The notes under the pieces: model-generated | Database searches by the model: none | Seen by the model: only the letters and a program-made list of their open reading frames with translations | Told to the model about the DNA's origin: nothing | Source of the DNA: Amphibalanus amphitrite | Taxonomy: Eukaryota > Arthropoda > Thecostraca > Balanomorpha > Balanidae | Assembly: GCF_019059575.1 (NCBI RefSeq) | Contig: NW_024881621.1 | Span: forward strand, 496,001 to 560,000 | DNA: 64,000 nt | Direction: 5' to 3' | Made by a program: the position numbers and the translations under genes | In this document: positions 1 through 64,000 of the stretch, piece after piece | Layout: every line of letters begins with the position of its first letter | Position numbering within the stretch: position 1 is the first letter of the stretch

Positions 1-1111
1 CGGCCGGCACGGGAGCCGGTGGGCCCGGCGCCACCTGGGACGGGGGGCCGCGACCGAGCAGCCCTGCCCGCCGCCCGGTCCCACTGGCAGCAGGCCACGT
101 CAACCGGCGCACCAGCCACCTTCGAGCAGAGCCCCGAAACCTCCGGACTGAGATAACCATTCAACGGAAAAGTTCCGATACGGTGCATGGGTGCATCTGC
201 ACTCAAAGAGCAGCGTCACTGTTTGGCTGTTGAGCAACGCTTGCGTTTTGCAGGCTGACCGGAGGGCCCATGCTCCTCCTCATTCCCCGATGCTGTAGCT
301 GGCTGCAACACATGCAGAGTTGCAGAACTAATGTTGACGCCGCTAATAGCTGAGCCAGAGCCAGTCAGCATCTCCAGCTTGAATAAGGCTCGCCAAGCAC
401 ATCTCACAATAATAACAGAACATTCTGAACTGCGAGTGAACAGGCAAAAAAAATGCTCCATTAGGAATCTGTCGCCCAGCAGGGACCATGACTCGCACAA
501 AGGAGCCACAATGTGGCGTGTCAGACTCAAATTATGAAGAGAATAAATACAATACAATTTTGAGAAAAGCAGTGAGGAGTTATGAATGATGTTCCAGGTA
601 GGTACTTGGCGCCTATATTCTACCTTGAAAGAAAGAAGAAGCAAAGAGAACAACAGGGAACAAACTTCCGCTGATCCCTTTGACAGTTTTGCACATGGGC
701 GCACATTTGCGTGTGCTTTACATTCATATCGTCACGAGTGACCTCAGCCGGTGACCTCTGGAGTTAACCTCTGCAAATGACGCCTGCCATCCCAAACAAA
801 CGTTGTGTAGGTGACCTTTCCACCGACATCTTCAGGTGACCCCTGCTCCGCTCGGACTAGCGCCCGGTGTGAACGTTAGGGGACGGGTGACAGGACGGGG
901 GGGGGGGGTGTCCGTTTCCCACCCGGCCGGATGGACCCGGAGCCGAACCCCAAAATAGCGCCTCAGAGCTGGTGACGGGACGGGAGCGGAGGCGCAGTCT
1001 GCGCCGGCGCCGAGCCATAGCTTCGCCGGCTTGGACCACAGCCCGGTCCGCCGCAGGGACCAGGGAGAGAGGGGACCGGGGAAAGAGGGTGACGGCTAAA
1101 CTAATAATCTT
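1..1111. other. intergenic or intronic DNA, no gene seen
   Basis: GC-rich at the start, mixed further on. Short open frames on both strands have no protein-like composition and no convincing splice sites. The stretch at about 857-1110 is the GC-rich downstream side of the candidate exon that follows. Confidence 0.5.
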
Positions 1112-1114
1112 CCA

Positions 1115-1264
1115 TTTCTGGGCAGGGTCAAGAGGCTGAAAATGCTCATCAGCATAGTTGGAAAGTAAGGCGATCTTATTGGATTGGAGGATATCATCTT
1201 GTGATGCGTTGAAGATAACTACTCTCCGCTCAAAAGCATCATCCTTCAGCTGCTCTCCAATAGA
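1115..1264 (-). CDS. candidate internal exon, product not recognised
   Basis: On the minus strand a pyrimidine-rich tract ending in TTTGAATCAG is followed at 1264 by a frame, phase 0, that reads like ordinary protein: SIGEQLKDDAFERRVV, then IFNASQDDILQSNKIALLSN, then YADEHFQPLDPAQKWK. The mix of acidic, hydrophobic and polar residues contrasts with the Arg/Pro-rich noise in nearby GC-rich frames. The donor is uncertain: the only GT near the end of the good stretch (ATTA/GTTTAG) is weak, so the lower boundary is approximate. I do not recognise the family. It could be an exon of the minus-strand gene proposed from 14631-14856 and 33376-33429, but it starts in phase 0 while that exon ends in phase 1, so at least one exon would have to lie between them. 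A retrocopy or old transposon fragment is possible. Confidence 0.3.
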
Positions 1265-1652
1265 CTGATTCAAAGGCAGAAACCAACACCAAGGGGCCGT
1301 TTCCCAGTATGGCCTCACCGGCGGCACCGCCCCCAGAGATGAGGTGTGATGACGCCACCATCACATGGTCTGCCCGAACCAGCGTGACTTGCACTCGGTG
1401 CACTCCGTGCAGTGTTGCTGAATGCCAACTACCTACCCGTCATACTGGCCACTGGGCACTGGCTGTACAGTGAGCTGTTGTGTAACGGCGCGTCTGAGCG
1501 TCGGGCAAAGCCCGGTGCTGAATTGATCGCATTTGGGATTAAATGTTTTTTTTTCTGTTGCATTGTTCATCTGGCAAAATTGATTTCATGCCTATCCCTA
1601 AGTAGGTAATCTTCATGTGGTAGCCGTCCTCTGCTCCTATCAGGGAATAACA
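1265..1652. other. no feature seen
   Basis: Mixed-composition DNA between the candidate exon and the first transposon nest. I see no splice sites, repeats or coding frame. Confidence 0.4.
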
Positions 1653-1858
1653 GGGGCATTCCACGATAGATCGTACCACTTTTTTCCAATTTGACACCCT
1701 CATCTCTCGGATTTTAACGATAATTGGTCTAAGGGGTAATCAGGGGCTCTGAATCCTCCTGTAACAATTTCAGGCTTATCAGATGAGTGGTTTTTGAGTT
1801 ATAGTGTATAACATGTTTTGGATCTTGCGTTGCAGCCCCAAGTTTGGCGGGCTGTAAC

Positions 1859-2551
1859 CAGGCTTCAGTAGGATTGTGATTGCAGGATTGCAAAATCCTG
1901 ATTGCATTCCTTTTTGGTGGATTGCACCTGGATTTGAAATCCATTCCAAAAAACAGGATTTGATTGCGGATTGGATTGCATTATTCTTCCAATTTTTGCA
2001 ATCCAATCCGGATTGTGTTTGATTAGTGCTTTGAAATGGTTTGTTGCGATTGAAAATTATGAAATCGGCTTCATCGGCTTAATGTAATTTGCTATCAAGG
2101 GCTTTACATCGAAACTGGAAATAATTTAAACGCTTTTAATTTAAAGGCTCAAAATAATATACGCTGATGAACTACATAGGAAGGGCAAAATTACGTATTT
2201 GAGGGCGAGTTTTAAAAATATAAAACACTGGTTGGGTAGAGGTTTAAATGTGCCGGGGTGTTTGAGGCAAAAAATATTTCCCATAAAATACCTGTGCCTT
2301 AGATAGGAATTACTCTCAAGACTAGGTGCTAGAAATGGGTGATTTGGGGATGGAGGCACGGCCCTATGCCCCCTCCCTCCCCCAGATCCACTAGTGCACA
2401 TAATGATACAACAGGATTGCAAAAAAGGATTGCCGATTTGATCACAATCCAAGTGAAAAAAGGGGATTGCGGGTTGGAATGCAATCCACTTCGGCACTAG
2501 GAATGTGGATTGGGAATGCAATCCTGTCAAAAAGGATTTTACCGATGCCTG
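1859..2551. mobile_element. hAT-like non-autonomous element with 8-bp TSD
   Basis: It is inserted in the left arm of the 1653-5950 element, splitting a sequence that is continuous in the sister copy at 3007-4901. The 8-bp duplication GCTGTAAC is intact at 1851-1858 and 2552-2559. The ends are CAGGCTTCAGTA and, inverted, CAGGCATCGGTA. Both subterminal regions carry many copies of GGATTG or its complement, in both orientations, like the clustered transposase sites of hAT elements. No coding sequence. Confidence 0.8.
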
Positions 2552-3006
2552 GCTGTAACTCTAAGACGGATAATTCAAATGCCAAATGCTATACGGCATT
2601 GAACTTGCATTGAAACAAAGAATTATATGCATTTTTAAAATTTTGAAATATACACTATTTTTGATATAAAACACCTAGAGTTTCCTTTCATTTGCATTTT
2701 TATGCCTTTGGGACCAAATTTTTTTGAATTTTTATTTACTTAAAAACATTTTTGGATCACTTTTAAGAAGTATGCAAAAAATTAGGAAGGTGTTCTTTCT
2801 ATAAATGTACTTATTTTGCGTTACCGTAATGGTCTCGAATTGTGATTTCGGAAGAGAGCCTACACATGGTGTGGTAAAGCTGCCTAGTGACATCACTGGT
2901 TACTGAAAGTTCAATTGAAGTCATTTTTGCCTCACTTTTGCATTGTTGACCTTGCGTGACGTCATTCGTACGTCACTAGGGTCATAAGAGTTTTTCGTCA
3001 ATAACT

Positions 3007-4901
3007 GGGGCATTCCACGATAGATCGTACCACTTTTTTCCAATTTGACACCCTCATCTCTCGGAATTTGACGAAAATTGGTCTCGGGGGTAATCAGGGG
3101 CTCTGAATCCACCTGAAACAATTTCAGGCTTATCAGATAAGTATTTTTTTAGTTATGGTGTATAACATTTTTTGGATCTTGCTTTGCAGCGCTAAGTTTG
3201 GCGGGCTGTAACTCTAAGACGGATTATTCAAATGCCAAATGTTATATAACATTGAACTTGCAATGAAACAGAGATTAATATGTATTTTTGAAATTTCGAA
3301 AAATACGCTATTTTTGATATATGACATATAGAGTTTTCTTTCATTTGTATTTTTTGGACTTTGGGACCAAATTTTTTTGAATTTTTATTTCTTTAAAAAA
3401 TATTTGGCTCATTGTTAAGAAGTATGCAAAAAATTAGGAAGGTGTTCTTTTTATAAATGTATTTATTTTACGTCACGATAACGGTTTCGAATAGTGATTT
3501 CGGGAGGGGAGCTTAGAAATGGCGTGGAAAAGCTGCCTAGTGACATCACAGGTTACTGAAATTTCAATTTAAGTCTGAGTCATCTAAAAAAAGTGAAAAG
3601 AGGGTTCATCCAACCCTCTTTCCTATAAGCGCGAGGGTGAAAAAGGCTGTTTTGTTCTGACATTGTTTTGGACGCCAATGACCATAGCTGTCCGAGACGA
3701 AAGTTACAGGACGCATACATGGTGTCCTCCAGAGGTCTCACAACTTGTATATCTGGGAATTTTTCAAGGTTACATGAGGTCAGGTCGGTCACGTGACATC
3801 ACTGTCATAAATCAATGGGGAAATATAAAAACTGTTATTTTGGCGCCGAGAATGATCTAAAACTATCCCACGTACATGGTGTCGTGATTTCATGCACTCC
3901 TTGCAAGTCCAATGCTTTACTTTTGCATTTTTAACCTTGCGTGACGTCATTTATGACGTCACTAGGGTCGTAGAGTTTTTCGTCAATAACTCCCGATCAA
4001 ATGGAGCTAGAGAGTCGGGAAAGCCACCAATGGACTCGGGAAGACCTTCCGAATCGAATGATATGCCATATGATACCCTTTGCCCAGCTTCATGACCCGA
4101 GGGGCTCTGACCTGACCTTGACCCGAGGTCAACTACTTAAGTTGACCTCACCCTAGCAAAAAGTATACCATTCGATGCACCTGAGCTAGGCGAACACAAT
4201 GATGCCAAAATCGCGGCTCTGCGGCCATTTTTGCGAAGTTATTTACTAAAAACCGAACCCGTAACTTCAGTCACGTGACCTGACCTCAGACGCTACCGGT
4301 TAACCTGAGACCTTAAAATCGGGTACCAATCGCTGCGACTTGTAACGGCACACACGCTCGTTTTTTCCGCGAGGCTCTAGCTCTATTAGAAGCAAAACGG
4401 CGTGCTGGGGTCGTATCAACCCCTCCGAAACCCATTTTGTTTGCGGGAAAATGAGGAACTTATAGAAAGAACACCTTTCTAATTTTTTGCATGTCGCTTT
4501 GCAATGACATGAAGTTCATTTTGAAAAAATAAAAATGTGAAAAATTTTGGTCCCAAAAGTCATTAGAGGCAAATGAAAAAAGAATAAGGTTTTTGCTCAA
4601 CAATGAAATTTTTTCTTTGGAATTTTTAAATAGTAATATTAATTTTTGATTCATCGCAAGCTTAGTGTTGTTTACTTTTTGTTGGTTGCTTAACCCGTTC
4701 TTGAGTTATAGGCCATCAAACTCACCGTTACATACCGAAGTTAAAAAAATGTAATGCAATATAACTCAAAAAGTTTTGATCTGAGAAGTCTGATATTTTG
4801 CCAGGCGTCTTTGGGGCCTATGATTACCCCTAGGACCGATTTTCATTAAAATCTGAGAGATGAGGGTGACGGGCCTGGTACGATCTATCGTGGAATGCCC
4901 C
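3007..4901. mobile_element. same-family TIR transposon inserted in the outer copy, TSD AACT
   Basis: It starts GGGGCATTCCACGATAGATC and ends with the inverse of the same 26-bp TIR. The AACT duplication at 3003-3006 and 4902-4905 is perfect. The site without an insert is visible in the window: the paralogous sequence at about 3985-4000 reads CAATAACTCCCGATC, whereas the outer copy is split at AACT. The terminal arms (about 3007-3590 and 4440-4901) are AT-rich inverted repeats. The core (about 3595-4430) matches, in reverse orientation, the interior of the TTAA elements at 25302-26332 and 55914-57299, including the small G/C hairpins near each end (3598-3616 and about 4407-4425). Confidence 0.8.
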
Positions 4902-5950
4902 AACTCTCGATCAAATTGAGCTAAAGAGACGGGAAAGCTACCAATGGACTCGGAAAGACCTTGTGAATCGAATGATGTGCAATATGATCTCATTCACCCA
5001 GCTTTGTGGCCTGACCCGACTGTTAACCATCTCTGTGGCGGCGCTGTTTGTCCAGCGCCGCGCTGGTTGGCTTTGCCGCGGACTCGGGGCGGTCACGTGA
5101 TGCCCGGGGGCTGGCTGCCGGCTGGGCCGCCCGGTCGGGGAGCGGAGCCAAGTACACGGCAGTGTGCTGACCCGAGGTCAGCGACTTAAGCTGACCTCAC
5201 CAGAACAAACAGTATACCATTCGACGCGCCGGAGCTAGGCAAACACAAAGATGCTAAAATCGCGGCTCTGCGACCATTTGTTGCGAAGTTATCTATCAAA
5301 AACCGGACCCGCAATTTGGGTCACTTGAAATGACCTCAGGGGTCACCAATGAACCCGAGACCTTAAAATGTGGTATCATTCGATGCATCTTGTAACGGCG
5401 CACATGCTCGTTTTTCCGCAAGGTTCTAGCTCCATTAGAGGCGAAACGGCGAGCTGGGGTCGTACCGACCCCCCGGAAACCCATTTTGTATACATTTAAA
5501 TGAGGAACTTATAGAAAGAACACCTTTCTAATTTTTTGTATGTCGATTTTAAAGGGCCTGAGGTTTATTTTGAAGAAATAAAAATGGCAAAAATTTTGGT
5601 CCCAAGGGCCATTATAGACAATTTAAAAAAATACAACGACTTTTTTAAATATGTAAAGCTTTTCTTTCCAATTTTAAAAATACTGTATTAATCTTTGATT
5701 CATCGTTAGTTCAAAGCTGTTTACCGTTTGTTGCTTGCTTAGCTCGTTTTTGAGTTATAGCTCATCAAACTCACCCTTACAATCTGAAGTTTAGAAAATA
5801 TTATGCAATGTAACTCAAAAAGTTTTCATCTGAGAAGTCTGATATTTTGGCAGGTGTTTTTGGAGCCTATGATTACCCCTTGTACCAATTTTCATTCAAA
5901 TCTGAGAGATGAGGGTGACGGGCCTGGTACGATCTATCGTGGAATGCCCC

Positions 5951-8900
5951 TACAGCTATCGCTTCAATGAATCGGTCCGCTGCCACGACAGTCACCAAGT
6001 GCAGCGGAGACCGTCAGCGGCCCTCCGATCGCAACAGAGGGGTTCGTGAGCGGTCTCCAGCCAGACATGAAGTCGTTTGTGCTCCCAAAGAGCGTGAGGC
6101 CTAGGAGTGGCACGTTGTTTTACATACTTTTGTGGCACTCCTAGACCCGTCGGCTGATCCGGCCCGGTCCATCCAGGCGCCTTGGATTCCGGAGCAGCCT
6201 GCGCCGGCAGTGGCAGCAGTCAACCGGTGACCCCAAAACATTTCGGCAGCAGCCGCCCCGGTCCGGCCGTCTGTCGCCGGTCCATCTGACGAGCCGGCAC
6301 GCTCGGTTACGTCAGCCCGTACCCGCCAGTCACGTGCCCTGGGGCGCCGCCTCCCTCTTCCAGGGCGGGCTGGTTGTGCCGGCCGGGCTCGCCACCATAA
6401 CACCACGTGACCACCCCAGCTGCTCACTAGCTCACTGCGTGCAGCCGCACGGCTCGATCACGTGACCGCTGGGCCACCCCACAGTGGGAGTGATCACAGC
6501 CCACCGGCTGATCACGTGATCACCTGTCCGGATGGTCACACCGCACCGGCGTGCTAGGGCTATTATTGGCTATTGTTGGTCTCTGCTGTCTGAATGCCGT
6601 ATGACGTACAAAAAAGACGGCCGGCGGAATGGGAAGTGACACTATCATCAAACAAAAGCATGATCAATGGTAGGCAAGGCATACAAGGAGATCACGGTGT
6701 TACAGCGTGATACCTACCAGCATTGGCGGAGTGTAATTGGACACTTAGAGGACAAACCTATCCCCAGAATAGTCCCTCAAATGGCAAAAAGTTGGTGTCT
6801 CGCTGCCTTATGAATTGCTGCGCGACTTCACACAAGCTTTTCCTTGTAAAAGTATGTTCTAACTATGCTGCTAAGACAACCAAATTTCACCAACATCGGA
6901 TGCTGCGGGAGGGGCAAATGCCCCATATGCCACCCCTCGATTCGCCAGCACCTATCGGCAGTGCCAAGAGGCAACGATGAACGACACATCACAACCAAAT
7001 GAGATCACAACCAAATGAGCGTGTGTTTGCACGCCTATGGGCGTTCTGAACATTGTCGGAAGGTAAACTGAACAGTGAACGCACAGCCTTTCGAAAGGTT
7101 CGATTTACCTACCTGTGAGATAATAACAGCGTGGCGGACCTATATTTGCGCTCAACCCGAAGCCAGGGCGGTGGGGGTCGATGGCGTGTCTCAATTCAAA
7201 CACATTTCAATTTGTCTTTCAAGTTAAGTGAAATAGCTTCGAGAGAAAAGTTTTAATGGCAATATTTTTGGTGAACAGCTAGTCCCTCATGATCCGCCAA
7301 CTTACCCTTAAAACGACTTTACCAGTTGGGGTGTGGTGTTCTCAGAAACAGTAGGAAGTGGGTAATGCGGCGTGGTGAAAGGTGCGATTTTGAGGAATGC
7401 TCGCATATCTACCTGAAAGTGAATAAAGCATTGCGATACCAAAAGTCAAACAAAAGGAAAATGATCAAATCCAATACACCATTCGTGTTCTCTTTTTGAG
7501 TGTGCATTGTACTTACATATCCTCATGTAGGTAGGCATTACCTATGGCGCATTTTCTCAAATGATGCGCAACAAGCTAGAATTCCGGTATCCATATGTTC
7601 AATAACGGGGATACGAGCATGTGGAGGAAGTCTTCATCGGACCACAGTCAGACTTAATTGCCCTTCACTCTGACTTTTCGCCAGGGCGTGATTTAGAATC
7701 GTTTCATTCTTCAGCATTCAGAACCATTGGAGAAATCTGGAGGCGGACTCCTGCGGCACGGTTATGAGCCCTCCGAAGGAGGCGAACAATCCATATGCGA
7801 ATGCGATGCCTCGTGACGGACAAAGTCCTGCGCCGTTTCGCAGTCCAGTCTGGAGTGTTTGGTCACCCGTTCACACGTGGTCCCCAGCGCCGGTGCCAAG
7901 TTCCGCTCTGACCGGTCCACATTTGGACGGGCTGACGACATGGCCTCCGTTTTAGCCGGACGGCCACCCCGAGCCGCCGCCAGACCCCTGCGTGGGTGAC
8001 GTCAATCCGTGACGTCAGCAGACCAGACGGCCCCCTTTCTGGGCCACATCAACACATGAAGACGGGCCGCGGTGGCTCGCCGTCCAGAGTCCGCCGATGG
8101 CCGGGTCCCGAGTCACGGGGTGAGCCGCCGCCGGCCGCCGGGTCGGGGCCGCGCGCCGCCGCGGAGGAAGTCAGAAGGTCACCACTGGCCGATCCCGTGA
8201 TCCTAACATTCCTAACCCAAACAGTCGACTGACCCGCGCTCGTTAGAGGGTCATGCAGCGGCCGCCGAAGGACAATCAGACCGCGCCGAGCTCCAGATTC
8301 TCGGAGCGTTGTGCAACGCCCGACTCGCGTTCATCCTAATTTTGTCTGTTTGCGAAATCGGACCGGCGCATTGGGCAATGCGGGCGTCGGCGGCGGGCTG
8401 GGTTTGGTTTGGTTTGGCCAGGCGCCGCCGCACCGTCAACCACCGGCCATGAACCACCACCCCGACAGGACAAACAGCAGGCAGACTCACGAGATGGATC
8501 GACGTACGCGCTTAGCTCACCTCTGACCATAGGCAGCTAAGGCCTGATCATGGGGGTGGAGAGGAACACAAATGCCAGCCTCTCCCCATGCTCTGAGGTA
8601 GCGACATGCTATAGCGGATCACTCCGTCAGAGTGCATTTGTACCCAAACGGCTGGCCTGAGTGCATGCCTAAGTAATCTGACAATGGGTGTCAGCACTGC
8701 TACACGCTGTCGACATACCAGCGTGTCTACTCGTATAAAGATACCGAGCAGACGCTTTCACACCACATGATGTCTGGACTAGAGCGCAGCGTGGGGTTTT
8801 CTATAGCGGCCCCTGACTGTGACCCAACCAATAGTTTGGGAACGGGGCGCGATAAATTGCACCGGCAGCCACCCGGGCAAATCGCTAGCTTTCCCTGAGT

Positions 8901-9134
8901 ATCTGTACAAACACCACTTTCCATCCGTGAATGAATAAGGAGCGGTAACAAAATGACGGCGAGAGTTCGGTGGTCTGGGGTAGCTTGACACTTTCAGTCC
9001 AATCAATGCACTACACGGAACAAATTGAGTGCAGTAATTTTATCCGACTCGTATCATACGAGAACACATACTTGCGTTGCTAAAGGTAACAAGGACACAG
9101 CTGACAGCTCACGCGTTGTTTACGAGTACAGGAC
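5951..9134. other. unique DNA without a supported gene
   Basis: Mixed-composition sequence with GC-rich patches at about 6100-6530 and 7800-8500. A short frame at about 6723-6980 is not protein-like. A GTGAGT on the minus strand near 8487 has no convincing exon behind it. The only notable feature is the CACGTG cluster listed next. Confidence 0.4.
6331..6518. promoter_or_regulatory. cluster of four CACGTG E-box palindromes
   Basis: CACGTG occurs at 6331, 6404, 6459 and 6513 in a GC-rich 190-bp patch, where one per several kilobases would be expected by chance. Three of the four are followed by A, and the last is the larger palindrome ATCACGTGAT. CACGTG is the general site of bHLH-zip factors such as Myc/Max and MITF/USF. 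No transcription unit is evident next to it, so a promoter or enhancer role is only inferred. Confidence 0.25.
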
Positions 9135-9138
9135 TTAA

Positions 9139-10142
9139 CCCGCGCACCGACGGGGGTCTGCGCCAACTTCGCACCGACGGGGGGGGGGGCGGATGACCGC
9201 CCCCCCCTGAGATCTCGAGAACGAAGCAAGATAGCGACAAGCGGTAAACGGCATCGGATACGCACGGCCAAGATCTACAATTTTTACTAAGGTCATTTTC
9301 AGGTCAGGTCAAAGATGACGTCACAGGGGTCGAAAAAGTCAAAATGGCGGCGCTAGATATGGAGAGAGTTTTTCTCGAATAACTTTCGAATTAGTCAAGA
9401 TAGGAACAAACTAAGGGCATCATCGTGATCCTCTCGTCAATCCGCATCGAATGATATATATGTTGACCTCGAAAGGTCAAGGTCAAAGGTTGACCTCAGG
9501 TCACGTGACCTCGAGGTCATCATGTATATCATTCGATGCGTCTTGACGAGCTGAACACAATGAGACCATCCACGCGTCTGTATCTTGTTCCTGTACGGAG
9601 TTATTGGCCAAAAACCTTTGGTGACCCTTGATGACGTCACATGACCTCACAGCTGCCCAACAGCAAAACAGACCTCAAGGTAGTGAAGGTTGATCGTATA
9701 TGAAGTCATGTATGGTATATGGGGCCATTCCGACCCGTTTTAGTGGTAAAAACAGGGAGTTGATTTTTCCCCCATTGACTTATAATGGGGAGGTCGCGAA
9801 ATTGACCTGACCTTAGGTCACCGATATCAAAATTCCGAGATATACAAATTGTAGCTACTAATGACCTAATAATATCCTGCGACTTTCAAAGGCCTCCGAC
9901 ATCTACTGTAGCTCTGGCACGGTGACAAAGTTGCAAAAAAGTGACTTGAGGTTGGGTCATTCAAAGTGACCTGGTGACCTGACCTTAAAAGGTAGGAGGT
10001 TCAAACTTGCACACCATGTGTAAAATTGATAAGGTTATAGTCATACCAAATTTCGCGGCGCTACGCGCCGCGGTTTTCCCGCTATTCGCGAAAAACCTCA
10101 GGGGGGGGGGCGGATATCCGCCCCCCCCCGTCGGTGCGCGGG
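9139..10142. mobile_element. TTAA-flanked non-autonomous DNA transposon (piggyBac-like target), copy E
   Basis: TTAA lies at 9135-9138 and 10143-10146. The TIR is CCCGCGCACCGACGGGGG at both ends; the left end carries a short internal duplication of GCACCGACGGGGG. Just inside each end a G-run, CGG, loop, CCG, C-run hairpin can form (about 9177-9206 and 10100-10129). The interior is quasi-palindromic around a centre (9442-9542) where CGAATGATATA and its inverse flank an array of AGGTCA half-sites, including AGGTCACGTGACCT at 9498-9511. TGACGTCA occurs in the flanking arms. No coding sequence. TTAA targets with CCC-type ends fit piggyBac; Kolobok and Sola3 also use TTAA. Confidence 0.75.
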
Positions 10143-10265
10143 TTAAAATCGTTCTGGAAGTCAGTGGGGGTTCAACTCGCAGGATTCTCACACCTCAGAC
10201 GCAAAAAAATCCTTGAGAGGACCTCAAACCGATGCTAAAAGGTGCTCTTACCAACTGAGGTCACC

Positions 10266-10365
10266 AAAGGTCTCATACTAGTCTGGGCAGACCTCGCACA
10301 GGTCTGAGAGGGCTCAAAGGTCTCATGGTAGTCTGGACAAACCTCACACAGGTCTGAGAGGGCTC
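10266..10365. repeat. tandem duplication, 50-bp unit, two copies
   Basis: Units at 10266-10315 and 10316-10365 both run from AAAGGTCTCAT to GAGAGGGCTC and differ at a few positions. The surrounding 10147-12475 is otherwise unique-looking DNA in which I see no gene. Confidence 0.6.
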
Positions 10366-12483
10366 AGTGAGTGTTCGTGCTGTGGGGATCCGCCGTGTCA
10401 CTCCTCCACCCTTCTCGGGAGCTCAAACCTTGGAATTTACCATTAATATTTAGTTAGAGCTTAGGAATTTCTCAGCACACAGCCCCTTCAATCATCCCTC
10501 AATGAAATCATCAGAGAAAACCACCATCAAGACTTCAGCATCAGCGTTCAGCGCCGACCACTGCACTGCCACCTAGCGGCGAATCCGGCCTTCACATGGG
10601 CGCCACAGTGCTGCCACCTACACCATACGGCCACCCAAAGGTCGACCTACCGCTGCGCCATCCCTGCCATCTGTCGCTGGCGATGGAGCCAGAGGACCCT
10701 GCTCCGCCGCCTTCCCTGCCATCTGGCGGTACATGTCGTAACTCCACCCTGCCAACGCTGCCAACTACCCTGACTGGCCAGACCGATACGCCACCTACGA
10801 GCTAGGTCAGACCGAACGCTCGTGGTCGTTTAGCGACTGCACTGCCCTCTGTAAGCCACAGCGCGTCAGGGACTCGGGAGTCCGGACCGTCCGCTGAAGG
10901 ATACCAGACAGTGCTGCCATCTGCACTCTGCAGCCCGGGCCGCCTGCCACGCCCGAGTCCCACCTAAAGCCAATCAGCCGTCGTCTAGAGGTCAAGTTCA
11001 CGGTAGACATTATTGATCCGTCGCCTTCAGTCCCAGCAACAGGCAGGCCGCTAACGGCCCTCAGTGATAGTGAGTTGGAGATAGCTGGCGGGCCATCCGC
11101 AGCGATACCTCCATCACGACGGTTGGTGGTCGGCACGACAGTCTCACATGATGAAAAGGGAACGATCCGCACATTCGTTCCACATCATCCGCCCAGTCCC
11201 GTGTCTGGTAGCCTCCTTTCAGGATGATATTAAGGCTATAAATTACGCTATCGACCAGCGCAGTGACCAGCGAGACAGGGGTGCCCTTTGATAGGGGCAT
11301 TTACGACGTAGCCGTGCTCCTCTAACCCCTATCATTGTTGCATATCTTCATTCAAGCGAAATGAGGCATAGGGCGGATGAGAATGATTCTCGTCAATAAG
11401 CTTGTAGTTTTGGTAAGTATTGTGAATAAGGACAGCAGACAAACGAATACAAAAAAGTAAAAGCAGTAAGCTGATAAGCGACTCAATGCACTTCAAACGG
11501 AAAACATGATGGCAGCTGCCGTGAATAAGAATACCGCACACCTAGGTCAAAAAAGAGAGCATATCGTTTCCGGTGCAGAGCGGCCACACCGACGACTTTG
11601 AGAGGTGAGCCACCATAAGCCTGGGGACCGAGTCAACAACCGGCTGTCCGGGCTCGTTCAAGAGGTACTTGACACCAACCAGCCGGCATTAATGTAACTC
11701 GGACTAGCCATGCAATGTGCCATGCACCGCCCGCGTCATAAAGGTAGAAGGCAAGTAAGGGAAAGGGCAGTGACGGCATGTTGATGGCATGCGAGGTGGG
11801 TATAACCAGCACGGCATACGTCAGATACCGCTTTACATCAGCTCCGCCCTTGGTCCTCAGAGACCGACATTAGCTCACACCGTATGTGCAGTTCGCTGGG
11901 CGCTGTCACTAAACCCTCGCCGGCTGGGACAACGTGCATATCACAAACATTGTGTGTGTGAATATCACAGTTCGGACGTGGAAGCCAGGCGACGTCAGAA
12001 CTCCAAACGACGTTAACTTCTCACAGTAGGTTTGTCACAAAGCATGTGCCCGTGGATAACTAAATAGACATATGGTAGACAGGACACATCTCCCAACCAC
12101 ATAGACAACAGAAGTAGCAGGCCCCAGCACAATGAAAATGGGAGTAGAAGCAGTTTTATTTCCAACCACGGTCCACAGCTGAGGTAGTCCCACATCGGCC
12201 ATGACCGTGTCCACTGCGGATAAGCTGAATCCATAGTCCTCTGTATAGCTCTGCGGTTTCCACTGGGCTAAGACCAGACTCATCAGCCTGAGACCGTCAT
12301 AACAACCAGTCTGAGATGTCTCAGCCTGCTGGCCTGGACAGCCTGCAGCTTTGTCCTCAGCACAGACATATCCACACATGACGCAACAGACTCAGACAGC
12401 ACAACACTGAGGCCACGGACGACAAAACATATCCATCGGACGGTGAGACACGTCAAGACTTCAAACAACACAGCACACCCAGT

Positions 12484-14224
12484 CAGTGGCGGATCCAAGG
12501 GGGGGTCACATGGGTCATGGCCCCCCCCCCTTGAGGCCCGGCGGCCCAAAGACCTGCCAGGGGCACCACCGGCCTATCAGGGGTATCACAGTCCTGACAG
12601 GGGCACCACAGGACCGCCAGGGGCACCACAGGCCTAGCAGGGACACCACGGGCCTGGTGTCCCTGGGCCCTGACAGGACTGTAACCCCCCTTACAAGCCT
12701 GAAGTGTCCCCGGCAGGCACGTGGTGCCCCTGACAGGCCTGAGGCGCCCCTGCAAGGCCGGTGGTGCCCCTGGCAGGCCTGTGGTGTCCATAGCAGGCCT
12801 GTGGTGCCCTTGCTAGGCCTCTGATGCCCCTGACAGGCTTGTAATGCCCCTGGAAGGACTGTGGTGCCCCTGGGCCCTGACAAGCCTGAGGTGCCCCTGA
12901 CAGGCCAGTGGTGCCCTTGCTAGGCCTGTGGTGCCCCTGGCAGGCCTCTGGTGCCCCTGACAGGCTTGCGGTGCCCTTGGAAGGACTGTGGTGTCCCTGG
13001 GCCCTGACAAGCCTGAGGTGCCCCTGACAGGCCCGTGGTGCCCTTGTTAGGTCTGTGGTGCCCCTGGCAGGCCTCTGGTGCCCTTGCTAGGCCGCTGGTA
13101 CCCCTGCGCCCGGAGAGGACTGGTGCCCCTGAAAAGTCTGAAGTGCCCCTCGGCAGGCCCGTGGTGCCCCTGACAGGCTCAAGGTGCCCCTGCGAGGCCG
13201 GTGGTGCCCCTGGCAGGTCTGTGGTGCCCCTGGCAGGTCTGTGGCGCCCCTGGCAGACCTGTGTTGACTGGTGCCCCTGCTAGGTCGTTGGTGCCCCTCA
13301 CAGACCTGTGGTGCCCCTGGGCCTTGACAAACCTGAGATGTCTGGCTATGACAGGCTCGTGGTGCCCCTGATAGACCAGTGGTGCCGTTGCTAGGCCTGT
13401 AGTGCCCCTGGCAGGCCTCTGGTGCCCCTGCTACCCCTGCGCCCGGAGAGGACTATGGTGCCCCTGAAAAGCCTGAAGTGCCTCTCGACAGGCCCGTGGT
13501 GCCCCTGGGCCCTGACAGGCCCAAGTTACCCCTGCGAGGTCGGTGGTGCTCCTGGCAGGCCTCTGGTGCCCCTGGCAGGTCTGTGGTGCCCCTGGCAGGC
13601 CTGTGTTGACTGGTGCCCCTGCTAGGCCGCTGGTGCCCCTCACAGGCCTGCGGTGCCCCTGGAAGGACTGTGGTGCCCCTGCCCCTAGGGGTGCTCATGG
13701 GCCCAACAGGCCCGTTGTGCCCCTGACAGGCCTGTCGTGTATACTTGCTAGACCTGTGGTGCCCCTGCTTCCTGGCAGGCCTGTGGTGCCCCTGGCGGGC
13801 CTGTGGCGCCCCTACAAGGCCGTAGGTGCCCCTGACAGGTTTGTGGTGTCCCTGGAAGGACTTTGGTGCCCCTGACAAGCCTGAAGTGTCAAGGACAGAC
13901 CCTTTAGACGCCAGGGTCAAGTTCGTCGGACTGACAACGATTTGCTTACCTGATAACGTTCCTGGTAAGTACTCACTACTCAGCGTCCACAACATATATA
14001 CACATAGCACATTCATATATACTTGCTTACAATTGGTAAATGTGGTTGTGGCTAAGAGTTAAGATACTGACTAAAAATAAAAAATAAAAAGGAAAAAAAC
14101 TGAAAATGGGGGCATCACCAAAATGAAGTGGACGAAATCCGTTGAGTTTTTTATTTTGGGTATAGGTAGGGGCACCACTTCGATTCATGACCCTCCCCTT
14201 GGAGTTTTCCTGGATCCGCCCCTG
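12484..14224. mobile_element. hAT-like element with minisatellite core, 8-bp TSD
   Basis: A perfect 8-bp duplication CACCCAGT lies at 12476-12483 and 14225-14232. The ends are CAGTGGCGGATCCA and, inverted, CAGGGGCGGATCCA (13 of 14 identical). CAG...CTG ends with an 8-bp TSD are typical of hAT elements. Nearly all of the interior is a 20-bp minisatellite; about 300 bp at the right (13920-14224) is unique. The long open frames across it, on both strands, come from the repeat and are not genes. Confidence 0.8.
12555..13890. repeat. minisatellite, about 20-bp unit, with an orientation switch
   Basis: The unit is close to GGCAGGCCTGTGGTGCCCCT, repeated dozens of times with scattered variants and occasional expanded units containing GGGCCCTGAC. 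The first about 85 bp run in the opposite orientation (GGGGCACCAC). The switch falls at a short perfect inverted repeat (GGGACACCA / TGGTGTCCC) at 12640-12663. The array lies wholly inside the hAT-like element. Confidence 0.8.
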
Positions 14225-14630
14225 CACCCAGTCCACAGTCAGCACGACACCATACCACACGCTCAGGCCACAGACAGCACAACACGCTCAGAGTTCAAAC
14301 GGAAAATCACACCCAGCCCAGACGACAATGGAAAGTGGTGGTCTGATGCGACCATACAAGGCTGACATCAGCTCCGAGAGCCGGCTTCCTAACCAGACTG
14401 ACATTCGAACCAGCCACGTTAGCGTCCACCATCGCCAGCAGGGGAATAACATAACATCTGCCTCTACTGCCAAACATCTACCGCCTTTTGATGATGCACC
14501 AGACCTGGTTGCCTGTGACTACCTGCATATCTCTGGCCCAAGGTAGTTATCATAAATCACCCTCCCCCCACCCCACTCAACCGGTACAGATCCGACTCCC
14601 CAGCCATACCGCCCGGCGCTCGGCACTCAC

Positions 14631-14856
14631 CCATGACGGGGAACGGCTTGGCCTTGGTCAGGATGGTGGAGCGGGAGACGGCCGAGCTGGGCGGCTCGCC
14701 GGCGATCCTGCCGCTGCCGCTGACCGTGCTGACGCCGCTGCTACAGCCGTTGACGCCGCCGCCGCCCGACGAGCAGCCGTTGCCGAAACCGCTGGACGCC
14801 CCACTGCCATTGGGGCAGTCCATAGAATGGGCCACGCAGGCCGGACACAGGCTGCC
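14631..14856 (-). CDS. internal coding exon, Ser/Gly-rich, product not recognised
   Basis: On the minus strand the acceptor (CTGTGTGTTTCAG, exon starts at 14856) and the donor (CATGG/GTGAGTG, exon ends at 14631) are both strong and bound a 226-bp open exon, starting in phase 0 and ending in phase 1. It reads GSLCPACVAHSMDCPNGSG, then a Ser/Gly/Cys-rich linker (CSSGGGGVNGCSSG, STVSGSGRIAG), then SAVSRSTILTKAKPFPVM. The other two frames hit stops. The CPAC...MDC cysteines could bind metal, but I see no known domain. The candidate exon at 33376-33429 (minus) ends in phase 0 and could be spliced directly to it. No neighbouring gene suggests a function. A real exon is well supported by the splice sites; its identity is open. 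Confidence 0.6.
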
Positions 14857-16134
14857 CTGAAACACACAGAGGTGGAGGGGACGGTTAGAGACCTGGCGAA
14901 GACTGTCATGGACGGAGCAGAGCTGGGACCAGAGCTACACACTGACTGTCCTGCCCTACACAGACAAACGGATAGGTCAGCGGACGGACACAGGCTGCCC
15001 TAAAAACACACAGACGGGAAGATAGGGTTAGAGACCTGTGCGGACTGTCAGTTAGGACCAGAAAAGGCCCTAGCTCTGTGACCGGAAAAGGCCCTGTGTT
15101 GTCCTGGAAAATATGACGCAAAGGCAGGACGAAACGGTCAGATAAAATAAAGGGCAAAAAAAAAAACGGGAGGAAATCGGCACTGTACGGTACTCCGGAG
15201 GAAGGACAAAGCCACAAAGGCATGTTATTTACAAAGACAGCAGTAGTGCTTGAAATGAATCATAACATGTCATCAATAAATGTTTTAAGTAAACGAAGTC
15301 TTCAAAAGACCAACACCACCCAGTCAAAGTCAAGGGCCGTCCGACTGAGACGAGAAATAAGCGCGACCACAAACTATGGACAGTCCTCAGTCTGCCAGAC
15401 ACCCCGCCCGCCAGCCGAATTTCACCGCAATGCCCGGCCACTGACCGGCCGACAGAGAGCTGGCCTCGCAAGTCGCATCCGGCAGAGTGGTCAACGGGAC
15501 ACGAGCGCGTCAGACAGGCCGGGGGACACGGCCTCTGTTTGGGGCCCGCGGAGCACGAGTTCGAACTCTATGTGAGATCGAGGGGACACGACCTCTGAGG
15601 CCCGCGAAACAGCCCTGTCTGGATGGCAGACCGGTCGGAAAACAAATCAATCCTGGCTCTCAGCAGCGCACTTCCAGATTCAACCAGAGGTCACGGCACA
15701 TGCTTGGTCAGCGACGGGTTACCGCACAGTGCACACCTCTGGGCCCAGAGAGATCGTGACAAACTCCTCGGGGTCACCGATGTGTTACGGTCCGTCACGG
15801 ACCACCGTTAATTTCCAATGAAAGAGCGTCAAGCGGATCAAGCAAGCGACATAAGGCACAACACAACCAATGAGAATGGCGGGCTGAAGTAATCTGGTCG
15901 AACGACAAAGGGTAGTCTCGCCTTCAATAATTGAATCCGCTCAAAAGAAAATGAAATCCCCCTTTCGCCATACTCGTCTAATCCGTAATGTCATCTTGGT
16001 TATTGCAGGAGCCTCACCATGAGCCCGCAGTATGGTCTATCGCAATACGATTACAGACAGCCTGCGACTCCCAGATGCACCACTCACCAGTGCACTCCCC
16101 AGCTCATATCCATACATGAGGCACTCCCCGCATT
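14857..16134. other. likely intron of the minus-strand gene, no other feature
   Basis: If the exons at 33376-33429 and 14631-14856 belong together, this is intron. I see no repeat with definable ends. At about 16010 a good acceptor-like tract (TTGGTTATTGCAG) precedes an ATG frame on the plus strand, but that frame has no donor before running into transposon remnant. Confidence 0.35.
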
Positions 16135-16190
16135 AGCGTCGCTACGGGGGGGCAAGCGGGGCAGCTTGCCCCCCCAACCTCCGACCGGGC
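16135..16190. mobile_element. remnant end of a hAT-like element
   Basis: GCGTCGCTACGGGGGGGC followed by a palindromic G/C tract resembles the terminal part of hAT elements with ends of the GTGGCGTAGC...GGGGGG type. No partner end or TSD is found nearby, so only a fragment remains. Confidence 0.3.
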
Positions 16191-16569
16191 ACCCCCTGAG
16201 ATCGATACAGATCCGATGAGATTTTGGAGTCGGGAAAAAATGGGGGTACCTTTCTGAGGAATGCCTGTGAGGTCAGACTGTTGGAGCGTGCAGTTCAAAC
16301 CAAAGTCAGAGTCGCACTCGCCAAAATCTTCAAGACTGCGACTCCATACTCGGAAATGTCAATGCTGTGATTCATTCCATGTTCCTAGTTGGTTCTTTAT
16401 TACATTTTGCAGCTGATTTTCATAAGTTTTGGAGTGCTGACACATAATCTTCGTTCAAAGCGTGACACGAAATCTTCGGGGCCTTTCTCAACTCTCGTCA
16501 AATGTCTACGACAGGCTCAAGTACCGTTCAAGTGCCGCAGGGTTCATGAGCTTGCTTTTCACACAGGCT

Positions 16570-17180
16570 CCTAAGGAGCTCCACTGAGCTCTAGGAAGCT
16601 TTCGGAGGGCCCAAACCGGCCTCTGAGAGTCCCACTGGTGTCCTGAGGGCCCATACAGGGATCTTTGAGCACCTTATACATACGTAGACCTCTGAAAGGC
16701 CACACGAATCTTTGAGGATGCCTTCGAAAATTTCTGAAAACCTCAACTGACCTCAGATAGTTCAGCTGAACTTTTGAGGCGGCAGACTTTATTAACCCCA
16801 AGCCGGCGGCGGCATCTGAGGTCACAACTCACGTGTCCCTCTGAGGGCCGCAACACATGTTTCTTATGTCCCTACCTACGTAGGGTCCTTAAGGATTCGA
16901 CACAGACCCCGACGTTTCACACTGTTATTCGAGGGCTCCAGGCTCACCCTGGGCCTAGTCTCTTAGCGCCCGCCGCCCACACAGGTTTCTGAAGACTCGT
17001 GTGCCCTAAAGGGCTTTCCGAGCCCACCTTGGGCTCGGAAAGCCCTAAAGCACCACATACACGTAAATATTTGGGGTGACCCACGCCGATCTCCGGGATC
17101 CTAAGCAGGCTTCTGAGAGTCCACACTGACCCTGAGTGGCCTGAAATGGCCTGGAAGTCGCAAGCCTATCTCTAAGGGAT
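16570..17180. repeat. degenerate minisatellite-like DNA, about 30-bp period
   Basis: Loose repetition of GAGGGCCC / CTCTGAGAG-type motifs every 25-35 bp, similar in style to the array at 57304-58262 but far more diverged. Boundaries are approximate and no transposon ends are visible around it. Confidence 0.35.
17011..17045. repeat. perfect 16-bp hairpin with 3-nt loop
   Basis: GGGCTTTCCGAGCCCA, loop CCT, then the exact complement, with CCCTAAAG directly repeated around it. It lies in the degenerate repeat. No U-tract or gene adjoins it, so it is probably a repeat by-product, not a terminator. Confidence 0.6.
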
Positions 17181-20052
17181 CCCTTGCCGCTATGCCGCGC
17201 GTAACTTTTGGTCCCGTTAAATATTTTTGCTCGCGTTTGCAGTGCTTCCCTTCACACGAAAAACGAGAAAATTTTTGTTCACACTCGAGTGAACAAAACA
17301 CTTCTTCTCACTGCAGCAAAGATGAATTATGTACTTCCGATTCACACTTCCGACATTCACTCTCAGTCTCCGCCGAATGCCCAATTCTTAGCTACAATCG
17401 GCGGCTGGGATAAGCCCGATGCATTTCTCGTAAAACCTCGGCATGCATGCGTGAATGGAGGTTTTAGCACGGTGATCAGATCACCCTGGTTTTAGACTGG
17501 GTCCCACTGCAGTGCGTCGGCAATCGCATCCACTGTAATTCTACCGGTCGTTTTTGTCCATAAATTTTCAAAATTTTGTTGGTTTTTTTTTGCAAAAAAA
17601 AATCATGCCATAGCTAGAAGGAAAACTTTGTCACCATCGGATTCCTCGCACCATTGCTCGTCGAATGATATGTAAAACGAGTGAGTAACGGTTGGGGAAA
17701 GGCAAGATTTAACACAAAATTTGATTTTGCCCCCCCCCCCAACCGAAAATGTCTGGCGACGCCTAAGACTCCCCGACACCACACCGCCGACCCTGACAAT
17801 GACCGGGGCGGGGGCGGGGGCGGGGGCGGGGGCGGCCGGGAGATCGCCGGTCTCAGACACCCACAGAGCCGCGTCGATCGATGACGGCGTCGGCGGCGGC
17901 GGCCCGGTGCCAGGGAGGGCGGGTCGCCCGTCCGGCCGGGATCGGTGGGGAGTCACCGCTCTTATCGGGGCACTACTCCGGTCAGAGAGGAGCGCAGCGC
18001 ACAGCGCAATACCACAGCGCAGTTCAGAGGCGGCGGGGTCAACGCGCACTGACCGGGGTGCAGAAAAGGACAGCATGCAGCGCGACTGCTCTGCCAGCGG
18101 GAGAGGGCCAGTGATCGGCGCCGGTCAGACCAGCCAGGAAGGACGAGGAGGGGAGAGGCGCGGTGCGTTGTTGGGGTACTACGCAGCAGCGGCTGCGACT
18201 CGGCCGACGCACTCCACTGCGTCCCCGAGTCGCCACAGGCTCTGAGTCTGGCTACGCTACTGGACAGTGTTACGACACGGGAGCGACTCCAGAGCACTCG
18301 CGCCTTTATAATGTGCAGGTCACCGTCGCGGTCCGTAGGGACGGATCTGAAGATATTGTGGGCGTTTATACACAAACGATACGAGCGCCACCTCAGCCGG
18401 AGATCCAGAGAGGCATTTTTCTTCATACATCACCAAAAGAAGCGAAGACAATGCGATAGGACTTTCTGACGAAAGGCGTCAAAGGGTACACTTAACCAAG
18501 GTTAGCGAGCACAATATCAGATAGACAATATAGCAGGAAAGAACGCACGATCCAAAATCCATTAAATGTAGAGCTGTGTATGCTTTGCATAATGACAAAT
18601 TCACATGAATGAATCATAGGTTGCCAAAAAGGTCGGAAGAAAATCGGCAGATTTTTAACCAGACTAGTTTGGACACAAAGGTCTCACTGTCTTTCAGCTT
18701 TCCTTCCTTGATGTTCCATTCATGAAACTGATTCATCACACAGCTCGTATACCACCCCTGATACGCCACCCTCCCGACCCATCAGTCAGACCCTCTCCAC
18801 ACCTGCGCAGCAGAGATAAGAGAGGACAGAGGACGGTCAGGTCGGCTCAGCGTCACCATGGCAGGTCGCCATTGACGGTGTAAATACGGGGCTGGCCGGG
18901 TCGGCCCTGGCCGTGGGACGTCGGCCAGGCCAGGAGTTGGCACCCCCTCTGACGTATGGTCCCTCCCCACCCGGCCCCACACACAACCGGCTACCTCTGA
19001 GACGCTGATCTCAGTCGGTTCCTTATGTAACCGACGCCGGACGGCATACCAGCCCGGTGGGTCAGGCTCAGTGACGACACTCACGTAACACAAACGAAAG
19101 GATTCCTAGATCAAGATAGGGGGATCAAAACAACCTGCAACCTGACCCACCCGAGTGGCATTGATGGCGAAACGAAAACGGAAGTGAAATACGTGAATGA
19201 CAGAGAGGGAAGGCACAAAACAAGCGCACGTCACCGCAGACCTTAGTGATCATCCGTGACCAAGGTGCGAGCTGGGATGGCCATCCCACCGCACGCTCAG
19301 CCCTTGATTGAGCTGATCTTATAGCTTCCGTTCTCAGAACCTCTCAGACTACCACAATCACATTGAGCCGATCACCCAATATTGCCAGGATGCAATACAG
19401 CCCATCAGTCTCGACATCAAACATCAGCGATCGCCGTGTCAACATCATCATAGCCGGGAAGAGCGGACCGACGCTCTCGGCAGCTCTACGTGCTTCTCAG
19501 AACAGCCAAGTGGCTGAGTGGCTGCTACGCTCAATGCTCAACGCTCAGCCAGACTCTCATACGTTCTGAGCACCACTCTAGCTTTTCGAGCAACTTCAGA
19601 GAGGAGCCGGAGTTTGGCAGCTCCAGACCAGTTTACATCAGTAGAATCCGACAGGGTGGGAGGGTGAGGGAGGCAGGGCGGGGTAGAGTAGACGGCGACC
19701 GTACGCAGCAACCTTGACCGTGGCCGCTGCTCCAATCATGCAACACAATACAACATACAACACAATCATACAACAATGTATTATGCCCGGACTGGCAGAT
19801 ATCGCCGGACCCCAGCGTGTTGAACACAGCGCCCATAGATCGGGTACCGGAGTCGATAGTATAGTCAGATGTGCCGCACGAACCGACCGGGTACACGGTG
19901 TATCCTGTTCAAAGATCATCGGCTGGACCCCGACACTGGTGACGCCTGATATCGCCCGATGTCTGGTGACGGCAGACGTCATCCGATGACGGCCGCGACG
20001 CGCCAACAATGGCAGTAGCGTGACCGAATGCCGACGGCGTCACCACTCACCA
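17181..20052. other. no gene seen; short GGGGGC simple repeat at 17805-17835
   Basis: Mixed-composition DNA. A (GGGGGC)n run of about five units lies at 17805-17835. Open frames at 17.6-18.5 kb are Arg/Ala-rich on both strands, as expected from GC-rich DNA. No transposon ends found. Confidence 0.4.
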
Positions 20053-20081
20053 CCAGCTATGGCCGCTCCAATCGGCCATAG
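20053..20081. repeat. 11-bp inverted repeat, 7-nt loop
   Basis: AGCTATGGCCG ... CGGCCATAGCT forms a perfect hairpin. A second small hairpin (TGGCT/AGCCA) follows. No gene or terminator context. Confidence 0.5.
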
Positions 20082-20747
20082 CTTTGGGTATATTTGGTTT
20101 CGCCGTATGGCTGGCGAAGCCAGCTGTAATAGCATTCTTCGACTTTACTTCATTTTCTATTTTTTTTTTTCGGTATGATACTGGCAATAATGCTCTAAGC
20201 TAGCAGTTTTTTCAGCCGATAATGGATAAATTCTTTAAAAACGATAAAAAACGATCTTTCAACGTCAGAATCTCTCGAGGTGTTCGATGCGCAATAGCAC
20301 AAAGAATGCCACGACACTGCTCATCCTGTCACTCTACAAAACCCTGATGCGAGCCAGATCTGCTAGGAATACCTACGTTCACACTTCCTTGGCCTAGAGC
20401 AGCCTTTGCAGGCGTTCCCTTTTCTGGAGCGTCACACAAGTTCGCAGTTTGTCGCACCACCAATCGCGACTTGCGAAGCATCCGCGTCAATGGATCGACG
20501 TGCGTAGTTGAACCAATGCTGGTTAGTATTAGCTTCCGTCTGTTCATTCGCGTGTCGGCGGGACCGGACCTTGCACAATCTGAACGGTCCTGCTGCGCAA
20601 CCGGTGCACGCCGCACACTGCACACTGCACACTGCACAGTGCACAGTTGCCGGCCCCTTCACGGTCAGTGTCACTCACCGTGCAGCTAGCAGGCGCGACT
20701 GACAAGAAACGGCTGGCGAGTCTCTTACGAACCTGTGTCCAGGGCAG

Positions 20748-20990
20748 CCTACGTCTCAGAGCAATGTGTGTTGGACGCTGGTCGCCGATGCAGCCGCTTG
20801 GTTGGCTGGGTAAATAATATGCATCGCTCAAAGGCTGGAGTGATTTTCATTTTTCTCTTTTCAGTTTTCATCTAGCCTAAATTCAGCCTACGTTTCAGCT
20901 CAATGGAGGCGGAGACGGCCGGCCGGCCGATTGCTTGACTCGGTAAACAATATTGCACACTGAATCGCTCAAAGGCTTGGGGTGAGTCTC
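20748..20990. repeat. diverged tandem duplication, two copies about 135 bp apart
   Basis: The segment starting GCCTACGTCTCAGAGCAATG and ending ATCGCTCAAAGGCTGGAGTGA recurs as GCCTACGTTTCAGCTCAATG ... ATCGCTCAAAGGCTTGGGGTGA. The ends are well conserved and the middles diverged. A short CACACTG repeat lies just upstream at about 20614-20640. Confidence 0.45.
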
Positions 20991-21540
20991 ACCGGCGGAA
21001 GATAAACACTACACAGCCACGGCAAAGTGAGATTCCGGTCCAAGATGACAATAACCATTCCGTGGGATTCGACGTCAGGACAGGCAGAGAGGTAAGGCCA
21101 CTAAAGCACCTCAACCGAACGGAGCTTAGTCCATTTTGCCAAAATGGACGTGGTGTCATCAAGTTTCAACTGCAAATTGGATAGACAGATACAGAGCGCA
21201 TGGGGCACAGTCATGGAGAAGCGCGTTAAAGGTAGTGTGCCAGCTTTCCTGGACCGTATGGAGTTAATGGCCCAGATAAGGAGAACCGGATTTTTAGAAC
21301 TTATCCATACCTTCAAAACTCATGGAAACGTCTTAAATTCTTCAAATTTTGAGTACCCCAGTGCGAAATTCGCCCCGACGGGTTGTCGGTCGTACCCCAA
21401 CCACATTTCACACCACTATGAACAATAAATGCACACACTGAAATCGCTATTACCGATAGGCTCATCCAATCAAGTTTCGATAAACCCGTTCATCATCATC
21501 TCCTGCGGTTTCGAACACGCCTGTTAGGTGGTGCGGTAGA

Positions 21541-22536
21541 CCGCGCCCAAAGCCAGGGCCCCGGTAACGTGAGGCAGCCGAGTCGGGGCAGCGTGCGCTG
21601 ACCCAAGCCGCCGGGGCCGCGCGTCCTCCCGGTGTCATGTGATAGCCCGGGGCTGCCCGCGGGGATGCGGTAGGGGTCCACGTCAAAACAGCTAGTGACT
21701 ATTGAGCTAGTGACTTTTGAGCTAGTACAAAAGAGCTAGTGCTTCAAAACAGCTAGTGACAACACAGCTAGCGCCAAAATAGCTAGTCATGCAAAATAGC
21801 TAGTGCATTAAATCAGCTAGTGACTAAACAGCTAGCGTCAATATAGCTAGTAGAGCAAAATAGCTAGTGCTTCATTATAGCTAGAGCTATAGAAATCGCT
21901 AGCGTCGACTAATAGCTAATAAGCAAAATAGCTTATTCGTAGAGCAGCTATTATAGATTCTTTCCCGACGAAGAGTCCCCACGGGTAGAAGGAGCAGAAG
22001 AGCACCGTAGTTTGACAAAATTATTTGAAATGCTAGGAGGGCAGAGGACGGGATCCCTAGGACAAACAACAAATTATAAGCGGGGCACCGGGGAATTAAA
22101 GAGATGGCATATCGCGGGAAATACATATTTACAGTCATAGATATCTTGCATTTTTGAAGCGAAGTGAATGGGAAGGGAACAGAGGTCCAACGAAATTGCT
22201 ATTTTGACGATAGCTATTTCGTCACTAGCTGTCTTGAGGCACTAGCTCTTTATGCTTCACTAGCTACTTTGACGCTAGCTGTTTTGTCACTAGCTGTTTC
22301 TAAGCACTAGCTATTTTGCTTCACTAGCTATTTTGACGCTAGCTGTTTTGTCACTAGCTGTTTTGAGGCACTAGCTGTTTTGTACTAGTTCAAAAGTCAC
22401 TAGCTCAAATGTCACTAGCTATTCTGACGTGCACCCTGCGGTAGACCGCGCCCAAAGCTGCGGCCCCGGCTTGGGTCAGCGCACGCTGCCCCGACTCGGC
22501 TACCTCACGTTACCGGGGCCCTGGCTTTGGGCGCGG
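21541..22536. repeat. palindrome with 70-bp arms, split by a foldback element
   Basis: The arm 21541-21610 and the inverted arm 22467-22536 are 70 bp long and differ at one position. Without the 763-bp insertion and its TSD the arms would lie about 85 bp apart. The arms are GC-rich and start CCGCGCCCAAAGCCAGGGCC. Confidence 0.8.
21674..22436. mobile_element. foldback element built of GCTAGTG repeats, 8-bp TSD
   Basis: The perfect 8-bp duplication TGCGGTAG lies at 21666-21673 and 22437-22444. The left arm (about 21674-21940) is a tandem series of AGCTAGTGAC-type units alternating with A-rich spacers (CAAAACAGCTAGTG, CAAAATAGCTAGTG). The right arm (about 22190-22436) is the inverse. The terminal motif is GGGTCCACGTCA on the left and GGGTGCACGTCA on the right. 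About 250 bp of non-repetitive centre holds no gene. Superfamily unassigned; the 8-bp TSD suits hAT- or P-type transposition. Confidence 0.75.
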
Positions 22537-23357
22537 CTTCTGCTCATACTTTGTGGTGCGGTGGTGGTGCGTCGGGCCGCGCGCTCTGACTTCGGCCAAG
22601 AAAAATGCGTCAGTTGATCATTGTCATTTCTGCCACTTGCGTGTGGTGAAATGGGGTCATAACTTAAGAGACGGCTTTTTCTTATCAATTATTTTACATA
22701 AAATCATATTTCAAACCATAAATAATGTTCGACAGCCAAATAAAAGAAACAATACCAATACAGGCTTACAGTTTAAGGCTCGACATTGTGTTGTCTACGA
22801 TTAGACAGCTGATAACTCATTCCCGCACGTCGTAACTCTATAATGACCTTTGCTTATTGTCACATGTGCGCCGCATTCGCGATTGTTGCCGAAGCCTGTT
22901 TGCAGGCCAGCCCACTACAGTTGTTATACACATCGAAAAACCGATAAACTTTTAGGCGAAAAAGGCACTATTCCAGGCCCATTTTTTATTTTTTTTTGCG
23001 ATATTAGGTAAAAACAGAAGCTTCTTATCCTAGGAAAAATAAAATGGGAAATCTTTCAAAGGTGGCACACTACCTTTAAGTTCGTAGCCTATTGAGTGAA
23101 ATACCAGCCCAGCCACTTCAACACTCAAAAGAAAAGCGCTCTATGGAAAGTGCTGGTCTCCTGAAACACAAACGTTTCCCGGCTTGGCCAGACGGATTCA
23201 CAAAGAAACTGGCCCGACGAACTGACCGCCACGACGGTAACGACGCAGCGGCGGGCGGCCGTCGGAGCCGACGAGTTGGGCCGCCCCCGGCCCCGCCAAC
23301 CGACGCGCCGGTCCAGTGGAACGTTCAGTGGGGTCAAAGGGTACGCGGGGAACGAAA

Positions 23358-23425
23358 CAAATAAAATAAAATAAAATAAAATAAAATAAAATAATATAAA
23401 ACAAATAAAATAAAATAAAAACAAA
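23358..23425. repeat. (AAAAT)n microsatellite
   Basis: About a dozen ATAAA pentamers, slightly interrupted, following AACGAAACAA. It could be the A-rich tail of an old retroposon, but no body or TSD can be made out. The rest of 23080-24348 shows nothing else. Confidence 0.6.
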
Positions 23426-24352
23426 AATAAAAAATTGCAATATGTTGTCCATTTGTCATAGCAACGCAAAGCATCGTCCCCAAGCACAGCTCGGCCGCAA
23501 TCGCCAACGGCGGCAGGCCACTGACGACAAGGCAAAACAAAGCGACCAACCATCCCATCCGACCTCTCTCCGGCGCGCCGCTCCACCCTAGACAGACACC
23601 ACGGTGTTGAGTCTGCTTCCTTCCAGTTCGGGAGTCTGATGGAAAGCAGGAATGTCGGAGAGTTATAGCCACCGAGCCGGGCTGGCTTTCTGGAATCGCC
23701 GGGATAGAGACAGTATGCCGTCAGTATGCCGTCAGTACGTGTCAGTATGCAGTGCCGCTGCCAGCAGAAGTGATGGACGTCATTGAGAGGGAAGAGCACA
23801 GCCACTACGACTGGAAACACCACGTTTTGGTGGTACTATGATGCCATGGCTACATAGATGACGATAGGTACTGGCGGTGATGGTCGCAGCAGTGACGATG
23901 GGCCCACAGGGATTGACGATTTGATGGGACTGATATTCCGCGCAATATTCAGGAGGATTGCCCAATACCAGCTCTGTCGACAGTCGCGTATCACAATAAC
24001 AGCCGGCACCGCACTCCACGACCACGGCATCCACAGAGGGCACAGAGCGACACAGCCAGCTTTTCTGTGCAGCAGGTCAGCCGGTCCAAGCGCGTAACAG
24101 GGAAGCAATACTTCTCGCCGCGAGGTTGACGAGTCAGAACTCGGACTTCAGATATCGCAGGGCATCGACCGGCTCAAAGCACCGACGGAAGTAGGACCGT
24201 TTACGAACTAGCTTTAGAACCACTGGCCAATTATACTGACGTCCGGAGAAAACAGGCACATAAAGCTGAATCACCGCGGTGACATTAGTCTAACTCTAAC
24301 TGAAAAGAGATAAGATAAGCCTGACCATCATTCACAATCACCAGTAGCTTAA

Positions 24353-25297
24353 CCCTAGAACGTCTAGGGGGGGGGGGGTTGTATCAACCCCCCCCCCTGA
24401 GGTTTTTTCGAAGTGCACGCTAAACGGCTTGTCGTAGCGGGCTGAAATTTTCAAAACCCTCTGGGGCAGCCTTTGCGCATCTTTTGCCGAAAAAAAAATT
24501 GATCGGGTCATGTCAGGTCACGGAGTTATGACGTCATAAGAGGTACAGCCTCCGGCCGACAGTTACCAAACGTGTGCGCCGAATCCCTAGGTTTTCTGCC
24601 GGTGATACCCACATTGTTTGATGGATCATGATGAAACTTCCCATGCATGTTGGGGCAAGCATTGGCTATCGTGTGGTGCAAGAAAATTGACCGGGTCAGG
24701 TCAGGTCACGGAGTTATGACGTCATAAGAGGAACAGCGTCCGGTACCATTTTTGAAAAGCGCCCGAACCACTATTTTGCTAATTCTTGTCACCTCAATGG
24801 GAATATGCAGCAATATTAGCTTCTATAAGGAGCAAATGGACCTTCCAAATCCAAAAATACAATAAGATTTCAAAAATTCAAATTTTGATTTTTCGAATTT
24901 CTGCCGCCGACTGTGACCTTGCCGACTTCCGGCGCTCCCAACGCGCCATTTTTAGAGCTAGGGAAACGAAATACATACCAAACGATAGAGAATTGATCAA
25001 GGAACACGATAGTGAAGGTTTCAAGTCGATATCTCCCACCGTTTTGCCGCAATCGCCGCGGAAAGTTGAAAAAAGTCTATTTTTCCGAAAATTTGACCTT
25101 TGACCGGTCCAAAGTAGGTCAAATGTTGACCTAGGACCAAAAAATATACCACCAATCGCGAGATCTCGTTGAGAGCAATCCGTTGGTTTTTTCCGCTAAG
25201 CTCTACGACCTTCCGTTTCGAAACGCCAGGGGGGGGGGGGTCGTAGCAACCCCCCCTGGTCGTTCGTGTTATGAGAAATGGCCTGGTCGTGCGAGGG
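24353..25297. mobile_element. TTAA-flanked non-autonomous transposon, copy A
   Basis: TTAA lies at 24349-24352 and 25298-25301. The ends are CCCTAGAACG and, inverted, CCCTCGCACG. The subterminal hairpins are G-run TTG-TAT-CAA C-run at about 24367-24398 and CCAGG...TCG-TAG-CAA...CCTGG at about 25228-25257. GGTCAGGTCA occurs twice with an almost identical 20-bp context (about 24506 and 24695). No coding sequence. The right TTAA is also the left TTAA of copy B. Confidence 0.75.
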
Positions 25298-25301
25298 TTA
25301 A

Positions 25302-26332
25302 CCCTTGCCGGACCTATTGGTTTTCTACATACGCGCCGGCCGAGGGGGGGGGGGGCGGGTACGACCCCCCCCTCGCCGTTTCGCCCCTGGTGGAGCTAGC
25401 GCGTCGCGGAAAAAACGAGCGTGTGCGCCGTTACGAGACGCAGAGATTGGTACCCGATTTTAAGGTCCTAGGTCAACCAGTGACCTCTGAGGTCAGGTCA
25501 AGTGACCCAGGGTACGGTTCAGTTTTTGGTGAATAACTTCGCAAAAAACGGCCGCAGAGCCGCGATTTTGGCAGCATCGTGTTCGCCTTGCTCAGGCGCG
25601 TCGAATGATATACTTTTTGTTCGGGTCAGGTCAACTTAGGGTGTTGACCTCAGGTCAAGGTCAGGTCAGCACCCCCAGGTCACGAAGTTGGTCGAAAGAG
25701 GTCATGCTGCATATCATTCGATTCGGCAGGTCTTCCTGAGTCCATTGGTGGCTTTCCCGACTCGCTAGCTCAATTTGATCGGGAGTTATTGACGAAAAAC
25801 TAATATGACATTGATGACGTCATAAATGACGTCACGGAAGGTAAACATTGCAAAAGTGACGCATCTAACCTTGCAAGGAGTGCATCAAATCACGATTCTG
25901 TGTGCTTGATATAGTTGGAGATCGCTCCCGGCGCCAGAATAGCAGTTTGAATTTTTCCCCATTGACTTATAATGGTGAGGTCACGAAAATGACCTGACCT
26001 CATATGACCTTTAGGAAAAATCCGAGATATACAAGTTGTGAGACTCATAATGGATACTAGATCCTGAAAGTTTCATTTCCCTGTGACATCTCCTCTGGCA
26101 GTGAGGGCGTTGCGAAGTTGCGACATCTGAAGACCGTGCAGAGGTTCACTTATGACGTCATAGGTCAGTGACCTGACCTGACCCAAAAATGCGGTTGGTG
26201 TCAAAAGATGCGGCTTGGATCAAAGGTCAGGTATGCCAAGTTTCAGCTCTCTATCGCCAGCGTGTTCGGAGCTATCGCGAAAAAACCCTATGGGGGGGGG
26301 CGGCACCCGCCCCCCCCCTCGGCCGGCGAGGG
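25302..26332. mobile_element. TTAA-flanked non-autonomous transposon, copy B
   Basis: TTAA lies at 25298-25301 (shared with copy A) and 26333-26336. The ends are CCCTTGCCGG and, inverted, CCCTCGCCGG. The right hairpin is G-run CGG-CAC-CCG C-run at about 26292-26318; the left one is outwardly paired CGAGGGG/CCCCTCG at about 25342-25374. The centre (about 25600-25735) has CGAATGATAT and its inverse flanking an AGGTCA-rich array containing TCAAGGTCA. Two TGACGTCA palindromes lie at 25814 and 25827. It is most similar to copy C (55914-57299) and to the core of the 3007-4901 element (reverse orientation). Confidence 0.8.
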
Positions 26333-26336
26333 TTAA

Positions 26337-27544
26337 AATACGAGGAAGTGACAGAGAAGATTGTCCCTAACGATATTGTTAGATCTTGCAGTTTTTGCTG
26401 AACACCATCAAACCGAGGCACTTTTCCCGACGAGAGTAGCGAGCGCCGGGACCCAGCACGCTACGTCTGAGGCCCGTCAAAATGACCTGTCCATCAGTCT
26501 GTCAGCTGGCACCCGCGGCTGGCCGTCAGACCGCGGTACACCTGCACTGTATCTTGGCTGCAGGCCCGGTACAGGTGCACCGTATCTCCGCTGCAGCGGC
26601 TGACAGCACCGGTCAGCGACCGGCCGCGTGATGAGGGACCGGGCCCAAACTGGAGCGGGACACGGCACGGAGAGGAGCGGACCGGGCGGCAGAGAAACCA
26701 AGGAGGGATAGCTGGACAACAACAGGCACGGACTGAAGGTGTGATGGTTGGAACAAAACAACTCATCACGGGCAGGCGGAGACATCACTGAACTGCATAT
26801 CAGTTAGAGAAGATACGTATCGAAAAAGACACTGTGGAAAAGTGTGTGCGGAACTTTTGAGCCTGTGCTAAGCCATTTCCTAGCAAACACATAACGATGG
26901 AAACGCATTGTTCCGAAAGTCCTGCATGCCATAAGGCTGAAAGGACAGTTGGTGTTTACCCACTATTTCTGCCACAGTAATGAGGGCACAGTTGTTGCCG
27001 CCACTCTCATTCCTGGCTATGTCGCAGTTGGTACTCAAAACTAGCCCACCGATCTGCCTAGCTATACCGGAGGGTTGGGTTGGTATCCCCCCCCCCTCCT
27101 TGGGGGACAGGACAGATCCGAAGAGATGTGACCGGCCCGCCGGGGGAGGGGTAGGGGGTGGGAGCGACCGTGACCTTGCCGTCGGACCATGGAGGCCGGC
27201 CAGCTGGCACCGGCCGCCATGCGCGCTGCAGCCCCCTCCCCCCCCCCTCCTGGCGCACGCAGCGGGCAGACAGGGGTAGGCATCGCCCCGAGGAGCCACC
27301 GAGGCCGGTTACGGTGTGGTCACTGCACTGTGTTCGCGGTACACCCTCGGCCGACCGTCACCGCTCAGCAAGCGCCGCCGCGCAGTACGCGGAACGCACC
27401 GCGCCCACGCCGACTCAGAACACGGTCGGATGGGCGCGAGCGGGACAGAGACAGAGAACAGACAATATCAAGAAGTGACTGCCCTGAGTACCGCCTGTGC
27501 CAGGACACAGCACAGCCGGACGGTCGAACAGAAGAACCGTATCG
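26337..27544. other. flank of the LINE, no supported gene
   Basis: Mixed then GC-rich DNA. The minus-strand frame around 26960-27075 (reading LSTNCDIARNESGGNNCALI) is somewhat protein-like but lacks a clear acceptor. A strong-Kozak ATG frame at 27189 runs into the LINE and crosses its 5' junction, so it is not a LINE gene. Confidence 0.35.
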
Positions 27545-27556
27545 AGACATAGCACA
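27545..27556 (+). repeat. LINE target-site duplication, 5' copy
   Basis: AGACATAGCACA, identical to 31935-31946. The match fixes the 5' end of the LINE at 27557. Confidence 0.75.
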
Positions 27557-27855
27557 CAGCTGCCTGGTGGAGGCCGCCTCTTCGCGGTGGGCAGCAGAGC
27601 CGACGGAGGGTCAGCCCGACGTCGGCACCGGACCGGTTCCCCCGGCCCGGAGCAAAACGGTCTCCAAAGCGCCCTCTCCGTGGGGGCTCCTGGCGGCGGC
27701 CACCCATCTGGCTGCCGTCGTGTCGTCGCGCCGACCTCACCGCCCGTTGCGGACTCATCACCGACGTGGACACCCTCCCGACTCTTCCGCTCTGGGGGCA
27801 GCGTTACGCCCATCGGCAGGCCTGGAGCCGCGCGTCGCGCGGCTCGGCCTGCTGA

Positions 27856-30800
27856 ATGATTAGCGACCGGGTCGCGCCCCCCGCCGTGACCGACGGCGGC
27901 GGGGAGGCGCAAGGTGGTCGCCCGGGTAACCGCCATCGCCGTCGAGCCCGCAACCGCAGATACCGTCGCAACTGCGCCAGGAGAAGTCTCCTCACCGTCA
28001 TGGTATGGAACGCGGAGGGCCTCCGCCCGAAGATCGCGGAGCTAACCCCCTGGCTTTCCGAGACGCAAGTCGACGTCATCGCGATACAAGAGGGCCAATT
28101 CCCTAAGACGGCTCCAAGGATACCCGGCTTCCAACCCCCGGTCGTAACACGCCGCACAAGAGGCAGAAGAAACGACGGCCCCGTGAAAGGAGGAGACGTC
28201 GCAATGTACGTCCGCGACAGTCGCAACTTCACGGTCCTGGACGGCCCCTTCAAGCCCGGTGTGGACGACACCACCGAGATATGTGGCGTGCGCATCCTGG
28301 GACCCCTCGAACTCGACCTCATCAACATCTACCGCCCGCCCATCCGCCCAGATGAGTCGGATGAGAGACAAGACCTGTTCGACCCGACCCACCTGCCCAG
28401 CGGCGACAGCACCATCGTCGCCGGAGACTTCAATGCCCACCACCCGCTGTGGGACGCGGACTGCGACGAAGCGGACGAAGTCGGCGAGAGGATAGCGACC
28501 TGGCTAGACTCTATCGGCTGGACGACCCTCAACGACGGCCGACCGACGTTTACCAGTTACCGCTCCGGGGGCCAGACAGCACCGGATGCGGCGTTCTGCA
28601 GCCCGTCCCTAGCGCGGCGGACCAAGTGGAGCATTGGCCCCGACCTGGGCAGCGACCATCTCCCGATGCTCCTGGAGATCCGGATCGGCGGTGCGCCTCC
28701 GAAGATGATCCGGAAGACCCGCTGGTCGTTCAAGAAGGCGGACTGGCTGGCGTTCCAGGAGGAGTGCGAGGCTGCCTTTGCGGAGGCGGGCCCGGAGCAC
28801 GAATCCGTTCAGGAACTGGCCACCAGATTCCACCAAGCGCTGGAAGAAGCAAGCGTGCGTCACATCCCTCGGGGAGCACGCAACCAGCCACGACCATGGG
28901 CCCTGGATCCAGAGCTGAAGGTGGCGGTCGACGCCAGACGCGCGGCGCGGCGGGACCTGAGAAGCGGGGACCGTTCGGCCAAGGAACGCTGGGTGGAGGC
29001 AAAACGCAGAGCAGCATCTGTGGAACGACGTGTCTCCCAGAGACAGTTCAGAGAATATGTCTCCACCACCCTCAACAAACATCAGAGCCTCGGCCGCGTC
29101 CACAAGACGTTGAAGATGTGGGAGGGTGCTTCCGACGACCAGCACAGAGCCGCTGAGTCGATGGAAGATGGCGACCGGACGCTCGTGTCGGACCGGGACA
29201 AGGCGAACGCATTCAACCGCACCTATGCGACCGTATCGAAGCAGGTGCGGGACCGGAAGGTGGACCGCGACACCAAAACCAGACTGAAGGCGTCCAACGT
29301 CAAGACGTGCCATGAGTGCTGGGGGCGGAAGTCCGGCTACTGCTCACCGTTCTCCGAGGAGGAACTGACGCGACAGATCTCGCAGGCGCAACTCAAGAAG
29401 TCGCCAGGCCCAGACGACCTGTGTAATGAGCACATCAAGCACCTGGGCCCGAGAGCGCGCGAAGTCCTCCTTCACCTCATCAATAGCTCGTGGCAGTCCG
29501 GCGTGGTCCCGCGGGAATGGCGGCGCGCTGTTATAGTGCCCATTCCCAAGGTGGGAAAGGACCCAAGGAAGATCGCGAGCTACCGGCCCATCGCGCTGAC
29601 GTCCCACGTAGCCAAGCTGGCCGAGCGGGTGATCGCGACCCGTCTGTCACACCTCGCCGCCGAACGCAACATGATCCCACCTGAACAAGTCGGATTCCGC
29701 GAGAAGCGGGGCGTCGAGGATGTCGTCGCCCGGCTAACTCAGCAGGTCCAAGATGGATGGCAGCTCAAGCCGTGCCCGCCATCAAGACGTCAAGTCCCGG
29801 ACGGAGAAGCAGCCCAGAAGTATGTCCTTGTGGCATACGACTTCTCCCGCGCATACGACCGGGTCGACCACCGTCTTCTGAGGGCGCGTCTTGCAGAGTT
29901 GGGAATCCCGGCCTGCTACAACACCTGGGTGTGGGCATTTCTTCGAGACCGGAGGGCCTGTGTCGAAGTCAACGGCACGAAGAGTGGCGAGCGCGTGTAC
30001 AGGGCGGGCCTGCCGCAAGGCAGTGTCCTCTCTCCGACCCTGTTTCTGTTATGGTCGGCGCCGCTCGTAGCAACGCTCAAGACCCTGCCCGGCACAACCC
30101 CATTCATGTTCGCCGATGACACCTCGACGCTCTGCGCCGGCAACTCCATCGCCGTGGCCCGGGACCGGGCGCAGCTGGCGGCCAACACGCTCGTGAAGTG
30201 GGCCCGCCGGAGTAAGATGGAGGTCGCGGGTCAGAAGACGCAGCTGCTCGTCCTCTCCCAGAACCCCCGAGACGCCGTCGACTGTCACATCCACGTGGCG
30301 GGTCAACGGGTGGAAGGGGGACCTGAGCTGAAACTTCTGGGAGTGACGCTAGACAGGACGCTGAGCTTCGGCCCGCACTGCAGAAGTCTCCGTCGGCGCG
30401 TCCGGCCCCGAGCGGCCCAACTCCGACGTCTCACCGGCCGCAGCTGGGGGCTGCAAGAACAGCAGCTGCGCGCCGTCGCAAACGGCTACGTGCGCGGCGC
30501 GATAGAGCACGCGGCTGCTGCCTGGCTGCCGGCAGTGTCCAAGTCCAACATCGAGATCCTGGAGCGGGAGATGCGCGCCGTGGCGAGGATCGTCACGGGC
30601 TGCATACACTCCGCACCACACCACGGTGTGACGGCCGAGGCTGGCATGCTGCCTGTCGCGGCACGACGTACTGCGCTAGCGGCGCGTATGTTCGCGAAGG
30701 CTGCCGCGCTCCCGCCAGAGGACCCCCTCCGAGCGGTCGCCATGGCTGACCCCCCTCAGCGCCTCAAGCTGGTCACGGGGTGGCGCCAAGTAGGCCGGGA

Positions 30801-31887
30801 GGCCCTGCGGGAGCTACGGGTCGAGCTGCCGGTTGAGGCCCTGCTACCAGAGCGACCGCCACCGTGGACGCCCACCGGCAAGATCACCTTCAACCTGAGC
30901 ATTGGCGCGCTGCCCGCCGGTGCGGCGAGGTCCACGAAGAGAGACGCAGCGCTCCATCACCTGGCGTCCATGACGCAGTGCGCGACGTGGGCGTGGACCG
31001 ACGGCTCGTCGAGCGGCGGGATCCTCCGCGGGGGGGCTGGCGCCCTCATCGTCGGAGCTGATGATAGCCGCACCGAGCTCCGTGTCCCAGCGGGCACACT
31101 CTGCTCCAGCTTTCGGGCGGAGATGGTCGCCCTGCAGGTGACGCTGGACCACATCCTGGAACACCAGCGGGACGCACCAGAACCAGTCATTATATGTACC
31201 GACTCGCTGTCGGCGATAGCGGCGCTGAGAGAGGGTCCGTCGGCACAGCGCTCGGCCAGAGGCGCTGCCATATGGAAGCAGCTACTGGAGCTCACCGCCG
31301 GAGACCGAACGGTCACCCTCCAGTGGGTTCCATCCCACTGCGGGATCCCAGAGAACGAGTCCGCCGACGCCCTGGCAAACGAGGCTGCGACGCTGGCACA
31401 AGAAGACGTCATGCTCGATGTAGACACCATCTACCGAGCGGCAGTCCGCACCGCCAGAGACCGCGCCGCAAGGGACAGGCCGACATACCCGGACCCCGAC
31501 CGCAAAGCCGCAACGGGGTGGTACAGAGAGCTTATGGGTGCAAGATGGCCACCACCTCTCACCAACATGGACAGGACGACAGCAGTAGACGTCCACCAGA
31601 TCCGCACTGGGCGCTGGAGCGGCTCGGCGCAGTTTCTCCATTCCATCGGACGAAACCCATCTGCGGACTGCCCACAGTGCAGGAACCTCGACTGCCCTGC
31701 AGCTCGTTGCCCGCTGTGCGGCGAGCAAGCCGACACACCTCGACACATCCTGCTGACCTGCCCGGGACTGATGGGGGTTCGCCTCAGAATCCCGGCGGTC
31801 GGCAACATACTGCCGACGGTGGAGGAGGTCAGGCGCGGCGACACGGTGGCGGCCCTGGTGGCCGCCTTCAGGGCCCTCCAGAGCTGA
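27856..31887 (+). CDS. LINE polyprotein: endonuclease, reverse transcriptase, RNase H
   Basis: 1343 aa. Target-primed reverse transcription: the APE-type endonuclease nicks DNA and the RT copies the element RNA there. After a basic N-terminus (RRRARNRRYRRN), endonuclease spans about residues 46-277 with N52 (VWNAEG), E79 (IQEG), D191/N193 (GDFNAHH) and SDH at 266-268. RT runs from about 499 to 800: KKSPGPDDL, SYRPIAL, YDFSRAYDRVDH, GLPQGSVLSP and the catalytic FADD at 752-755. RNase H has D1049 (WTDGS), E1089 (FRAEM), D1116 (TDSL), H1161 (VPSHCG) and D1171 (ESADAL). A Cys/His region from residue 1272 ends in CPLCGEQADTPRHILLTC (C-x2-C-x8-H-x4-C). All expected catalytic residues are present. 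The start is the first ATG in frame, directly after an in-frame TGA; Met49 begins the endonuclease core and is an alternative. There is no separate ORF1. Confidence 0.92.
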   Translation: MISDRVAPPAVTDGGGEAQGGRPGNRHRRRARNRRYRRNCARRSLLTVMVWNAEGLRPKIAELTPWLSETQVDVIAIQEGQFPKTAPRIPGFQPPVVTRRTRGRRNDGPVKGGDVAMYVRDSRNFTVLDGPFKPGVDDTTEICGVRILGPLELDLINIYRPPIRPDESDERQDLFDPTHLPSGDSTIVAGDFNAHHPLWDADCDEADEVGERIATWLDSIGWTTLNDGRPTFTSYRSGGQTAPDAAFCSPSLARRTKWSIGPDLGSDHLPMLLEIRIGGAPPKMIRKTRWSFKKADWLAFQEECEAAFAEAGPEHESVQELATRFHQALEEASVRHIPRGARNQPRPWALDPELKVAVDARRAARRDLRSGDRSAKERWVEAKRRAASVERRVSQRQFREYVSTTLNKHQSLGRVHKTLKMWEGASDDQHRAAESMEDGDRTLVSDRDKANAFNRTYATVSKQVRDRKVDRDTKTRLKASNVKTCHECWGRKSGYCSPFSEEELTRQISQAQLKKSPGPDDLCNEHIKHLGPRAREVLLHLINSSWQSGVVPREWRRAVIVPIPKVGKDPRKIASYRPIALTSHVAKLAERVIATRLSHLAAERNMIPPEQVGFREKRGVEDVVARLTQQVQDGWQLKPCPPSRRQVPDGEAAQKYVLVAYDFSRAYDRVDHRLLRARLAELGIPACYNTWVWAFLRDRRACVEVNGTKSGERVYRAGLPQGSVLSPTLFLLWSAPLVATLKTLPGTTPFMFADDTSTLCAGNSIAVARDRAQLAANTLVKWARRSKMEVAGQKTQLLVLSQNPRDAVDCHIHVAGQRVEGGPELKLLGVTLDRTLSFGPHCRSLRRRVRPRAAQLRRLTGRSWGLQEQQLRAVANGYVRGAIEHAAAAWLPAVSKSNIEILEREMRAVARIVTGCIHSAPHHGVTAEAGMLPVAARRTALAARMFAKAAALPPEDPLRAVAMADPPQRLKLVTGWRQVGREALRELRVELPVEALLPERPPPWTPTGKITFNLSIGALPAGAARSTKRDAALHHLASMTQCATWAWTDGSSSGGILRGGAGALIVGADDSRTELRVPAGTLCSSFRAEMVALQVTLDHILEHQRDAPEPVIICTDSLSAIAALREGPSAQRSARGAAIWKQLLELTAGDRTVTLQWVPSHCGIPENESADALANEAATLAQEDVMLDVDTIYRAAVRTARDRAARDRPTYPDPDRKAATGWYRELMGARWPPPLTNMDRTTAVDVHQIRTGRWSGSAQFLHSIGRNPSADCPQCRNLDCPAARCPLCGEQADTPRHILLTCPGLMGVRLRIPAVGNILPTVEEVRRGDTVAALVAAFRALQS

Positions 31888-31894
31888 AGCTACA

Positions 31895-31911
31895 CCGCGG
31901 CTTTGCCGCGG
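31895..31911 (+). other. 3' UTR hairpin of the LINE
   Basis: CCGCGGC, loop TTT, GCCGCGG: a perfect 7-bp stem 7 nt after the stop codon. Structured 3' ends are used by some LINE reverse transcriptases to recognise their own RNA; that role here is inferred from position only. Confidence 0.5.
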
Positions 31912-31934
31912 ATGGAGGGAAAACCAACAACAAC

Positions 31935-31946
31935 AGACATAGCACA
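31935..31946 (+). repeat. LINE target-site duplication, 3' copy
   Basis: AGACATAGCACA directly after the CAA-rich tail; exact match to 27545-27556. Confidence 0.75.
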
Positions 31947-32235
31947 ATCGCACAGCCTGACCCGACATGTGCAGAATCGGTTCCCACTACTTGGAAGCAG
32001 CGACCCACGGCTTTGTGACACAGCCTGAATATCAGGAGCAGCCTGCCCCTGCCGATCCACAGTTACAGACTGACTCCGTTGCACCGGCGAGCTGAGGTTC
32101 TTCGCTCCGCCACTGTTCCCAGTACCACCCGACGTTACCGCCCGGCCTACTGTACCGAGGCTGTACGCAGCATCCGGCGCAGTCCAGTTCGGGTCGGCTC
32201 GAACAGCCGGGCAGTGACTGGGAGGCCGCCCGCCC

Positions 32236-32277
32236 GGAGAGGGAGAGGGAGAGGGAGAGGGAGAGGGAGAGGGAGAG
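32236..32277. repeat. (GGGAGA)n microsatellite
   Basis: About seven hexamers. A diverged tandem duplication follows at about 32395-32510, both copies holding CCCCATGAGGA(T/C)ACCGGCACCGGAC. The rest of 31947-33375 has no gene I can support; an ATG frame ending at a GTGAGT near 32971 (plus) lacks an acceptor. Confidence 0.6.
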
Positions 32278-33375
32278 CCGCCGCGATCAATGACCGGTCG
32301 ATTGAGCCGCGCCGGACAGGTGGCGAGTAACCACCGAACCAGTCAGCCCACGCTACTTTGATACTTTCAGCCAAAGTGGATAGAGATTAGAGACGTGGAT
32401 ACAATTCTAGCCCCATGAGGATACCGGCACCGGACCCGACGTGGATCCGCGTGGATAGAGTAGTAGATACAGCTCTAACCCCATGAGGACACCGGCACCG
32501 GACTCGACCGGCAGTGACAGCTTGGCTGGCACAAGTCGCCCATAAAAAATGACCCCGAACGCCATAAAAACAGCCGAGAGAGACTGGGGTCAGCGAGGAC
32601 AGAAAGTAGGAACATCAGCTTTTTCTTCGTAATAATGACTTAGCAATACGGATGGGCATGTCTTGTGTCATGCCTTATTTTGCCCGTCAATAATTGTATG
32701 ATCATTGATCACACAAATTATCATATACTTTTATCACCAAACAAATGTCGAATCCACAGGATGCTATGACTAATAGAAGAACGGAAATCACAATCTGAGC
32801 ATTCATTCACAATGCACCTTCCCCGATTGTGGCGGGACGGGATGCGGTGTAAAGCCGCACTGAAAATGCCACTTGAGCCCCGATCGGTGATAAAAACGAT
32901 CCGCATTACCGAAATTGTGACCGTCCCTTCTGTCGTCTCCTACCATCCTTTCCGTCCCAACCCCATGTCACCGGTGAGTCCCCGCCCGCCCCCACCCAAA
33001 GCGGTCGGTGACACCGAAATAAAAATTCCACACCGGCTCCTCGGCACCTCCCGCCGCCCAGAAGGGGGTACTTTTCCGCTGCTTGTCCCGCCGAGCGCCG
33101 AACTGTAAGCAGAAGCCCGCCACAGCCCGCACACCGAACGCGAGCAAGCACGGCGCGCAAGGTTTACGTGGTCGATGACGATGTGTGCAGGTCGTACCGC
33201 AATTCCCGGGTCAGTCGAAACACCTGCGGCACGCATATCAACACAGCGACTGCACACAACAGAACCGGATGTATCCGGTTTGGTAAGCGTGCCGCGCGAT
33301 CAGCTGATCACCATCGACCGACCCCACTGACCCGTACGACGAGGGGTGAGGGGGAGGGGGGAGGGCGGCACTCAC

Positions 33376-33429
33376 CTTTCCCGGTACAGAGACGGGCTTG
33401 GAGGGGCTCGGTTTGACGACAGGCATCAT
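33376..33429 (-). CDS. candidate first coding exon, minus strand
   Basis: Minus-strand ATG-ATG at 33429/33426 opens MMPVVKPSPSKPVSVPGK and meets a strong donor (GGGAAAG/GTGAGTGCCG) at 33376/33375, ending in phase 0. The exon at 14631-14856 begins in phase 0, so splicing the two gives PSKPVSVPGK followed by GSLCPACVAH with no break in frame, across an intron of about 18.5 kb. Upstream (33430-33960) is CpG-rich with two CACGTG sites, which would suit a promoter. A different frame is also open through this donor, and the exon could instead be internal (an AG lies at about 33463, with a poor pyrimidine tract). Product not recognised. Confidence 0.4.
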
Positions 33430-33960
33430 GCCCCGCTCGGTTCGGCCACAGCACTGTCTGACACGGGGTGCTGCGCTCTCGACCCGACTCTGTCACTCCC
33501 CTCTCGACGGCTGCCCGACACCGAATGGAACAACCGACGGCCGCGCCCGGCGCACCAGACCGGCCGCCGCCGTCACGTGACCGGCCGAGCCGGCCGGCCG
33601 GGCGCACACGCGCCAGTCACGTGGCCACCGGCACACCCTCTGGCCGGGCTCAGAGGCGGGGAGGAGTGGTGGGAGCGGCGCTGGAGAGAGCAGCAGGGTG
33701 TGAGGAGGAAGGACACGCGTCAGGTGTCTCAGGGACACACCTCCCGCCTCCAGCGGTCCATGTGCGTGGTCGGCGGGACAGCCTGGGTGACCCTGACGCG
33801 CGCCCACACCTGGATTATGTGTCCCGGGCGGGCGGGCGGTGCGGGGGAGGAGGCCCGGCCGCCGCACCTCCGCGAGCCCTCAGCGCTGGCAGGCCGCCCA
33901 CACTGCTCCCAGCCCCGCCAGCCGCCGACCGAGCGACACAGACAGAGGCGGCAGCTCTAA
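33430..33960 (-). promoter_or_regulatory. CpG-rich region upstream of the minus-strand candidate exon
   Basis: Strongly GC- and CpG-rich, with CACGTG at 33574 and 33618 and repeated CCGGCC. No TATA box is obvious. The promoter role depends on 33376-33429 being a first exon. The long open frames here on both strands reflect base composition. Confidence 0.25.
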
Positions 33961-34423
33961 GAGCTTCATCCCGACAGGGAGAGGGCACTCAGCGTCACAG
34001 CTACGAACGTCACAGCCCAACGTTGAGTAATAGCCGATCGTCAATTCCACACGGAGACGCGATGGCTCAATCGTTTGATAGAAACCAGCTCCCTGTTGAG
34101 CATGGACACGAGAGAGTCGTTAATATTATATCCAAATAAAACACCAAACGAAAACAGAGCCACGTGGAGAGGTCGTGCCCCTGATAGAGACTGGAGCGAG
34201 GTCACTGACGAAGATGACACATCACAGATGAGCCACACAGCCTGGGAGGACACACCATCGCACGATGAGCCCAGAAAGTCCAGCATGCCATCCACTACCG
34301 GAAACGGGACTGATGCAGGACTCAGTTTGAGTTACCTGTACCACACGGCGACCCGAGACGGGATCAAGTGCTCTCTGTAGCACACTTTGTCAGGAGCAGT
34401 CTGAGCTGACACTCTCCGTAGAG

Positions 34424-35257
34424 CAGGGGTCGGCAAATGGTGGGGCATACCCCCTTTGGGGGTAATGGAGCCCTTTCGGTGGGGGTAATGAGGGATTCTG
34501 AGAAAGCCTATCTTTTTAGAGTTTGTAGCTCCAGTGATGGAGCCATCGTGACTGTTGCATCCCAAGGTTCAAAGATTAGCCCAGGCCAAAGGCACAGCAC
34601 ACATTGATTAGATATCAATTTTCATGTACCTGCTCGCCTCACCATCTCACCCCTCCGTACAGTCGTACAAAAGCAGCTGCAACTTTTAACCGTCGCCCGT
34701 CTGTTGGCGTTTCAACAGCCGCTAACGTAAGGGGGAGGAGTCGATCGGACCCCCGCGGCCTCTTGGACTCTGAGATGGAGCTGTGCATAAAAAAGACGAG
34801 CGTGCTACCCGTGACAATAGGAAGCCGCTGCTGCCCATTTTTAAGGTCCTTGGTCATTCCGTCTCATTCAAGAGGGCAATGACAAGTGTCGAGAAAATCG
34901 GGACCCGCTATAACTTCTTGAAGTGAGATTTTATGGCTCAAGATGATCTCCAGAAAAAGCTCATAAGCCAACGGTCATTATGGGTCCAGAGGCCACTTTC
35001 ACCAACAGAAAAATAGCCGCCTGCCGGAATTTTTTGCCTAAAGATCGTTTCACATATGGAGCGTAAACGGTAAAGCCCTATCCGCTTACGAGCCCATCGC
35101 GTTTACATCGCGATACACAAACACCCAAAGAGTTCCAGGACGGTATGGAATTTCAGTAAACTTGGTTGTGTCAGCAATGGGGTCTGGTAGGTGGGGGTAA
35201 TGGCCCTGCCTGGCGCCCAAAAAGGGGGCACGACCCCGAATGACCTGCCGACCACTG
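34424..35257. mobile_element. hAT-like non-autonomous element, 8-bp TSD
   Basis: The perfect 8-bp duplication CCGTAGAG lies at 34416-34423 and 35258-35265. The left end CAGGGGTCGGCAAAT is the common hAT-type terminus; the right end, inverted, is CAGTGGTCGGCAGGT. Subterminal GGGGGTAATGG occurs at both ends in inverse orientation relative to the element. No transposase. Confidence 0.85.
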
Positions 35258-35265
35258 CCGTAGAG

Positions 35266-37527
35266 TTTGGCGATTATTGGAAGTTGGGACAGTCAACGGT
35301 CTGATGCTGGTCCATGCGGATGTGAAAATCGACGCCGAATTTACATGGCGCCTGTACTTGGAAAAACGCATATATCTCGCAGATGGCTCTTCCTTGGGCA
35401 ACTCCATACCACACCAAACACATCTTTGAAAAGCCACGGCAGACGCCTGAGTGCATCGCAGGTTCCATGGGAATTGGTCACAGCGCCGTGGCTTCAGCAG
35501 CCGACCGGTACTATGGCGGCGACCTTCAGCAGGCTGTGCAACGGCGTCAAACCAGCGGAAATATACTGCGCGGAATTGTATACACATTGCAGACTGTGCA
35601 CATTGCGTACCGTTCAATTCCGCGGAGCACACGACTCATCGTGGAAAAACAGCAGCACCGAAATAGCTGCAACTTAAAGACATTTCAAATCCAATAATAG
35701 TTCGCTTTTGACTGGTCACGAAGTCGCCTTCAAAGGCTGCGTGTGAAATGGACAACGGTGGATACTGATTCTGAGCTTTTCAGTGCCAAATAGCGCCTGG
35801 TGCATGTTCGCACTTCCCACCATTATCAGCACAAAATACCTTATCATTGCTCAGCGTCGGGTTGAACACGAAATCGAATATTTCAATTTTCAAATGAATC
35901 CTGGGACATGACAACATTCAGTATTCACAAACTCCTTTGTTGATGGCGCTCCTGAATCAAGCATGCGACCTTCAAAAAGAGCAAACGTGTTTGAGCCCCT
36001 TGAAATACCGTTGCTATATCAAGGAGCTGCCGGTTCACACCGGAGCGAGTCAGCCTGCTGAGTAGTCGACTGGCACTCCCTGGAGACTTACGCCGTGATC
36101 TGGTTGTTTGCCACACCTCGGCGTTACCATATCGCCCGCCTCAACCCGTCACCGTCACCGCCCCGCGCCAGTGGACCGATACATATCGGAGGACACCGTC
36201 CTACTCAGCGGCTGACACAGCTGTCGGGGACAGACGCAGCCCAGCTCCAGTGTCCCCAGAGGTGCCCGCCGGCGGAAGGGGGGGGGGGGGCTGCCTGGTA
36301 ACACGGGAGGGGGTGTCACGCGCCACCCCAGTGATCCGTGATGGGCCGGGGACACAGCTGGTCCGGCTGACACGGCACACACTGCCCGGCGTAGTTACAC
36401 GGAATTTACATACACGTAACCTTCAAAGAACATTCCTAGATGTTCTGGTTTTTAAGCGCTGAATGGTCGATTTGGTGTAGCTTCAGGTCATCATTTTGTT
36501 TACGCGACCACAGCCGCGTTTAGACAGTCTCACTAACCACAGTCCAGCCCAGCCCCTCCCCACACAACCTCTCACCCTGAGAGGGCACAAGGGTCACACC
36601 ACAGGGGTTGCAGCCGGCCTCTGCGCCACCTGAACGAGCCTGCTACCGGTCTCTGCAGCTCCTGACACGGCACATTACAGTACGCACGAACGTACTGCGC
36701 CGTTGAACCCATGACCTAGGTCACGGACCGGCGCCACTCGTCCCACTTGTGCAACCGTTCCGACATTGCTCCCGCCGGGCCCGGGAGGTCAACCAGTGGG
36801 TATGCACTATTGCACTCCGCAACTTCAGAAGCGATTGGGCAGGCAGACAGCGGACTCTGGCGCCGTTCTAAGTTATTGAGGGGGAGAACTGCGCTGTTAT
36901 GGAGGCTCACCAGTGTCCTCTCAGGGTCAGAATCCCCATCGGTCACAACGGGTTGAGCCAGCGTGACGTCACGAGTGCCATAGCGTGACGCAAATGGGAC
37001 AGATCGTGACGTCACGGCGTCTCGATCGAGGATAGTAGATCCTCTGTTTTGACGTCAAAACAGGTGTCAGCCTGAGGGCGGACGGTGTCTATAGAAGACA
37101 GGCTGAGAGTCCCTGTGGATGACAGGCAGACATTGTCGGTAGCCAACAGATGAAGAGTTCGGAATTGTGCTATGTCTATGACGGAGCCCGATAGACGGAC
37201 AATATCAGTAGCCAGTGGCCCGGCGGACAGTAATAAAAGTAACCGGTAGCCGGCGAGCAGTGCTGGCTACTGACTAGAGTAGCCTGTAGTCAGTGGCTAC
37301 GGGCAATGCCAGTGGCCGGTAGCCGATCGACGGCCACTCTCAGTAGCCAGCCTTCGACTGACGGCGAGCTCAGAGTGGCGATCGATGAGGGCCGGGACGG
37401 TTGGTACACCTGCACCGTATACTGGCACACCTGAGTCTGACGGACACGAGGATCCTGTCTGTAGGGGCTCAGCCGGCCTGAAGGTCGCTCCGGCCCGGCC
37501 CGAGTCCTGCCTCATAAAACAAAAACC
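35266..37527. other. no supported gene
   Basis: An open frame of about 120 codons (about 35330-35698, plus) lacks a recognisable domain or splice sites. Short repeats of AGTAGCC occur near 37200-37350. No transposon ends found. Confidence 0.35.
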
Positions 37528-37632
37528 ATGAGTGGCGGACCGGACAGGACCCGCCCCGCCACACCCACTCCAGCGCCGAGCCGCACGGGCAGCGGAGGAG
37601 GCACGTCCGGCAGGGAGGTGAGATGGACCAAG
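37528..37632 (+). CDS. candidate first coding exon, plus strand
   Basis: An ATG in a very good initiation context (AAAACCATGA) opens 35 codons, MSGGPDRTRPATPTPAPSRT followed by GSGGGTSGREVRWTK, ending in phase 0 at a consensus donor (CCAAG/GTGAGC). A second donor (GGGAG/GTGAGA) lies 15 bp earlier. The Pro/Ser/Thr/Gly-rich start is typical of many N-termini but not diagnostic, and I see no matching downstream exon with confidence. It could be a chance frame in GC-rich DNA. Confidence 0.25.
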
Positions 37633-39766
37633 GTGAGCGGCCTCACCCGAGGAGAGCACGTGGTGGGCGGTCTCACCTGAGGCGAGCATGTGGTGAGCAA
37701 CGCAGATCCGGGATGAGTCGGTCAGGAGCGGGGGGTGAGACAGGCAGGTGGGAAGGAGCAGGAAGTACGGCTGGGAAGTCACGGGAGGGAGGCTAGTCAG
37801 TGGTGATCGGTGGAGATGTGTCAACCGCCGCCATAAAATGTTTAGGAGGATATACGAAGGAAAAAAACTCCGCCAGACGGTTTTGGCAGCAAGTGACCTT
37901 GGAGTCTAAATAAACATTCTCGAAATGTCAACGCACTGCGAAGGAGGGTGATCGGTAGAACCGTTGGAATGTAAGCAGATCATGCAACAAACCCTTTGTT
38001 AACAAGGTCGGCGTCTAGACCAATGTTATGTTACATTCAACACAGAGTCGCTGCGCATTAATATTTCGAGACGAATTACATGTGCCACACAATTCTCAAA
38101 CCAAAACTATTCCAAGCCGTAAATCTATTAACCGAATGATAGCTGATGCAGTAGGTGAGGATGAATAAAATTATTCTGGAGATTCAGAACAATCATTCTT
38201 TGATTATCTTGAATACTAGTAATAATAGTGAAGGTTTTACCAGACAAAAAAAAAACATCAGAAACTAAATGTATAAAAGTTTAAAAACTACAAAGCATTG
38301 CACACTGGTACATAAGGCCTCATAGACGCTTCCAGTTGCTAGTTGCTACGCCAGAGGTTATCACCCAGAGGATACTGACCATCAATGCTTGCTCAGAATA
38401 CCTAAGCCAGTCAACTTCCCGCTACATTAGACCAGGCCCGGCCCGAGCATTGACATTGCTATCACCAGCCCCTTCCCGTGGTAACCGACTATTCTGCTAA
38501 TTCAGTAACTCACGCTCCGGCTCCACGTGTTCAGTGACATCGTTAGAGGCGCACCTCACGGCACATTGTGGAAGCCCGGCCGGCACACCCCGTCCGTGCG
38601 ACCCCCTCCCAGCGGGGGGGGGGGGCGGGCACGACCGTGACCTTCAGGGTCCGGTACAGGTGCGGTCCGTGCCGTCACTGACGGGCCTGTGTACCGTTAT
38701 AGCACGGAAAGGTCGCCAGACACGTGCATACCGCACTGAACTGGCCATTCGGCGGTCGACAGGATATCGTAGCTAACTATACCGAAATAGCTATCCATCA
38801 GGTCAACAGGGCACTTTTTCGGTTGTATTACTTTCACCAACCTACGACCGTCCTTCGCTGCTGCTGGTTCGTCACTGCTTATTCACTGATAACCAAGCCA
38901 TGTGTCACTATGCCACGATAAATCACCAGCTCACTCCAAGTTCCAAACGATCGTAAATTACCAGATCCTGTGTCATCGAACTACCGCCTCTCCGACTCTC
39001 GACCTTTCCTTTCCAATCCTACCCCATCCGGCGGCCCACTGACCCCCTTCCCACCAGCAGACAGTCACGACATCACCGATCTCACGGTCGGTGCCGTGTG
39101 CAGCATCATGGTGGCCCGTATCGTGACTCACGGTTAGTTTATTTTCCATTGCACAGTTCCCACGCAAGAGTGAGAGCCGAAGGGGAATGAGAACATGGGT
39201 AGCGCGATTGATAGAGCGGAGAAGGCGAGAGATCGTGATCATGACCGCGGAAAAATTGTCTGATGAGGCTGATGAAGAAATCAGTCTTCGGTGCTCCTGG
39301 CCACTGCCATTTCAGGTTGGATCATTTCAGGTCAGGCTTTGAAGCATCCGCAGCACATTGATCAAGTCCATATTGAAGCAGGTCTGTGGGCTGGATCAGA
39401 GCTCCTCCGAGCGGCGGCGACACGCACAACGCGGGCTTCCTAGTCAGCGTCCCGGCTGACCCCTACATCCACTATATGTCGTCTACCTCACAGGCTTCTT
39501 ACCCAATGCCCTCATCAGAGCTTATCGGAGGTGTCACGGTCACCGGAAAGTTACAGACAGCCGCTACCGGCTAGCAGTTGCAGGCAGACTCGGAGCGTAC
39601 CGGGCGTGACCGCCGGTACAGTATACCTGCAGGCGCTCACCACTAACGCCATCTATCAACAACAATTATAACTGTATGCGCGCTGGCCTGGCTATAGGAT
39701 TGAGTGTCGCACGACCGCGTCTGGTAATGGCTTACAGCCAAATCTGTGCCATGTGTCTCAAACGAT
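37633..39766. other. no supported gene
   Basis: AT-richer DNA at 37850-38300, then mixed. A plus-strand frame ending at 39574 reads fairly like protein (GFLVSVPADPYIHYMSSTSQ) but has no acceptor or polyadenylation signal close by. No repeat ends. Confidence 0.35.
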
Positions 39767-41540
39767 TCTCCAGACGCGTATTTGGAAATTCCGACCTCGA
39801 CGAGCGTCTGTGGTAGAAAACCACCACTTTGGTAGGGGAAACTACTACTGTCTGCTACCGTTTGCACTGTATGTCTCGCTGTAGTTGCGACCGATTGTGA
39901 CATCTATGCAAGTCAGCAGGGTACGTACCTTAGCGATATACGTACTTTATAATTTACGTACTTTTTCGATGCGTATTTTCTTCTTTGACGTACACTACTT
40001 TTGTCTATAGTTCGTTTTTCTTAAGTTTGCCCCTCACTGTAAACGTCTTTTTGAACACAGCACGAGAATTGCTAGCTGAATTACTGAGAAAACTGGTTGG
40101 CGCACAATGATTTGACCAGATTTGACAGACGATCAATTTCATCAAATTTATTTACTATTTCACAGACTCGTAGCTCGTATTTGCTAATACCTACAGCCCA
40201 CGGACGTATAAATAAACTGGACTGACAATCCCAATGGACCTCCTATGGAAGATAGTGAAGCCGACAAGGCGCCATTTTACGTTGCCAAAAAACCGTGCTC
40301 TGGAAGGTCATCGAGCCAATACAATTAGAATTGCGTCCAAACGGATGATCGGATCGAGATGCTGGTGGTACCGTTCGACGGGTAATTCCTTGAGGCAGGT
40401 GATGATGGATGTCACATGTCACCCGGTGTCACATGGCGCGTGCCACGTGCCGACAAACTTACAAAGGGCAAAAACCTTTAAGCGACGCTTCAAATCAAAC
40501 GAAGGGCGGCACAGGTGCCAAACTCATAGGTCACATGTCCCAGTGTTGGACCACTAACATATGGTATGCTCGGCATCAGGGGGTGCGGAACGCACGCGCT
40601 AGTGGCGAAAAACATGTTTTGAGGAGGCATCCTCCGATTCCGGAAAACCTTGATCTAGGCACACCAAATTTGGCACACTGACACTACTGGACACGCGCTT
40701 TAAGGTGCTGTACAAATAGGCGTGCTGGGGTACACGGTGCACGTGCTGTGCACGTGCAAACCTTTTGATGTTGCACTCCAGGTGTCACATATGCGGGTAG
40801 GGCGGGTAGCGCTGGCAAGCTCAAAGTGCCGAATTTACACAGGCCACTCAGAACGCATTCCAGAATAGTTATTGAGCATATTCATCTCCTGGTGGCCCCC
40901 AAAGGTGCGCTCTGCAAGTGCAAAAAATTATCCGCGCCGGGCGGTGGGGATGCTTGGACACCCCATGTGGATTTATGTAAATATCTCGAAAACGGCGCTG
41001 TGTAGCGCCGCCGTTGTTGGCACACCCTTTCATACATCTTTTTCACACATGCTGCGTAACTTTCAGACTTAGGTCACTCAAGGTTAGGTCACCAGGTTAC
41101 GTCCAAGTGGCCTTACCTTAGGAAAAATTATAATGCCCGTCATAGCTACACATACTATATGTACAATCGACTTAAAACGTGCAGCAATTGAGAAGATCAA
41201 CAGTATATACGTAGAGTACCTACCTCTACCTCGAAATTTCAATATCACTGACCTAGGGTTCTGTTGATTTTGCGACCTCAGACCACTAGCACGGCAAATC
41301 ATTTATTTTGTCAAATTCGAGCTCCTAAACTTCTTGCTACCCAGCAACGCAAATTTACGCCTCAATCGCCGGCCAGCGCAGCATAGGCATCTTTGTTATC
41401 TACGTTGTTTGCGCCTACAGTAATACTGTACCGCAATAACCATTATCTTCATCTTTCACCCATAGATGGCAGTAGCAAAGCGCCTGCATCTATGCTGTGC
41501 CGCAGTGCTCTTACAATACGAGCTGAGCAATGAGCATTAA

Positions 41541-42417
41541 CCCTCGCCCGTATAGGGGGGGGGGGGGTCGAACGGACCCCCCCATGGTTTTTCGCGAATA
41601 ACTCGCGTAAAAAGCGGCCGATCGCGACGAAACTTTCAGTACCCTCGCGTTTATCAATTTTACACCTACCCTGAAAATTTCATGACCCTAACCCAAATGA
41701 CCTTTGACCTGTGACCTACTTTTCGAGACCATGTTTGGCCGGAATCGCGATTCGGCGTATGTCGGCTCGCATTAGCCGCGCATTTGCAGTCTTTTCGTGG
41801 TTTCAAGCGTTCAAACATGTGATATGATGTTGCCCCCATGCATTAGGGTGGGTGTCAAGGTCACCTGAAGGTCAGGTCAGGTCATTGACCTTTGATGACC
41901 TCGGTTCACTTTTTCGAGTTTTACATGTTTCTAGGCCAGTTTTTGGAGCTGAATTCGAATTTAGCAACCATATGAACATTTACGAAGTAGTTTTGGTGCC
42001 TTCGTAACATGTTACGATGCTGTCAGAGGCGGTTGCCACCTACTACGAATACCCTTACTGGTTGACCTGACCTGACCTGACCCGACCTGGCCTAAATGCA
42101 TGAAGACATCATCTGTGATCAAAAGTAACATGATATTCGTGATCAGCACCCCGAAAAACCTCATAGCAGCCACACTTTACGACGTTCTAACAGGTCCCGA
42201 TTTTCCCGACTTTTGGGTCATTGACCTGACCTGCAAGGTCAACCAATGACCTAGGACCTTAAAATTGGGTATCATCGGCTTCCTCTCGTCACGGGCAACA
42301 CGCTCGTTTTTTCCGCGAAGCTCTAGCTCGATCAGGGGCGAAACGGCAAGGGGGGGGGGTCCAACGGACCCCCCCCTTATACGTTCGCGGCTGGAAAAAC
42401 ACCAATACGGGCGAGGG
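41541..42417. mobile_element. TTAA-flanked non-autonomous transposon, copy D
   Basis: TTAA lies at 41537-41540 and 42418-42421. The TIR CCCTCGCCCGTAT is identical at both ends (13 bp). Subterminal hairpins: G-run TCG-AAC-GGA C-run (about 41554-41583) and G-run TCC-AAC-GGA C-run (about 42350-42378). GGTCAGGTCAGGTCA arrays lie mid-element. Its insertion separates the two arms of the giant foldback. Confidence 0.85.
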
Positions 42418-42442
42418 TTAAACAAGCAAGTGATATTGAAAT

Positions 42443-42605
42443 CATAGGCGGCGGAACGAGGGGGGCACCGGGGCACCGTGCTCCCCTTGAATTTGGCAAT
42501 TTAACATAGCCCTTTCCATGCAACGCCCATAGGGCGTTGCATGGAAAGAATGGGACCAAAAGTCGGCAGTGCCCCCCTTTAATTGAAGGTGTTCCGCCGC
42601 CACTG
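42443..42605. mobile_element. 163-bp hAT-like MITE, 8-bp TSD
   Basis: The perfect duplication ATTGAAAT lies at 42435-42442 and 42606-42613. The ends are CATAGGCGGCGGAAC and, inverted, CAGTGGCGGCGGAAC. The centre is a hairpin (GCAACGCCC/GGGCGTTGC), so the whole element is nearly palindromic. Confidence 0.85.
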
Positions 42606-43896
42606 ATTGAAATTCCGATGCAGAGGTACTCTACGTATATGCTGTTGCTCTTATCAATCGCTGCACGTTTTAAACCGATTATTCAGTCTGTGTACTATAT
42701 GACGGGCACTATAACTTTTCCTATGGTAAGGTCACTTGGACGTAACCTGATGACGTAACCTTGAGTGACCTAAGTCTGAAAGTTACGCAGCATGTGTGAA
42801 AAAGATGTATGAAAGGGTGTGCCAAAAACGGCGGCGCTACACAACGCCGTTTTCGAGATATTTACATAAATCCACATGGGGTGTCCAAGCATCCCCACCG
42901 CCCGGCGCGGATAATTTTTTGCACTTGCAGAGCGCACCTTTGGGGGCCACCAGGAGATGGATATGCTCAATAACTATGCTGGAATGCGTTCTGGGTGGCC
43001 TGTGTAAATTTGGCACTTTGAGCTTGCCAGCGCTACCCGCCCTACCCGCATATGTGACACCTGGAGTGCAACATCAAAAGGTTTGCACGTGCACAGCACG
43101 TGCACCGTGTACCCCAGCACGCCTATTTGTACAGCAGCTTAAAGCGCGTGTCCAGTAGTGTCAGTGTGCCAAATTTGGTGTGCCTAGGTCAAGGTTTTCC
43201 GGAATCGGAGGATGCCTCCTCAAAACATGTTTTTCGCCACAAGCGCGTGCATTCCGCACCCCCTGATGCCGAGCATACCATATGTTAGTGGTCCAACACT
43301 GGGACATGTGACCTATGAGTTTGGCACCTGTGCCGCCCTTCGTTTGATTTGAAGCGTCGCTTAAAGGTTTTTGCCCTTTGTAAGTTTGTCAGCACGTGGC
43401 ACGCGCCATGTAACACCGGGTGACATGTGACATCCATCATCACCTGCCTCAAGGAATTACCCGTCGAACGGTACCACCAGCATCTCGATCCGATCATCCG
43501 TTTGGATGCAATTCTAATTGTATTGGCTCGATGACCTCCCAGAGCACGGTTTTTTGGCAACGTAAAATGGCGCCTTGTCGGCTTCACCTGAATGGAGGTG
43601 GTTGCGGGTCCAGTTTATTTATACGTCCGTGCTACAGCCCCACAGGGATGGACGACTTCTCAGGAATTATGTCTGAACTAATAAATAAATTGCACGGCGC
43701 TTAACATAACGTTAAATCGTCGGTGTTCAAAACTTATTTTGAAAATATTATTCATATCTATAATACAATGTGCGCCAACCAGTGTTTCTCAGTAATTCAG
43801 CTAGCAATTCTCGTGCTGTGTTCAAAAAGACGTTTACAGTGAGGGGCAAACTTAAGAAAAACGAACTATAGGTATACGTACTTTGTACTGTACGTA

Positions 43897-45073
43897 GGGG
43901 AGAGTGGGGTAAGATGCCCAGGGTGGGAAAGACGCCCCACCCCCTCTAGCGGGGAAACAAAGAATCGGACCTGGAAATTAATGTTCTTAGCGTAAAGCGG
44001 AAGCCTGCCTTGTTAACTGCACAAAAATTGGCGGAGCTCAGTTGGTCAAGGGCTGGCTGGTGATTGCATGTTTTTTATTTGCTGCTTTCAAAAAATATTT
44101 TGGCGTCAAAACATTGTAAATATCAAAGAAGGTAGATAATTTTTGCGTCCCTTGCTATAGTCGTGATACATTAACATGCGTGTACTGTGTCCCAAACAGT
44201 TTGTTTCAGGGTGTAGCTTTATGGCTAACAAATTGTGCTGATTTAATGTTACTTCGGTACCTTGGGGTAAGATGCCCCCTGTCCTGATGGGGAAAGACGC
44301 CCCCCTAAATCCGTAGGCTGTCCTTCAAGCAGCCCGTCAAATCATTTATTACATACTTGTGATGAGAGACAAAAGCCGATCTGGGACTATTGAGAGTCCG
44401 GTACGGTCGAGTGCTCCTCATGCCGGTCTCTCGGCCCACACAGCGACTTTTTGGGCGGCATCTGACTCTGAGAGCCCTCACGACGGCCTCTGTGGGCCCC
44501 ATTATTGGTTCCAGGGCCCCTCGCGACATCCTTTGAGGGCTCCCACGTTGGCTCCACGGGCCGCGCTGGCATCTGAGGTCCCCACGATGGGCTCGAGGGC
44601 CCTCAAGCATCATGAAGACCTATAAGGGCCCCACAGTGGTCTTCGAACGCCACCACGGAGGCTTGTTTAGCCACGCTGGACTATGATGGCCCTAACGATG
44701 ACCTCTGAAGCCCCTTACGACTACTTTTGAGGGCCCTTACGATGACGTTTGGTGTCTACTGCAGGCTCGAAGGGACTACTGATTCGTTCAGGCGATTCAC
44801 GTGCCTATTTATGTCACTTATAGTGCAGGGGGGCATCTTACCCAACGCCAGGGGGCGTCTTTTCCACCCTGTGGGGTAAGATGCCCCCTTTCACTTCTTC
44901 AGGAAAATGCTTAATAGCAAAAAAAGTTATCATATTTCAGGCACGAAAGTGTGATATTTTTGGAGAAAAATGATGTCGGCTTCCGTTGAAACTCCAAGTT
45001 TTGGCTTTCCGATCGTCTTTTTCGAATAATATATGACATAGTCAAACCCTGGGCATCTTTCCCCACTCTCCCC
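43897..45073. mobile_element. TIR element with GGGGTAAGATGCCC motifs, probable TA TSD
   Basis: It starts GGGGAGAGTGGGGTAAGATG and ends with its inverse (one difference). TA flanks both sides (43895-43896, 45074-45075), inside a TACGTAC-rich array that makes the TSD less certain. The motif GGGG(T/A)AAGA(T/C)GCCC recurs at about 43906, 43925, 44264 and 44290 and inverted at about 44829, 44855 and 45048. The middle (about 44310-44770) is a degenerate about-30-bp GGGCCC-type minisatellite. No gene. Confidence 0.65.
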
Positions 45074-45076
45074 TAC

Positions 45077-45440
45077 CTACCTTTGCGATACGCAGGCTAC
45101 TTCTGTCCTTGACGTACTTATTCCATCCGACTTTATACTCGACGTACTTTTGCGATACGTACTTTTGCCCTTGACGTACTCTTGTCCATACGTACTTTAT
45201 CCTGTACGCATTTTTACGATATGTGCTTTTGTCCGTGACGTACTTTTGTCCATGCGTACTTAATAATGCACCTATACGTACTTTCGATACGTACTTTTGT
45301 CCTTGACGTACTTTTATCCATTCGTGCTTTATACTGTATACGTACTTTTGCCATGCGTACTTTTGTCCTTGACGTAGTTTTGTCCATGCGTACTTTATAC
45401 TGTACGAGCGTACGAACATTTGCGATACGTACTTTTGACC
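45077..45440. repeat. TACGTACTTTTGTCC tandem array
   Basis: About 18-bp subunits combine into higher-order units of about 85-90 bp (GCGATACG..., CTTGACG..., CCATGCG..., ATACTGTACG...). The array belongs to the right arm of the giant foldback. The matching left-arm stretch (about 39940-40010) holds only about one unit, so the arms have changed length independently. Confidence 0.7.
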
Positions 45441-45448
45441 TACGTGCC

Positions 45449-45485
45449 AGGGGCGTCGCCACAGATTTTGGACAGGGGGGACGGA
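45449..45485. mobile_element. solo hAT-like terminus
   Basis: CAGGGGCGTCGCCACAG...GGACAGGGGGG looks like a hAT left end, but no partner inverted end follows. The next about 300 bp show nothing recognisable. Confidence 0.3.
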
Positions 45486-45978
45486 TCGGCCGACTAAAAA
45501 CCCAAAATTAGGTATCGTTACCGTACTTTTTCAGGCCGATGCATTATCTGTTCAACGATACTGGGCTGAATTCCTACGCGGTACGCGTCTGAAGTATTCA
45601 TTTTTACACGGTTAACCAGAGCCTCCGGTCTTCTATCAGGGTATTATTGTTGACACATGCCGTCAATCTGATAGTTAACTGCACTGAACTCTATAGTTAA
45701 CTGTTAATGTATGCATCATACGAGTACGTGGTGGTTGCTTTAGGCATTTGTCACAACTCTGAACTCATAATCTCTTTTGGTCTCCAGTATGAATGGGCGG
45801 CGCGCGAAGCGCCGCGAGATTTTCGTCGAGGTCGGAAATGTATATGCATAGATGTCGCTACAATAGCTTGACATGCAGTGCAAATTGTAGCAGACAGCAG
45901 TAGTTTCCCCTACCAAAGTGGTGGTTTTCTACCACAGACGCTCGTCGAGGTCGGAAATTCCAAATACGCTCTCCAGAC

Positions 45979-47740
45979 AGCATAAATCAGTGAAAGACCT
46001 CGGAATTCGAGAACGTTCTCAGCCGACCTCAAAGGCTTTCAACGATCACCACCAGCATCGTTCACTTCCCCGACGGGTTCGCGGTTCAAACGGTACAACA
46101 GACTCCGCCGAACCGGCGGCGATGGGAGCTCAGGCACTTATTCGGTAGTTTTGCGGCTGCCTGAAAGGTCTGGATCCAGCTTCCGCCCCGACCAGGCCAT
46201 ACAAACTGCACCCAGACCCCTATTTATGATTTCGAACCCGGAAGTCTGGGAAGGACGCCTATTGGTGGAGAGGTAGCGCCGACAGAGCCACAGAGACCAA
46301 GATAGACCCAATGACCACTGATAGGGCCCCAGGGACCACTGGTAGATTGCAGGTACCCGCTAGCATGGCCTTGACCAGGGTCCCGTGAACGCTGACGGAG
46401 CACCACAGGGCGCATGTGCCGACCACCAGGTTCACCCACGTCCTCTCGGACCGTCCGCCCGGCCCCTATCGTCGCATCGGCGGACTGGGGAGGAACGAAG
46501 CCACCCAAGGTTCCGCGGCATGTATGAACACCAGCTCAGACAGCATCGCATTGGGGCAGCGCAGACGTCAACGATGCCGCCCGACCTTGGCACCTTCCGG
46601 GTTCACAGCGTGTGAGTGATGACCAGGTTATATGATTACTGGATAGTAGGATACATACCCACCGGGCGTCAGACAGATGAATAAACCGCCCAGCAGCGCC
46701 GACAGCCGGGCTGAGGTGGTAACTAATGGAAACAACACAAAAGGGGGCGGCCGACACTTCCGGTTACAGGGCGGTCCGATTCATTTGACATCAGTCGCGT
46801 CAGAGTGGAAGATAATCCCTCAGAGTCATGTAATTTCACGGTGTAATCAGCTCATATAAGACATAAAACCAGATGTGACCCGGCAAAGCCATGATAACCA
46901 ATCACTTGCTAGGCTTGGACTTCGGTAACTGGGTGTGAATCCAGCCCCACCGTTAATATTCACGCCTCCCCAGAGGTTCGGTTACGCCCCCATTTTTTTT
47001 TTGCCTCCATCTCTGGCCGCGCCAGGCGTGTCTGTCCCTCCTTCGTCTGTGCCCGGTCTGAACCCTCCCTCCCGGATGGACCCAGCCCCGGACACTGACC
47101 TCTGAAGGTCACGGGCGGGCCGCCGACAGCAAAAGGCCATCACGGCAGCATTGAACGCCCCGGGGAACCGGACTCGCCCGCGGCAAGGGGGTGTGGCGCT
47201 AATTAGGCCATTGTAAGTACGAAGTTCTGCCACGCCAGTGTCTTTAAATAGGCCGGCCCGGCAGGGGTGACTAGCACTGGTTCAGATTGACGCACCCGAA
47301 ATGAATTTACTAGACACGTACACACATGCTATTTAAGGAACATCAACCCCTGACCATGAACTTTGTCATTACCAGACGCGATAAGTCGTGAGTTAAAATG
47401 AAGTTTACCCAACTGTCATGGATACTTTACATTAAATGAAGTTAATTACAGAACACTCCGTCCTGAGAATCATTCACAAAATGGGCTACCATAAGTGAAA
47501 AATGAAATATGGAGCGCTTAGAACGTGCAGTATTGTCACATAATTTGGAAATACTCCTCTGTCACTAAAGCAGCATAGCCAGCGCATGTCTCCTATGCGA
47601 CGATTAAAAAACCGTCCATCAGTGCTTGTATCAGGCACTGTGTATTGTGTAAGCCATTGAGAAAGGCGGCTCAGAACGGCGATAATCACAGAGCCGATCC
47701 AGCTCCATGGCGGCTCCTGCAGTGCAGGGCAGCTATGCAT
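45979..47740. other. no gene or repeat with definable ends
   Basis: Mixed-composition DNA with short frames only. No convincing splice sites. Confidence 0.4.
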
Positions 47741-47900
47741 ACGGCTTCTAGCGCACGGCTTCTAGCACACGGCTTCTAGCACACGGCTTCTAGCACACGG
47801 CTTCTAGCGCACGGCTTCTAGCACACGGCTTCTAGCATACGGTTGTACGGCACGGCAGCTAGTACACGGCCTCTAGCAAAGGCCTCTAGCACACAGCAGC
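47741..47900. repeat. 15-bp minisatellite
   Basis: About seven good copies of ACGGCTTCTAGC(A/G)C followed by diverged copies (ACGGCAGCTAG, CGGCCTCTAGC). Confidence 0.75.
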
Positions 47901-48008
47901 CGCAGTTGGGTCGCAGCGGCTCACCTCAGCGTACTCTGCGTTACCCATCACTCGGCGGAAGGTACGCGCTGTGCAGCTGCCATCGGCAGCGGACTGAGCC
48001 GACACCTG

Positions 48009-48089
48009 GGTCAGGTCAGATCAGGTCAGGTCAGGACAGGTCAGGTCAGGTCAGGACAGGTCAGGACAGGTCAGGACAGGTCAGGACAG
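48009..48089. repeat. (CAGGT)n/(CAGGA)n microsatellite
   Basis: Pentamer run TCAGG-TCAGG with alternating GGTCA and GGACA. It incidentally creates repeated AGGTCA half-sites. Confidence 0.7.
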
Positions 48090-48131
48090 TAATACAATGC
48101 CAGCGCTGACTGACCGAGCCAACAACACAGG

Positions 48132-48362
48132 CTAGTTTTACCGGTTTTACCAACAGAAAATCGGCGGATGCGGTTATTCGTAAATTTGCCAAAGCACCCC
48201 GTAATTTCGCCAGCCATTCCAAAAAATAACCGCTGATGTGGAAAGGAATTTCAGCGAGCCTTACTGATATAGTTTCACGTCATCGGTTATTTTTCGCATG
48301 ACTAGCGGGACACTTGAAATAAAAATACCACTGAACGCCGATTTTTCTGTTGATTAAACTGG
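48132..48362. mobile_element. possible short MITE
   Basis: CAACAGAAAATCGGCG at 48151-48166 is matched inversely at 48336-48352 (one base inserted), with looser pairing outwards (CTAGTTTTACC / CCAGTTTAATC). AT-rich, about 230 bp, no clear TSD. The region from 48363 to 50118 has no feature I can support. Confidence 0.35.
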
Positions 48363-50118
48363 CCTCTGATTCAGCCAGAGGGATGTTGCACACCATAGCC
48401 GCGCCGGCCAACACGGTCTCTCTTCCTTCCGGACCGAGCATTGGCTGACCCTCTGTGGAGCCCGTATCAGTCCGGGTGCAGGGGAAGCAGAGGCACCCCG
48501 TCAAGTGCGCCCCAGCACAGGTCCGTCTGCCAGGCTGAGTCTGACCCTGAACTCTCGCCAAGATCAGGGACGTCCGAGTCGCGTACTGCTGATATGGACC
48601 GGCCATGGATCGTCGGAGCTATACCGTGGCGTTACTGGGTACTGGGATATATCCAACCCGCCACTGCTACTCCGTTTACACAATGAGTAAATACAGACAG
48701 GAAGATCGGAGGGAGGAAGGGTGGCAGTAGCACCGAATCGCTGGGAGACCAAACATCTCCCGTAACCGAATTGCCTCACGGAGGAGATGAACGAGTTAGC
48801 CTAAATCACATGACACGATATGAGATAAATGTTCGTCTTAAAATGCAGAAAATAAAGATAAGTAATGCCCACACTTCCAATTTGTTTCCGTAGTGACGAC
48901 CTAACAGACTTCAAAACGTTTCAAAACGTGACCAATAAGGAACTGGAGCACATTCCTAAACGACACCCGGAGTAAGCAACGTTGTGTGATTTGGCAGTAA
49001 GCGTATCATTTCATGAAATTTGCAAGGTCAGCAAGGAGGAAAAAATAAACTCATGTCAGCGAGCATTCATCGGAGTAATGTCGGACATTCCGATAACCCA
49101 ACAGCACTTGTGAGTGGTTAAGACCAGCTTCAAGGGCCACTCGAGACACGGCCAGCAGACAGACAAGGGGACGGATCACGTGCGGATCCACGTGTGCTCC
49201 CTTCCGAGTGCGGCAGTGCCCTTCGATTGCAGCGGCGTTCACTGAGGGGTGGGTTTTGAGACCATGCTGGGGGTCGGCCGATAGCACCGATATACATAGA
49301 ACGCAGGGGGTGGTGCAGCCGGCACGGCAGGGTAACCCCAGAGAGAGACACACCAGCCATCAGCAGAGGACCGGCGGCCGCTAGGGACACCAAGACCGAC
49401 CGCCGAGTGCGGCACCAGCACCATTCAGAGCACACTGCAGTACACAGTGCACCTGCGGAGCCCAGCGTTCACCCCCGACCGAGTTCTTCACAACTGAGTC
49501 ACGGTGCTAGGCTCGGCGGTGAATAGACGCAGCGACAACTGACGCAATACCGGTTTAAACACCCATTCCCGGCGACAAACGGTACCGGATGAGCTGTGGT
49601 CACGGGAAAGTCACGCTGGCGCACCGGACGGTCACCACGCCGGGTTGAGGACGGCGGGGGTGGCTCACCACCTGATGAAACACTCAATACTCCCAGACTC
49701 GGCCGGCCTCGGATGCACTCCCTGCCCCGGGAAGTGTTGGTTCGGAATGAGGCAGTGTCCCATGGCCCAGTGTCCATGGCCATGGTCACTCGTCAGTCGC
49801 CCTCAGTGCACCTCTTCAGCAATTCAAATAGCCGAGGACGGAAACTTCCTATGTTGCATTTAGCAGGCTTGAGCAGCCGAGTCCAACCTGACCAATTGAA
49901 AGAGGATCCATGAGTTAATACCACATTCGCGTGGCCTTGAATTTACCGGCACCGGGAAGAGCCTAACCAGTTCGTTACATAATTGTTGCACGGCAGATCC
50001 GGATGATAAGCCGCTCTGCCATCCTCGACGCAAGCAGGAACGAATACATGCACCTCGCTCCAGGTTAGTTGAGCATCACAACCTCAACGTTAGACCGCCG
50101 ATGCACGTTGTACCGAAG

Positions 50119-50267
50119 TTAAAAAAGAAAACAGGCAGCAATAAAGTCATCTTCATAACTTGGTCCGAACCAATCCATTCTTTTAAAGTGCGAAAGAGGA
50201 ATGTGAAAGGATCTCGCTGCTTCTAAGAACAGTCTTGTCGTAACCCTGTCAGTCTTGCAACCCTTTT
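50119..50267 (-). CDS. weak candidate terminal exon
   Basis: Minus-strand acceptor-like CCTGTCTTGCAG is followed by a protein-like frame (KGCKTDRVTTRLFLEAARSF, HIPLSHFKRMDWFGPSYEDD) ending in TAA at 50119. No polyadenylation signal follows closely. Other protein-like but interrupted minus-strand frames lie at 50540-50740 and 50757-50956 (DINFVVTGEPALAILLYKGI), so this may be a degraded gene or transposon piece. Family not recognised. Confidence 0.2.
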
Positions 50268-50829
50268 CTGCAAGACAGGAATACTGGTGCCGTTGAAATG
50301 CCATCAAATGTCTAATGTCGTGTTGATAATGTGACGACGAAGTGCCAACGCATTCTTTAATTTGAATATCTAATCAAACGGCCGGATGGATCGCAATATC
50401 GGCACGGCAGCGAGTTAGCTTATTACAGGGGGCTATTCCCTCCCCACCCCCCAATTTACCTGTAGAAAACTCGGTCTATGCTCGGTCACAAAGGGGTTGA
50501 CCACCTCAAAATTCAGTGATTCGCGAACAGTAGAACTATATATTTTGTTGCTCAAGATACTGCACATTACAATCGTAGATCGTATTAATCAGTTGTGTCG
50601 TGAACAGTACGTGAAACGAACGAACAAACGAACGCTCTTTTAGGTCACCAACCGTTGAAGGGAAAATACATTTGTCATGAAGAATCATACCAAGAAGACG
50701 GTATGTAGCTTCTGGAACAAGTGTTGATTCATCTGAAGGCATGTCTCAACCTAAGCTATCCCGAAGTCGGCGAGGAAATGGACGCAACCACAGATAGTGC
50801 CCACTGTCCAGCTTCAATTCCTTTGTACA

Positions 50830-51172
50830 GGAGAATGGCGAGCGCTGGTTCACCAGTCACCACGAAATTGATGTCGAGACAGCACCTTGCGGCTTCCTGC
50901 ATTGCATGTCGCATTGTCGATATTTCATTGATTTTGTCTCGATGAAGTATGAACACATTCTTTACTCACAAATACAAAGTAAAGCAGCCTGGCAGACCCA
51001 GCAACATTGCAATTTGCACATAACGATTCACAAAAACCTGATTAAGCGTAGCCGACTGTGTGCTTCGTCGAGCTCAGCTATGAATTTAGAAAGGCAGCTT
51101 AACTCCTCTATTTACAACCCAGCTTCAACCTACCTGAACCCAGAGATGACCGGCTGCGCGAACCATCCCGGT
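50830..51172 (+). CDS. weak candidate exon, plus strand
   Basis: An acceptor-like tract (AATTCCTTTGTACAG) and a good donor (CATCCCG/GTGAGTG) bound a 343-bp frame that stays open, ending NPASTYLNPEMTGCANHPG. The first half has odd composition (FLHCMSHCRYF) and overlaps a more protein-like frame on the other strand, so at most one is real. Alternatively, an ATG at about 51079 could start a short first exon. Confidence 0.2.
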
Positions 51173-53039
51173 GAGTGACCCATCGTCTGCTGGCGGAGGC
51201 GGGGGCGGGGGCGGCGAGCGGGCCCGACCGCCCACAGCCACTGGACACCGCACCATCGCGGATAGACTCAGTACTCTGACACAGATGACCGACACAAGGC
51301 CTCAGTCGGAGCGAAGATCTTCCGTCCGGCGCAGAGCGAGGAAGCCGCGAGACTAGCGGCGCGGCGCGGCGGCCGGTCAGTCGGCTGTCGCGATACCGGG
51401 CCGCGGGTGATGCAACGGCCGCGGCCCACCAGCCATCAGCGGGGCCCGTCCAGGTGGGCCGGCCCGGCGGCAGCCGTTGCCACGGTGGGACATTGCAAAT
51501 ACACACTGCGCAGCGCATAGTCTGAGCTGCTGGGACACATCACTCAGCCGGCGCGGCGGCAGCAGTTGCTACGGTAGGTCCCATTGGAAAGGCACACTGA
51601 ACTGCCTGATGAGTGCTGAACTGAATACTGGGACACATCAGCCAGCCACTGTGGGGCGAAACTATCGGTTCAGAAACGTAAAGGCCATCGCCGGGAGAGC
51701 GAAACATAATAGCTCTTCGACCAGGACTGGATGTAACGGGATAGCGATAGAAAGAGGGCAACACGAACCAACAGGGAGTAAGCCTGTCCATGCTGCAGAC
51801 GTTTCATTTTATATCTCAGAGACCCAGCAAAGTTGTCTACGGGAGACTGAATGATGGACGGCGCTCCAGTAGCCTCGCCTTCACCGGTTGGATCCTCCGC
51901 CGCCCCGCCCCCTACCGGCACCAGGGGTCCGGTCTGGACTCTGAACTTCCTGTTGCACCAGCCGGTGTATCATCCGTTGCAATCAGCCCGGAGACTACAG
52001 CTGACCTGGATTCTGTCACCTAACCTGATACAAACGCCTGATACAAGGCCGCCCGGTGACAGCGGAGGCCCAGCTGACAATAGGCGCACGGTGAGCGGCT
52101 GCGGCCTATCACATCATCCAGATCCAGGCCTCAAACGACGAGTAACCGTCACATCAGGAACAAGACACTTCCGGCGGGCGGAGCTGGAAGTCGGGCCTGG
52201 CAACAGGAGCAGCTGCATTGGCCGTGCCCCCTCCGTCACGCGTGAAGTTCGTGCTCTCACGAGTTCGCTGACCCTTCACTGAAGGCCACACACACAGAAC
52301 AGTTGGCGGGGTGGTCACTCGAGTGGGGGTAAACACGGCACAAAAACGGACCAGAAGACACCGTGACCGAAAGTGACGTCACAGGCCGTATCGGGTTCGA
52401 GCGTCTGATGTTCTTGGTACATACATAGCCATCTAAGGGCAGTTGCAGTGCACTCTCGAAGTAAAGAGTCCACCAATCTATTGCGCAGGACGGATTATAC
52501 GATAAAAATGGACATAATATCATGCCGACACGCAAAGTACCATATACAAACAACAGTGATCGTTTCTGTTCCCTCCCGCATTTTCCAAAATCGTGTTAAC
52601 GCAAAAGGAAAATGACAGTTCGAACGTTGATATATTTGACTAGGAATGTCAAATAATGTTGAATGAGTCTCTAGGTTACTTTGTAACAGCAGAGTTCGTT
52701 CTCTCGACTGTCGGTTGCGTCCGACGTGAATCGAGTTATTTCGGCGTCTGTCACTGAAACTCCACAGGACTACTGTCTGAAGTCAGTGATCAATATTGCG
52801 CAATGCGCTAGTCCATCAGAATATTATTAGATAGGTGGAGAAACTTGATGATAAAGCGTGCACATTTCTATAGCAAGATTGCGTTCTTACTTCTTAGTAA
52901 GGAGCCCATTCAACAAAAGCTTAACGGTCCGTCCACCCATTTCAAAACTCAGCGCAAAATATTCCTCATGCAACTAGTTTTTAAATAAACCGTGTCGTCA
53001 TCAAATGACGTCACCCGCCACTGTGGTCTATCGGTCAGC
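51173..53039. other. no supported gene
   Basis: GC-rich to about 52300, then AT-richer. No definable repeats or splice-supported exons. Confidence 0.35.
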
Positions 53040-53150
53040 GTCCGGTGGAATGGCCGAGCCATTATGTCCGGTCCTGTCCGGAGGGATAACCGTGCCTTTC
53101 CGTCCGGTCCCGTCCGGAGGGATGGCCGAGCCTTTCCGTCCGGTACGTCC
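53040..53150. repeat. 36-bp minisatellite, about three copies
   Basis: Units at 53066-53101 and 53102-53137 start GTCCGGTCC and end GCCTTTCC, with partial copies on both sides. A plus-strand Pro-rich frame here is repeat-derived. Confidence 0.65.
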
Positions 53151-53366
53151 GCAGATGGTCCGGTTAGTGGTTACGCCAGACCCGGCAGTGTCCGCTCCGA
53201 CTCTGAAAACGGCTCAGCCGTAACCGTTCATTCCCCGGAAGGAAGAACGGACAACAAAGAAGGGATCAGGTAAATGTGAGGAAACATTGCCGTTTATGGC
53301 TAATCGAACCTGATGGGGAACTAAATGGAAGCAAATCATATGCAGTGTGTTGAAACCGGTCCTCAC

Positions 53367-53464
53367 ACGAGACGGTGCTGCCACGTTGAGCAGAACCGTC
53401 AACTGAAGGTAACTCGTTTCGCCACCAGATGTCTCTTCTAGCAGCCATAAAGCTGCCTTCGCAA
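53367..53464 (-). CDS. candidate internal exon following 54012-54130
   Basis: Minus strand: acceptor TTAGCATGTCAG, then 98 bp, then a moderate donor (CTCGT/GTGAGG). The two leading bases complete the codon left open by the exon at 54012-54130 (phase 1), after which the frame reads AKAALWLLEETSGGETSYLQ and LTVLLNVAAPSR, ending in phase 0. The hydrophobic/charged pattern looks like a helical protein, and the frame stays open well past the donor, so the true end may be further down. The acceptor has a poor pyrimidine tract. Product not recognised. Confidence 0.4.
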
Positions 53465-54011
53465 CTGACATGCTAACAGGCCTCACGGCTCACGATACAA
53501 TACATCGATACGATACAACTTGGAATTCGCACGCTTTTGATAAAAACCGTAGAATCTGCTAGCGAAAATTGGCGACGTTGCCTATCTAAAGAATTAGACT
53601 CAAGTCAGAAGTCGGACCTTGGGACCTGATCAGCTCGGCCCCAGCCCAGAGGTCTGAGGGTCAGCAGTTCGCACTCCACGGTATCTCAGCCAATATCAGT
53701 CGCCTTCCGGGGCATCTCTGTAGATGGCGGCAGCACTATCTCACAGCCAGCACCCTATCTGTGCAGTGAAACTATCGACTATCGAGCACGCAGCTAGCAC
53801 GCCGATATCACACCAGGGGTGATCGAGCCGAAACGTTCCTGCCGAGGTCCGTCACCCACTTTGACTACAAAGGTTTCTGATGGCCGATGAGCAGCAGCCG
53901 GGTTGGGAAAGCACCCGGCCAATGGGGACGCGATTCGCGACACGTCAAAACGAGAAAAAAGCCATGGAAACGGGTACATTTAAAGTACACTTAGAACGTC
54001 ATCCGACTTAC

Positions 54012-54130
54012 CTTTGATGTAGAATCCACCACCACCGCCAACAGAAGCCTTTGGAAGATGGCCTGCAAATCTGGCCAGCTCTAGCTTAACTGGTAATGCT
54101 GGAAACCATTCACTTGCTAGTAGACTGAAC
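54012..54130 (-). CDS. internal coding exon, product not recognised
   Basis: Minus strand: an excellent acceptor (TGTTTCCTTACAG, exon from 54130) and donor (ATCAAAG/GTAAGTC, exon to 54012) bound 119 bp, entering with one base that completes a codon and leaving one base over. It encodes 39 residues, FSLLASEWFPALPVKLELAR followed by FAGHLPKASVGGGGGFYIK: a hydrophobic/charged stretch, then a Gly-5 turn. I do not know the family. The phase-compatible candidate at 53367-53464 lies 547 bp downstream. The preceding exon should lie at higher coordinates, where the 54.3-59 kb transposon nest would form much of the intron, but I could not find it. It is not clear whether this gene is the same as the minus-strand gene starting at 33429; an ATG there suggests two genes. 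Confidence 0.65.
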
Positions 54131-54709
54131 CTGTAAGGAAACATACTGTCAACATTTAGAATACCCAAGGACAACAATAGTATGTTTCAAGTTACAATTG
54201 TCATAGTCTGAAAGGAAATACATATCTTCCAGACAGGATGTGACAGCTATTCAGAAAAAAATCAAATGATGACTTCAAATTAAAGGGACCCTCCCACCTT
54301 CAAAAAAGTTAATGAATTGGCATGAAAGTGATGTCGCTCGGTTCAGAAAGAGCAAAAACGAATATCTACCAAATTTCATCAAAAAATATTCACCAGTTTT
54401 CAATATATTAAACTTTTACTTTTGTTTACTTTTTGGGATCTCCGCTGTTCCTAGCGACTTTATTTGAAAGTGCGGCATTTGTTGCGCGCAAAGCAGCACG
54501 TACCACCACGTGCTACAAAACGTTTGAGTCAACATTTAAAAATCGTTAGATATCTGCGCTGACGTCACACATTCAGAGGGGTATTCCTATGCATTAGCCC
54601 CTCTGAATCAAAATGCTGCAATTTTGACATTCAATATTTCCGATTTAAGGCATTTCTCGATGTTGTGAGTGCCGAAACCGGTAATTGTGAGCCAGGGACC
54701 CCATTTTTA

Positions 54710-55387
54710 CGGAGCGAGCGAAGCGAGCGTAGTCTTTCCTTAGATTAACGGAAATTTCTGAGTATGAGCGGCCGGCCGGCCGGCCGGCCGTGCGGACGCT
54801 TTTGCGAGGCTTATATCTCAGCAACCACTTGACCAATTTACACGGGGTAATTTTTGTAGGGTAGCTCCATTCCTTCTACCAAGTGTGGGTGACCATGTGG
54901 GTGCATGCATGCATGATGGGTGCATGTGGGTGACCCCTTATGCACGTGCCACGCGCAAAACGAAGAGGTGTCAGTTTTGTAATTGTTGCAATATCTCGGT
55001 AACTACTTGGCCGATTGCGCTGAAAGTTGGCATGTAGGTTGGCACCCACTAGGCACTGCATATCCATGTGCCAGAGTTGGGGTGTTGCTGCACGTGCGCA
55101 CGTGCAGGGGTCGTTTCCAGATCTCGAGAACGGCTGGACCGATGGCGCTCAAATTTGGTACACGGTTAGGGACCAGTTAGTAGGGTGCCGTGCACAAGTC
55201 AGTTGGGACCCATTCTGCACGTGCGCACGTGCAGGGTGCCGCTTCTAGATCTCGCGATCGGCTGGGCCGATTGTGCTCAAATTTGGCACATCGCTAGAGA
55301 CCGGTTAGTAGGGTGCCGTGCACAAGTCAGTTGGAGGTACCCCCTCGAAATTTCGCACGTGCAAGGCTCACCCCCTCGCTCGCTCCG
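54710..55387. mobile_element. Harbinger-like non-autonomous element, TTA target
   Basis: The TIR CGGAGCGAGCGA is exact at both ends, with TTA at 54707-54709 and 55388-55390, the 3-bp target typical of PIF/Harbinger. A (GGCC)n run lies at 54769-54790. Two imperfect tandem units of about 130 bp (about 55085-55350) each contain GCACGTGCGCACGTGCAGGG-type palindromes and GGGTGCCGTGCACAAGTCAG. No gene. Confidence 0.55.
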
Positions 55388-55855
55388 TTAGTCGCCCCAA
55401 AAGGCGCTATACTGGTGGCTATCTCAACTCATAGGCGTAGGAACGTTTTCGAAAGTGGGGGGGCCAGGGTCCCAGAAGTCCAAAACCTAACCTACCCCCG
55501 AAATCCAATTTCTCCTCGGATTTCGGCCACTTTGTTTTCGCAAACATGCTCAGAGGTAAAAAAAAAATCGAGACAAAAAAAGAAAAAAATTGGTTGAAAT
55601 TTCAGGGAGTCTCCCGTCCATAAACTCAAACTGATGGACGCGTTCCCCTGTCCTCCGCAGCCGTTGGCACCCATGCAAATTCCAGAGGCATCCAGCAACT
55701 TTTTCATTACGAGCAAGCGTGAAACGTGCAAAGCGAGTCTTTTCAATATACCTATAAAAATCAGCATGAACGGCCCAGCTAGGCTCAGCCAGGCCTATAA
55801 CGTTTTTAAGAGGTTTTATATCAGCGACCACTGCAACTGGGCTGATTGACTATCA

Positions 55856-55909
55856 CTTATCAGAGGCCGGTGTGGGACTTTTAGACGGTCTGGGCCTTCA
55901 GAGGCCAGT
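55856..55909. repeat. left part of the 30-bp minisatellite
   Basis: TCAGAGGCCGGTGTGGGAC and CTTCAGAGGCCAGT units, continuous in type with 57304 onward once the TTAA element between them is removed. Confidence 0.65.
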
Positions 55910-55913
55910 TTAA

Positions 55914-57299
55914 CCCTCCACGGCCCGGTCCTATAGGTTTTCTACATACGCGCTGGCCGAGGGGGCGGGGGGCGGGTACGACCCCCCTCGCCGTTTCGCC
56001 CCAGGTGGAGCTAGCGCGTCGCGGTAAAACGAGCGTGTGCGCCGTTACGAGACGCAGAGATCGATACCCGATTTTAAGGTCCTAGGTCAACCGGTGACCT
56101 CTGACACCGTTCCGTGCTTCTATCCTCAGGATACTGAAATCCTTCTCCTCCACACCGCAACCCCCTCCGGGCTGGACAGGCAACTTTATCTCATGCGGGC
56201 TGCTCCCTTGGAGCAGCACCGCTGCTCCCGAGGGAGCGCACCCCGTAGCCGGGTGCAGTGAGTGCCTTGGGGCTGGGTGGCCTGTCCTCTGGACGGGCTC
56301 AGCCCCGGCGACTCACTAGGGTGCCTGCCCAGACCAATGTCTCCCCCTATATCCTATCATCCTTCCGGCTCTGAAATGGTCTCATTGGACCGAAAGGGCC
56401 TAACCCAACAAAACAAACAAATACCGGTGACCTCTGAGGTCAGGTCAAGTGCCTCAAGGCACGGTTCCGTTTTTGGTGAATAACTTCGCAAAAAATAGCC
56501 GCAGAGCCGCGATTTTACCAGCATCGTGTTCGCCTCTCTCAGGCGCGTCGAATCATATACTTTTTGTTTGGGTGAGGTAAACTTAGGGTGTTGACCTCGG
56601 GTCACGGTCAGGTCGGCGTCCCCAGGTCACGAAATTGGTCGAAGGAGGTCATGTCGCATATCATTCGATTCGGCAGGTCTTCTTGAGTCCATAGGTGGCT
56701 TTCCCGACTCGCTAGCTCAATTTGATCGGTACCTAGTTATTGACGAAAAACTAATAAGACCCTTATAACTTCATAAATGACGTCGCGCAAGGTCAACATT
56801 GCAAAAGTGACGCATCGAACCTTGCAAGGAGTGCATGAAATCACGATTCGGTGTGCTTGAGATAGTTGGAGATCGATCGTTCCCGGCGCCAGAAAAAGTT
56901 TTCAGTTTATCCCCATTGACTTATACCTAATGGTGAGGTCACGAAAATGACCTGACCTCATATGAACTTTAGGAAAAATCCGAGATATACATTATACAAG
57001 TTGAGAGACTCCTATTGGATACTAGGTCCTCCAAGGTTCATTTCCCTGTGAAATCTCCTCTGGCAGTGAGGGCGTTGCGAAGTTGCGACATCTGAAGACC
57101 GTGCAGAGGTTCACTTATGACCACATGGGTCAGTGACCTGATCTGACCCGAAAATGCGGTTGGTGTCAAAAGATCCCGCTTGATTCAAAGGTCAGGTATG
57201 CCAAGCTTCAGCTCTCTATCGCCGGCGTGTTCGGAGCTATCGCGAAAAAAAACCTATGGAGGGGCGGCACCCGCCCCCCCCCCCCCCAGCCGGCGAGGG
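55914..57299. mobile_element. TTAA-flanked non-autonomous transposon, copy C
   Basis: TTAA lies at 55910-55913 and 57300-57303. Ends CCCTCCACGGCC and, inverted, CCCTCGCCGGCT. It is a sister of copy B, with the same hairpins, the CGAATCATATA/ATATCATTCGA centre and AGGTCA array. It is inserted in the minisatellite and carries a retroposed insert (56105-56422). Confidence 0.75.
56105..56422 (+). mobile_element. retroposed insert (SINE or 5'-truncated LINE), 15-bp TSD
   Basis: The perfect 15-bp duplication ACCGGTGACCTCTGA lies at 56090-56104 and 56423-56437. The 318-bp insert is absent from sister copy B. It ends in an A-rich tail (CCAACAAAACAAACAAAT), the hallmark of LINE-mediated insertion. 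No Pol III A/B boxes or tRNA-like head are evident, so a 5'-truncated LINE 3' end is slightly favoured over a SINE. It differs from the 3' end of the LINE at 27557-31934. Confidence 0.75.
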
Positions 57300-57303
57300 T
57301 TAA

Positions 57304-58262
57304 GGCCCTCAGAGACCAGTACAGGGCCTGCAAAGGGCAGGATGAGACCTTAAGATGCCGACTTGGGCCATCAGAGGCTAATGTGGGTCCTTACAGGCCA
57401 GTATGGGCCCTCAGAGGTCAGTGTGGGACCCTAAAATGCCGGCATGGGCCGGTGTTGGACCCCAGAGGCCAGCAGAAGACCCTCAAAAACCAAGATGGGC
57501 CTCAGAGGCCAGCATCGGGTCTTCAGAATCCAGTGCAAGGCCCTCAGAGACTAATGCGTGTCCTTACAGGCCAGCATGGGCCTTAGAGGTCAGTGTGGGG
57601 CCGTAACAGTCCGGCATGGGCGGGACTTGGAACCTAGAGACCAGCGGAGGGCCCTCATAGGCCAAGGTGGGCCCTCACAGGCCGATGCGGACCCTTGGAG
57701 ACCGGCATCGGATCTCCGGAATCCAGTGCGGGGCCCTTATAGGTCAATGTGGGACCCTAAAATACCGGCATGGGCCGGTGTTGGAACCCAGAGACCAGCA
57801 GAAGGCCCTCAAAAACCAAGATGGGCCTCAGAGGCCGGCATCAGGTCTTCAGAATCCCGTGCAAGGCCTCATAGGCTAATGTGGGTCCTTACAGGTCAGC
57901 ATGGGCCCTTAGAGGTCAGTGTGGGGCCCTAAAAGACCGGCATGGGCCGGCGTTGGACCCCTCAGGCCAAGGTGGACCCTCAGAGGCCGATGCGGACCCT
58001 TAGAGGCCGGCATCGGGTCTTCAGAATTCAGTGCGGGGCCCTCAAAGGCACCTAAAGGCTAGTCTTGGGACCCCAGAGACAGAAATGAGGCCACCAGAGG
58101 CCGGTGTGAGGCCCTCAGACGCCGGCTGGGCCCTTGAGGCCGGTTTAGGGGCCCTCAAATGAGGTCAATATGGGTTCTCAGCGGTCAATGTGGGCGCTTG
58201 ACCGCCACTGAAGGGCCCTCCGAGATCAGTGTAGGACCCTCAAAGACTGGTTTGGGAGCTGT
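57304..58262. repeat. 30-bp minisatellite with higher-order structure
   Basis: Units like CCCTCAGAGGCCAGTATGGG, with a higher-order period of roughly 150-170 bp marked by CCGGCATGGGC at about 57440, 57612, 57763 and 57935. The open frames through it are repeat-derived, not genes. Confidence 0.75.
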
Positions 58263-58289
58263 TAATAGCTAGCGTGGGATTCTTGAGTC

Positions 58290-58434
58290 TCGTGACAACC
58301 GAATAAGGGCCAGAGCCCCATACGCCCATGGGGGCCCATTGGTTGTTTGGGGGGGCCAAATGATATGATGGCCCCCTGATTAGCCTTTGGAGGGAAAGGG
58401 CATGGCCCTGATCCCCCCTCTGCGACCGCCACTG
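58290..58434. mobile_element. hAT-like end remnant
   Basis: Inverted end GTGCAGTGGCGGTCGCAGAG with G/C tracts, ending near 58434. No partner end found. Confidence 0.3.
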
Positions 58435-58988
58435 CACTGAAAGTGGAAGGGGGAGGGGCAGAAACAGACATTGCTGGCCCCCAGCCTGTTTGAACCGAGG
58501 CTGAGGCACGGTCACCCTGGCCCCCAGCTAGTACGCCTTTGACGAACTATGCCGACCCCAAGCAGATAAGGTCAAGCGTTGGTCGTTTGTATACGCATTC
58601 TCCTGCACCGTGCTAGTATTGTCTTAGTATTGCCTATACCTTTTCAGTGCTCGCTGTCCCGCGCCTCGTATTCAACAAAATGCTGTCACCAGGACTCATA
58701 GTCTTGTCTCTTATATGGTTTCCTTCATTGAGTGAAGGAAATTGCGGTCAATAACGCTGTAGAAACAAAAAGGAATCTTCATTAAAGGGCAAGCTGAATA
58801 GTTGTCAAGTTACCGGGTGGTAGGTTAGGTACAGACAGACACTTAAGTCAGCAAAAAGTGGGGGGGGGCCAGTTAACATTGCTGGCCCCCCCACCTCCGA
58901 AAGTGGGGGGGCCATGGCCCCCCCGGCCCCCCCCCCTGTTCCTACGCCTATGTCTCAACTCAAATCTAATGTTAGGGTGGGAGGGTCC

Positions 58989-59839
58989 GCATTTCCATTC
59001 AACAGCTAACAAGTTAACACAAATCATGATCAAAGAGTAATGTGTGTCCATGAATCAAATTTCTTGAAACAACCATTAACCATCTCATTGCTTGAAACTA
59101 TAACTATCTGATAAGCTAGGTCCAACAGTCACACCGGTGAGAGAGTATGGGAATCTGGAAATATATCCCTCTCCCCCTCCCAGATAATCATACATGCATC
59201 CACTGCTGTACTGAGCCAATGGATTACTGACTACTGAGTCATAGCTTATCAAATTTTGAAGAGTTGTTACACAAAAATAGGTCCCAACACGTTCAGGATA
59301 AATTGCATGCCAATTTTTGTCAGCTTAATCTTAAACTCAATTGCATAAAGATGAGAAAATATATTAATCTATTTCCATATTTTTCTTCTAATCTATTTTT
59401 TCTAGACCTCAATTGAGATCTTATCATGTGGTGGTTGCAAGTTTTGATTAGAGTGAACACACAAGTAGACATCCTGATATGGGGATGATCATACAGTAAC
59501 TTAGGTGCAGAGGCACCCTGACTCCACAAGTGTGCAGTGGAGACTGGATTGTAGATTTCCAGTAGTGAGCTGTGGAATGTAAGTGGAGCTGGAGCAGTGC
59601 TGGCCTTCATTCAGTGGCACTGTGGCACTGAGATGAACTGCTGTGCTTGCACTGATGGCACAGCATCAGCATTGTCTGAAAAATGATGCATGGGAGACAC
59701 AATGGGGTCGACCAGGGTCCAGGGAAAGATAGATCAACTTCAACTTCTTATTTTCCGTGTGGTTTCGGCCAATCAAAAGAGCAAAAGTACTTAACGTTCT
59801 TAAGCAAAAGTTGGTTCTAACTTCTAACTCTTCTTCCAC
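58989..59839. other. no supported gene
   Basis: AT-rich unique-looking DNA between the nest and the last TTAA element. No repeats or exons. Confidence 0.4.
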
Positions 59840-59843
59840 TTAA

Positions 59844-60754
59844 CCCTCGCCCGCACATGGGGGGGGGTTGCCACCCCCCCCCCCCAGGCAGTCTTTCTGC
59901 TCTGCACTCAACATTTTTAGAGCTAGAAGGCTGATTTTTCGTATAGCTGCTCGTCTATCCTTTCTTGATGTCCACTGAAAATTTCAAGTTTCTGTGATTT
60001 TCGGTTTCGGAGATATGACCTTGTTTTTCAGGTCATGTCATGACCCAAATGGCCAATTCTCAACATCTTGCGTTTGCCATGGGCCTTGTGAGCTTTTGAC
60101 ACCCTGATTTCGGCCTTTTTTGCCAGTCTTACCTCCCATCTATCATGGAACATGTTGTTCGACGATGTACAGGGGTCAAGGTCAGGGTCAAGGTCAACCT
60201 AGGTCATCTAAGATAATTGCGTTTTAGGCAAGCTGAATTTACTTTTTGTGAAGTTTTTTGACTGCATTTTTGGTAAAAGCTTCTCAGATCATGATTTCAT
60301 GTGATATTGACCCAAAAACAATCGGTGCACACATCAGTATACACACAGACACACACAAACATACAAACACATATAATTGACCTTGACCTAACTTGACCTG
60401 AAATGACCTCAGCAGCAAAATTCTGGTCGGATAGTGTGACAAAGAGGTTCTAGCTGGCTTGGCACCAGAAAACAGCATCGTCATCGGTATTTGATAAGCA
60501 GCGCACTTGATATCCAACGGTGACCCAAAACAGCAACATTTTTTAGTTTGACCTGACCTGGAAGGTCAATGACTGACCTGAGAAGGTAAAACTGGGTATC
60601 ATTGGATTCGTCTCTTCCCAAAGAATCTTTTTGGTCTTTACTGCTAAGCTCTATCTCCAACGACCAACAGGAACGAAATGGCGCGGGGGGGTGGCAACCA
60701 CCCCCCCCCCCCATGTGCGTTCTAGGATGGGAAAATGGCATGTGCGGGCGAGGG
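59844..60754. mobile_element. TTAA-flanked non-autonomous transposon, copy F
   Basis: TTAA lies at 59840-59843 and 60755-60758. The 16-bp TIR CCCTCGCCCGCACATG is exact at both ends. Right hairpin G-run TGG-CAA-CCA C-run (about 60685-60712); the left is G-run TTGCCA C-run (about 59859-59884). A CA-rich stretch lies at 60330-60375. AGGTCA and GGTCAAGGTCAACC arrays mid-element. TIR similarity (CCCTCGCCCG) groups it with copy D. Confidence 0.85.
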
Positions 60755-60758
60755 TTAA

Positions 60759-61860
60759 GGGCTGGTTGTGGTGGCTGTTGCCAATCCTCAGCCAGATTGA
60801 GCCAGGATGTTGCGGCTTTGTCACTTTAGCTGCTGAGTTTCATCAGCCTGGCTCGCATGTGCTTTAAAGTTGATCACCTCAAACTGCCACCCCCCCCCCC
60901 CGCCCCCGAAAAAAAACTTGGAAAAATGTCATGTTCAACCAAGGCCATCTATTGCTCAAGAATAATAATGCTATTACTTTCCTGGTACCTTCGGTGACAA
61001 TTAACCCCAATTTCTCAGCGATTCATACACCAAAATATTAAATATTTACATACACACAGCTGCACACACAGCGCGGAATACACTCTGTAACCCAGGGTAT
61101 ATTGAGTGAATTCTGCCGTAACCTCTGTAACCTCTGTAAGAATCATGATACACACAACCTTACACACAACGCAACCGCAACCAACCCTTGCTGCACACAA
61201 CCCACACAACGACGTTGACTGACGAGTGACGACGTACGAAAAGTGAAAGTTGTAAGTCTGTTCAAATGCTGAAAAACTGGGAAGGTCTCTCGCAAAATCG
61301 ACGAATGAGTAATCTTTGCCGCCCGATAGCGCTTGCGCTGGCTATCGCATACGAGTGCAACGAACACAAGCTTTACAAAGGATTCGAAGTGTAATATTTG
61401 GCTGTCTTGTGCCCTATCCCAAATACCACGTGAGTGGCTTGAGTTTTTCTGTGATTCACCTAAAATTAGTTACTTGTAATATTTTGTCATGACTGCTACT
61501 TTTGAAAATATTATCTTTAATAGTTTTTGGTTATACTGAGCGTGTTTGTTGAATTGTATTCAAACTGAGGACAAAGAGTTCATAAGATACCACGTGATTA
61601 AAAAGGAAAGCGCCATACCACAACCGAAAATAAATTTCATTCAATTTCATATAGATTTAGGTGTAATTCTAATTTTCCTCAGCTTGTGTGAAGCCGAAAT
61701 TCGTAGCTCAGCAGATATATTGATCATTTGGAACTTGGAATATCAAAATAAAGAAAATCATAACAGATCGATTCATTCTGCAATCAGCTGATCATTCTAG
61801 CAGAAGAGAGTGTGGCGCCAGTGTGGCGCGCTTCAAACAAACACGACGCGGCACTCGTCG
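60759..61860. other. upstream region of the swiprosin gene, no other gene
   Basis: Includes a poly-C tract at about 60888-60905. AT-richer to 61800, with a short frame at 61546-61791 that is not convincing. Confidence 0.4.
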
Positions 61861-61880
61861 AGGCGCGCCGCTCGTTGTTG

Positions 61881-61978
61881 TCAGTTTGCGCTGAACTGTG
61901 AGGTCGTGTGGGTGTTTGGTAAAAGCTGTTGGGGGAGCTAAGTGTTGGTTTTGTATTTGGTGTCTGCACTCTCATTAG
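61881..61978 (+). other. non-coding first exon (5' UTR) of the swiprosin gene, candidate
   Basis: CTCTCATTAG/GTAAGC at 61978/61979 is a strong donor at a suitable distance before the coding exon's acceptor (62300-62301), giving an intron of 323 bp. The start is set at an arthropod-style initiator, TCAGTT (61881-61886); GGTCGTG (61902-61908) resembles a downstream promoter element but is closer than usual. No TATA box. The start is a guess; the donor is good. Confidence 0.45.
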
Positions 61979-62307
61979 GTAAGCATCGGACTGTGGATGT
62001 TCTATTTGATCAGCTGGATATAAATATTGGTGACGAATATTGACTAACAATTAAGATTTGCGCCTCTGGCAATGACTGTTCTTGACATCAAAGGCGTATA
62101 TTCGCCTTATATAGATTTAGGACGACGACAGATAGGTATAAGTCGGGTTACGGGTATAATCCATAAAAATGATTATTTACTTGTGGCACATCGTAGACTA
62201 ATTTTACGTACAGTCATTCGATGAAGTCGATACTTCGAAGTCGATACTCAATCCAAGTGATCGCCGCTGCTTGACCTCTGTCCCTGTTTGACCCAGTTCA
62301 GGTCACC

Positions 62308-62477
62308 ATGTCGGCCGACAGCGAGCTGAGTGCCGTCCTGAACCGCCGCTGCCAGATCAACGATGATTTGGACGCCGGCAAGCAAGTGAAAAAAGTTCTG
62401 AAAGTCTTCAACCCGTACACCGAGTTCCCAGAGTTCTCCAGGAAAGAGATCAAAGAATACGAACGGATCTTCAAAAA
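62308..62477 (+). CDS. swiprosin / EFHD2-like EF-hand protein, N-terminal coding exon
   Basis: Swiprosins are calcium-dependent actin-binding EF-hand proteins that bundle filaments and act in lamellipodia and immune-cell migration. The acceptor (CCCTGTTTGACCCAGTTCAG) precedes GTCACCATG; the exon encodes 56 full residues plus two bases and ends at AAAAA/GTAAGT. It begins MSADSELSAVLNRRCQINDD and contains the family's signature before EF-hand 1, VFNPYTEFPEFSRKEIK, ending YERIFK(K). The EF-hands and C-terminal coiled coil must lie on exons beyond the window. The ATG is the first in the exon and matches the arthropod N-terminus. An unspliced message would stop at once, because the donor itself supplies TAA in frame. 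Identification rests on the conserved segment and is firm at family level; EFHD1/EFHD2 are the vertebrate counterparts. Confidence 0.85.
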
Positions 62478-64000
62478 GTAAGTTCCCTGGCCCAGACTCA
62501 TGGACTTGACCACCACACACATGACAAGGGATTTGCGTGTTTATTGTAACTCGCGTTTCGTTGAGCAGACGAAAAATCCCGAGTCATCGGCTGGCCATCG
62601 GAAGTTAGCTGACGGCAAACGTTCCAGTTGAAATTGATTTAGAACTTATTCTCGAGGATGCATTGAGCGAGTGGCAAAAACACGACATTGAGAGATTACA
62701 TGGGAAGCCCCTCCCCTAGAATAGGGCTCACCCTCCGTTACGTCACTGCCTCTGGGCGCACGCTGTGACACACGGTATCGGCTCAACTACAGGCCAACAA
62801 TCGGTATCGAACCCCAAAGAGGCCTATGTTCCTGGATATTCGTGTCCCTTGTCGGTGCATGGACGATGATAGAGTATCTAATATGTGCACAATTCGACCA
62901 CGACAAAGCTCGGAGCCTAAACAGTCATTGCCATAACTGCGCGGTGAGTCAACGAGTCTCGTCTTCAGGCGATTCCGGCCTGTGTCCCAACTCCCAACCC
63001 GCCCCGCCCCGCTCCCTGTTCCTTCCTGAACCCGAGGTGGGGCTTCCTCACCACCCCGACCTTCACTGTGCCACAGCCCACACAAGCTGATACGGCACTA
63101 GACATAAGTACGACTTACGAGCTATTCTGGCGGCGCTTGGTCTGTGATCTCTCATCTGGATTACATCAGTCTTATTATCATGTTATCTGTAAACGTTCGA
63201 GTACATTGTGTTTGCTTTTCTCTTACCTCGTAACATCATCTTTGCGTTTTTCTGGATTCACGGACCTCACTTTCTACGCTTCACAAAAACCGAAGTTGTT
63301 AGATATGATTGTCATCAAACTGCAAACAATATCAAGTAGGCATTAGTGTATACGGCTGAGTTTATCTGCAGGAAACCCGGGCTGTGCAGTTGGAGCATTG
63401 CAGTACTGCCGTAATGACATTGCCGAGTGATGGGTCTGCCGACTGGTCCGGATATCTCGCTCGTCCAGCCCCCGTCCCATTGCTCCCTCCCCTGTCCCAC
63501 CGGACCGTCCCCTGTCCCACCGGCCCGCTCCCTGTCCCACTGATCCCTCCCCTGTCCCACCGGACCATCCCCTGTCCCACTGATCCCTCCCCCGTCCCAA
63601 TGCTCCCTCCCCTGTCCCACCAGACCGTCCCCTGTCCCACCGGACCATCCCCTGTCCCACCAGACCGTCCCCTGTCCCACAGGATGATCCCCTGTCCCAC
63701 CAGACCTCCCCTGTCCCACCAGACCTCCCCTGTCCCACCAGACCTCCCCTGTCCCACCTGACGGTCCCCTGTCCCACCTGACGGTCCCCTGTCCCACCGG
63801 ACTGAACCGCCCGCCCCTCCCAGCCCCGACCGGCCTCCCCTGCAGTACAACACAGCCATGCCGGCCGGTCTCAAATTTCGTGCAGTTCCGTGCGCGGCGG
63901 TTTTTCGGTGGCATTATGTAGCGGGCCAGACACCGCATCCGTTCCACACTGCGTGCGTGTCGCCGCACCCCAGCCCTTGGCTGAGTCTCTCGACCGCGGC
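62478..64000 (+). other. swiprosin intron (continues past the window)
   Basis: Starts GTAAGT at 62478. No second coding exon is seen before 64000. Holds the 20-bp minisatellite listed next; otherwise unremarkable. Confidence 0.6.
63466..63800. repeat. 20-bp minisatellite in the swiprosin intron
   Basis: About 16 units of TCCCCTGTCCCACCGGACCG, 19-20 bp, with variants ACTGATCCC and AATGCTCCC. Strand-asymmetric (C-rich on the plus strand). The long Gly/Trp-rich open frames on the minus strand (QGTVRWDRG-type) are repeat-derived. Confidence 0.8.

Follow-up and report, generated by a model that had tools for sequence, protein, structure and literature searches.

Which transposons are inserted at TTAA in the 64-kb window (the whole stretch of DNA analysed here), and why do the inverted repeats just inside their ends differ in sequence from copy to copy while tending to stay complementary? 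A preliminary description had attributed such compensatory change to selection for a folded form, in a family without a described counterpart; its observations are partly confirmed and its interpretation is partly supported by the present analysis. The six intact elements and a decayed seventh copy are very probably non-autonomous (MITE-like) piggyBac members, with a palindrome that would be read by a transposase dimer. Published systems are cited by PMC number.

Elements identified in the window

The intact elements are 877-1386 bp long. The strand of each element was set by its orientation, short end first, and palindrome remnants are listed along with the elements.

4407-4423 (+): long-end palindrome remnant, GGGG TCG TAT CAA CCCC, inside the 3007-4901 element
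5456-5474 (+): long-end palindrome remnant, GGGG TCG TAC CGA CCCCCC, inside the 1653-5950 element; no tip
9139-10142 (-): element A; palindromes at the long end (left) 9179-9207 and the short end (right) 10101-10129; TTAA at 9135-9138 and 10143-10146
24353-25297 (+): element B; palindromes at the short end (left) 24367-24397 and the long end (right) 25229-25256
25302-26332 (-): element C; palindromes at the long end (left) 25344-25372 and the short end (right) 26292-26318
34690-34925 (-): element G, decayed seventh copy, only the long end found; tip CCGT next to TTAA 34686-34689; decayed palindrome 34731-34754
41541-42417 (+): element D; palindromes at the short end (left) 41555-41583 and the long end (right) 42350-42376
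55914-57299 (-): element E; palindromes at the long end (left) 55961-55987 and the short end (right) 57261-57287
59844-60754 (+): element F; palindromes at the short end (left) 59859-59885 and the long end (right) 60685-60712

The six elements with TTAA targets and CCC ends reported earlier are borne out, TTAA being present on both sides of all six (and at the one end found of decayed G) and CCC at the start of all 12 intact ends, and a TTAA family of cut-and-paste-like elements is supported. The CC[C/T]T tip of the piggyBac superfamily (PMC2872659) is found at 10 of the 12 ends, each of them CCCT; the exceptions are both ends of A (CCCG), and the tip of decayed G is CCGT. The adjoining elements B and C have one TTAA (25298-25301) in common. 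Elements C and E are close relatives (89-93% over two main aligned parts), E carrying extra internal sequence, and G was detected by nhmmer (E 3.6e-6) and by blastn, matching element D at 71% over 249 nt.

Organisation of the ends

Each of the six intact elements has one short and one long end. The tip motif of the short end is followed directly by the palindrome, the G-run of which starts at nt 13-16 in all six; at the long end the tip motif is followed by a spacer of about 13-21 nt, a second copy of the inner tip motif and then the palindrome, with the G-run starting at nt 41-43 in five elements and at nt 48 in E, which carries an insertion there. The inner motif is repeated at an offset of 26-28 bp in five of the six elements: 27 in A (14 nt exact), B (9 nt exact) and F (8 nt exact), 26 in D (5 nt exact, 6/10) and 28 in C (6/10 nt). 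No clear 27-bp repeat is seen in E, where lags 28 and 32 tie, and none remains in decayed G, where the best motif match is 4/10 at several lags. Over six of the seven long ends, with E left out as a close copy of C and G kept, a lag of 27+-1 gives 43/60 identities, a value reached at any lag by none of 5000 shuffles of nt 16-46 (shuffle maximum 37). The piggyBac right end, in what we take to be its sequence, also repeats the inner motif at lag 27. The lengths of its right and left ends, and the location of TGACGTACG at bp 23-31, match PMC7351741.

The layout is thus that of piggyBac (IFP2) of Trichoplusia ni, which likewise has a TTAA target, a CCCT tip and one short and one long end (PMC7351741), with a palindromic subterminal repeat at both ends and the inner motif again 27 bp inward at the long end. 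This asymmetric layout with a duplicated motif is a trait of T. ni piggyBac and is not universal, piggyBat having a different one (PMC11707139). The asymmetry of short and long ends and the decayed long end at 34690-34925 were absent from the preliminary description.

Coding capacity and searches for a transposase

No stop-to-stop frame that overlaps the six elements exceeds 149 aa, the length of one lying partly outside E, and a tblastn search of the 64-kb window with a piggyBac transposase, the kind of autonomous relative sought for this family, gave nothing at E<=1, a difference from piggyBac itself. By frame lengths and tblastn, the elements keep their ends without coding capacity, as do non-autonomous MITEs. 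Pfam searches of nine chosen open frames of the window, a set outside which the element-overlapping frames lie, had a retrotransposon frame as their sole match.

The DNA patterns of the ends had 0 matches in viral contigs, in which a single piggyBac transposase protein also had no match. An alignment of two transposase proteins gave 56 pattern stretches in viral contigs and 110 in bacterial/archaeal contigs, 0 of them confirmed by tblastn; both sets are poor places to seek piggyBac relatives.

Because TTAA lies on both sides, the tips are CCC, no long reading frame is present and the ends have the asymmetric piggyBac layout, the elements are most likely non-autonomous members of the piggyBac superfamily. 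Ownership of these ends by another TTAA superfamily, Kolobok or Sola3, is highly improbable. Sola3 also makes TTAA duplications. So does Kolobok, but its termini are 5'-RR and YY-3' (PMC9587614), whereas all 12 ends here begin with CCC, and the end layout is that of piggyBac.

Palindrome sequence and pairing of the inner bases

An inverted repeat of G-run, inner bases and C-run lies just inside all 12 intact ends, as had been described, the weakest being at the long end of E (stem score 5); a palindrome at both ends is again as in T. ni piggyBac. The palindrome stands at a fixed place and is more than a G-tract. All five inner pairs named earlier are present: TTG/CAA at the short end of B, CGG/CCG at both ends of A and the short ends of C and E, TCC/GGA at the long end of D, TGG/CCA at the long end of F and TCG/CGA in the remnant inside the 1653-5950 element. 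Perfect triplets are found at only 7 of the 12 intact ends, or 8 of 15 counting three remnants, which makes imperfect ends more frequent than the "few ends" first conceded. The imperfect palindromes are those at the long ends of B, C and E and the short ends of D and F; the earlier list lacked the long end of E and, if its copies are lettered in the order given, included the left end of B and the right end of A, which are in fact perfect; another lettering of the copies fits it better. In the register used there, one of three positions is paired at the long ends of C and E, while folding of the C long end prefers another register with one mismatch (E lay outside the folding set).

The proposed test of covariation against a shuffled null was run on the ends in the window by permuting 3' triplets between ends. 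It used 14 of the 15 known ends; the short end of F was excluded because only a single base pair separates its G- and C-runs. Complementary positions are in excess (34/42 against a permutation mean of 22.8, P=0.0003), as are perfect ends (8 against 3.3, P=0.004), and the excess persists without E (30/36 against 19.8, P=0.00035). With one end per family, P ranges from 0.00025 to 0.07 (median 0.009, 16 choices); for short ends alone (4) P=0.08, for long ends alone (8, with remnants) P=0.025 and for intact long ends alone (5) P=0.07. Differing triplets thus stay complementary more often than under permutation, but many ends depart from this, 8 of 15 being perfect.

In elements A-D the arms are more alike between the two ends of one element (0.67-1.0) than between elements (mean 0.40), which is weak support for the piggyBac-type explanation because an equally good value is given by 2 of the 24 label permutations, of which one is the observed labelling. 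For whole cores the between-element mean is 0.37, a value lowered because the 10-nt core of A was set ungapped against 9-nt cores.

Explanations of the covariation

In DNA inverted repeats, paired changes alone are no proof of selection for a folded form. Such selection, with the palindrome acting as an extruded hairpin or cruciform that is read by shape, and complementarity conserved in place of sequence, is improbable. It agrees with the excess of paired triplet changes over shuffles and with stable single-stranded stems (-11.2 to -18.2 kcal/mol; 10 of the 12 ends folded, E omitted), five of which are outdone or equalled by none of 200 shuffles; for each of the other five, however, between one and 52 of the 200 shuffles are as stable, and the long end of B folds with its triplets unpaired. 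Hairpin or cruciform binding has been suggested for PGBD5, but B-form probes gave no shift in PMC12324416, extruded probes being outside that assay, and a repeat in this position is known to serve as a duplex site for the cysteine-rich-domain (CRD) dimer (PMC7351741). Folded-form selection does not follow from the data, because a symmetric double-stranded site and homogenisation by template switching (PMC8604942) covary alike; covariation alone does not discriminate between dimer binding, hairpin recognition and template-switch homogenisation.

The last of these, in which polymerase template switching copies arm onto arm and leaves complementary triplets without selection, is possible though unlikely as the explanation, and it may act alongside dimer binding. 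The arms of inverted repeats are homogenised, and their spacers inverted, by template switching between them (PMC8604942), which is also reported to be able to create and maintain hairpins (PMC8794818). Outside the family, 4 of 7 G5+/C5+ pairs have at least three complementary inner bases, compared with 6 of 13 family rows (one flush-arm criterion; two of the 13 rows are the same E palindrome), but the outside hairpins may come from another repeat family. One end of D has the loop AAC and the other has GTT, as expected from spacer inversion, and the core identity between its ends is 0.89 inverted against 0.56 direct; the case comes solely from D, however, with B agreeing weakly and C and E pointing the opposite way. 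Homogenisation also leaves unexplained the end layout and the fixed place of the palindrome at both ends of every copy.

The palindrome appears to occupy the place of the dimer-bound site of piggyBac, the observation being real and, on this analysis, mostly ordinary; its role as a transposase signal is probably correct. Under the piggyBac-type explanation, a transposase of that type would be encoded elsewhere in the host genome, its core domains binding the inner tip motif and its C-terminal zinc-binding domain, as a dimer, the double-stranded palindrome. It would synapse one short with one long end, and excision would proceed via hairpinned TTAA tips, followed by reinsertion at another TTAA. 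The palindrome halves would covary because a symmetric dimer reads both half-sites, and the paired changes may originate in template switching from one G/C-run arm to the other. A more elaborate scenario is improbable: a piggyBac lineage would have split into subfamilies within one genome, tip motif and dimer palindrome switching specificity jointly, with arm homogenisation and spacer inversion of the G/C-run arms keeping the symmetry. The transposase would recognise the shape of an extruded or strongly bent palindrome, and new half-sites would thereby remain usable during the switch.

Comparison with known elements

The earlier statement that no described family has this feature does not hold, since palindromes are already known in piggyBac (PMC7351741) and piggyBat (PMC11707139), and subterminal or inner inverted repeats, with hairpins suggested, in other piggyBac-like elements (PMC12324416). 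In piggyBac each end has a 19-bp palindromic internal repeat, the palindrome lying at bp 17-33 in the left end, and a dimer of the transposase cysteine-rich domain recognises this repeat as double-stranded DNA (PMC7351741); its arms are unlike those here, which are G/C homopolymers plus a triplet varying among copies. In the piggyBat element of Myotis lucifugus, too, paired C-terminal domains bind a subterminal palindrome, whose sequence is unrelated to that of piggyBac, but its palindromes are on the left end only and in another layout (PMC11707139). CsuPLE1.1 of Chilo suppressalis shares TTAA, 13-bp tips and 25-bp subterminal inverted repeats in asymmetric positions, and differs in coding for a 505-aa transposase (PMC4273485).

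Coral CMITEs (PMC2872659) and Daphnia mPok (PMC3849761) are likewise non-autonomous piggyBac-derived MITEs at TTAA with tip sequences that vary among families within one genome, and CMITEs also occur as tandem copies; CMITEs are about 100 bp and mPok about 750 bp long, shorter than the elements here. The string "palindrom" is absent from the main text of both papers. Human MER75, MER85 and Looper are alike by description, being piggyBac-like, and it has been proposed that their subterminal or inner inverted repeats fold into hairpins or cruciforms (PMC12324416). A literature search, in which subscription papers were sparsely covered, found no description of this exact family.

The mechanism is already known, and what is new is further elements of a known kind. 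Together, the repeat offset and the palindrome may be a diagnostic mark of piggyBac elements that lack genes, and copies that keep the layout while the palindrome changes are a natural experiment on change in the DNA specificity of a transposase dimer.

Nested elements and palindrome remnants

The "related composites" at 3007-4901 and 1653-5950 do carry internal remnants of the TTAA-family long end, but they are one transposon nested in another of the same separate kind, with 26-bp ends (GGGGCATTCCACGATAGATCGTACCA) different from those of the TTAA family. The remnant at 4407-4423 has no tip, and its blastn similarity to element C stops within the palindrome.

The TTAA elements and their ends

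The window (64,000 nt), whose repeats and retrotransposon give it a eukaryotic character, holds six intact elements (A to F), each flanked by TTAA on both sides and carrying a CCC tip at both ends, as the preliminary description had proposed, positions included. B and C adjoin and share the TTAA at 25298-25301, E closely matches C, and patches of common sequence occur at and between the ends of the elements. In all six, one end is short, with a palindrome (G-run, triplet, short loop, triplet, C-run) directly after the tip, while the other is long, in the order tip, spacer, a repeat of the inner tip motif and palindrome.

TTAA elements and the offset (bp) of the repeated motif in the long end
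9139-10142, element A: 27, 14 nt exact
24353-25297, element B: 27, 9 nt exact
25302-26332, element C: 28
41541-42417, element D: 26
55914-57299, element E: ambiguous
59844-60754, element F: 27, 8 nt exact
34690-34925, long end of G, a decayed seventh copy: no offset seen

At a lag of 27±1, identity is 43/60 over six of the seven long ends (E excluded), a value reached at any lag by none of 5000 shuffles (maximum 37).

Two nested transposons of one kind (3007-4901 within 1653-5950) had been described as related composites. Each has a C-like interior stretch and together they contribute two palindrome remnants, but they are not members of the TTAA family. Both have identical 26-bp inverted ends of their own (GGGGCATTCCACGATAGATCGTACCA); on the long-end side, blastn similarity to C stops inside the palindrome, short of a tip, in both. 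AACT stands on either side of the inner copy, and the outer one has AACA and TACA at its flanks.

Comparison with piggyBac and piggyBat

A 27-bp lag is also found in the right end of T. ni piggyBac, in what we take to be its sequence. TGACGTACG occupies bp 23-31 of this presumed right end, in agreement with the relevant part of PMC7351741, which reports that 35 bp of the left end and 63 bp of the right suffice, and that what sets the right end apart is an insertion of 17 bp together with a duplicated segment. The palindromes of the window elements occupy the position of the palindromic 19-bp repeats of piggyBac, which lie 3 nt and 31 nt in from the tips (PMC12324416). The window elements are most likely non-autonomous members of the piggyBac superfamily. 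Among shortened ends tested in cells, excision and integration of native piggyBac needed a left/right pair (PMC7351741), and a similar need may explain why all six copies keep one short and one long end.

In structures, a dimer of the transposase cysteine-rich domain binds the piggyBac repeat at one of the two ends in duplex form, with a kink of about 40 degrees in the DNA (PMC7351741). The piggyBat domain is described as not structurally homologous to that of piggyBac and the palindrome that it binds as unrelated in sequence (PMC11707139); symmetric palindromes of differing sequence were thus already known among piggyBac relatives, and the suggestion that no described family has this feature is not supported.

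Complementarity of the inner triplets

The earlier observation is real, but its exceptions were under-reported, since in the register originally used the triplets pair perfectly in only 7 of 12 intact ends, or 8 of 15 with the three remnants (G and the two above). Over 14 ends (F's short end excluded), 34 of 42 positions pair, against a mean of 22.8 when the 3' triplets are permuted among ends (P=0.0003); without E, the values are 30/36 and P=0.00035. Ends from the same element are not independent in these counts; with one end per family, P ranges from 0.00025 to 0.07 (median 0.009). Subsets gave P=0.08 (four short ends), 0.025 (eight long ends) and 0.07 (five intact long ends). The excess of paired triplets looks real, though few independent families underlie it. 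Pairing is looser at the long ends, where an inner-side CGA is common to B, C, E and the two remnants of the nested transposons, whereas the outer side reads TTG, CGG or TCG, so that at several long ends only one half has changed.

Possible sources of paired changes

Covariation does not discriminate between mechanisms, because paired changes arise whether a dimer binds a symmetric site in duplex DNA, the hairpin itself is selected or template switching homogenises the inverted-repeat arms. Selection of the folded form, as first proposed, is possible but not favoured. A hairpin has been suggested in print for piggyBac-like elements (PMC12324416), and ten ends folded as single-stranded DNA gave -11.2 to -18.2 kcal/mol, five of them surpassing all 200 shuffles and the others matched by 1, 2, 3, 4 and 52 (the last being F's short end); in B's long end the triplets are unpaired in the fold. 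For template switching, spacer inversion is no more than a lead from a single element: the loop of D reads AAC at its one end but GTT at the opposite end, the pattern expected after such an inversion. In yeast, spacer inversions occurred only where arms exceeded 9 bp (PMC8604942); those of D have 9 and 11 pairs.

A control scan sought G5+ runs followed within 30 nt by C5+ runs, and asked whether at least 3 bases immediately inside the runs were complementary. They were in 6 of 13 rows belonging to the TTAA family and in 4 of 7 pairs elsewhere (listed below), so on this criterion the family shows no higher frequency of complementarity.

Hairpins with complementary inner stems away from TTAA-element ends
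16146-16175, G-run/C-run hairpin
58349-58376, G-run/C-run hairpin
58860-58892, G-run/C-run hairpin
58905-58924, G-run/C-run hairpin

Two of the four precede CCCCCCCAACCTCCGA or CCCCCCCACCTCCGA, and these hairpins perhaps therefore belong to another repeat family.

Other features

The six elements, 6154 nt in all, contain 87 copies of AGGTCA/TGACCT, the nuclear-receptor half-site, where base composition predicts about 3; the rest of the window apart from 1653-5950 (53,548 nt) contains 65. D lies inside the 1553-nt loop of an inverted repeat (40255-43587) with 890-nt arms, 98% complementary. A 1343-aa open frame at 27856-31887 has endonuclease, reverse transcriptase and RNase H domains, which point to a non-LTR-type retrotransposon. 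Two repeat arrays with 20-bp spacing lie at 12655-13891 and 63435-63822.
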